Below are positions 1 through 37,169 of a stretch of 37,169 bases of DNA, piece by piece. The notes under the pieces are model-generated. The model had not been told where the DNA came from and made no database searches. It saw only the letters and a list, made by a program, of their open reading frames with translations. Every line of letters begins with the position of its first letter. Position 1 is the first letter of the stretch. A program made the position numbers and the translations under genes. The DNA is from Rhodanobacteraceae bacterium (GTDB taxonomy: Bacteria; Pseudomonadota; Gammaproteobacteria; Xanthomonadales; Rhodanobacteraceae): the NCBI GenBank assembly GCA_025928585.1, contig JAICJG010000016.1, forward strand, positions 1 through 37,169, written 5' to 3'.

Positions 1-216
1 CAGCGCCCCGAACGGCCAGCGCAGCAGCCACCAGACGATGCCGAGCGCGATCCACGCCGCGATCAGGATCGCCACCGCGCCGACCACGGTGGCCTCGATC
101 CGCCAGCCGCGGAAGCGGACCAGCACGTAGCCCGGGTCGGAAGCGAGCCACACGAACAGCACCACCAGCAGCGCGACGATGATCAGCGCGAGCACCAGCC
201 AGCGTTTGCCCTTCAT
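1..216 (-). CDS. hemY: HemY N-terminus (heme-operon inner-membrane protein), partial
   Basis: Reading into the window edge on the minus strand gives about 72 residues starting MKGKRWLVLALIIVALLVVL. There is an N-terminal membrane helix, then a SDPGYVLVRFRGWRIEATV segment and a second hydrophobic stretch. This two-helix start with a G-Y-V-L motif is typical of proteobacterial HemY, a TPR-containing inner-membrane protein of the heme operon (unrelated to Gram-positive HemY oxidase). Its ATG overlaps the hemX stop by four bases (ATGA), which suggests translational coupling. The TPR part lies outside the window. The call rests on the N-terminal motif plus the hemD-hemX-hemY order. Confidence 0.85.
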   Translation of the reverse strand, partial: MKGKRWLVLALIIVALLVVLFVWLASDPGYVLVRFRGWRIEATVVGAVAILIAAWIALGIVWWLLRWPFGAL

Positions 217-1280
217 GGCCGTACACCCTCGCTGCTGGTCGCCGAAGCGGGGGCGTCGAGCGGCGCCTGGTTCGCGCGCAGGCTCTCCAATCGCGCGAGT
301 GCGCCACCCAGGCGCGGAGCGGGACCCGGGCCGCGCTGCGACAGCATCCCGGCGATTTCGGCGCGCGCCTCCTTCACCTCCGCATCGCCTGCGTCGAATT
401 GCGCCGCGAGCATGGCGTCGGCACGGTGCAATGCGGCGCGATAGGTTTCGTCGTCGAAGCCGAGCAGTGCTTCCTGGGCCTGCGCGAGATCCAGCGCCAG
501 CGCCTGCCGCGCGAAGCGTGCGTCGGCCGGTGGCGTGCCGTCGCCATCGTCCCGGGTCACCTTGACGATGCTGCCGAAGGAGTGTGCGAGGCGTGACCAG
601 AAGCCGGGTTTGGCGGTGTCCGCGCTGGGCCTGGCGGAGTTTGCGAGCGGCCACGAAGGGAGCTGGCTGCGCAACTTCGACAGCTTGTCGAGCGATGCCT
701 GCCGCGAAGGTGGGGCGGCTGCCGCCAGGGCGCTGCGCTCGATGGCGGCGCTGGCGCGCACCGGCGCAAAGGCAGGGTTCTGGACCTGCGCCAGCACCTC
801 GATCGCTTGCGAATAGGCCTTCAACGCGCCGGCCGTGTCGTGGAACAGGTCATAGCGCTGTTGCGCCGCGCGCAGCAGCATCTCGGCGTCATTCAGCAGC
901 AGCGTGTCGTGTCCAGACTGCTGCTGGCCGCTGAGGTTGGAGAACGCGGTCTCGAGGTTGGCGGTGCGGTTTTCGATGCCGCGCTGGGCGTTGCGAAGGT
1001 CGTCCAGCCTCTGCTCCAGCGTCGCGATCCGCTGGTCGCCAGCGTCGGAACGCTGGTTGCTCGCGGCCAACTGCTGCTGCAGACCCGCCACCGCGGCTGC
1101 GTCCTGTTTACGGGCCGCATCGGTCGCCGCGAGCGTGCGCTGCAGGTGCCAGGTGGTCCAGGCGGCGAGACCCAGCGCGAGGATCGCAACGACCGCGGCA
1201 ATGGCGGCCAGTCCGAGCGGGCGGCCGCGCGGTTTGCGGGGTTCGGGCGGGGAAGCTTCCTCGTCACTGTCCTCGATCAT
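213..1280 (-). CDS. hemX: HemX-like protein (uroporphyrinogen-III C-methyltransferase family name)
   Basis: 355 residues. A charged, proline-rich cytoplasmic N-terminus is followed by one membrane helix (about residues 23-45), then a long Ala/Gln-rich coiled-coil-like stretch (about 48-115, AGLQQQLAASNQRSD) and a helical C-terminal domain with the LLLNDAEMLLRAAQQRYDLFHD segment typical of HemX. Databases often call this family uroporphyrinogen-III C-methyltransferase from an old E. coli assignment, but no SAM-methyltransferase fold is visible. It is better regarded as a membrane-anchored accessory protein of the heme operon. It lies downstream of hemD and overlaps hemY by four bases. Confidence 0.9.
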   Translation of the reverse strand: MIEDSDEEASPPEPRKPRGRPLGLAAIAAVVAILALGLAAWTTWHLQRTLAATDAARKQDAAAVAGLQQQLAASNQRSDAGDQRIATLEQRLDDLRNAQRGIENRTANLETAFSNLSGQQQSGHDTLLLNDAEMLLRAAQQRYDLFHDTAGALKAYSQAIEVLAQVQNPAFAPVRASAAIERSALAAAAPPSRQASLDKLSKLRSQLPSWPLANSARPSADTAKPGFWSRLAHSFGSIVKVTRDDGDGTPPADARFARQALALDLAQAQEALLGFDDETYRAALHRADAMLAAQFDAGDAEVKEARAEIAGMLSQRGPGPAPRLGGALARLESLRANQAPLDAPASATSSEGVRP

Positions 1281-1372
1281 GTCGTCATGCTAGCAGGTGA
1301 ATTGTTGCGCGATCCGGTTGCCGCGTTTCCCGTGGGGTCTTTGCGAACCCTTCCAAGCTTCGATACGGAATC

Positions 1373-2179
1373 TCAGAACGAGCAATGCTGGCGTGACTTC
1401 CCACGCAAGCTGCTCGGGTCGACGTCGGCGACCACCATGGCGAGCATGTCTGCGCCGCGCGCCGATTCCGAGCAAAGCATCCGGGCGAAGCCGGCAAGGC
1501 GCCCGGCATCCGCGAGGCGCGCGCTGCTGACGATCGCGGTGCCGCCGAGCAGTGCCTTGCGCGCACCCTCGGGCAGCGCGGCGAGGACATTGGCAAGCGC
1601 TTCGGCGCTCGAAAGGAGCACGTACAGGGGCTGGTGCGCACCGCCCCGCAGCAACGCATCGCGATGCCGGCGGTCGAGCCGTGCCGGAAGCCGCCGGTAG
1701 ACATGCGCATGCAGCACGCGCGCTCCGTTCCTCGCGAGCTCTTCGGCCAGCAATCCGCGTCCGCCGGCGGCACCGACGATACCGATCCGTCGGCCGCGGA
1801 CGTGGTGCAGCACGTCGAGTCCGAGGATCCCTTCGCTGTCTTCGCGCGCGGGCGCCTGCACGTCGGCGAGGCCCGCGCGACGCAGCGCGGCGTGCGTACC
1901 GGCGCCCGGCGCGATCACGGTTGCGCGGCTGCGAAGCGGCGCCAGTCTTCGCGCGAAACGCACCGCGGCCGGGCTGGTGAAGATCGCCACGTCGCCTCCG
2001 AGCGCCGCCTGCAAGGCTGCGCGCGCGGCGGGCACATCGGCCGGTGCGCGCAGACTCGAACCCGGCATGAGGAGCGGCTTGCCGCCCAGGCCGCGCACCG
2101 CGCGCACCAGCGATGCGGCGGTGCCCGCCGGGCGGGTGATCACGATGCGGACGCCGCCGAGCGGCCGGGGAATTGCCAT
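1373..2179 (-). CDS. hemD: Uroporphyrinogen-III synthase
   Basis: 268 residues. The enzyme cyclises hydroxymethylbilane to uroporphyrinogen III with inversion of ring D, in the cytoplasm. The N-terminal GVRIVITRPAGTAASLVRAVRGLGGKPLLMP is the classic HemD opening, followed by the IFTSPAAVRFA segment, GAGTHAALRRAGL and, in the second domain, RRIGIVGAAGGRGLLAEELARNGARVLHAHVYRR. The fold is two-domain with little sequence conservation, so order with hemX and hemY strengthens the call. A 92-bp gap separates it from hemX. hemC is not present: the next gene upstream (2245) is divergent, so hemD heads this hem transcript here. Confidence 0.9.
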   Translation of the reverse strand: MAIPRPLGGVRIVITRPAGTAASLVRAVRGLGGKPLLMPGSSLRAPADVPAARAALQAALGGDVAIFTSPAAVRFARRLAPLRSRATVIAPGAGTHAALRRAGLADVQAPAREDSEGILGLDVLHHVRGRRIGIVGAAGGRGLLAEELARNGARVLHAHVYRRLPARLDRRHRDALLRGGAHQPLYVLLSSAEALANVLAALPEGARKALLGGTAIVSSARLADAGRLAGFARMLCSESARGADMLAMVVADVDPSSLRGKSRQHCSF

Positions 2180-2244
2180 GGCGTGATGATAGGCGAGCCG
2201 GCCGGAGTCTTGTCGCGCGCGCGGCGGGGCGGCAAACTGGCGCG

Positions 2245-2715
2245 ATGGACATGAACGATGCGAACGCCGCCGCCGCCGCGGCCCTGGAAGCCCGGCTGCT
2301 CGGGCACATCCCGCTGGCCGACGCGATGGATCTCAAGATCAGGCGCTACACGGGCGATGAAGTCGAAATGACCGCACCGCTCGCACCCAATGCGAACGAC
2401 AAGGGCTGTGCATTCGGCGGCAGCATGGCCTCATTGCTGACGCTGGCCGGCTGGGGACTGATCGAACTGAACCTGCACACGCGGGGGCTCGACTGCGACA
2501 TTTATGTCGGTGATTCGCGGGTGCGCTACCACCAGCCGGTCTGGCACGAGTTGCGGGGCGTGGCACGCTTTGCCGAGGTCGGCGCGCTGGATTCATTGAT
2601 AGCCGGGCTGCGCGAGCGGGGCAAAGGCCGGGTGGACGTGGTTGGCGAGATCGCCGGCGATGGCCGTGCCGCGGTCACGCTCACTGCGCGCTTTTTCGCG
2701 CGGCTGCGCCCCTGA
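2245..2715 (+). CDS. YiiD-type hot-dog thioesterase-like protein
   Basis: 156 residues from the ATG at 2245. The sequence MASLLTLAGWGLIELNLHTRGLDCDIYVGDSRVRYHQPV and the preceding NANDKGCAFGGSMA match the hot-dog thioesterase domain found at the C-terminus of YiiD-type proteins (here without the acetyltransferase half). A role in cleaving an acyl thioester is inferred from the family; the substrate is unknown. The gene is divergent from hemD with about 65 bp between the starts. An upstream in-frame start at 2173 would lie inside hemD's 5' end, so the later ATG is preferred. Confidence 0.75.
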   Translation: MDMNDANAAAAAALEARLLGHIPLADAMDLKIRRYTGDEVEMTAPLAPNANDKGCAFGGSMASLLTLAGWGLIELNLHTRGLDCDIYVGDSRVRYHQPVWHELRGVARFAEVGALDSLIAGLRERGKGRVDVVGEIAGDGRAAVTLTARFFARLRP

Positions 2716-2765
2716 CGGCGCCCATTCGGGCACAATCGGCGACGGGTTCTCGAAGAGGGGCGACC

Positions 2766-3176
2766 ATGCGCCGGATCATTGCCGTGACATGCGTGCTGTC
2801 GGTGGCACTCGTCTCTGCGTGCGCCACCCTGCACAACAAGAACCGGTCGCGCGACCAGACGCTGGAAGGTTACGCCGCCGCACTGCGCTGGGGCGGATTC
2901 CAGGAGGCATGGTCGTATGTCGATCCGGCGGTGCGCGCGGCGCATCCGTTGACCGCGCAGCAGAAGGCGCTCTACGACTCGGTGCGGGTGGCCGAATACG
3001 ACACACCCGGTCCGGTCGCGACCGGACCCGACACCATCGAGCAGACCGTCCAGATCCAGCTGATCGCGAAGAGCAGCCAGCGTGTCTATGGAGTGGTGGA
3101 CCACCAGCGCTGGCGCTGGGATCCGGGGAAGAATCGCTGGTGGCTGGAATCGGGGCTGCCGGAAATCAAGCGTTGA
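2766..3176 (+). CDS. Small putative lipoprotein
   Basis: 136 residues. The N-terminus MRRIIAVTCVLSVALVSAC is a lipoprotein signal peptide with a lipobox (LVSAC; modified Cys at residue 19), so the mature protein is probably lipid-anchored in the periplasm. The remainder has a YAAALRWGGFQEAWSYVDP segment and a Trp-rich end (RWRWDPGKNRWWLESGLP). The pattern resembles NTF2-like or snoaL-like folds, but I cannot name a family. It follows the thioesterase gene by 50 bp on the same strand and could be cotranscribed with it. No specific function can be assigned. Confidence 0.75.
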   Translation: MRRIIAVTCVLSVALVSACATLHNKNRSRDQTLEGYAAALRWGGFQEAWSYVDPAVRAAHPLTAQQKALYDSVRVAEYDTPGPVATGPDTIEQTVQIQLIAKSSQRVYGVVDHQRWRWDPGKNRWWLESGLPEIKR

Positions 3177-3213
3177 AGTGCGCCCAGCCCTGATCGCGGC
3201 GTCGACGCATTCA

Positions 3214-3251
3214 CTGGTCACCGGGGTCCTCGCGGGACCTTGAATGACCAG
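3214..3251. repeat. Nested inverted repeat downstream of lipoprotein gene
   Basis: Outer arms CTGGTCA (3214-3220) and TGACCAG (3245-3251) are perfectly complementary. Between them, GGTCC and GGACC form a second hairpin around a TCGC loop. No T-tract follows, so a rho-independent terminator is not clear. It overlaps the start of a repeat shared with position 23174. Confidence 0.6.
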
Positions 3252-3289
3252 AACGCCCTTCCGTGGCCTGACGATTCACAACCGCCGCT
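3247..3289 (+). repeat. Dispersed repeat family C, copy 1
   Basis: A 43-bp segment (accagaacg...tggcctgac...caacc...gct) aligns without gaps to 23174-23216 with 33 of 43 identical bases. It lies in the intergenic space before the rhodanese gene. Both copies are just outside coding sequence, as expected for a short dispersed intergenic repeat. Confidence 0.5.
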
Positions 3290-3316
3290 CCGGATGCAGC
3301 GTTTCGCCGGTTCGCC

Positions 3317-3322
3317 GATAAT
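3317..3322 (+). promoter_or_regulatory. Possible -10 element for the rhodanese gene
   Basis: GATAAT lies 30 bp before the rhodanese ATG in otherwise GC-rich DNA. No convincing -35 hexamer is seen 17 bp upstream, so this is a weak prediction. Confidence 0.3.
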
Positions 3323-3351
3323 GCGCGGCTTCCCTGGACTAGGTCCCCGCG

Positions 3352-3795
3352 ATGCATGAGTTCGTGACCCGCCTGCCGCAATTCATCGGCCACCACATCC
3401 TGCTGGTCGCCGCGTTCGTCGTGATCATCCTGTTGCTGATCGGGCTCGAGGTGTCGCGGAGGTTCCGCGGCTTCCGCGAGCTCACGCCCGGAGCGCTGGT
3501 GCAGATGATCAACCGCGGCTCGCCACTGGTCGTCGACCTGTCGGCGATCGCCGATTACCAGAAGGGTCACATCCCCGGCTCGAAAAACATCGCGCCGAGC
3601 CAGTTCGATCCCGAGAGCAAGGACCTGGCCAAGGCCAAGGACCTGCAGGTGGTGACGGTGTGCCGCAACGGCACCGAATCGGGCAAGGCCGCCAAGCGGC
3701 TGGTCAACGCCGGTTTCACCAATGTCGCGACCCTTGCCGGCGGGATCAATGCCTGGAGGCAGGCGGACCTGCCGCTCGCCAAAGGCCGCAACTGA
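3352..3795 (+). CDS. Membrane-anchored rhodanese-like sulfurtransferase
   Basis: 147 residues. An N-terminal membrane helix (about 16-33, ILLVAAFVVIILLLIGLE) precedes a single rhodanese domain: VVDLSAIADYQKGHIPGSKNIAPSQF, the catalytic loop VCRNGTES with Cys104 as the persulfide-carrying residue, and a GGINAW end. Rhodanese domains transfer sulfane sulfur; the N-in, C-out or reverse topology cannot be decided here. This architecture matches the YibN-type protein that in many gammaproteobacteria precedes grxC-secB. Those partners are absent here, because the next gene is recQ on the opposite strand. Confidence 0.88.
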   Translation: MHEFVTRLPQFIGHHILLVAAFVVIILLLIGLEVSRRFRGFRELTPGALVQMINRGSPLVVDLSAIADYQKGHIPGSKNIAPSQFDPESKDLAKAKDLQVVTVCRNGTESGKAAKRLVNAGFTNVATLAGGINAWRQADLPLAKGRN

Positions 3796-3903
3796 TCCGA
3801 CTTCCTCGGGGTCGATGACCTTCGCGCGGCGCATCCGCCACGGCCGACCGGGTTTCGGGGCGCGCTTCGCAGAAGAGTTGGCGTTCCCCGGGAGTCCCGG
3901 TTC

Positions 3904-3924
3904 GAACGTGCACCCCGACCCGGT
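3904..3924 (-). repeat. Degenerate family A repeat unit after the recQ stop
   Basis: gaacgtgcaccccgacccgg resembles the inverse unit gaaagtgcactctgaccccg, with several substitutions. It sits within a few bases of the recQ stop codon (3928-3930). A second, weaker match in the opposite orientation (cggggtcgatgaccttcg) lies near 3806-3823, so the two may be the remains of an inverted doublet. Confidence 0.35.
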
Positions 3925-3927
3925 TTT

Positions 3928-5799
3928 CTAGGCGCCGCGCAGCACCGTCAGGAACCGTGCGCCATAGCGTTCCAGCTTGCGCGCGCCGACGCCGCTGATG
4001 GCGGCCAGGGCCTCGCGGTCCCTGGGCCGTTCGCGCAGCATCGCGTACAGCGTCGCGTCGTGGAAGATCACGTACGCCGGCACGCCCTGTTCCTTCGCCA
4101 GTTTCGCGCGCGTGTCGCGCAGGGCATTCCACAGCGGTTCCTCGTGCGGGGCGATGTCGAGGCTGCGGTGATTGCCCGAGGCGTCGGCGCGACGGCTGGC
4201 GCGGCGCTGCGCGCGGTCCGGTTCCCGGCGCAGGTGGACGGTTTCGTCGCCGCGCAGGACCGGGTGCGCGGCCGGTGTCAGGCGCAAGGTCCCGTAGCCT
4301 TCGAGGTCGGGGCTGAGCAGGCCGCGGGCGACCAGTTGCCGGAACACGCCGCGCCACTGGCGCGCGTCGAGTCCGGCGCCGATGCCGTGCACGGAAAGGC
4401 GGTCGTGGCCTTGCGCCTGGATGCGCTCGTTGTCCTTGCCCAGCAACACGTCGATGAGATAGCCGACGCCGAATCGCTGGCCGGTGCGGTAGACGCAGGA
4501 CAGCGCCTTCCGTGCGGCCTCGGTCGCGTCCCAGGTGGGCGGCGGGTCGAGGCAGTTGTCGCAGTTGCCGCACGGTTGTTCGAGGGTCTCGCCGAAGTAC
4601 GCCAGCAGCTGCTGGCGACGGCAGTGGGTGCTCTCGGCAAACGCCAGCAGCGCGTCGAGCTTGCCACGCTCCAGCCGCTTGCGCGCTTCGTCGGCGTCGG
4701 ATTGCTGGATGAATTGGGCGAGCGTGACCAGGTCGCTCAACCCGTAGGTCATCCACGCGTCGGCGGGCAGGCCATCACGGCCGGCGCGCCCGGTTTCCTG
4801 GTAATAGCCTTCGAGGCTTTTCGGCAGGTCGAGGTGCGCGACGAAGCGCACGTCGGGTTTGTCGATGCCCATGCCGAAGGCGATGGTCGCGCACATCACG
4901 ATGCCGTCTTCGCGCAGGAAGCGCTGCTGGTTGGCGGCGCGCGTGGCCGCGTCGAGGCCGGCGTGGTAGGGCAGCGCCTCGATGCCCTGCTCGGCGAGCC
5001 ACGCCGCGGTGTCCTCCGCCTTGCGCCGCGACAGGCAATACACGATCCCCGATTCGCCGCGGTGGCCGGCGAGGAACGCCTTCAATTGCTGGCGCGGCTG
5101 GTCCCGCTGCGCGACGCGGTAGCGGATGTTGGGCCGGTCGAAGCTGGAGATGAATTGCCGGGCTTGGCCGAGCGCCAGGTGCTCGACGATCTCGCGCCGG
5201 GTCGGGGCGTCGGCGGTCGCGGTGAGGGCGATCCGCGGCACGTTCGGAAAGCGCTCGTGCAACACCGTGAGTTCGCGGTACTCGGGACGAAAATCGTGGC
5301 CCCATTGCGACACGCAATGGGCTTCGTCGATCGCGAACAGCGACACCCTGGCGCGTTCGAGCAGGTCCAGGAAGCGGCCGGTGAGCAGCCGCTCGGGCGC
5401 CACGTACAGGAGCTTCAATCCACCGCCGAGGAAGCGCCGCTCGACGCCGGCCTGCGCCGGGGCGTCGAGGCTGGAATTGAGGAACGCCGCCGCCACCCCG
5501 AGCTGGCGCAACGCTTCCACCTGGTCCTGCATCAGCGCGATCAGCGGCGAGACCACGATGGCCGTGCCGTCCCGCAGCAACGCGGGAATCTGGTAGCACA
5601 ACGACTTGCCGCCGCCGGTCGGCATCAACACCAGCGCGTCGCCGCCCGCCGCGAGCTGTTCGATGATGGCCTGCTGGCGATCGCGGAAGGCGCCGTACCC
5701 GAATACGTCGCGCAGTACCGCAAGACTGGGGTCAGAGTGCATTTTCGCGGCAAAACCGGGGTCAGAGTGCACTTTCGAATCCGGGCTTGCGATGAGCAT
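3928..5799 (-). CDS. recQ: ATP-dependent DNA helicase RecQ
   Basis: 623 residues from the preferred ATG (5797-5799). A 3'-5' DNA helicase for recombination and replication-fork repair. Visible motifs in order: [11 protein letters not shown] (motif 0), [17 protein letters not shown] (Walker A), [20 protein letters not shown] (DEAH box), ALTATA (motif III), [10 protein letters not shown] (motif VI), the zinc-binding cysteines [10 protein letters not shown], an RQC region, and a C-terminal HRDC domain ([17 protein letters not shown]). The start is unusual: a GGAGGAG Shine-Dalgarno lies just before ATG 5799, but residues up to about 20 ([19 protein letters not shown]) are two tandem translations of a dispersed 20-bp repeat. 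An alternative ATG at 5742, inside the repeat, would give about 604 residues, close to the E. coli length. Confidence 0.95.
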
Positions 5800-5831
5800 C
5801 GACTCCTCCATGAAAGTGCACTCTGACCCCG
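5728..5831. repeat. Family A repeat cluster: two direct units and one inverted unit
   Basis: Units: GGGGTCAGAGTGCATTTTCG at 5728-5747, GGGGTCAGAGTGCACTTTCG at 5758-5777, and the inverse gaaagtgcactctgacccc at 5812-5830. The last two form a near-perfect inverted doublet with a spacer of about 34 bp. The spacer contains the recQ Shine-Dalgarno and ATG. The block begins three bases after the glycosyltransferase stop codon and extends into the recQ coding sequence. The architecture resembles REP/REPIN elements mobilised by RAYT-type tyrosine transposases, but no such transposase is in this window. Confidence 0.85.
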
Positions 5832-5833
5832 TT

Positions 5834-6550
5834 TCACAGTTCCTCGACGCCGGTCACCTTGGCGCGGCGCATCAGCCACGCGACGCCGCGCAGGTCGGCG
5901 AGGCCCACCCACAGCCGGTCCAGCATCCCGTACTTGGACACGCCGCGGGTGCGCGGCCGGTGGCCGACGGGAATGCTGACGCTCTCGAAACCGGCGCGCT
6001 TCACCAGCGCCGGCAGGTAGCGGTGCATGTGGTCGAAGTAGGGCAGGGCGAGGAAGGTTTCGCGCTCGAACAACTTCAGGCCGCAGCCGGTATCGGGCGT
6101 CGCATCGCGCAGCATCCGCGAGCGCACGCCATTGGCGATCTTCGAGGAGATGCGCTTGTTGAAGCTGTCGCGGCGGGTAGTACGCCAGCCGGCGAAGAGT
6201 TTCACTTTCGGATCGGCGGCTTTGCGCGCTTCGACCAGCTTCGGAATGTCGGCGGGATCGTTCTGGCCGTCGCCGTCGAGGGTGGCGATCCAAGTGCCGC
6301 GCGCCGCACGGACGCCGTTCCGGATCGCGGTGCTCTGGCCGCTGCGGCTGAGGTGCCGCACGATGCGCAGCTCTGGGTGCCGCGCGCGCTCGGCCTTCAG
6401 GACTTCGAGCGAATCGTCGGAGCTCGCATCGTCCACGTACACGATTTCGTAGTCGACGCGTCCGCGCAACGCGGTGGCGATCTCGGCCAGCAGTGGCGGG
6501 ATGTTGTCGCGCTCGTTGTAGACGGGCACGACCACGGACAATTCGGGCAT
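5834..6550 (-). CDS. Family 2 glycosyltransferase (polyprenyl-phosphate sugar transferase-like)
   Basis: 238 residues. GT-A fold motifs: [16 protein letters not shown] at the N-terminus, [11 protein letters not shown] (nucleotide binding), the [14 protein letters not shown] metal-binding region, and [34 protein letters not shown] typical of dolichol-phosphate-mannose-synthase-like enzymes. It probably moves a hexose from a nucleotide sugar to polyprenyl phosphate on the cytoplasmic face. No C-terminal membrane helices are present, so this is the short soluble or peripheral type. It lies between parB and recQ, 158 bp after parB. The acceptor and sugar cannot be read from sequence. Confidence 0.85.
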
Positions 6551-6671
6551 GCGGGGCGCCTTGCCGCGGGAAAGCCGCGATTATCGCCGATGCGGCGGAT
6601 GCGTGCCTGTGGCAGCGACGCCCAACGACAGTTGCCGCTCTTTGCAAAGCCCGACGCCCCGGCGCGGAAAC

Positions 6672-6712
6672 GTTGGGCGTCCGCCGATGAAGCCGGCGTC
6701 AGCCCCACCTAC
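6672..6712. repeat. Family B hairpin repeat overlapping the parB stop
   Basis: gttgggcgtccgccg / cggcgtcagccccac forms an imperfect long hairpin around ATGAAG. Related copies lie at 29275-29309 and 30930-30967, all sharing a central cgatgaagcc. The right arm contains the parB TAG codon (6709-6711). Its position at the 3' end of a gene suits mRNA 3'-end protection or termination. Confidence 0.6.
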
Positions 6713-7572
6713 CTCAACTTTTCGAGGATGCCTTCCAGCGCGTCGTGGTCGTGGTAGTGGATCACGAGTTTTCCGCGCTTGCCGCGGCCCTGCGCGATCT
6801 CGACGCGGGTGCCGAGGTTCCCGGAGAGTTCGCGCTCCAGCGACGCGATATCCGGATCGACGTCGCGGGATTTCCTCGCGCCCGCGCTCTTGGGCAATTG
6901 CGCGAGGCGCACCGCCTGCTCGAGTTCCCGCACCGACCATTCGTGGTCGGCAGCCTTTTCGGCCAGCGCGATCGCGCGCGGCGCAGGCAGGGTGAGCAGC
7001 GCGCGGGCGTGGCCCATTTCGATGCGGCCTGCGTCCAGCAGGTCGCGGATCGGCTCGGGCAGTTCGAGGAGCCGCAGCAGGTTGGCGACCGCCGCGCGCG
7101 AACGGCCGACCGCATCGGCGGCCTGCTGCTGGCTCAACTTGAATTCGTCGATCAGGCGCCGCAGCGCCTGGGCTTCTTCCAGCGCCGTCAGTTCCTGGCG
7201 CTGGATGTTCTCGATCAACGCCACCGCGAGCGCCGACTGCGCAGGGATGTCGCGCACCACCGCGGCAATCTCGGCGAGACCGGCTTTTTTCGCGGCGCGC
7301 CAGCGGCGCTCGCCGGCGATCAGCTCGTACTGGCCCCGCCCGGCGTCGCGCACCACGATCGGCTGGATCAGTCCCTGGGCCCGGATCGACGCCGCCAATT
7401 CTTCCAATGCGGCATCGTCGAAATGGTGGCGCGGCTGGTACTTGCCGGGGCGGATCGAGGTGATCGAAAGGTTCTCGAGTGTCTCGCCGGTGGCCTGGGG
7501 TTCGTCGTCCGTGTTGCCCAGCAGCACGTCGAGGTCGCGGGATCCGAGGCCCCTGCGTTTGGCGGCACTCAT
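6709..7572 (-). CDS. parB: Chromosome-partitioning protein ParB
   Basis: 287 residues from the ATG that overlaps the parA stop. ParB is a CTP-dependent DNA clamp that loads at parS near the origin. Visible: a short basic N-terminus (KRRGLGSRDLDVLLG), the ParB box with LSITSIRPGKYQPRHHFDDAALEELAASIRAQGLIQPIVVR, the CTP-binding GERRWRAAKKAGL, ENIQRQELTALEEAQALRRL, a helix-turn-helix (LSQQQAADAVGRSRAAVANLLRLLELP) and a C-terminal dimerisation segment (GKLVIHYHDHDALEGILEKL). It forms an operon with parA. Its TAG stop codon lies inside a family B hairpin repeat. Confidence 0.97.
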   Translation of the reverse strand: MSAAKRRGLGSRDLDVLLGNTDDEPQATGETLENLSITSIRPGKYQPRHHFDDAALEELAASIRAQGLIQPIVVRDAGRGQYELIAGERRWRAAKKAGLAEIAAVVRDIPAQSALAVALIENIQRQELTALEEAQALRRLIDEFKLSQQQAADAVGRSRAAVANLLRLLELPEPIRDLLDAGRIEMGHARALLTLPAPRAIALAEKAADHEWSVRELEQAVRLAQLPKSAGARKSRDVDPDIASLERELSGNLGTRVEIAQGRGKRGKLVIHYHDHDALEGILEKLR

Positions 7573-8396
7573 GCGGAAACCTTCATCATGGGTGTGGCGG
7601 GCGCGCCGGCTGGCGGGGGATTCGGCGCAACGCCGGCGCCGCCGCGCCGGATCATTTCGCCGGCGAGCCCGAGGTAGGCGATCGCGCCGCGCGATTCGCG
7701 ATCGTACAGGTTGATCGGTTTGCCGTGGCTCGGGGCTTCGGCGAGGCGCACGTTGCGCGGCACGACCGAATGCAGCACTTTGTCGCCGAAATGGCGGGCG
7801 AGTTCGGCCGACACGTCGTTGCCGAGTGCGGTGCGCACGTCGAACATCGTGCGCAGCAGGCCTTCGACTTCCAGCGACGGATTCAGCCGCTTGCGCACGG
7901 CCTTGATGGTGTCGAGCAGGTCGGTGAGGCCTTCCAGCGCCATCGATTCGCATTGCACCGGGATCAGCACGCTCTGCGCCGCGGTCAGGGCGTTCAGGGT
8001 CAAGAGGTGCAGCGACGGCGGACAATCGATCAGGATGATCGCGTAGCGGTCGGCGAGCTTCGCCAGTTGTTCCTTGAGCCGCACTTCGCGCGCGATCGCA
8101 TCCGCGAGTTTCAGCTCTGCCGCCGTGAGGTCGCGGTTGCCGGGCAGCAGATCGAAACCCGCTTCCGTGGTGACGATCGCCGACTCGATCGACGCCTCCT
8201 CCAGCAGCACTTCGCAGCCGTTGGGCTTCGCCGAGCGCTTGTCGACGCCGGACGAGGTCGTCGCGTTGCCCTGCGGATCGAGGTCCACCAGCAGGATGCG
8301 GCGCCGCGTTTCCGCCAAGGCAGCGGCGAGGTTGACGGCGGTGGTGGTCTTGCCTACGCCGCCCTTCTGGTTGGCGATGGCGATGATGCGCGTCAT
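7569..8396 (-). CDS. parA: Chromosome-partitioning ATPase ParA (Soj)
   Basis: 275 residues starting MTRIIAIANQKGGVGKTTTAVNLAAALA. The deviant Walker A (KGGVGKTT), LLVDLDPQGNAT and the Walker B-like ILIDCPPSLHLLTLNAL identify a ParA/MinD-family ATPase that drives ParB-parS segregation on the nucleoid. The C-terminus has a Pro/Ala-rich tail (GVAPNPPPAGAPATPMMKVSA). The MTR start is preferred over an upstream MRSMTR because it fits the family N-terminus. It overlaps parB by four bases and follows rsmG, as in many origin-proximal regions. Confidence 0.97.
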   Translation of the reverse strand: MTRIIAIANQKGGVGKTTTAVNLAAALAETRRRILLVDLDPQGNATTSSGVDKRSAKPNGCEVLLEEASIESAIVTTEAGFDLLPGNRDLTAAELKLADAIAREVRLKEQLAKLADRYAIILIDCPPSLHLLTLNALTAAQSVLIPVQCESMALEGLTDLLDTIKAVRKRLNPSLEVEGLLRTMFDVRTALGNDVSAELARHFGDKVLHSVVPRNVRLAEAPSHGKPINLYDRESRGAIAYLGLAGEMIRRGGAGVAPNPPPAGAPATPMMKVSA

Positions 8397-8571
8397 GGAT
8401 CGCAACGGGACCGGGAGCTTGAGCCGACTATCCTAACAGTTGTGCGATGGTCCATGACCGCGGCCCGATCTCATCCAGGGCGAGCCGGCTGGCGCCAGGA
8501 GCCCGCAACCCGAAAGGCCGTCCCCGACCGGACAACCTCGGAAAGGTCGCCCCGAAGGCCGCACGCGGCGA

Positions 8572-9207
8572 TTATCCGCGGTTCGCTCGCGCGAGTTCCA
8601 CCAGGTTGCGCTCGCCGCCCACTCCCGGCACCGCGAGCGGGTGCACGGCGAGCACGCGGAACCCGTCCGGCACGGCTGCGATCTCTGCGGGGTCGATCCT
8701 TCCCTTCATCGCCAGCCAGCGGCCGTCGGCGGCCAGGAGGTGGCCGCCCCACGCCAGCATGTCGGCGAGGCTTGCGAACGCGCGCGCCGTGACCGAATCG
8801 AACGGGCCCGCGGCATCCTGTATCCGGGCTTCCCTGATGGTGACATTCGGCAAGGGCAGTGCGCGCGCCGCTTCGCGCAGGAAGCGGGCCTTCTTGCCGT
8901 TCGACTCGATCAGGGTGACCGCCAAGTCCGGCCGCGCAATCGCGAGCGGGATGCCCGGGAGGCCGGCGCCGCTGCCGAGATCGGCGAGGGTTTCGCCGTG
9001 GAGGAACGCAAGGGCCGCCAACGAATCCAGGAGGTGCCGGGGCACCATTTCCAGGGGATCGCGCACGGCGGTCAGGTTGTAGGCGCGGTTCCACTTCGCC
9101 AGCAGCTCGAGATACGCAAGCAGCTTTGCCTGCGCTTCGCCGGGCAGTTCCAGCCGCATCGCTGCCATCCCGTCGATCAGTTTTTGTTCGAGGGTACGTC
9201 CTTCCAT
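8572..9207 (-). CDS. rsmG: 16S rRNA (guanine-527-N7) methyltransferase RsmG
   Basis: 211 residues from MEGRTLEQKLIDGM. It methylates N7 of G527 in 16S rRNA using SAM. The RsmG signature is clear: LLAKWNRAYNLTAVRDPLEMVPRHLLDSLAAL, the SAM-binding LADLGSGAGLPGIPLAIARPDLAVTLIESNGKKARFLREAA, and SVTARAFASLADMLAWGGHLL. An upstream in-frame extension (MLVTCVTGARM...) is not family-like, so the later ATG was chosen. It is followed after 175 bp by parA and parB, the usual rsmG-parA-parB order. This gap is non-coding, with no clear parS palindrome in it. Confidence 0.96.
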   Translation of the reverse strand: MEGRTLEQKLIDGMAAMRLELPGEAQAKLLAYLELLAKWNRAYNLTAVRDPLEMVPRHLLDSLAALAFLHGETLADLGSGAGLPGIPLAIARPDLAVTLIESNGKKARFLREAARALPLPNVTIREARIQDAAGPFDSVTARAFASLADMLAWGGHLLAADGRWLAMKGRIDPAEIAAVPDGFRVLAVHPLAVPGVGGERNLVELARANRG

Positions 9208-9337
9208 TCGAGGCGGCTGTCGTGAAAAGTCAGGGTCAGGGATGGCCATTCTGGCGCCGGTCACGCACGTCACCAGCACGCCGCCGTGGAATTCAACCAG
9301 GCCGCGAGCACGGACGATCGCACAAATGCGCCCCCTG

Positions 9338-9366
9338 AAAAACAGGAGCCCGCAACAGGCGGGCTC
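9338..9366 (-). terminator. Rho-independent terminator for the SPFH gene
   Basis: A perfect 8-bp stem (GAGCCCGC at 9346-9353, GCGGGCTC at 9359-9366) with loop AACAG. On the minus strand it is followed by CCTGTTTTTCAG. It lies 25 bp past the stop of the gene at 9391-9879. Confidence 0.8.
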
Positions 9367-9390
9367 ACCGTTTCTCCCTGGCCGGTTCGG

Positions 9391-9879
9391 CTACGCGGCG
9401 AGGTCCAGCTCGACCCGCGTCACCAGCACCCCGCGCTCGCGGAGGCTGCCATTCAAGGTCTGCTTGATGCGCTGGTTGCGTGAGCGCAAATCCTGGTCCG
9501 GGCCCCCGGAGTGGCTCACCGCCTCGCGCAGGCGACCGCGGATCAGGTCGTCGGCACGGTCGATCACGGAGTCGGCGCGCTCGGGGTCGAGCACCTGCCA
9601 CCAGACCCGGCCGCGCAAGGTCGGGGTCGAGGCGGAATCGGGCTCGAGCCGCTCGTCGACAGCCAGCGTGTAACCCGTGATGCTGATCTTGTGCGCGATG
9701 CGCTCCACCAGCGGCACCACCAGGTGGGTTCCCGCGGTCAAGGTGCCGGCGGGTTTGCCAAGCCGGCGCAGGGTATAGACCTGGCCTTCGGGAATGCGCT
9801 TGATGCTGAGCAGGCCGACCAGCGCGACCAGCATCAGGAATACGAGGATGGTGAGGGCAGAGAACATGAGGTATTTCAA
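9391..9879 (-). CDS. Short SPFH/band 7-like membrane protein
   Basis: 162 residues. One N-terminal membrane helix (about 7-26) is followed by a compact SPFH-like domain: IPEGQVYTLRRLGKPAGTLTAGTHLVVPLVERIAHKISITGYTL, then a WQVLDPERADSVIDRADDLIRGRLREAV segment ending in VLVTRVELDL. Full SPFH proteins continue into a long coiled coil; that part is absent, so this is a minimal version. The longest frame starts at TTG (9879), with an ATG four codons later (9867); neither has an ideal Shine-Dalgarno. Its role is unknown; families of this fold scaffold membrane domains or regulate proteases. Confidence 0.7.
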   Translation of the reverse strand: MKYLMFSALTILVFLMLVALVGLLSIKRIPEGQVYTLRRLGKPAGTLTAGTHLVVPLVERIAHKISITGYTLAVDERLEPDSASTPTLRGRVWWQVLDPERADSVIDRADDLIRGRLREAVSHSGGPDQDLRSRNQRIKQTLNGSLRERGVLVTRVELDLAA

Positions 9880-11282
<1,403 letters not shown>

Positions 11283-11347
11283 GTGCACCCGCTTGCCGGG
11301 ACGAGGTACCGTCGAGCCCCGGCCGCGCGCCCGGGCAAGGGAACTTC

Positions 11348-12295
11348 ATGAAGCGAGGGATCCTGTTGCCGTGCCTGCTGTTCGTGTGCGCAGGACTGCA
11401 GGCGAAGAACGTGGTCTGGCAGCCATCTGCCGGACACACGCAGATGCCGATCTGGCCGGGGACGCCGCCCGACACCCAGCCCGTGCCGGGGCCCGAATAC
11501 GCACTGACGGGAACAAGTGGCAAGCCGCAGTTTGCCGGCCGGCCCGTGACGGGCATACACGATGTGTCGCGCCCCACGATGACGGTCTATTTTCCCAAGG
11601 GCAAGAACACCGGGGCGGCGGTCGTGGTGTTTCCCGGCGGCGGATTCGAGGTTCTCGCGATCGACCTCGAAGGCACCGAGGCCTGCGACTGGCTGGTGTC
11701 CGAGGGCATCACGTGTGTCCTGCTGAAGTACCGCGTCCCGAGCGTACCGTACGACTGGCACTGCAAATGCCGTCCCGATGATTTCGCGCTTTCGGTGCCG
11801 GCACTGGAGGACGCCCAGAGGGCGCTGAGGCTGGTGCGTTTCCATGCGGGGAAATGGCACATCGATCCGCACAAGATCGGGGTGCTCGGATTTTCCGCAG
11901 GCGGATATCTCGTGGCCGAGGCGAGCACGGATTTCGAGCGGCGCCTGTATGCGCCAGTCGATGCGGCTGACAGGGAAAGTGCCCGTCCCGATTTCGCGAT
12001 GGCCATCTACCCGGGGCACCTCGCGACCGACAATGACAAGTTGAATCCGAATGTTCCGGTGTCCCGCGAAACGCCGCCCACCTTCCTGGTGCAGGCGGAA
12101 GACGATTACACCGATGGAGTAAACCAGTCGCTGGTCTATTACACGGCGCTGGCGAAGGCGCGCGTGCCGGCGGAGCTGCATCTGTACGCCCACGGCGGAC
12201 ACGCGTTCGGCGTGCGGCGCACGCACTTGCCGATCACCCGTTGGCCACGACTGGCCGAGGCGTGGCTGCGGACGATCGGAGTCATCGCCCATTGA
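11348..12295 (+). CDS. Secreted alpha/beta-hydrolase esterase
   Basis: 315 residues. A signal peptide (MKRGILLPCLLFVCAGLQA) implies export. The fold shows an oxyanion-hole VVFPGGGFEVLAIDLEGTEACDWLVSEGITCVLLKYRVP, the nucleophile elbow GFSAGGYL, an acid segment (VQAEDDYTD) and the catalytic histidine in HGGHAFG. This layout matches the BD-FAE/acetylxylan-esterase-like family in which carbohydrate-linked acyl esters are cleaved. It starts 65 bp after hemB, but a functional link is unlikely. The 4-residue spacing and DWHCKCRPDDF insertion suggest a cysteine-bearing loop near the active site. The substrate is not known. Confidence 0.8.
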   Translation: MKRGILLPCLLFVCAGLQAKNVVWQPSAGHTQMPIWPGTPPDTQPVPGPEYALTGTSGKPQFAGRPVTGIHDVSRPTMTVYFPKGKNTGAAVVVFPGGGFEVLAIDLEGTEACDWLVSEGITCVLLKYRVPSVPYDWHCKCRPDDFALSVPALEDAQRALRLVRFHAGKWHIDPHKIGVLGFSAGGYLVAEASTDFERRLYAPVDAADRESARPDFAMAIYPGHLATDNDKLNPNVPVSRETPPTFLVQAEDDYTDGVNQSLVYYTALAKARVPAELHLYAHGGHAFGVRRTHLPITRWPRLAEAWLRTIGVIAH

Positions 12296-12356
12296 TGCCG
12301 GATTTCGTCAAAGCTTTCGCGCTGCATCGCGTGCAGCATTTCGCCGTGTCGGCGGA

Positions 12357-13112
12357 TCACGGTGCCGGCGAGGGTCCGTAGTAGGCGCGCAACAGGGACG
12401 CCACGCGGGGTTCGGCACGCTCCAGCCGCGTAGGATCGGAGAAATGCAATTCGCTGACCACGGCGAAGTATTCGCCGGGATTGGTAGCCGCATACGTGTC
12501 GATCTGGGCCGGTTGGCCGCGCCGAACGGCATGGGCCAGACCGTCGTAGGCGCGTTGGAACGTGTCGATCCACGCCCGCCGCGAAATGCCGCGCGGCAGC
12601 GGCGGTACGCCATCCGGCGGTCCATCCAGCATGTCGAGCTTGTGCGCGATTTCGTGGGCGACGACGTTGTAGCCGTCCCACGGCTGCGCGAGGTCCTGCT
12701 GGACGGCGGCCCACGACAGCACCAGCGGCCCGATCTGCCACGCCTCGCCCGTCAGCACCTGGTCCCGCTCCGTGACGACTCCGGTGCTGCCGTCGTGATG
12801 GCGGTGGCGCACCTTGAATTCACCTGGATATATGACCACGCCCTGCCAGCCCCGGAGCGCGCGAAAGCCGATTCGCAGCACCGGCAGGCATGCCTGCATT
12901 GCGATCAGCAGGCGCTGCGTTTCGTCGAGCTCGATCCCGGTCGGATACAGCCGCTTGCGCTGGAGGAAGCGGGCCGCCAGCAGGCGCAGCCGCTGGCGCT
13001 CGTCCGTGGGCAGCCGCTGTGCGAGCGGACAGGCCGCCAGCGCATCGCGCCACAAGGCCTCGGCAATCGGTGGCGGCGGGCGCCGGCCCGGCAGCCAGTC
13101 GAACCAGGTCAT
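12357..13112 (-). CDS. mtfA: MtfA-type zinc metallopeptidase
   Basis: 251 residues from MTWFDWLPGRRPP. The zinc motif HEIAHKLDMLDG (two histidines and the catalytic glutamate) with a downstream glutamate in NPGEYFAVVSELHF defines the MtfA/YeeI peptidase family. Upstream features include LIAMQACLPVLRIG and WQGVVIYPGEF. In E. coli, MtfA binds the repressor Mlc and affects glucose-PTS regulation; whether that holds here is unknown. An upstream extension to 13199 is not family-like. The gene is convergent with the esterase and divergent from the cis-prenyltransferase. Confidence 0.93.
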   Translation of the reverse strand: MTWFDWLPGRRPPPPIAEALWRDALAACPLAQRLPTDERQRLRLLAARFLQRKRLYPTGIELDETQRLLIAMQACLPVLRIGFRALRGWQGVVIYPGEFKVRHRHHDGSTGVVTERDQVLTGEAWQIGPLVLSWAAVQQDLAQPWDGYNVVAHEIAHKLDMLDGPPDGVPPLPRGISRRAWIDTFQRAYDGLAHAVRRGQPAQIDTYAATNPGEYFAVVSELHFSDPTRLERAEPRVASLLRAYYGPSPAP

Positions 13113-13223
13113 GCAGGTACTCCGCGGCGCGGCCAGCTCAGAATATGGTCCGGGGCGGGCGATCCTCAAGGGCGCTGCCGATAGCGTGACCGCCCTCATG
13201 TCCCGCAGCCGCCCGTGCGGTCC

Positions 13224-13229
13224 TACAAT
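13224..13229 (+). promoter_or_regulatory. Possible -10 element for the cis-prenyltransferase gene
   Basis: TACAAT followed by G sits 8 bp before the ATG at 13238. The same TACAATG string occurs before hemB. The -35 region is not recognisable, and the spacing implies a very short leader. Confidence 0.25.
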
Positions 13230-13237
13230 GCGCTTCC

Positions 13238-14125
13238 ATGCATTCCGATATTTCGCCGCCGCTCGCGGCCGATGATGCGCGCGCGGTCGGTCCCGGCTGG
13301 TTGCGCCTCTTGTACTGGGACCTGCGACGCCGCCCGTGGCGGCTGTTGAGGTTGCTGTTGTATCCGGCGTACCGATGGTACGAGCACTCGCTCGCCCGCC
13401 AGGTCACCGCCTGCCCGGTTCCGGCGCACATCGGGCTGATCCTCGACGGCAACCGGCGCTTCGCTCGCGGAATGGGACTCGAGGCAACGCTGGGGCACCA
13501 GTACGGCGTCAACAAGTTGCGCGAGGTGCTCGAGTGGTGCCTCGACCTCGACGTCCGCCACGTGACGCTGTATGTGTTCAGTACCGAGAACTTCGGCCGT
13601 CCGACCGCCGAGGTCGAATGCCTGCTGGACCTGTTCGTGCGCGAGAGCGCAAAGCTGCTGCAAGAGCCGCGGATGAAGTCGGGGCGGGTGCGGGTCAAGA
13701 TCATCGGCCAGCGCGACCGCCTGCCCGAGCGGGTGGTGGCCGCGAGCGAGGCGCTGGAGCTGTCCACGGCCGGACATGACGGCATGCTGCTGACGATCGC
13801 GCTCGCCTACAGCGGGCGCCAGGAAATCACCGACGCGGTCAAAAGCCTGCTGGTGAGCGCCGCTGCCGGGGGGCGTTCGCTCGAAGAGGTGGCCGCCGGC
13901 CTCAAGATCGAGGAAATCGCACGCTACCTCTACACCGAGGGCATGCCGGATCCCGACTTCATCATCCGCACCAGCGGCGAACAACGGCTTTCGGGATTCC
14001 TGCTCTGGCAGGCGGCCTACAGCGAGTTCTATTTCTGCGACGTGCTGTGGCCGGCCTTCCGCCGCATCGACTTCCTGCGCGCGGTGCGCACCTACCAGCG
14101 ACGCAACCGGCGTTACGGGCGCTGA
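13238..14125 (+). CDS. UppS-family cis-prenyltransferase (non-canonical paralogue)
   Basis: 295 residues. The cis-prenyltransferase domain begins near residue 60: HIGLILDGNRRFARGMG (pyrophosphate-binding Asp), TLYVFSTENFGRP, and FIIRTSGEQRLSGFLLWQAAYSEFYFCDVLWP near the C-terminus. Bacterial UppS usually has DGNGRWA; here it is DGNRRFA, like actinobacterial or archaeal enzymes. A 60-residue N-terminal extension with an amphipathic Trp/Leu/Arg-rich part (LRRRPWRLLRLLLYPAYRWYEHSLA) could bind membranes. The gene lacks the usual frr-uppS-cdsA neighbours, so it is probably a second enzyme making a different chain length. It borders the pigment locus, but a role there is only a possibility. Confidence 0.85.
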   Translation: MHSDISPPLAADDARAVGPGWLRLLYWDLRRRPWRLLRLLLYPAYRWYEHSLARQVTACPVPAHIGLILDGNRRFARGMGLEATLGHQYGVNKLREVLEWCLDLDVRHVTLYVFSTENFGRPTAEVECLLDLFVRESAKLLQEPRMKSGRVRVKIIGQRDRLPERVVAASEALELSTAGHDGMLLTIALAYSGRQEITDAVKSLLVSAAAGGRSLEEVAAGLKIEEIARYLYTEGMPDPDFIIRTSGEQRLSGFLLWQAAYSEFYFCDVLWPAFRRIDFLRAVRTYQRRNRRYGR

Positions 14126-14169
14126 GCGATCGCGGACCTCGACTCACCGGTGCTTCGCTCATAGGCGCG

Positions 14170-15024
14170 CTACGCCTGCAGGAAGTCCAGCAGCATGTCT
14201 GCGACCTTGCGCGGCTCGCGGATGTGCAGGTGGTGCGGGCCATGGATGCGTTCGACCCGGATGCCGGCAACGCAGGCGGCGCGCGCGTCCATCAGCGCGG
14301 TGGGGAGGTAAGGCGTCGATGGCTCCGCCAGCAGCAGCAGGGTGGGCGCTTCGATGCCGGCGAGCAACCGCCGCACCTGCATTTCCTCCGTGCGCAGGGG
14401 CGTTGCGAGGCGAAGCCTGGGATCGCTGCGCCACGAAAACCCGCCGTCGACATCGCGCAGGTTGCGCGCAACCATCGGGCGCGCCTCTTCCGCGTCCAGG
14501 CCACCCGCGGCCACGCGTGCCGCGACGGCGGCATCGATGGATGCGAATACGCGCGGTAACCTGCGCCCGGCGCCGCGTTGCGCGTACGCGCCGCGCCAGC
14601 GCGCGAGCGTTTGCGGGCCGTCGTCGGCGAGCGGACCCAGGCCTTCGATCAGAAGTAGTTTTTCGATGCGTGCAGGGGCTGCGGCCGCCGTGAGCGAGGC
14701 GATGCCCGCCCCCAACGAATGGCCGAGCAGGTCGAAGCGATCGAGTTGCAGCGCGCCGGCGAAGTCGAGCACATGATCGACCTGATCAGCGTTGTTGTAG
14801 CGGTGGACACCCTCGGGCAGGTGCGCGGAGTGCCCATGTCCCGGCAGGTCCAGGGCGACGACGCGCCGATTTGCGGCCAGCAGTGGCGCCAGCCGCGCAA
14901 AGCTCGCGGCGTTGTCGAGCCAACCATGCAGCGCCAGCAGCGGCGGCGCGGCCGGATCGCCCCATTGCAGCGCGGCGAGTTCGCCGAAAGGCGTTGCCAC
15001 GCGGAGATCCACGGTCCCGGTCAC
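14170..15024 (-). CDS. Alpha/beta hydrolase next to the pigment genes
   Basis: 284 residues from GTG 15024. Motifs: LLALHGWLDNAASFARLAPLL (oxyanion HGW), VALDLPGHGHS, the nucleophile elbow LLGHSLGAG, and a C-terminal histidine in HGPHHLHIREP. This is the serine-hydrolase-like (SERHL/MEST) branch of the fold. The GTG start is chosen because it begins 8 bases past the stop of the upstream flavoprotein gene; a longer frame reading into that gene is not plausible. The pair is transcribed divergently from the polyene operon. A thioesterase or ester-cleaving role in pigment synthesis is a guess. Confidence 0.75.
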   Translation of the reverse strand: MTGTVDLRVATPFGELAALQWGDPAAPPLLALHGWLDNAASFARLAPLLAANRRVVALDLPGHGHSAHLPEGVHRYNNADQVDHVLDFAGALQLDRFDLLGHSLGAGIASLTAAAAPARIEKLLLIEGLGPLADDGPQTLARWRGAYAQRGAGRRLPRVFASIDAAVAARVAAGGLDAEEARPMVARNLRDVDGGFSWRSDPRLRLATPLRTEEMQVRRLLAGIEAPTLLLLAEPSTPYLPTALMDARAACVAGIRVERIHGPHHLHIREPRKVADMLLDFLQA

Positions 15025-15031
15025 GCGGCCA

Positions 15032-16351
15032 TCATTCCGCGGCGTCGGTGGCGATCCGCATGCGGTTCTGGCGGCGGCGGTCGGCGAGGTCGGCGACCCA
15101 ACGCCGCAGGTTGAGCAGCGATGCGATCGCGTAAATCGCCTTGAAGATGCGCAGCTTCGAGAGCACCAGGCGGTTGTCGAACACGTCGCCGGCAAGCATC
15201 GAAATCACGCCCTGTTCCACCTGCATCACGTTGCGGGGATCGGCGAACAGCGCCTTCATCACCGGCGAATTGAAGCGGTAGATGAACCACGCGAAGCGGC
15301 GGTAACCATGGCGCAGGTGCTTGGCATAGCGCTTCTGCAGCGCCATTTCGCGCGCAGGCTCGCGCAAGGCACCGTCGACCACCTCGCACGCCTGCCGCGC
15401 GGAATACATCGCAAGGTACACGCCCGAGGAAAACACCGGATCGAGGAACGCCCAGGCGTCGCCGATCAGGATCCAGCGTGGGCCCGCCATCCGCCGGCAC
15501 GCGTAGGAATAGTTGCCGGTGAAGCGCACGGGGGAGATGCATTCGGCCCCCTCCATGCGGCGTTCGGCGCCAGGCACGAGTGCAAGCGTCTTCGCCATGA
15601 AGGCCGCGTTGTCGGAGCCCCGTCGGGTCTTCAGGTAGGAGGGCTTGCACACGCAGCCGACGCTGGTGTCGCCCCCGCGCAGCGGGATGAACCATGCCCA
15701 GCCGTGCGCGAAACGGTTGACGCTGATGATGTTGCCGTCCGGATCGTCGGGGTTGTGGGCGACGTTCCGGTAATGCGCGAACATGGCCGCGCTCTGGTGC
15801 TTGCCGTTGCGCTCCACCAGCTTCAACTGCTTGCCGAGGAAGGTGTCGCGGCCGGATGCATCGACGAGGTAGCGTGCGCGCAGCGCAGCCTTCGTGCCTG
15901 CGGCTTCGATATGCGCGACCACGCCGTCGGCGTCGAACGCGACGCGCTCGACCTTGGTTGCCTCGCGTGCGTCCACGCCGTGTTCGCGGGCATTCTCGAA
16001 CAGCATCCGGTCCATCTCCTCGCGCTTGACCTGGAACGCGTAGGGCGGCGTTTCGCCAAGCGCGCGATCGAAGCGGAAGGTGTAGTAGCTGCCGTCGTCG
16101 CGGGGAAAATCGGCGCCGAGCTTCAGGTGGCCCAGCGCGCGCAGTTTTTCCAGGACGCCGATTTCCTCGAAGATCGCCAGGTTGGCGGGAAGCAGCGATT
16201 CGCCGATGTGGAAGCGCGGGTGGCGGGCCTTCTCCAGCATCGTGACGCGCCAGCCGCGCTGTGCCAGCAGGGTGGACATGGTCGAGCCGCCGGGGCCGCC
16301 ACCCACCACCAGTACGTCGCAATCGAATGTCCGCGGGCTGGCGCCATCCAT
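15032..16351 (-). CDS. FAD-dependent halogenase-like monooxygenase 1
   Basis: 439 residues; AGGAGG lies 6 bases before the ATG. The FAD site is VLVVGGGPGGSTMSTLLAQRG, followed by HIGESLLPANLAIFEEIG and LKLGADF, where Lys77 matches the catalytic lysine position of flavin-dependent halogenases. The WxWxIP halogenase signature is present as WAWFIP (218-223), and GDAWAFLDPVFSSGV binds FAD near the C-terminal third. Together these suggest a phenolic or aryl halogenase that uses reduced flavin from a separate reductase. Related oxidoreductases (geranylgeranyl-reductase-like) share part of the fold, so activity is unproven. In a xanthomonadin-like locus, bromination of the aryl ring is the natural hypothesis. 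Confidence 0.8.
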   Translation of the reverse strand: MDGASPRTFDCDVLVVGGGPGGSTMSTLLAQRGWRVTMLEKARHPRFHIGESLLPANLAIFEEIGVLEKLRALGHLKLGADFPRDDGSYYTFRFDRALGETPPYAFQVKREEMDRMLFENAREHGVDAREATKVERVAFDADGVVAHIEAAGTKAALRARYLVDASGRDTFLGKQLKLVERNGKHQSAAMFAHYRNVAHNPDDPDGNIISVNRFAHGWAWFIPLRGGDTSVGCVCKPSYLKTRRGSDNAAFMAKTLALVPGAERRMEGAECISPVRFTGNYSYACRRMAGPRWILIGDAWAFLDPVFSSGVYLAMYSARQACEVVDGALREPAREMALQKRYAKHLRHGYRRFAWFIYRFNSPVMKALFADPRNVMQVEQGVISMLAGDVFDNRLVLSKLRIFKAIYAIASLLNLRRWVADLADRRRQNRMRIATDAAE

Positions 16352-16440
16352 CCGGATCCTCCTGTCACCGTTCAGCGGGAGTCGGGTCGCCCACCTATCA
16401 TATACATTTGTACGCCGCGCTCCGCCCAAACCGCGCTTCC
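16352..16440. promoter_or_regulatory. Divergent promoter region of the pigment locus
   Basis: 89 bp between the flavoprotein (minus) and membrane-protein (plus) starts. An AT-rich island at 16395-16411 (tatcatatacatttgta) in very GC-rich DNA offers a -10-like TATGAT on the minus strand (16402-16397) and TATCAT or TATACA on the plus strand. No strong -35 was recognised, so an activator may be needed. Confidence 0.45.
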
Positions 16441-17172
16441 ATGTCCTCGACCCCCGCCACGCAAGCACGCCCGGTCGCCGCCTCCCGAGTCCCGTGGATG
16501 TCGCTGGTCCTCCTGGCCTGCGCGCTGCTGGCGCTGGCGGGCGGACTGCTGCACCACGGTTACCTGAGCCTGGCTTCGGCGCTGTTGCTGCTGCTCGCGT
16601 GGCTGCCGGCGGTGTGGCGCCGCCACAGCACGGCCGCCACGCTGGCATGGCTCGGGCTCGCCGCGCTGTTGCTGCTGCCGGCACTGTTCGGCCACGCGGG
16701 ACTGGCGCTGATGGCGCTGCCGGTGGTATTCCTCGGTGGGGCCTCGTGGTTGTTCGCCCGTACCTTGCGGTCCGGCCGCGAGCCCCTGGTGGCGCGCTTC
16801 GTCCGGATGATCGAGGGCGACGTCCGGCTCGGCCTGCCGGGGGTGCGCGGGTACGCCCGAGGCGCCACGGTGTACTGGGCCACGCTGCTCGCCGCGCTGG
16901 CGCTGGTCTCGCTGCTGATCGCGCTGTGCGCGCAGCCGGGCGGCTGGCTGGCTGCGCTCGGCTGGCCGGCGCCGGTCGCGCTGCGCGGCTCGCTGCTCGC
17001 GTGGTACCCAGAGGCGGGTTGCTGGGCGCTGCTGCTGGCGGGTTTCGCCGGCGAATACCTGTTCCGGCGCTGGTGGCTGCGGGCGATCCCGCACCCGGGT
17101 GTCCGCCGCTTCGTGACGCAGATCGTGCGGCGCTGGCCCACGCTGTTGCGTGGCGAGGACGGGTCCGAATGA
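16441..17172 (+). CDS. COG4648-type integral membrane protein of aryl polyene clusters
   Basis: 243 residues, mostly hydrophobic, with about six predicted membrane segments (for example VPWMSLVLLACALLALAGGLL, LAWLGLAALLLLPALF, GATVYWATLLAALALVSLLIAL). The loop RTLRSGREPLVARFVRMIEGDVRLGLPGVRGYARGATVYW and the C-terminal EYLFRRWWLRAIPHPGVRRFV are typical of the predicted membrane protein carried by APE and xanthomonadin clusters. Its role is unknown; it may hold the elongation or lipid-transfer enzymes at the inner membrane. It is the first gene of the plus operon and overlaps the next gene by four bases. Confidence 0.75.
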   Translation: MSSTPATQARPVAASRVPWMSLVLLACALLALAGGLLHHGYLSLASALLLLLAWLPAVWRRHSTAATLAWLGLAALLLLPALFGHAGLALMALPVVFLGGASWLFARTLRSGREPLVARFVRMIEGDVRLGLPGVRGYARGATVYWATLLAALALVSLLIALCAQPGGWLAALGWPAPVALRGSLLAWYPEAGCWALLLAGFAGEYLFRRWWLRAIPHPGVRRFVTQIVRRWPTLLRGEDGSE

Positions 17173-17480
17173 ATGGCACGTTCCAGGAGGCGCTTCGGAT
17201 CGATGCGGCGCATCCGGCGCTGGCTGGTCATTTTCCCGGGCGGCCGGTAGTGCCGGGCGTGGTGCTGCTCGAACGGGTGGCGGCTGCCTGCAAGGCATGG
17301 CGGGGCGAATGCATCGGCGGGCTGGATGCCAAGTTCCTGCAGCCGCTGCTGCCCGGCCAGGAGGCCGTGATCGAATTGTGCGAAGAGGCTTCGGGGATTC
17401 GTTTCAGCGTGACGCGCGCGGATGGCGTGACGCTGGCGCGGGGGAAGCTGGCGCCGGCAGCGCGGGTTTCGCCGGCTTGA
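17169..17480 (+). CDS. FabZ-like 3-hydroxyacyl-ACP dehydratase (ApeI-like)
   Basis: 103 residues. The hot-dog motif AHPALAGHFPGRPVVPGVVLLERVA is the FabZ/FabA signature with the catalytic histidine in GHFPG, followed by DAKFLQPLLPGQEAVIELCEE. It would dehydrate the 3-hydroxyacyl-ACP intermediate to a trans-enoyl thioester in each round of polyene elongation. It is short for FabZ (about 140-150), but this length fits ApeI-type proteins. The ATG overlaps the stop of the membrane-protein gene (ATGA), and the next gene starts 49 bp later. Confidence 0.82.
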   Translation: MNGTFQEALRIDAAHPALAGHFPGRPVVPGVVLLERVAAACKAWRGECIGGLDAKFLQPLLPGQEAVIELCEEASGIRFSVTRADGVTLARGKLAPAARVSPA

Positions 17481-17529
17481 ATCATAACCGGCGGGCCCGC
17501 GACGCACGGCCCGGCAACGAGGGGGAAGC

Positions 17530-18546
17530 ATGAGCGAGGCGGAAGCGGCGATGGCCGGCGAGGACAACGAAACTTCCAGTGCGGGGCGCGCAGACGCGCA
17601 CTGGCTGGACCGGCCGGAAGCCGGCGGCTGGTTCGCGATCTGGTTGATCCGGTTCGTCGGCCTGCATTTCGGACGCGGCTTCGCGCGCCTGTTCCTGTAT
17701 CCGATCACGCTGTACTTCTATTTCCGGCGCGGGCCCGAGCGGCGCGCGGCGCGCGATTACTTCCGGCGTCTCGACGGCCGGCGCGTCAGCGGATGGCGGG
17801 TGATGCGCCTGATCCATGCATTCGCCTCGACCATCCTCGACCGGGTGTTCCTTCTGGCGCGCGGAATCGACGGTTTCCGGGTCACCACGCGCGGCGTCGA
17901 GGAACTGCACCGCCACCTCGACCGCGGACACGGCGTGCTGCTGCTCGGCGCGCACGTAGGCAGCTTCGAGGTGCTGCGGGTCCTGGCCACGCGCAGGCCG
18001 GATTGCAAGCTGAAGCTGGTGATGGACAAGAGCAAGACCCCGGCGCTCACCCAGTTGCTGGAAGCGCTGGCGCCGGAGTTGTCGGACAGCATCATCGACA
18101 CCGCGCGGGGCGGCATGGACATCGTGCTGGCGCTCTCGGAAGCGGTCCGCGAAGGCGCGATGGTCACGCTGCTCGGCGACCGCGGCCGGCCCCACGAGCT
18201 GATGCGCGAAGCGCCGTTTCTCGGCGCGGACGCGCCGTTCCCCGCCGCGCCTTGGCTGATCGCTTCGTTGCTGAAGGTGCCGGTGGTGCTTTGCCTCGGC
18301 CTGTACCGCGGCGGCGACCGCTACGACCTGGTGTTCGAAACGCTGAGCGAACGACCGGAGTTGCCGCGCACCGATCGCATGCGCGTGCTCGATGCCCATA
18401 TCCGCCATTACGCTGCACGCCTCGAGCACCACCTGCGCGCCGCGCCTTACAACTGGTTCAATTTCTATGACTTCTGGCAACCACAATCGGCAACCGATGC
18501 GCAACCGGCGGTGGCGGGAGACCTGCGGCATGCGCGGGTTTCGTGA
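17530..18546 (+). CDS. LpxL/HtrB-like lysophospholipid acyltransferase
   Basis: 338 residues. An N-terminal hydrophobic segment (FAIWLIRFVGLHFGRGFARLFLYPITLYFYF) is followed by the acyltransferase core GVLLLGAHVGSFEVLRVLATR, with a HX4E catalytic dyad (His142, Glu147), and GDRGRPHELMREAPFLGADAPFPAAPWLIASLLKVPVVLC. In APE clusters a homologous domain, often fused to a family 2 glycosyltransferase, attaches the polyene chain to a lipid or sugar carrier. Here the two are separate: the glycosyltransferase is at 24831. It ends 17 bases into the next gene. Confidence 0.85.
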   Translation: MSEAEAAMAGEDNETSSAGRADAHWLDRPEAGGWFAIWLIRFVGLHFGRGFARLFLYPITLYFYFRRGPERRAARDYFRRLDGRRVSGWRVMRLIHAFASTILDRVFLLARGIDGFRVTTRGVEELHRHLDRGHGVLLLGAHVGSFEVLRVLATRRPDCKLKLVMDKSKTPALTQLLEALAPELSDSIIDTARGGMDIVLALSEAVREGAMVTLLGDRGRPHELMREAPFLGADAPFPAAPWLIASLLKVPVVLCLGLYRGGDRYDLVFETLSERPELPRTDRMRVLDAHIRHYAARLEHHLRAAPYNWFNFYDFWQPQSATDAQPAVAGDLRHARVS

Positions 18547-19177
18547 CGCGCTGCCGCTTGCCGCATGCCTTGCGCTGATCGCGGGGGCGGTATCGGCGAA
18601 GGCGCCCGGCCTCGCCGAATCGCTGCTGGCCGGGATCGCGAAAACCCCGCCGGTGTCGACGCCATTCGTGCAGGTGAGCTATCGCGGCGTACTGGATCGT
18701 CCGCTGGTGGTGTCGGGAACCCTGCGCTGGCTGGGCGGCGACCGCCTCGTGCGTGAGATCACCAAGCCGTTTCGCGAGACCGCGAGAATCGGCGGCGGCG
18801 AACTTTCCGTGCAGCGCGGCGGTGGCGAAGTCCACCGGATGCCGCTGGCGCGGGCGCCGCAGACGGGCGCGATGCTGGCCGGGTTTCGCGCGCTGCTGGG
18901 TGGCGACGTGTCGGCGCTCGGGAATGATTTCACGCTCGCCGCCGAAGGCGGCAAGGCGCATTGGGTGGTGAAGCTCACGCCGCGCACGGCGCCGCTCGAC
19001 CGGCAGCTCGATTCGATCGTGATCGACGGCCGCGGTAACGAACCACGCTGCCTGACGGTGACGGACGACAACGGCGACATCAGCATCACGCTGGTGGGGC
19101 GGATGGCCCAGCAGGGCCTGCGCAGCCCGGCCCCGCTGGAGTCGGCGCTCGCCGCGCGGTGCAGAAACGAACGATGA
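18530..19177 (+). CDS. LolA-like outer-membrane lipid/lipoprotein carrier
   Basis: 215 residues from ATG 18530, preceded by GGGAG. A signal peptide (MRGFRDALPLAACLALIAGAVSA) directs it to the periplasm. The body carries the LolA-like pattern: FVQVSYRGVLDRPLVVSGTLRWLGGDRLVREITKPFRETARI and the C-terminal LDSIVIDGRGNEPRCLTVTDDNGDISITLVG. In APE clusters, ApeL-type LolA homologues pair with an MMPL exporter to carry the aryl polyene lipid to the outer membrane. It overlaps the acyltransferase gene by 17 bases and the exporter gene by four bases. Confidence 0.78.
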   Translation: MRGFRDALPLAACLALIAGAVSAKAPGLAESLLAGIAKTPPVSTPFVQVSYRGVLDRPLVVSGTLRWLGGDRLVREITKPFRETARIGGGELSVQRGGGEVHRMPLARAPQTGAMLAGFRALLGGDVSALGNDFTLAAEGGKAHWVVKLTPRTAPLDRQLDSIVIDGRGNEPRCLTVTDDNGDISITLVGRMAQQGLRSPAPLESALAARCRNER

Positions 19178-21513
19178 GGGCCGGCGCGCGGGTCGTCCTC
19201 TATTTCATTTGGCTGGCACTGATCGTCGGGATCGGCTTCGGGGTGGCGCGGCACCTCGAAATCACGTCCGACCTGCGTGATTTCGTGCCGCCGGGGCGCA
19301 CCGCCGACCAGAAACTGCTGCTGGACGAGATCGGCAACGGGCCAGGCTCGCGCCTGTTGCTGCTGGCGGTTTCCGGCGCGCCCGCGGCGCGGCTCGCGGA
19401 ACTCTCGCGTGGCCTCGAACAGGCGCTCGCACGCGACCCTCGTTTCCAACGCGTCGCCAATGGCAGCGCCGATCTCGCGGCGGCGGCATCCGACCTGCTG
19501 CCGTACCGGTACCTGTTGTCGCCGACGCTGGATTCGCACCGACTGGACGCCGCCTACCTGCACCAGCAGTTGCAGCAGCGGGTCGAGGATTTGAGTTCGC
19601 CCGCGGCATCGATGCTGGAACCCTGGCTGCGACGCGACCCGACGCTCGAAACGCTGAAGCTCGCGCAGGGCTGGGCGCCGGCGCGCCAGCCGAAACGGGT
19701 CGACGGCGTGTGGTTCTCCGATCGTGGTGAAGCGCTGCTGGTCACAGAAACCAAAGCCGCGGGTTTTGACCCGGGCGCGCAGGCCGCGGCGATTGCTTCG
19801 CTGCAAGGACATTTCGCTGCCCTGCCCGGTGCCGCCGACGCGAAGCTGACCATCAGCGGGCCGGGCTGGTTCGGCGTCCAGGCCAGCCGCCACACCCGCG
19901 CCGAGGCTGACCTCTTCGGTGTGATCACGACGCTCGGTTTCGTGATCATGCTGCTCCTGGCGTACCGCAGCGCGGTGCCGCTGCTGGTCACCGCGCTGCC
20001 GCTGCTGTCGGGCGCGGTGGTCGGTTTCGCGCTGCTGGCGCTGATCTTCGGGCACGCGCACGGCATCACCGTCGCCTTCGGTTTCACGCTGCTGGGCGTT
20101 GCGCAGGAATATCCCTTGCGTGTCTTCAGCCACCGTCGGATCGGCGTATCGACGTTGGCGTGCGTGCGCGAACTGTGGCCGCTCCTGGCGACCGCGATCG
20201 TGTCCGTCGCGATCGCCTACCTCGCATTTTTCGCATCCGGGGTCGCGGGGCTGCAGCAACTGGCGGTATTCACGATCGGAGGACTGGTGACAGCTGGTGC
20301 GTGTACGCGCTGGCTGTTGCCGCGGATCGTGCCGCCCGCGCGACGCGACATGGCGGCGACGCCGGGACTTGCCCGCGCCTGGCAATTCCTCGCGCACCTG
20401 CCGCGCCCGCGCTGGCTGCCGTGGCTGGTCGCCGCGGCGGGCATCGCGGTGATCGCATGGGCGCCGGGCCGTTTCTGGCAGAACGATCTGTCCGCCCTGA
20501 CCCCGGTCCCGAGGGCGGAACTGCAGCGCGACGCGCGTCTCCGCGCTGCGCTCGGTGCCCCCGACGTCCGCTATCTGCTGGTGCTGCGCGCGCCCAGCGC
20601 CGAGGGCGTGCTGGCGCTTTCCGAGCGCGTCGCGCCCGCGCTCGACGGGCTGGTGGGCCAGCACGCCCTGGAGGGCTTCGAGCTGCCGTCGCGTTATCTG
20701 CCGAGTATCGCCACCCAGCGCGCGCGGCAGGCGAAGCTGCCGGACCGCTCGAAGCTGGAAGCGGCGTTGCAGCAGGCGATGCAGGGGCTGCCGTTCCGCG
20801 CCGGCGTGTTCGCGCCGTTCGTCAACGAGGTTGAAACCGCGCGCGGCTTGCCACCGCTGACCCCTGCGCGTTTCGAGCGATCGCCATTGGGCGCCCGGCT
20901 GGAAGCGATGCTGGTGCAACAGGGCGAAGGCTGGGTCGGACTCGGAACGCTGACCGGCGTCGCCGATCCGGCCGCGTTCTCGGCGCTCGCCGGGGAGACG
21001 CACGGCCAGGCGCACCTCCTCGACCTCAAGGCCGCCACCGAATCACTGATCGTTGCCTATCGCCACCGCATCCTGGTCGCGCTCGGCATTGCCGCGGTGT
21101 TGTTGTGCGCCGCGGTGACGCTCGCGTTGCGGAGTCCCCGCCGCGCGCTGCACGTGCTCGGACCGATGACACTGGCGACCTTGCTGGTCCTCGCGGTGCT
21201 GCGCGCGGCCGGCATTCCGCTGTCGCTGTTCCACCTGGTTTCGCTGACGCTGGCGGCGGGGCTCGGCTTGCACTATGCGCTGTTCTTCGAGCGCCGCACC
21301 GACGACGCCCACGAGGACCTGCGCACCTTGCACGCGACGCTCGTGTGCGTCGCATCCGCGCTGCTGGTGTTCGGCGTGCTGGCGCTTTCCAGCGTGCCGG
21401 TGCTGCGCGCGATCGGGCTGACCGTGGCGCTGGGTGTCGCGTTTCATTTCATGCTGTCGGTGCTGATGGCGCCCGCCGGTCACCTGCGCCGGGGGGAGAG
21501 GGGGTCAGAGTGA
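19174..21513 (+). CDS. MMPL/RND-family lipid exporter of the polyene cluster
   Basis: 779 residues from the ATG overlapping the previous stop. It has the RND-like double arrangement: an N-terminal helix (VVLYFIWLALIVGIGFGVARHL), a periplasmic loop beginning SDLRDFVPPG, a block of membrane helices (FGVITTLGFVIMLLLAYRSAVPLLVTALPLLSGAVVGFALLALIFG), a second helix at WLPWLVAAAGIAVIAWAPGRFWQNDLSALTPVP, a second loop, and a C-terminal bundle (AAVLLCAAVTLALRSPRRALHVLGPMTLATLLVLAVLR). It resembles ApeM-like exporters. Its final residues (GERGSE and the stop codon) are encoded by a family A repeat unit, so the original C-terminus may have been replaced. Confidence 0.87.
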   Translation: MRAGARVVLYFIWLALIVGIGFGVARHLEITSDLRDFVPPGRTADQKLLLDEIGNGPGSRLLLLAVSGAPAARLAELSRGLEQALARDPRFQRVANGSADLAAAASDLLPYRYLLSPTLDSHRLDAAYLHQQLQQRVEDLSSPAASMLEPWLRRDPTLETLKLAQGWAPARQPKRVDGVWFSDRGEALLVTETKAAGFDPGAQAAAIASLQGHFAALPGAADAKLTISGPGWFGVQASRHTRAEADLFGVITTLGFVIMLLLAYRSAVPLLVTALPLLSGAVVGFALLALIFGHAHGITVAFGFTLLGVAQEYPLRVFSHRRIGVSTLACVRELWPLLATAIVSVAIAYLAFFASGVAGLQQLAVFTIGGLVTAGACTRWLLPRIVPPARRDMAATPGLARAWQFLAHLPRPRWLPWLVAAAGIAVIAWAPGRFWQNDLSALTPVPRAELQRDARLRAALGAPDVRYLLVLRAPSAEGVLALSERVAPALDGLVGQHALEGFELPSRYLPSIATQRARQAKLPDRSKLEAALQQAMQGLPFRAGVFAPFVNEVETARGLPPLTPARFERSPLGARLEAMLVQQGEGWVGLGTLTGVADPAAFSALAGETHGQAHLLDLKAATESLIVAYRHRILVALGIAAVLLCAAVTLALRSPRRALHVLGPMTLATLLVLAVLRAAGIPLSLFHLVSLTLAAGLGLHYALFFERRTDDAHEDLRTLHATLVCVASALLVFGVLALSSVPVLRAIGLTVALGVAFHFMLSVLMAPAGHLRRGERGSE

Positions 21514-21573
21514 CTTTTCGTTTGGCTACAGGTATCCGTGAGGCGCTGACGTGCGAAAAGGCACTCTGACCCC
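21501..21573. repeat. Family A inverted doublet between exporter and dehydratase genes
   Basis: Unit GGGGTCAGAGTGACTTTTCG at 21501-21520 and its near-perfect inverse cgaaaaggcactctgacccc at 21554-21573 are separated by 33 bp. This is the same doublet architecture and nearly the same spacer length as at 5758-5830. The left unit encodes the exporter C-terminus and its TGA; the right unit encodes residues 2-7 of the next protein, whose GTG start and GAGG Shine-Dalgarno lie in the spacer. Confidence 0.88.
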
Positions 21574-21985
21574 GCTTTCCGACTTGATCCCGCACGCGGG
21601 CGCGATGTGCCTGCTGGACGAGGTGCTCGAGTGGGATGCGGCCCGCCTGCACGCGCGCAGTGCATCGCACCAGCGCGCGGACAATCCGTTGCGTGGAGGA
21701 GGGATGCTGCACGCGGTGAACCTGTGTGAGTACGCCGCACAGGCCATGGCGGTACATGGCGCGCTGCGCGCCCGCGCCGAGGGCGGCCGGGCGCGGCCCG
21801 GCTATCTCGTTGCGCTGCGGGAAGTGCGGCTGCGGGTGGAACGGATCGACGAGCTCCCGGGCCGCCTGCACGTGCACGTCGAAAGCTTGCTCGCCACCGC
21901 CGAAAGCCTGCAATATGGTTTCCGGGTGGAGCATCGCGGAGCGCTGCTCGCCAGTGGGCGTGCGGCGGTGATGCTGCGCGATTGA
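21551..21985 (+). CDS. Hot-dog dehydratase of aryl polyene type (ApeP-like)
   Basis: 144 residues from GTG 21551 (GAGG 7 bases upstream). The protein is a hot-dog fold: LIPHAGAMCLLDEVLEWDAARLHARSASH, HAVNLCEYAAQAMAVHGALRARAEG, and a C-terminal beta-strand region. This is the pattern of the second APE dehydratase (annotated as 3-hydroxylacyl-ACP dehydratase), which works beside the FabZ-like one. Its first eight residues (MRKGTLTP) are the translation of a family A repeat, and recognisable family sequence begins with LSDLIPHAG. The native start may have been overwritten by the repeat. Confidence 0.8.
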   Translation: MRKGTLTPLSDLIPHAGAMCLLDEVLEWDAARLHARSASHQRADNPLRGGGMLHAVNLCEYAAQAMAVHGALRARAEGGRARPGYLVALREVRLRVERIDELPGRLHVHVESLLATAESLQYGFRVEHRGALLASGRAAVMLRD

Positions 21986-22377
21986 CCGGTGTCAGGAATG
22001 CACATGACCCGTTATTGCCGCGAAAGAAAACGTTCCGCTGGCTACCTCGATCGGGCGACTTTTGTTTCGGCAAAAGCAGCCAAAACCATGGTGTTGCGCA
22101 TGCCGGTTTCGGTAACGTCGTGTTGCCGAACCTCCTTGCGCTTCTCGCCGATCGCGCCGCCGCGAACTCGCACGTCCCCGGGCCCGGACATGCGCGTCTT
22201 GCTCGCGCGCTCGGCCGTGATGCAACTCGCCACATTCCTGCGGCTCGCCCGTCGGGCCGCCTTCGACGTTCGCATCGGCAGTCCTGCCGCTCCAACCGGC
22301 GTCCTGCAACGGCGCGGGATATGGCTCAACGGCGGCCATCCAGCCCGCGTCGGGAGCACATTGATCGGGAGGTGCAA
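21986..22377. other. 392-bp non-coding insertion in the polyene operon
   Basis: No convincing gene on either strand; frames are long only because of GC content. It contains an imperfect hairpin gcgacttttg / caaaagcagc (22055-22080) around ttcg, and a Pro/Arg-coding GC-rich remainder. Hairpins with cttttg/caaaag arms recur between genes in this group of bacteria. A Shine-Dalgarno GGGAGG sits at the right end, before the ketoreductase ATG. Confidence 0.45.
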
Positions 22378-23103
22378 ATGAAGCCGAAGCGGGCGTTGGT
22401 GACCGGTGGCAGCGGCGACATCGGCGGCGCGATCTGCGCCGCGCTGGCGCGCGACGGGTGGGCGGTCATCGTGCATGCCAACGCGAACCCCGAGCGCGCC
22501 GATTCCGTCGCCTCCGCCATCCGCGACTCGGGCGGCAGCGCGATGGTCGCGGCATTCGACGTCGCCGACGCCGAGGCGGCCAGCGCGGCGCTCGACGGTT
22601 TGCTGGCAAACGGCGAAATCCATGCGCTGGTGCACAACGCGGGAATCCACGACGACGCGCCGCTGGCAGGGATGCGCGAGGATCAATGGCGGCGGGTGAT
22701 CGACGTGTCGCTCAACGGTTTCTTCCACGTGGCGCAGCCGCTGCTGCTGCCCATGGCGCGCGCACGCTTCGGGCGGATCGTGGCGATGTCGTCGGTGGCC
22801 GCCACCCTCGGCAACCGCGGGCAGGTCAATTACGCCGCGGCCAAATCGGCGTTGCACGGCGCCGCAAAGTCGCTGGCGCGCGAGATGGCTTCGCGCAACA
22901 TCACCGTGAACGTGGTGGCGCCCGGGGTCATCGAGGGGCGCATGACGCAAGCCTTGTTCACTGAGGAACAGGTCAGGGCGATGATTCCGGCCGCGCGCAC
23001 CGGCACCCCGGCGGAGGTCGCGGCAGTGGTGGCGTTCCTGTGTTCGGAGGCGGCGGGCTACGTGAACGGCCAGGTGATCGGGGTGAACGGGGGGATGGCG
23101 TGA
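22378..23103 (+). CDS. FabG-like 3-oxoacyl-ACP reductase (ApeQ-like)
   Basis: 241 residues; GGGAGG lies 7 bases before the ATG. A classical short-chain dehydrogenase: TGGSGDIGGAICAAL (NADP-binding TGxxxxIG), HNAGIHDDAPL (NAG), the Ser-Tyr-Lys active site in AMSSVAATLGNRGQVNYAAAKSALHG, and a C-terminal VNGQVIGVNGGMA typical of FabG. It would reduce the 3-oxoacyl thioester made by the ketosynthase. It is the last plus-strand pigment gene, separated from the dehydratase by 392 bp and convergent with the flavoprotein at 23247. Confidence 0.92.
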   Translation: MKPKRALVTGGSGDIGGAICAALARDGWAVIVHANANPERADSVASAIRDSGGSAMVAAFDVADAEAASAALDGLLANGEIHALVHNAGIHDDAPLAGMREDQWRRVIDVSLNGFFHVAQPLLLPMARARFGRIVAMSSVAATLGNRGQVNYAAAKSALHGAAKSLAREMASRNITVNVVAPGVIEGRMTQALFTEEQVRAMIPAARTGTPAEVAAVVAFLCSEAAGYVNGQVIGVNGGMA

Positions 23104-23173
23104 TGGGTGCGATCGTCCATGAACGCTGCGTCGCTCTGCGTTCGAGCCTCCCGCCGGACACCGGATCGCGGAC

Positions 23174-23216
23174 ACCAGAACGGCCATCAATGGCCTGACT
23201 TTCGACAACCTCGGCT
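23174..23216 (+). repeat. Dispersed repeat family C, copy 2
   Basis: 43 bp aligned to 3247-3289 with 33 of 43 identities. It includes the perfect palindrome-like GGCCATCAATGGCC (23182-23195), which lies between convergent genes and could act as a bidirectional 3' hairpin. Confidence 0.5.
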
Positions 23217-23246
23217 TCGAGCTGGCGGCACGAAGATCCGTTTCGC

Positions 23247-24827
23247 TCAGGCGGCGGCGCGGAACAGGGTCAGCGGCTCGCGCGCGGTGGCGGGAAGGTT
23301 GCGGACATCGAGCGCCGGCGCGCTGCGCCGCGCATCGGCCGCGAGGGTCGCCGCGAGCGCGTGCAAGAGGTCGATGTTGGCGCGCAGGCGCACCCGGACC
23401 ATCCGGTCATCCATTTGCTCGCCCAGGCGTGCATTCAATTGCGCGAACCAGGCGAGTTCCCTCTGGTCCATCCATTGCGGCACCGAGCTTGCGGGCGTCG
23501 CGCGGTGCCAGCCGCGGAAGAATTCCTGCATGCGCAGGTTGAGCGACTCGGTTGCCGAGAGCTCCGCCGACAAGTCGGCGAGCAGCGCAAAGTCATCCAG
23601 CCGTCCGCCGATCGCGAGCGGGCAGAGGATGCCCCAATAATAGGCATAGTCCCACAGCACCTTCGCGGTCATCACCCGCGGGTTGGCGAACAGCTCGTAC
23701 TGGCCGCGGTACAGGTCCAGCATGTTGCGGTAGAAGGAGAAGAACGTCTGCTCGCAACGACGCGCGGTCTGCGCGATCGACTCGCCGGCGAGGTCGCGCG
23801 CGATCAGTTTGGTGATGTAGGTATTGGCGATGGCGATGAAATCCGTTCCCGGTGAATAGAACGGGTCGAGGAACAAGCCGGCCTCGCCGGTCAACGCCCA
23901 GCGGTCCGCACTGAACATCCGCCGGCAGCCGTAGGAAACCTCGCGCAGGAACCGGAAGTCGAGCGGCGCGTCGTGCCGCGCATCCAGCCTTTCGGCCAGC
24001 GCGGGTTGGTGGACGCGCAGCCAGGCAAGCGCACGGTCGAAGGTGTCGAAGGAATCGACCGGATGCCGCCTGGTGTCGGCGACGATGCCCACCGAATGCG
24101 CGCCCGAGGCGAGCGGGATCAGCCACACCCAGTAACCGGCACCGCACAGGTGGTTGGTCGAGCGCCAGCGCTCCTGCGGCTGGCACAAGCCGCGCCAGGC
24201 GGCATTGTCCCACCAGTCGTCGAGCCCGAGGCGCGCATCGACCCGAAACCATGCCGCGCCGATGTGGTGGCCGTTGTCCTCGCCGAGCCCGAGCGTTCGG
24301 CGCAGGAGTCCGGCGCGGCCCGAGGCATCGATCAGCCAGCGTGCGCGGTGCTCGTGATCGCCGGTGCGGATCGTGTGCAGCGCACCGTTCTCGCCGGGTT
24401 CGATGGAACGCACCGTCACGCCCTGTTCGATCGCGATTCCCGCATCGCGCGCCTGCGCCGCGAGGAAGTTCTCGAAGCTGCCGCGTTCGAGTTGCCAGGA
24501 AGGGGTCGGGAGTACCCGGCTGATGCCGAGTTCCGGTACCTGGTCGAGCCGCGCGCAACCGTCGCTGAAGAAGAACCGGAAGCCGAACTTGCGCACCTGC
24601 GCGGAATCCAGGTGTTCGCGCAGCCCGAGCACGTTGGCAAGGTAGTGCGCGCCGATTTCAACCGTCGATTCGCCGACCTTGAAGGCGGCGGCGGGCGCGG
24701 GCCCCGTGCGGCGTTCCAGTACCCGGATCGAGAGTTGCGGACAATGCCCGCGCAGTTGGAGTGCGAGGGTTAGGCCGGCCAGTCCGCCGCCTACGATCAG
24801 GACATCGTTGTCCGCTGCGGCGTGCAT
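23247..24827 (-). CDS. FAD-dependent halogenase-like monooxygenase 2
   Basis: 526 residues. N-terminal FAD site VLIVGGGLAGLTLALQLRG, FKVGESTVEIGAHYLANVLGLREHL, and RKFGFRF with Lys80 at the halogenase lysine position. The WxWxIP signature is present as WVWLIP (about 233-238), with RWALTGEAGLFLDPFYSPGTDFIAIAN as the second FAD region. The extra length lies in a C-terminal helical domain (about 330-526, YRNMLDLYRGQYELFANPRV onward) not present in the other flavoprotein. Halogenation or hydroxylation of the pigment is inferred. It is the last gene of the minus operon; its ATG is three bases past the glycosyltransferase stop. Confidence 0.8.
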   Translation of the reverse strand: MHAAADNDVLIVGGGLAGLTLALQLRGHCPQLSIRVLERRTGPAPAAAFKVGESTVEIGAHYLANVLGLREHLDSAQVRKFGFRFFFSDGCARLDQVPELGISRVLPTPSWQLERGSFENFLAAQARDAGIAIEQGVTVRSIEPGENGALHTIRTGDHEHRARWLIDASGRAGLLRRTLGLGEDNGHHIGAAWFRVDARLGLDDWWDNAAWRGLCQPQERWRSTNHLCGAGYWVWLIPLASGAHSVGIVADTRRHPVDSFDTFDRALAWLRVHQPALAERLDARHDAPLDFRFLREVSYGCRRMFSADRWALTGEAGLFLDPFYSPGTDFIAIANTYITKLIARDLAGESIAQTARRCEQTFFSFYRNMLDLYRGQYELFANPRVMTAKVLWDYAYYWGILCPLAIGGRLDDFALLADLSAELSATESLNLRMQEFFRGWHRATPASSVPQWMDQRELAWFAQLNARLGEQMDDRMVRVRLRANIDLLHALAATLAADARRSAPALDVRNLPATAREPLTLFRAAA

Positions 24828-24830
24828 GTC

Positions 24831-25649
24831 TCAGCCGCGCGCCGGCGGCGGACTGCCGACCCGAGGGAGCGGAAGCGGCGGCCTGGCGTCGAGCCAGTGG
24901 TCCGGATCGAACACCAGCGGGGCTTCCGCGTGCGAGGCGCGGTAGCTGCGCAGCGCATGGCCGTAATGCACTATCCGGCGGATCGTGTACCAGGTGATCC
25001 GCACCACGTCGCGCACCGGCCGGAAGTGGCTCTTGCGCGCTTCGTGATCGTAACGGCAGGCGATCGGAATCGAGACGACCGGCATGTCGAGCTCGCGCGA
25101 CGCGACGATCAGGATCGCCGCCTCGAACACGAAATCCTGCGCTGGCAGGTCGACGAGTTCCACCATGGCGCGCGGATACCAGCGCTGGCCGCTCTGGGTG
25201 TCGGCGACTGGCCGGCCGCAACTCCAACTGATGCCCCAGTCGGCGAACGCATTGGCGCGGCGGCGCGCGTGCGGCTGGCGCTCCTTGCCGAGCATCCGCG
25301 CGCCGATCACCAGCGCGCCCGGGAACTGGCGGGCCGCGGCCAGCATGCGCGGGATGTCGGCCGGATCGTGCTGGCCGTCGCCGTCCATCGTGAGGACTCC
25401 GCTGGCGCCGAGTTCGAGCGCCTTGCGGAATCCAGCGCGCAGGGCATCGCCCTTGCCGTGCCGGGCGGAATGCCGGATCAGGGTCACCGGCAGCGCCGCG
25501 GCGATGTCCGCCGTGCGATCGGTGGAACCGTCGTCGATCACCACCACGTCCGGGCAGTGGGCCAGGACGCCGGCTAGCAGCTTGCCGATGGCCTGCTCCT
25601 CGTTGAGGCACGGGATGACCACGAAAGGTCGGGCGGTGGCGTCGCTCAA
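24831..25649 (-). CDS. Family 2 glycosyltransferase of the pigment operon
   Basis: 272 residues. GT-A motifs: FVVIPCLNEEQAIGKLLAGVLAHCPDVVVIDDGSTDRTADIAAAL and VLTMDGDGQHDPADIPRML (DxD-like), with a C-terminal RKSHFRPVRDVVRITWYTIRRIVHYG. APE and xanthomonadin clusters commonly have a glycosyltransferase, fused or adjacent to an acyltransferase, that helps build the carrier. Here it is separate from the acyltransferase at 17530. The ATG overlaps the stop of the ketosynthase partner (ATGA), indicating coupling. Confidence 0.87.
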   Translation of the reverse strand: MSDATARPFVVIPCLNEEQAIGKLLAGVLAHCPDVVVIDDGSTDRTADIAAALPVTLIRHSARHGKGDALRAGFRKALELGASGVLTMDGDGQHDPADIPRMLAAARQFPGALVIGARMLGKERQPHARRRANAFADWGISWSCGRPVADTQSGQRWYPRAMVELVDLPAQDFVFEAAILIVASRELDMPVVSIPIACRYDHEARKSHFRPVRDVVRITWYTIRRIVHYGHALRSYRASHAEAPLVFDPDHWLDARPPLPLPRVGSPPPARG

Positions 25650-26446
25650 GGCGTGATCTCCATGTCAAGGGCCAGTCCAGGCGACAGCGGCAGCGCCAGC
25701 TGGGCCGTTTCCCGGCCGGCCAGCGCGGCCAGCAGCGCCAGCGCGTGCGCGTTGGCGGAATTGTCGCTTGCCACGGACTGCAATGCCAACGCCGCGGGCG
25801 GCAACGCCCCGGGCCCTGCGTTCCGCAACGACCAGCGCAGCCGCGCGCCGCCCGTGGCGGCGGGCGAGAGCACCAGCGCCACCCCGAACGCGACGGTGGT
25901 GCGGGTCATCTCGGCGAGCGGGCCGGTGGATGCAATGTCGCAGGAAGCGAACAACACCGGCACGTCCTCCGCGCACGCGTACGCCGCAGCTTCCAGCAGG
26001 CCCGCGGCGAAGCTGCAGTGGTGCGCGGTGACCGCGCTGGAAGCCGCGGTGCAGGCGGTGGCGATCGTCCAGTAACCCGCCGGCGCGTTCAGTACCGAGT
26101 TGTGGAACCTGGTCGGCGACAGTTCGAGCGGCGCGCGCGCGAGGGTTTCGCAGACGTAGTCCGTGATCGCGACTTCGCCATGGGTGGATGCGAACACGCA
26201 GGCCAACTCCGCGGGTTCGTGCTGCGCCATCCGGCAGGCCTGGATTGCGACTTCCGCCGCGAGGCGCACGCTGTCCGGTGCGCGCCGGCGTTCCGCTGCC
26301 GGCAGGACCTCGGCCGCAGGCTTGGCGGGCGCGTCTTCGGCAAGGCCGTGCTCGCCACGCAGCACGCCCCGCAGGGTCGGCCAGTCGGGAGCGCCCGGCA
26401 GCCAGGCGCCGACTCCGGTCACCCTGAGCGGGCGCACGGTGGTCAT
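25646..26446 (-). CDS. Ketosynthase-like chain-length factor protein
   Basis: 266 residues. It carries only the N-terminal half of the thiolase fold: LACVFASTHGEVAITDYVCETLARAPLELSPTRFHNSVLNAPAGYWTIATACTAASSAVTAHHCSFAAGLLEAAAYA, matching the beta-ketoacyl synthase chain-length factor family. The C-terminal histidine motifs of a real ketosynthase (HGTGT and GHxxGAAG) are missing. It probably forms a heterodimer with the upstream ketosynthase and limits chain length. It overlaps both neighbours by four bases. Confidence 0.83.
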   Translation of the reverse strand: MTTVRPLRVTGVGAWLPGAPDWPTLRGVLRGEHGLAEDAPAKPAAEVLPAAERRRAPDSVRLAAEVAIQACRMAQHEPAELACVFASTHGEVAITDYVCETLARAPLELSPTRFHNSVLNAPAGYWTIATACTAASSAVTAHHCSFAAGLLEAAAYACAEDVPVLFASCDIASTGPLAEMTRTTVAFGVALVLSPAATGGARLRWSLRNAGPGALPPAALALQSVASDNSANAHALALLAALAGRETAQLALPLSPGLALDMEITP

Positions 26447-27639
26447 CGGGAGTCTCCGCGCGCGAACACGAGGCAGGCGTTGTTGCCGCCGAAGCCGAAC
26501 GAGTTGCTGAGTGCGATGTGGAGGTCGCGGCTTTCGGGCCGCAGCGCCAGCCATGGTGCGGCTTCCGGCATCGGTTCGCTGCCGCCGAGGTTGGGCGGCA
26601 CCAGCGCGTGTTCGATCGCGAGCAACGCGACGACGGCTTCGAGTGCGCCCGCCGCGCCCAGCGTGTGTCCCGTGAAACCCTTGGTGGAACCGGCACGGGT
26701 CCGGTGCGGGAAGCGCCGCAGCAAGCGGGCCTCGACCTCGTCGTTCTTCACGGTGGCGGTGCCGTGCAGGTTGACGTAATCGACCTGTTCGGCGGTGATG
26801 CCGGCGCGGGCCAGGGCATCGTCCAGGGCGGCAAGCGCTCCGCGGCCTTCGGGGTGCGGCGTGGACATGTGCCAGGCGTCGGACGATTCGCCGTAACCGA
26901 TGAGGCGCGGTGCGTGTGGCGCAATCGCGGGCCGCTCCAGCAGCGCGAACGCCGCGGCTTCGCCGATCGAGATCCCGTCGCGCCGGCAGTCGAACGGACG
27001 ACACGGTCGCCGCGAGACGAGTTCGAGCGAATGGAATCCGAACAATACGCTGTCGCAGAGGGTGTCGACGCCGCCGACCAGCACGGCATCCGCGAGGCCC
27101 AGGCGCATCAGCCGTTCGGCCGACCCGAATACCTTGGCCGAGGACGAGCAGGCGGTCGAAATCGTGAGCGCCGGGCCCGCGATGCCGGTGGCATCGGCGA
27201 CGAAGGCCGCGAGCGAATGCGGCGTGTGGATTTCCGGGCGCCGCAGATCTTCCGGGAACCTCCCGTCATCGAGCCGGCGGTAGGCCTGCTCGGTGGCTTC
27301 GATACTCGCGGTGGAGGTTCCGAGCACCAGTGCGACGCGCGGGGGGCCGTGGCGCGCGAGCGCGGCCGCCACCTGCTCGCGCAGGCCGTCCGCCTGCAGC
27401 CCGAGCCACGCGAGCCGGTTGTTGCGGCAGTCCCAGTGGGCGAGTTCCCTCGGCAGCGCCGTTTCCTCGATGCCGTCCACCCGGCCAATGAAACAGTCCA
27501 GCGGTGCCGACGAGAAATCGTTGGCGCGCAGGCCGCCCCGGTCGCGCGACAGCGCCTGGAGGTGCGCGGCGGCGCCGTGCCCCAGCGCCGACGTGGCGGT
27601 GCGGGCGGTGACGGCGAGCGGTTCGATGCGAGCGGGCAT
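26443..27639 (-). CDS. 3-oxoacyl-ACP synthase (FabF-like, polyene elongation)
   Basis: 398 residues from ATG 27639; an alternative TTG lies at 27654. A KAS-II-type ketosynthase with active Cys in ISTACSSSAKVF, His in NLHGTATVKNDEVEA and STKGFTGHTLGAAGALEAV, and the FGFGGNNACLVF end. It would condense malonyl-ACP with the growing chain. A TATACT element at 27675-27670 would give a leader of about 24 bases to this ATG. It is the first gene of the minus operon, followed in order by the chain-length factor, glycosyltransferase and flavoprotein. Confidence 0.92.
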   Translation of the reverse strand: MPARIEPLAVTARTATSALGHGAAAHLQALSRDRGGLRANDFSSAPLDCFIGRVDGIEETALPRELAHWDCRNNRLAWLGLQADGLREQVAAALARHGPPRVALVLGTSTASIEATEQAYRRLDDGRFPEDLRRPEIHTPHSLAAFVADATGIAGPALTISTACSSSAKVFGSAERLMRLGLADAVLVGGVDTLCDSVLFGFHSLELVSRRPCRPFDCRRDGISIGEAAAFALLERPAIAPHAPRLIGYGESSDAWHMSTPHPEGRGALAALDDALARAGITAEQVDYVNLHGTATVKNDEVEARLLRRFPHRTRAGSTKGFTGHTLGAAGALEAVVALLAIEHALVPPNLGGSEPMPEAAPWLALRPESRDLHIALSNSFGFGGNNACLVFARGDSR

Positions 27640-27669
27640 CCGGCACGGGGGCAACGGTATGGGTTGGCC

Positions 27670-27699
27670 AGTATACGCAAGCCTTCGTCGCGGTTGACG
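27670..27699. promoter_or_regulatory. Divergent promoter elements between ketosynthase and 27778 genes
   Basis: Minus strand: TATACT at 27675-27670, a good -10 for the ketosynthase operon. Plus strand: TTGACG at 27694-27699, a good -35 for the gene at 27778, with only a weak -10 (TTCGAT, 27718-27723). The partner hexamer of each is poor. Confidence 0.4.
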
Positions 27700-27777
27700 A
27701 GCGGGACCCGGTGCGGCTTCGATCGCTTACACTCGCGGCGCGGCAAGCCGCCGCTACGTTGCACAGGGAGGACAACC

Positions 27778-29191
<1,414 letters not shown>

Positions 29192-29274
29192 CGCAGACGC
29201 TGGGCTTCCCGGTGAAGCCGGTCAGCAAGCAGGTCGGGCTGGGCAACGCGAAGCCAAACCATGGCACGGCAAAC

Positions 29275-29309
29275 GTTGGGCTGCCCCGATGAAGCCGGGT
29301 CAGCCCAAC
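29275..29309. repeat. Family B hairpin repeat between convergent hemF and rhlE
   Basis: GTTGGGCTG (29275-29283) and CAGCCCAAC (29301-29309) are exact complements around ccccgatgaagccgggt, which pairs further. A degenerate copy (gctgggcttcccggtgaagccgg) sits at about 29200-29222. The site between convergent genes suits a bidirectional terminator or mRNA-end hairpin. Confidence 0.7.
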
Positions 29310-29328
29310 CAACATTTTGAGTTGATGC

Positions 29329-30669
29329 TCAGGCCTTGCGCGAGTCGGCGTTGCCGCGCCACTTGCGGCGGCGCCGGTTGCCGGCCGCGTGTTCGTCCTG
29401 TTTGCGTTGCACGTGTGGGCGGCGCGCGTGCGAGGACTTGCCGGGTTTGGTGCCGTTGCGCGGGGCGTTGCCGTGGTTGCGGCCGGACTTGTGCGCCGAT
29501 GGCGCGGGAGCGTCGAGTCGCAGGCTCCACGATGGCTCGAAGCCCTCGACCGATTCGATCGCGAGATCCTGCTTCAGGAGACGGCGGATGTCGCGCAACA
29601 GGCCCTGCTCCTCGCGGCTGACCAGCGACAGCGCGAGTCCTTCGGCGCCGGCGCGGCCGGTCCGCCCGATGCGGTGCACGTAATCCTGCGCCACCATCGG
29701 CAGGTCGTAGTTCACCACCGCCGGCAGTTGCGCGATGTCCAGCCCGCGTGCCGCGATATCAGTTGCGACCAGCACCGTGACCTTGCCCGCCTTGAATTCC
29801 GCGAGTGCACGGGTGCGCTGGCTCTGGCTCTTGTTGCCATGGATCGCGGCCACGCGGAAACCGTGCTGGTCGAGGTATCTGCAAAGCTTGTCGGAGCCGT
29901 GCTTGGTGCGTGCAAAGACGAGCGTCTGCCGGCGGCTGTCGGCGGCCAACACGTGCAGCAGCAGCTCGCGCTTCCTGTCGGCATCCACCGGGTGCACGCA
30001 ATGCTCCACGCCGACCGCGACGGCATTGGGTTGCGCCATCTGGACCTCGCGCGGATCGTGCATGAACTGCGCGGCCAGGGCCTTGACCTCCGGCGCGAAG
30101 GTGGCCGAGAACAACAGGGTTTGCCGCGACGCCTTCGGCAGCACGCCGAGGATCTTCCTGAGCGCGGGCGCGAAACCCATGTCGAGCATGCGGTCGGCCT
30201 CGTCCAGCACCAGCGTGTCGATGCACGACAGATCGACGTTGTGTCGATCCATGTGGTCGATCAAGCGGCCGGGCGTCGCCACGATGATGTCGGCGCCGCG
30301 GCGCAACGCCTGCACCTGGCCGCCCATGCCGACGCCGCCGAACACGGCCGTGGTGCGTACGCGCAAGTGCTTGCCGTAGGCGCGCAGGTTGTCGTGCACC
30401 TGTGCCGCCAGTTCGCGGGTCGGGGTGAGGATCAGCGCGCGCGGCGTGCGGGGCCGGTCGTGCAGGTGCGGCGTGGCCTGGAGCTTCTGCAGCAGCGGCA
30501 GCGCGAACGCGGCGGTCTTGCCGGTCCCGGTCTGCGCGCCGGCCAAGAGGTCGTGGCCGTCCGCGACCAGTGGGATCGCCGCGGCCTGGATCGGGGTGGG
30601 GGTGGCGTAGCCTTGTTCGGCCAAGGCACGCAGCAGCGCGGGCGCGAGCCCGAGCGATTCGAACGTCAT
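29329..30669 (-). CDS. rhlE: DEAD-box RNA helicase RhlE-type
   Basis: 446 residues from MTFESLGLAPALLRALAEQGY; AGGAG lies 8 bases before the ATG. Motifs in order: GYATPTPIQ (Q motif), AGAQTGTGKTAAFALP (I), PTRELAAQV (Ia), TPGRLIDH (Ib), VLDEADRMLDMGF (II), FSATF (III), RGLDIAQLPAVVNYDLP and YVHRIGRTGRAG (VI). The C-terminus is a basic, low-complexity tail (RNGTKPGKSSHARRPHVQRKQ...NRRRRKWRGN) that would bind RNA. RhlE helps ribosome assembly and RNA turnover. The roughly 300-bp region upstream is non-coding and contains a GC hairpin. Confidence 0.95.
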   Translation of the reverse strand: MTFESLGLAPALLRALAEQGYATPTPIQAAAIPLVADGHDLLAGAQTGTGKTAAFALPLLQKLQATPHLHDRPRTPRALILTPTRELAAQVHDNLRAYGKHLRVRTTAVFGGVGMGGQVQALRRGADIIVATPGRLIDHMDRHNVDLSCIDTLVLDEADRMLDMGFAPALRKILGVLPKASRQTLLFSATFAPEVKALAAQFMHDPREVQMAQPNAVAVGVEHCVHPVDADRKRELLLHVLAADSRRQTLVFARTKHGSDKLCRYLDQHGFRVAAIHGNKSQSQRTRALAEFKAGKVTVLVATDIAARGLDIAQLPAVVNYDLPMVAQDYVHRIGRTGRAGAEGLALSLVSREEQGLLRDIRRLLKQDLAIESVEGFEPSWSLRLDAPAPSAHKSGRNHGNAPRNGTKPGKSSHARRPHVQRKQDEHAAGNRRRRKWRGNADSRKA

Positions 30670-30929
30670 GGGGACAACTCCTGAAAATCCCGGAGCGTTC
30701 CCTAAACCGCGCTGCAGGTGGATAAAGCAATGTGCGGACCGCGCGATTGCGGGGTCCGTGTAGGCGCGACGTGCGAGTGGCGAGCGGCCGGCGGCGCAAA
30801 GCGTTTCAGCTCTGCGGCGGCGGTAATCCACCAGGGAAATTCGGGGTGCGGCGCGTCAAACTGCGCGCAGTGTAGCGGGTTGCGCGTTCACAAGCCAGCA
30901 AGCGTGGCCCTGGGCGCGCGGGTTCCCCC
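30670..30929 (-). promoter_or_regulatory. Upstream region of rhlE with a GC hairpin
   Basis: Non-coding. CGGACC (30735-30740) and GGTCCG (30753-30758) form a hairpin around gcgcgattgcgg about 65-90 bases upstream of the rhlE ATG. Long structured 5' leaders are common on cold-responsive DEAD-box genes, but no promoter was resolved. Confidence 0.4.
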
Positions 30930-30967
30930 TTGGGCTTCCGCCGATGAAGCCGACGTAAATCCCAACC
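30930..30967. repeat. Family B repeat at the VOC gene 3' end
   Basis: ttgggcttccgccgatgaagccgacgtaaatcccaacc shares the central gatgaagcc and the ttggg/cccaa arms with the copies at 6672 and 29275. It lies four bases outside the stop codon of the VOC gene (30971-30973), again a 3'-end position. Confidence 0.6.
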
Positions 30968-30970
30968 TGC

Positions 30971-31351
30971 TCAATCCCATCGATTCGCATTTTCGGCGAA
31001 GCCAGGCCGCTGCACGCGCACCACGCAGAAGCGTTGGCCGCTGGGCGCCTGCATCACCGTCCAGCGATCCAGCTTCTTGAAGACGCTGGCGCCGAGCCCT
31101 TCCAGCCGCACCACCTCCGCATCGATATCGTCGGTTTCGATGTCGAGGTGCACGCGGCTCTCGTGGTCGACGCACTGGAGCTGCACCAGCGCTTCGTCCG
31201 GCAACGTGGCGAGTTGCCGATAATTCCCGCGGCTACCCGGATGCTCCAGCTCCACCGGGCGCCCGAGCGCGGCGGCCCAGAAGCGGGCCGCCGCGTCGAT
31301 ATCCGCGACGTTGCAATCGATTTGCATCGAGCAGAGGCGCGAATGGTGCAT
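30971..31351 (-). CDS. VOC (glyoxalase/bleomycin-resistance fold) protein
   Basis: 126 residues from ATG 31351. A single VOC module pair: DCNVADIDAAARFWAAALGRPVELEHPGSRGNYRQLATLPDEALVQLQCVDHESRVHLDIETDDIDAEVVRLEGLGASVFKKLDRWTVMQAPSGQRFCVVRVQ. The HLDIETDDIDAEVVRLEGLGA stretch is typical of glyoxalase-like proteins. The start codon shares one base with the stop of the M28 peptidase gene (TGATG), so translation is probably coupled. A later ATG at 31327 is possible. The substrate is unknown. Confidence 0.83.
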   Translation of the reverse strand: MHHSRLCSMQIDCNVADIDAAARFWAAALGRPVELEHPGSRGNYRQLATLPDEALVQLQCVDHESRVHLDIETDDIDAEVVRLEGLGASVFKKLDRWTVMQAPSGQRFCVVRVQRPGFAENANRWD

Positions 31352-33033
31352 CAGTGCCCCATCATCTTCACACGCTTGGCGCGAAACTCGCTGTCCTTGT
31401 ACCACTTCGGCCACTCGTCGCCGCCGGCGAGTTCGCGTCCGACTTCGTACAGCGCCTGCGCATCCGCGGCGACGCCACGGAAATCCCAGTTGGGATTGAA
31501 GTTGTCCAGTGGCGTGTGGTAGCGGTGCGCAGTGTAGTCGGTGAGCGCGGCGTTGCCCGCCTTGATCCCGCCGTCGACCTTGTCGTTGCCCGTCTCGGTC
31601 ATCAGCGCCGGCGCGCCGGCCTTGGCGAAGCTGAAATGGTCGGAACGGAAATAGAAGCCGTTTTGCGGGATCTGGTCGGGGATTGCGTAGCGGCCCTGCT
31701 TCTTCAAAGCCGCCTTCAGCATGTCCTCCAGTTGCGACTGGCCGCTGCCGATGATCTGGATGTTGCGGGTGGGGCCGATCACGTCCATCGCGTCCATGTT
31801 GATGTCGGCGACGGTCTGGTCCATCGGGAACACCGGGTGCTTGGTGTAGTACAGCGAGCCCAGCAGGCCGGATTCTTCGAGTGTCACTGCGGCGAACAGC
31901 ACGCTGCGCTTCGGCGCCGGCTTCTGCTGCTTGAACGCCTTCGCGATCTCGAGCAGCGCCGCGATGCCGGTGCCGTTGTCGACCGCGCCGTTGTAGATCT
32001 TGTCGCCCTTCAGGCTGGCGTCCTTGCCGAGGTGGTCCCAGTGCGCGGAATACACCACCACCTGGTCGGGATGTTCGCTGCCACGGATCAGGCCCAGCAC
32101 GTTGTTCGCCGAGCCGTGGCCGATCCTGCTGTCGAGGGTGATCGAGGCGGTCGCCTTGAGCGGGACGGCCTTGAAGCCGCGATGATCGGCGGCGGCGGCC
32201 AGCTTGTCGAAATCGAGGCCGGCTTTCGCGAACAGGCGCTGCGCGGCGGCGCGCGTGAGCCAGCCGGCGACCGGCAGGCGCGGCGCGGGGTCTTCCGAAG
32301 TCGGCAATGCGAGTTGCGGCCCGCCCCAACTGTTCATCACCACCGACCAGGGGTACCCCGCCGCATCGTTGGAGGTGTGCACGATCAGGCACATCGCGGC
32401 GCCCTGGCGTGCGGCTTCCTCGTATTTGTAGGTCCAGCGCCCGTAATAGGTCATCGCCTTGCCCTTGAACAGGGTCGGGTCGTGGTCGCCGAAGCCGGGG
32501 TCGTTGACCAGCACCACCACGGTCTTGCCCTTGACGTCGAGATTCTTGTAGTCGTTCCAGTTCGATTCGGGCGCGTCGACACCGTAGCCGACGAACACGA
32601 TGTCCGAATCCCTGATCGCCACGTGCGGTTTCGCCTGCAGCGTGGTCGCCACCAGGTCCTTGCGGAAGGAGAAGGTCTGGGTGCCGCCGCCTTCACTGAC
32701 ATCGAGGTGGACCTTGTCGGGCGATTCGAGCGTCGTCGACACCGTCGGCACCTTCTGCAACCAGGAGCCGTGGTTGCCCGGTTGCAGACCGAGCTTCTTG
32801 AATTGCTCGACGATCCAGTGGGTCGCGCGCTCGCCGCCGGTGGTCCCGGGCTTGCGGCCCTCCATGTAGTCGGAGGAGATCGCCTTGTCGTAGGCGCGGA
32901 ACCCCTGTGCGGTGATCGCGGTGGAGAATGCCGGGTGGGTGGACGCAGCGGCGGCCGTGTCGGCGGGTGCCGCCTGCGCGGCCCCCCCAAGGCAGATTCC
33001 GGCGGTCAATGCGAACAGGACGGTGCGGCGCAT
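31351..33033 (-). CDS. Secreted M28-family zinc aminopeptidase
   Basis: 560 residues. A signal peptide (MRRTVLFALTAGICLGGAAQAAPA) implies export to the periplasm or beyond. A PA-like inserted domain (about 140-290, DIVFVGYGVDAPESNWNDYKNLDVKGKTVVVLVNDPG) precedes the M28 catalytic core: YSAHWDHLG (zinc His), NGAVDNGTGIAALLEIAKAF (bridging Asp), LEESGLLG (catalytic Glu), NMDAMD and HRYHTPLDN (zinc ligands). Several M28 enzymes of this type are di-zinc aminopeptidases. It is followed by and coupled to the VOC gene. GAGAGGG lies about 9 bases before the start. Confidence 0.93.
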   Translation of the reverse strand: MRRTVLFALTAGICLGGAAQAAPADTAAAASTHPAFSTAITAQGFRAYDKAISSDYMEGRKPGTTGGERATHWIVEQFKKLGLQPGNHGSWLQKVPTVSTTLESPDKVHLDVSEGGGTQTFSFRKDLVATTLQAKPHVAIRDSDIVFVGYGVDAPESNWNDYKNLDVKGKTVVVLVNDPGFGDHDPTLFKGKAMTYYGRWTYKYEEAARQGAAMCLIVHTSNDAAGYPWSVVMNSWGGPQLALPTSEDPAPRLPVAGWLTRAAAQRLFAKAGLDFDKLAAAADHRGFKAVPLKATASITLDSRIGHGSANNVLGLIRGSEHPDQVVVYSAHWDHLGKDASLKGDKIYNGAVDNGTGIAALLEIAKAFKQQKPAPKRSVLFAAVTLEESGLLGSLYYTKHPVFPMDQTVADINMDAMDVIGPTRNIQIIGSGQSQLEDMLKAALKKQGRYAIPDQIPQNGFYFRSDHFSFAKAGAPALMTETGNDKVDGGIKAGNAALTDYTAHRYHTPLDNFNPNWDFRGVAADAQALYEVGRELAGGDEWPKWYKDSEFRAKRVKMMGH

Positions 33034-33363
33034 AAGCGATACCCTCTCGAAAAAGAATCTCCGCGAGTGTACCGCCGATGGCAAGCCGACGCATGCCCGG
33101 CGCACCCGCACGGCATGACGAGCGTCACTCGAAAGTTCGTTACCACATGCACATGCGCGTCGCGGTGTTCGCCCGGACAATGGCGATGGTGCCGGCCAAG
33201 GGCTCCTGCATCGGGTCCATGGCAGGCTCATGGGATCGGCGCGCGCGCGTCCAGCGAGGGTGGATGAATGCGCGTCGATCCCACACCGCCGGCTCCGCAC
33301 TCGCGAAGAGAACCGGGTGCGGTCTCGCGATCGACGCCGGCCCTTCATGATGCGGGCTGAGTC
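33034..33363. other. Non-coding gap between M28 gene and protease relic
   Basis: 330 bp with no supportable gene on either strand. It should hold the M28 promoter near its left end. No strong hairpin or repeat was recognised. Confidence 0.4.
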
Positions 33364-33921
33364 ATGCGCCTGCTGGCTTCCGTCGTGACCGTTGCCTGGC
33401 AGCAGGGGCCGAATGGCGACGTAAACCTGGAAAAGGGCGGCGACTCCCTGCCGCTCGCGATCAGCCAGGCCTACCGCAACGCCGGCTGGTGGTGGCGCCC
33501 GGATGTCGGTGGCGCCGCGGTGGTGTCCGATGGCGTGAAGCCGTGCGAAAACGCACTGCCATGTGCTGATGCTCACCCCGCGCGGAGGCAAACCGTTCGC
33601 GCGTGGTTCGCTGCCTCGACGCATCTGCTGGGGCGCATGGTGGAGAAGCAAGGCGGGCGGATCGTCACCATCCATTGCAGCGACTACCCCACGAGCGATG
33701 GCGTGCGCTTGCCGTACACCGAGGGGATCGACAATGGGGCGGGTGCGAAATACAGGTTGAGCATCAGGCTCATGTCGCTCCGATTCCTGCCCGAACAGCG
33801 GGTGGCCACCTATGCGCCACCGAAAGGCGGGGCCGGTGATTTCACGATTGCCGGCGGCGCGACGCGAACGACCTTCCCGTTCCGACTCCGCAACAACCAC
33901 ATCTACGCCGACGCACGGTGA
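33364..33921 (+). pseudogene. Decayed retropepsin-like aspartyl protease gene
   Basis: The open frame starts MRLLASVV (signal-peptide-like) and jumps straight to VAWQQGPNGDVNLEKGGDSLPLAISQAYRNAGWWWRPDVGGAAVVSDGVKPC, which resembles the prodomain region of secreted aspartyl proteases. From about 33560 to 33600 the family-like reading (CHVLMLTPRGGKPF) is in another frame. The first frame then resumes with RAWFAASTHLLGRMVEKQGG and runs through APPKGGAGDFTIAGGATRTTFPFRLRNNHIYADAR. It breaks again at 33919-33921, where a missing base in CGGGTGAAC would create the TGA. The catalytic DTG part never appears. The gene looks like a remnant with an internal deletion, two compensating frameshifts and a truncation. 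Confidence 0.6.
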
Positions 33922-34050
33922 ACACGGTCGTGCACTTCTTTGTCCGGCGCGGCCACGCCACACACGAGATCGCGGTCACCCTGCGCGAGCAGATCTAGCG
34001 ACGCCAGCGCCGCGCTTGCTATGGCGCGGCCGCCGCCACATGCTGCCCGC

Positions 34051-35898
34051 ATGGCGACGAATCCCGTTCGTGCACTCCTCGTATCTCCCCAGGCGCTCGC
34101 GCTGGCCTGCACGCTCGCGGCACCACTGGGCGCCGCAGCCTCCGGCCACACCTGGATCAATCCGCTCGACCTCGACTACCGATACAACTACGAGCAGATG
34201 AACCAGGGCATCTCGTACCGCACCGGCGCGGATCCCGCGATTGTGCGTTACAAGGGCGCCTATTACCTGTTCCTGACCCTGGCCGACGGTTACTGGCGTT
34301 CGACCGACCTCGTGCACTGGTCGTTCGTGAAGCCGGACCGCTGGCCGTTCGACGGGCCGGTGGCGCCGGCCACGCTCGCCGCCGACGGCAAGCTGTTCCT
34401 GATGCAATCGGCGATGGGGCCGCGGCCGTTGCTCTATTCCACCGATCCCGCGCACGGCCGCTGGGAATTCTGGACGCGCTGGCTGCCGCCGGTACCAGGC
34501 GCGATCGCGGGAGGCCACGAACTGCAGATGAAACCGGGCGACCTGCCGCCGGGGCCCTGGGACCCGGGCCTCTTCCAGGACGACGACGGGAAAATCTACC
34601 TGTACTGGGACTCGTCGAACGTGTTCCCGATCTACGGCGCGCAGCTCGATTTCGCGTTCGACCAGCAATCCGAAGGCGAAGGCAAGCGTGTGCGGTTCAT
34701 GGGCGAGCCGCGGGCGCTGCTGCGCGCGGAACCCGCGCGGCACGGCTGGGAACGCTTCGGCAAGAACCACGGCGACCCGGGCATCGCACCGTACATCGAA
34801 GGTGCGTGGATGAACAAGCACGCCGGGCGCTACTACCTCCAGTACGCCGCGCCGGGCACCGAGTACAACGTCTACGCCACCGGCGTGTACGTCGGCAAGG
34901 CGCCGCTCGGCCCGTTCACCTACGCGCCGTACAACCCGGTCGGTTACAAGCCCGGCGGTTTCGTGGTCGGCGCCGGCCACGGCTCCACCTTCGAAGATGC
35001 GTACGGCAACTTCTGGAACAGCGGCACGATGTGGGTGGGCGTCAACTGGAAGTTCGAACGGCGCGTGGACCTGTTTCCCGCCGGCTTCACCAAGGACGGC
35101 CAGATGTGGGTCGATACCCGCTTCGGCGATTTTCCGCAGCGCATGCCGGACCACAAGCTCCAGCCCGGCGAAAGCACCCTCACCGGCTGGATGCTGCTGT
35201 CGTACCGCAAGACGGCGACGGCATCCTCGCAAGTGCCGGGTTTCCCGCCATCGAATGCCGCCGACGAGGATCCCCGCACGTTCTGGGTCGCGGCGAACGC
35301 CGCCCCCGGCCAGACGCTGACGCTCGATCTCGGCGGCCCGCGCACGGTGCGCGCGGTGCAGGTCAACTACGCCGACTACCAGTCCGGGCGCTACGGCGAC
35401 GCGCCGGACATCGTCACCCAATTCCGCCTCGAAGGTTCGCTCGACGGCAAGCGCTGGACGACGCTCGCCGATCTTTCGCATTCGAAGCAGGACCATGCCA
35501 ACGCCTATGTCGAACTCGACCGGCCGGCGCGCATCCGCTTCGTGCGCTACGTGCACGTGCATGTCGGCGCGCATCATCTGGCGATCGCGGACCTGCGGGT
35601 GTTCGGCAACGCCGACGGGCCGCCGCCGCCCCCGCCGCGGCTGGTCTCCGCGACACGCCTCCCCGACGCACGGGACGCCGAGATCGTGTGGAAGCCGGTG
35701 CCGGGCGCGGTCGGCTACAACGTGCGCTGGGGAATCGCGCGCGACCGCCTGTACGAGACCTACCAGCGCTTCGCCGACCAGCCGACCAAGTTGACGCTCA
35801 CCGCGCTCAACAAGGGCGTGCGCTACTTCGTCGCGGTCGAGGCCTTCGACGAGCGCGGCGTGTCGAAGCTCTCGCGCACGCTGGTGCTTTCGCCCTGA
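34051..35898 (+). CDS. Secreted GH43-like glycosidase with discoidin and fibronectin-III domains
   Basis: 615 residues from MATNPVRALL (alternative ATG at 34021). A signal peptide (ends near ALACTLAAPLGAAASG) suggests export. The N-terminal five-bladed propeller shows GH43 features: GADPAIVRYKGAYYLFLTLADGYWRSTDLVHWSF (general base Asp in the first strand), WDPGLFQDDDGKIYLYWDSSN, EGAWMNKHAGRYYLQYAAPGTE (acid Glu) and GHGSTFEDAYGNFWN. A discoidin (F5/8 type C-like) domain follows at about 395-530 (ATASSQVPGFPPSNAADEDPRTFW), then a fibronectin-III-like end (WKPVPGAVGYNVRWG). It probably cleaves arabinoside or xyloside side chains of plant glycans; the exact sugar is not certain. Confidence 0.85.
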   Translation: MATNPVRALLVSPQALALACTLAAPLGAAASGHTWINPLDLDYRYNYEQMNQGISYRTGADPAIVRYKGAYYLFLTLADGYWRSTDLVHWSFVKPDRWPFDGPVAPATLAADGKLFLMQSAMGPRPLLYSTDPAHGRWEFWTRWLPPVPGAIAGGHELQMKPGDLPPGPWDPGLFQDDDGKIYLYWDSSNVFPIYGAQLDFAFDQQSEGEGKRVRFMGEPRALLRAEPARHGWERFGKNHGDPGIAPYIEGAWMNKHAGRYYLQYAAPGTEYNVYATGVYVGKAPLGPFTYAPYNPVGYKPGGFVVGAGHGSTFEDAYGNFWNSGTMWVGVNWKFERRVDLFPAGFTKDGQMWVDTRFGDFPQRMPDHKLQPGESTLTGWMLLSYRKTATASSQVPGFPPSNAADEDPRTFWVAANAAPGQTLTLDLGGPRTVRAVQVNYADYQSGRYGDAPDIVTQFRLEGSLDGKRWTTLADLSHSKQDHANAYVELDRPARIRFVRYVHVHVGAHHLAIADLRVFGNADGPPPPPPRLVSATRLPDARDAEIVWKPVPGAVGYNVRWGIARDRLYETYQRFADQPTKLTLTALNKGVRYFVAVEAFDERGVSKLSRTLVLSP

Positions 35899-35929
35899 TC
35901 CGCCGCCGGCGAACCTGGGAAGGCCATCG

Positions 35930-37169
35930 TTACACCCTAAGCGGATTCGGCTTGTCCGGGTCCAGATTCCAGAGCTTGATGGCGCGCTCGACGTCCTTGG
36001 CCATCAATACGCCGTCGTCGGCAAGCGCCGAGACCGCGGCGTGCGCGATCCAGTGGTGGTTGACCTCGAAGAACTCGAGCAGGTGCGCGCGGGTGTCGCT
36101 GCGTCCGTACCCGTCGGTGCCGAGCACGGTGCAACGGCGGCCATGCGGCACGAATGCACGGACCTGGTCGCCGAAGGCACGCACGTAGTCGGAAGACACG
36201 ATCACGGGACCTTCGTGGCCCTCGAGGCACTGCGCGACGTACGGCACGCGCTGGTCCTTCGGGTCCGGATGCAGCCGATTCCAGCGCTCGCAGTCGAAGC
36301 CGTCGCGGGAAAGCTCGACGAAGCTCGGGCACGACCACACATCCGCCTGCACGCCGAACTCCTGTTCCAGCAACTCTGCGGCCTTGATTGCCTCGCGCAG
36401 CACCACGCCGCACGCCAGCAACTGCACCCGCGGCGCCGCGCTTTTACCTTTGCTCCTGCTTTTGCCTTTCCCTGCTCCCTGTTCCCTGCTTCCTGCCTTC
36501 AACAAATACATCCCCTTGATGATCCCTTCCTCGCAGCCCTCCGGCATGTCCGGATGGACGTAGTTCTCGTTCATCACGGTGACGTAGTAGAAGACATCTT
36601 CCTGTTCCTGGAGCATCCGGCGGATGCCGTCCTGCAGGATCACCGCGGGTGCGTACGAGAAGGTCGGGTCGTAGGCCTTGCAGTTCGGCACCACGCCCGC
36701 GACCAGCATCGAATCACCGTCGGCGTGCTGCAGGCCTTCGCCCGCGAAGCTGCGTCCGGCGGTTGCGCCCAGCAGGAAGCCGCGCACGCGCTGGTCGCCG
36801 GCGGCCCAGATCAGGTCGCCGATGCGGCGAAAGCCGAAACAGGAATAAAAGATGAAGAACGGCAGCATCGGCTGGTCGGAGACCGAGTAGCTGGTGCCCG
36901 CCGCGATCCACGCGGATACGCCGCCGGCTTCCGAGATGCCTTCCTGAAGTACCTGACCGTCTTCCGCTTCGCGGTAATACAGCAACTGGTCGGCGTCCTG
37001 CGGTCGGTATTTCTGGCCGCCCGGCGCGTAGATGCCGATCTGGCGGAACATGCCCTCCATGCCGAAGGTGCGCGCCTCGTCGACCACGATCGGCACCACG
37101 TGCGGCGCGATTTCCTTGTCGCGCAGCAACAGGTTCATGCCGCGCACCATCGCCATCGTGGTGCTGATC
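35930..37169 (-). CDS. aceE: Pyruvate dehydrogenase E1 component, C-terminal part (partial)
   Basis: The C-terminal 412 residues, running off the right edge. The homodimeric E1 of the pyruvate dehydrogenase complex decarboxylates pyruvate with thiamine diphosphate and acetylates the E2 lipoyl group. Clear matches to E. coli AceE: VDEARTFGMEGMFRQIGIYAPGGQKY, EGISEAGGVSAWIAAGTSYS, FFIFYSCFGFRRIGDLIWAAGDQRVRGFLLGATAGRSF, CERWNRLHP and VLGTDGYGRSDTR. Between KGMYLL and VQLLACGVVL it carries about 15-20 extra residues (KAGSREQGAGKGKSRSKGKS) encoded by a simple-sequence DNA tract that E. coli lacks. The gene is convergent with the glycosidase gene. Confidence 0.97.
   Translation of the reverse strand, partial: ISTTMAMVRGMNLLLRDKEIAPHVVPIVVDEARTFGMEGMFRQIGIYAPGGQKYRPQDADQLLYYREAEDGQVLQEGISEAGGVSAWIAAGTSYSVSDQPMLPFFIFYSCFGFRRIGDLIWAAGDQRVRGFLLGATAGRSFAGEGLQHADGDSMLVAGVVPNCKAYDPTFSYAPAVILQDGIRRMLQEQEDVFYYVTVMNENYVHPDMPEGCEEGIIKGMYLLKAGSREQGAGKGKSRSKGKSAAPRVQLLACGVVLREAIKAAELLEQEFGVQADVWSCPSFVELSRDGFDCERWNRLHPDPKDQRVPYVAQCLEGHEGPVIVSSDYVRAFGDQVRAFVPHGRRCTVLGTDGYGRSDTRAHLLEFFEVNHHWIAHAAVSALADDGVLMAKDVERAIKLWNLDPDKPNPLRV
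36441..36500 (-). repeat. In-frame low-complexity tract inside aceE
   Basis: Reading the coding strand, AGCAGGGAACAGGGAGCAGG and related six-base units (gggaac/gggagc/aagcag) recur across about 60 bp. Base composition (purine-rich, no C-heavy codons) differs from the surrounding GC-rich gene. The tract keeps the reading frame open. Confidence 0.75.

Follow-up and report, generated by a model that had tools for sequence, protein, structure and literature searches.

Inverted doublets of TIRYT-type transposase ends as probable REPIN-like mobile elements in Rhodanobacteraceae and relatives

The sequence analysed here (the window) is a stretch of 37,169 nt, contig C30 of a Rhodanobacteraceae genome (G000; 2.73 Mb in 183 contigs). 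Its paired short repeats are very probably non-autonomous mobile elements of about 85 bp, in which two inverted copies of a Y1 (HUH) transposase end (TIR) enclose a loop of about 33 nt. The repeated unit, GGGGTCAGAGTGCACTTTCG, has five copies in the window at up to 3 mismatches and none in 100 dinucleotide shuffles. All five had been listed in the original prediction, and the two inverted pairs that it drew from them, D1 (5758-5830) and D2 (21501-21573), each span exactly 73 bp, with 33-nt spacers that differ in sequence. Both are recovered by a covariance model trained on 56 doublets that did not include D1 and D2 (Table 1).

D1 is bordered by AAAACC on its left and by a partial match (GTTT) on its right. 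It is accompanied by an extra outer tandem unit, and a comparable one (37 bp start to start) occurs at another doublet of the same genome (L050). A relic suspected near 3904 is real, because the model finds there a third, decayed doublet (D3), of which it is the right arm; D3 can be aligned with an intact doublet beside recQ in the congener G013 (L286), and the flank of L286 and the window share 85% identity along 143 bases. A second relic, suspected near 3806, was not confirmed: positions 3802-3842 resemble instead window positions 5840-5880 (83%), which may be the tails of paralogous genes. recQ has doublets at both ends (window 3845-5836), D1 at the 5' end and the decayed D3 at the 3' end; the recQ locus of the congener G003 (L070) also holds two model matches, about 1.95 kb apart. 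An Rfam scan of the window gave no match at gathering scores. Window positions 22021-22316, which give rise to most of the additional matches listed (as many as 28 in a single genome of the genus), belong to a separate gene or repeat family.

Table 1. Doublets, units and adjoining reading frames in the window
Feature	Position	Strand	Remarks
Doublet D3, decayed	3845..3926	.	adjoins recQ stop codon; 28.1 bits, E = 4.8e-5
recQ frame	3928..5811	-	open through D1; TIGR01389, 815.7 bits
Extra outer tandem unit	5728..5747	+	30 bp upstream of D1 left arm, start to start
Doublet D1, arms and outer bases	5752..5836	.	covariance model 72.6 bits, E = 3.8e-16
D1 arms	5758-5777 and 5811-5830	+ and -	33-nt spacer; 5' end of recQ
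Exporter-like ORF	19159..21513	+	stop codon TGA inside D2 left arm
Doublet D2	21495..21579	.	covariance model 56.1 bits
D2 arms	21501-21520 and 21554-21573	+ and -	33-nt spacer; junction of two co-directional ORFs
ORF	21551..21985	+	predicted GTG start (mechanical) at inner edge of D2 right arm

The unit recurs across the genome, as had been expected of a mobile repeat. Its exact 12-base core GGGGTCAGAGTG is found 34 times in G000 (18 forward, 16 reverse) against 0 for the reversed control, and 18-base matches at up to 3 mismatches number 50, against 2 for the control. Within 120 bp of one another, the 34 cores form 16 convergent, 0 divergent and 2 same-strand pairs. Fourteen of the convergent pairs (28 cores) span 71-75 bp; the remaining two involve an outer tandem unit and have spans of 103 and 111. 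We gathered 69 distinct doublets (G000, 23; G003, 29; G012, 15; G013, 2) from regions around unit matches, with up to 1 mismatch in G003, G012 and G013 and up to 3 in G000, requiring over the first 11 bases at most 1 mismatch in one arm and at most 3 in the other, and a span of 55-100 bp. The spacing is as non-random as predicted, with a median span of 73 bp and 61 of the 69 at 71-75 bp, arm conservation and length range in this set being partly conditioned because its members were chosen by unit match and span. A 108-bp pair (G003:C68:38798/38905) falls outside the set, as do further covariance-model matches. The 56 doublets of the model are a cleaner selection, limited to spans of 70-76 bp and to no more than 1 mismatch summed over the first 11 bases of the two arms.

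In the 69 doublets, a single base has a frequency of at least 0.91 at each of arm positions 1-14 and 16-18. Position 15 is variable, yet changes in step between the two arms. Inner arms agree at 9.36 of 10 positions, compared with 8.01 after re-pairing, and none of 5000 shuffles attained the observed level. Outside the arms the stem continues as AAAACC/GGTTTT; AACC stands on the left of 47 doublets, GGTT on the right of 46, and both are present in 34. Along the 26-bp stem of the 56 model doublets, 94.2% of cells are paired (88.9% when shuffled), the covariation score is 0.161 (0.065), and 10 stem pairs are changed on both sides (6.5; 2 of 500 shuffles reach 10). The loop, by comparison, keeps its length but not its sequence across the 69 doublets of four species: whichever way its roughly 33 nt are read, the commonest base never exceeds 0.57 at any position. 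Folded as single-stranded DNA, D1 reaches -26.3 kcal/mol (z = -7.5 against shuffles) and D2 -23.8 kcal/mol (z = -5.05). Two single units folded alone gave 0 and -1.7 kcal/mol, with no hairpin within a unit. It is the two inverted units with their constrained spacer that form one long hairpin, which is the build of a REPIN.

The doublets might accordingly be classical REPINs, that is doublets of GTAG-tagged REPs with a RAYT of group 2 or 3 as the moving enzyme; an inverted doublet of 71-75 bp with a variable loop and symmetric arms is what the cited passages describe in P. fluorescens (PMC3116915). However, GT[AG]G stands at or adjoining an arm in 2 of the 69 doublets and is absent from the other 67, the single units barely fold, and the related transposase genes carry NHVH and YIELNP or YIDLNP, motifs of subclass 2.1, rather than the DHLH of subclass 2.2 (cited part of PMC6006769). 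With the tag absent from nearly all doublets and no hairpin in the two units folded, we reject a classical REP identity and hold this reading to be very improbable. The REPIN/RAYT interpretation of the original prediction thus stands for the build and the class of mechanism and fails for the family, the units being TIRYT-type TIRs without a GTAG tag: "REPIN" describes how the doublets are built, and probably how they move.

The identity of the arms comes from transposase genes elsewhere. Exact GGGGTCAGAGTGCACTTT lies on both sides of transposase frames, with spans of 815-821 bp, in a MAG (L161), Rhodanobacter sp. C06 (L165), Pseudoxanthomonas spadix (L177) and another genome of the family (L239). 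G003, of the same genus as the window, has an open Y1 frame between GGGGTCAGAGTCGACTTT repeats (L057; span 834 bp). G000 itself carries two genes that match Y1_Tnp (PF01797). They lie on contig C88 and none is on the contig of the window, in indirect agreement with the original prediction that the window lacks such a transposase. The first is broken and lies between GGGGTCAGAGTCGACTTTT and the inverse GGGGTCAGAGTCGAGTTTT; the second stands behind GGGGTCAGGTTCACTTTTCC and runs off the contig, only its upstream repeat being visible. Judged on sequence, the doublet arms are the TIRs of IS200-like (Y1/HUH) transposase genes of the subclass 2.1/TIRYT type. By eye, the L057 frame carries NHVH, WE and YIELNP, and the second G000 gene YIDLNP. 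Y1_Tnp (55.4 bits) is the sole Pfam domain at E ≤ 0.01 in a transposase piece of 216 residues, in which the C-terminal helix-turn-helix or DnaA_C-like domain of subclass 2.1 gave no match; NCBIfam NF047646 (REP-associated tyrosine transposase) scores 69.0 and 65.8 bits against a cut-off of 80, and a PDB sequence search with the piece returned weak matches only (2xm3, a transposase chain, E = 0.043; TnpArep 4er8, E = 0.48). A solitary left end is also present on C88 (L033, 7066-7115), with subterminal sequence that by eye is like that of the broken element upstream; the short ORF before it looks like a cold-shock protein.

Among the best 80 public relatives of the transposase, 43 have an inverted repeat with GGGG[AT][CG]A[CG], 15 another inverted repeat and 22 none by the method used. 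We placed TIR types on a transposase tree of 80 rows (the best 80 minus 3 with stops plus 3 genes of the genus), 24 of which have no TIR read on the upstream side. All labels together require 26 changes, compared with 47.7 when shuffled. The GGGGTCAGAGT type (18 rows) requires 5 changes against 16.4 (0 of 500 shuffles), GGGGACAG 3 against 12.2 and GGGGTCAGGT 4 against 7.8; no clustering is seen for "other GGGGTCAGA" (12 against 13.2) and "no TIR read" (19 against 20.9). The gene of G003 and the broken one of G000 fall among the GGGGTCAGAGT rows, and the second gene of G000 has as its sister a gene that shares its TIR type.

None of the 13 Y1 matches in the 16 genomes of the genus adjoins a unit of the GTGCA type when exact GGGGTCAG is sought in the loci retrieved. 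Three of these genes do have such a motif, with ends of GTCGAC type (two) or GGTTCA type (one); one of the three genes is broken and one is truncated by a contig end. The assemblies being fragmentary, the lack of a GTGCA-type gene in the genus is not proof of absence. The original prediction had proposed looking for a RAYT gene flanked by the unit; RAYT-like Y1 genes occur with sister units in G000 and relatives, and with none of the GTGCA type in the genus. The GTCGA type forms doublets in G000 (L053, L054), a genome that also holds the broken gene with that TIR type.

The unit at up to 1 mismatch is found in four of the 16 genomes of the genus (36, 60, 28 and 4 matches) and in none of the other 12. 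The doublet model matches six of the 16, with at least 71, 90, 50, 9, 6 and 6 strand-matches (the doublet is near-palindromic and usually matched on both strands; up to 150 places were scored per genome). Across the family, where up to 38 places were scored with stricter filters, it matches at least 46 of 117 genomes and at least 19 of 26 genera, with spans outside the genus of about 52-95 bp among the matches listed; spans of about 55, 65, 76, 80 and 86 bp recur by eye in other genera among these matches. The exact 19-mer occurs in 27 of 197 family genomes drawn (12 of 26 genera). In sister genera the unit is also seen as near-palindromes of about 41 bp without a spacer (L242, 212-252; L248, near 200).

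Presence/absence variation between relatives, another expectation of the original prediction, is observed at single sites, some of them doublet-free in congeners. At the L040 site the whole doublet is present in G003 and G012 and absent in G001, G013, G014 and G006; G015 and G002 have other sequence there. The D1 site carries the doublet in G012 as well, and in G003 a rebuilt three-unit form. No doublet is found at this place in G013 and G015, G013 having one about 1.8 kb off, at the other end of recQ. At the D2 site, the model matches none of the 14 loci retrieved from relatives (L084-L097). The D1 loop is found again at G003:C77, with 31 of 33 bases, between flanks without a match at E = 0.01, and further pairs share a loop without a flank match (L156/L286, L045/L267, and L040 or L102 with L283); several more loop-sharing pairs are orthologous sites. 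Of 2346 loop pairs, 15 score at least 8, against 0.0 per set of mononucleotide shuffles. Empty sites in congeners and one loop at unrelated loci indicate that the doublets move.

A different account would make the doublets host-selected bidirectional terminators or RNA-stability hairpins of a single origin, their mobility being old or incidental. It draws on D1 and D2 hairpins far more stable than shuffles, on the outer arms AAAACC...GGTTTT, and on several doublets that by eye (uncounted) stand directly behind stop codons. The arms are also the best kept part of orthologous doublets (96.6% identity, versus 74.9% in flanks and 64.1% in loops) over 11 pairs. These pairs, chosen for loop similarity or a site known to be common, overlap in their genomes and are not independent; in one (L056/L266) the arms match at only 31 of 40 positions. 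Recent copying, gene conversion and selection acting on the hairpin would each account for such arm constancy. Against this account, 12 of the 16 genomes of the genus are without the unit and 10 without the doublet by the model among places scored, one loop stands at loci without flank likeness, the arms match transposon ends, and a doublet lies in frame inside nadE in three species. We consider it unlikely, and retain mobile elements as the preferred reading.

The frame of nadE (TIGR00552, 94.9 bits; cut-off 63.65) is open through its doublet in G000, G012 and G003, and so is that of recQ. A mechanical ORF call puts the predicted recQ start, an ATG, at 5811, on the inner edge of the D1 right arm. 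On the D2 side, the upstream ORF has weak HpnN/MMPL/HAE3 matches only, below their cut-offs, and the downstream ORF has no Pfam or NCBIfam match; relatives of the latter mostly have ATG-led sequence at the place of its start. The nadE linker (L034, G000:C6, 471-543; relatives L123, L125-L127) is an apparent insertion hotspot, where doublet-free G014 and G015 carry a palindromic insert GGGAATGGGGAAT...CGATTCCCGATTCCC and doublet-free G001 and G006 one of the GGGACCAGGGAC type.

D1 and D2 are not clean insertions, since host sequence is replaced at both sites. The D1 site measures 113-115 nt with the doublet and 36-38 nt without it. At the D2 site, 8 of 12 relatives have 34-53 host nt in the doublet's place, a net gain of +48 to +51, and the remaining 4 have 173-212 nt of other sequence. 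A gain of about two arms could suggest that arms were inserted around pre-existing host DNA; the spacer would then be host sequence, which would explain a fixed length with unrelated loops, and the doublet-free recQ sites of G013 and G015 do share GGGCTTGCG with the D1 loop. Yet at 10 loci where this was tested, the doublet's own loop is no closer to the doublet-free host sequence than other loops are (11, 103, 91, 68, 37, 113, 79, 46, 57 and 14 of 136 control loops being equal or better), and loops travel with the arms to loci without flank likeness. A spacer of captured host DNA is not supported by these loci and is most improbable.

Ordinary MITEs of a DDE transposase would also have short inverted termini and no coding capacity. 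However, the borders of 34 doublets show no excess of direct repeats, as left by target-site duplication, over re-paired controls at any length from 2 to 9 bases, and the matching termini found, in a search of Y1 genes, belong to Y1 genes. We see hardly any chance for such an origin.

For the preferred reading, a mobile hairpin of Y1 TIRs, we propose the following mechanism. The two arms would pair into one long hairpin on single-stranded DNA, for instance at a replication fork. A transposase recognising GGGGTCAGAGT...TTT at the foot of the hairpin would cut, carry and reseal the whole hairpin elsewhere, and the resealing would leave no target duplication. The arms alone would be read by sequence; the loop would be free to drift because only its length is needed. 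The arms would be held at their consensus by new copies, by gene conversion or by selection for the hairpin. Once settled at a gene end, an element could form an RNA hairpin that works in both directions; inside genes it could be tolerated in frame. We infer the single-strand chemistry from the Y1/HUH family. Tentatively, subclass 2.1 may sustain REPIN-like hairpins made of its TIRs alone in several species, and the GTGCA type may move in trans through a sister enzyme tolerating changes of the inner four bases; this possibility, to which we give somewhat less than even weight, is raised by the persistence of the GTGCA type in four species in which no matching gene was found.

The doublets extend REPIN-like behaviour to ends of the TIRYT/subclass 2.1 type. 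Dozens of doublets, related species that have or lack them, sites free of a doublet, and matched as well as mismatched transposase ends make up a natural test set. With it one can ask whether these single-strand transposases read the arm sequence, the pairing of the arms or the length of the loop, and by what means such elements last when no gene matches them. They further illustrate that such repeats can stand open in frame inside nadE and at the start of recQ. A literature search by title and abstract start, with figures and supplements outside its range, found no description of this doublet family among the papers listed, and a search with literal GGGGTCAGAGT gave nothing on it by title. 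We regard the doublets as a new and well-supported family of an already described kind, since TIRYT genes, dispersed TIR dimers and the logic of REPIN doublets have been published.

The closest known systems are four. Di Nocera et al. (2013; PMC3733652), in the part cited here, gave the name TIRYT to Y1 genes between inverted repeats with the motif GGGGWSAS; the TIRs of these TIRtrons are unrelated to GTAG repeats, are dispersed in some genomes, many as dimers or clusters, and are most numerous in S. maltophilia. GGGGTCAG fits GGGGWSAS, Y1 genes lie between such repeats at L057, L161, L165, L177 and L239, and the same TIR is dispersed as dimers. Because their arms are Y1-gene TIRs and not REPs, the doublets are best described as REPIN-like non-autonomous relatives of TIRtrons. 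The arms, compared with TIRtron TIRs through the text of that report, may equal one of the TIRs of its Figure 9. Beyond that report are the 73-bp geometry, the stem covariation, the empty sites, the loop-sharing copies and the tree clustering, in Rhodanobacteraceae and relatives. The REPINs of P. fluorescens SBW25, as given in the cited passages of Bertels and Rainey (2011; PMC3116915), are likewise inverted doublets, with ends 71 bp apart (GI type), symmetric changes, and a spacer less conserved than the ends, the length of which was judged critical; their ends are REP sequences, whereas the doublet unit has neither a GTAG tag nor a hairpin of its own. Quentin et al. (2018; PMC6006769), in the portion used here, assign 20 of 26 TIRYT examples to TnpA-Y1 subclass 2.1, equated with Bertels group 1, repeat the GGGG[AT][CG]A[CG] consensus and found no REP-like sequences with this subclass. 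The NHVH, W[EQ] and YIELNP motifs of L057 agree with their table, membership being assigned by motifs only; the difference is that TIRs of the 2.1 type here form an amplified doublet population. Finally, the intragenic REP/RPE elements covered in the reviewing section of PMC3733652 likewise stand open in frame in or at genes, as the doublets do at nadE and recQ, and differ from them in sequence and in transposase link.
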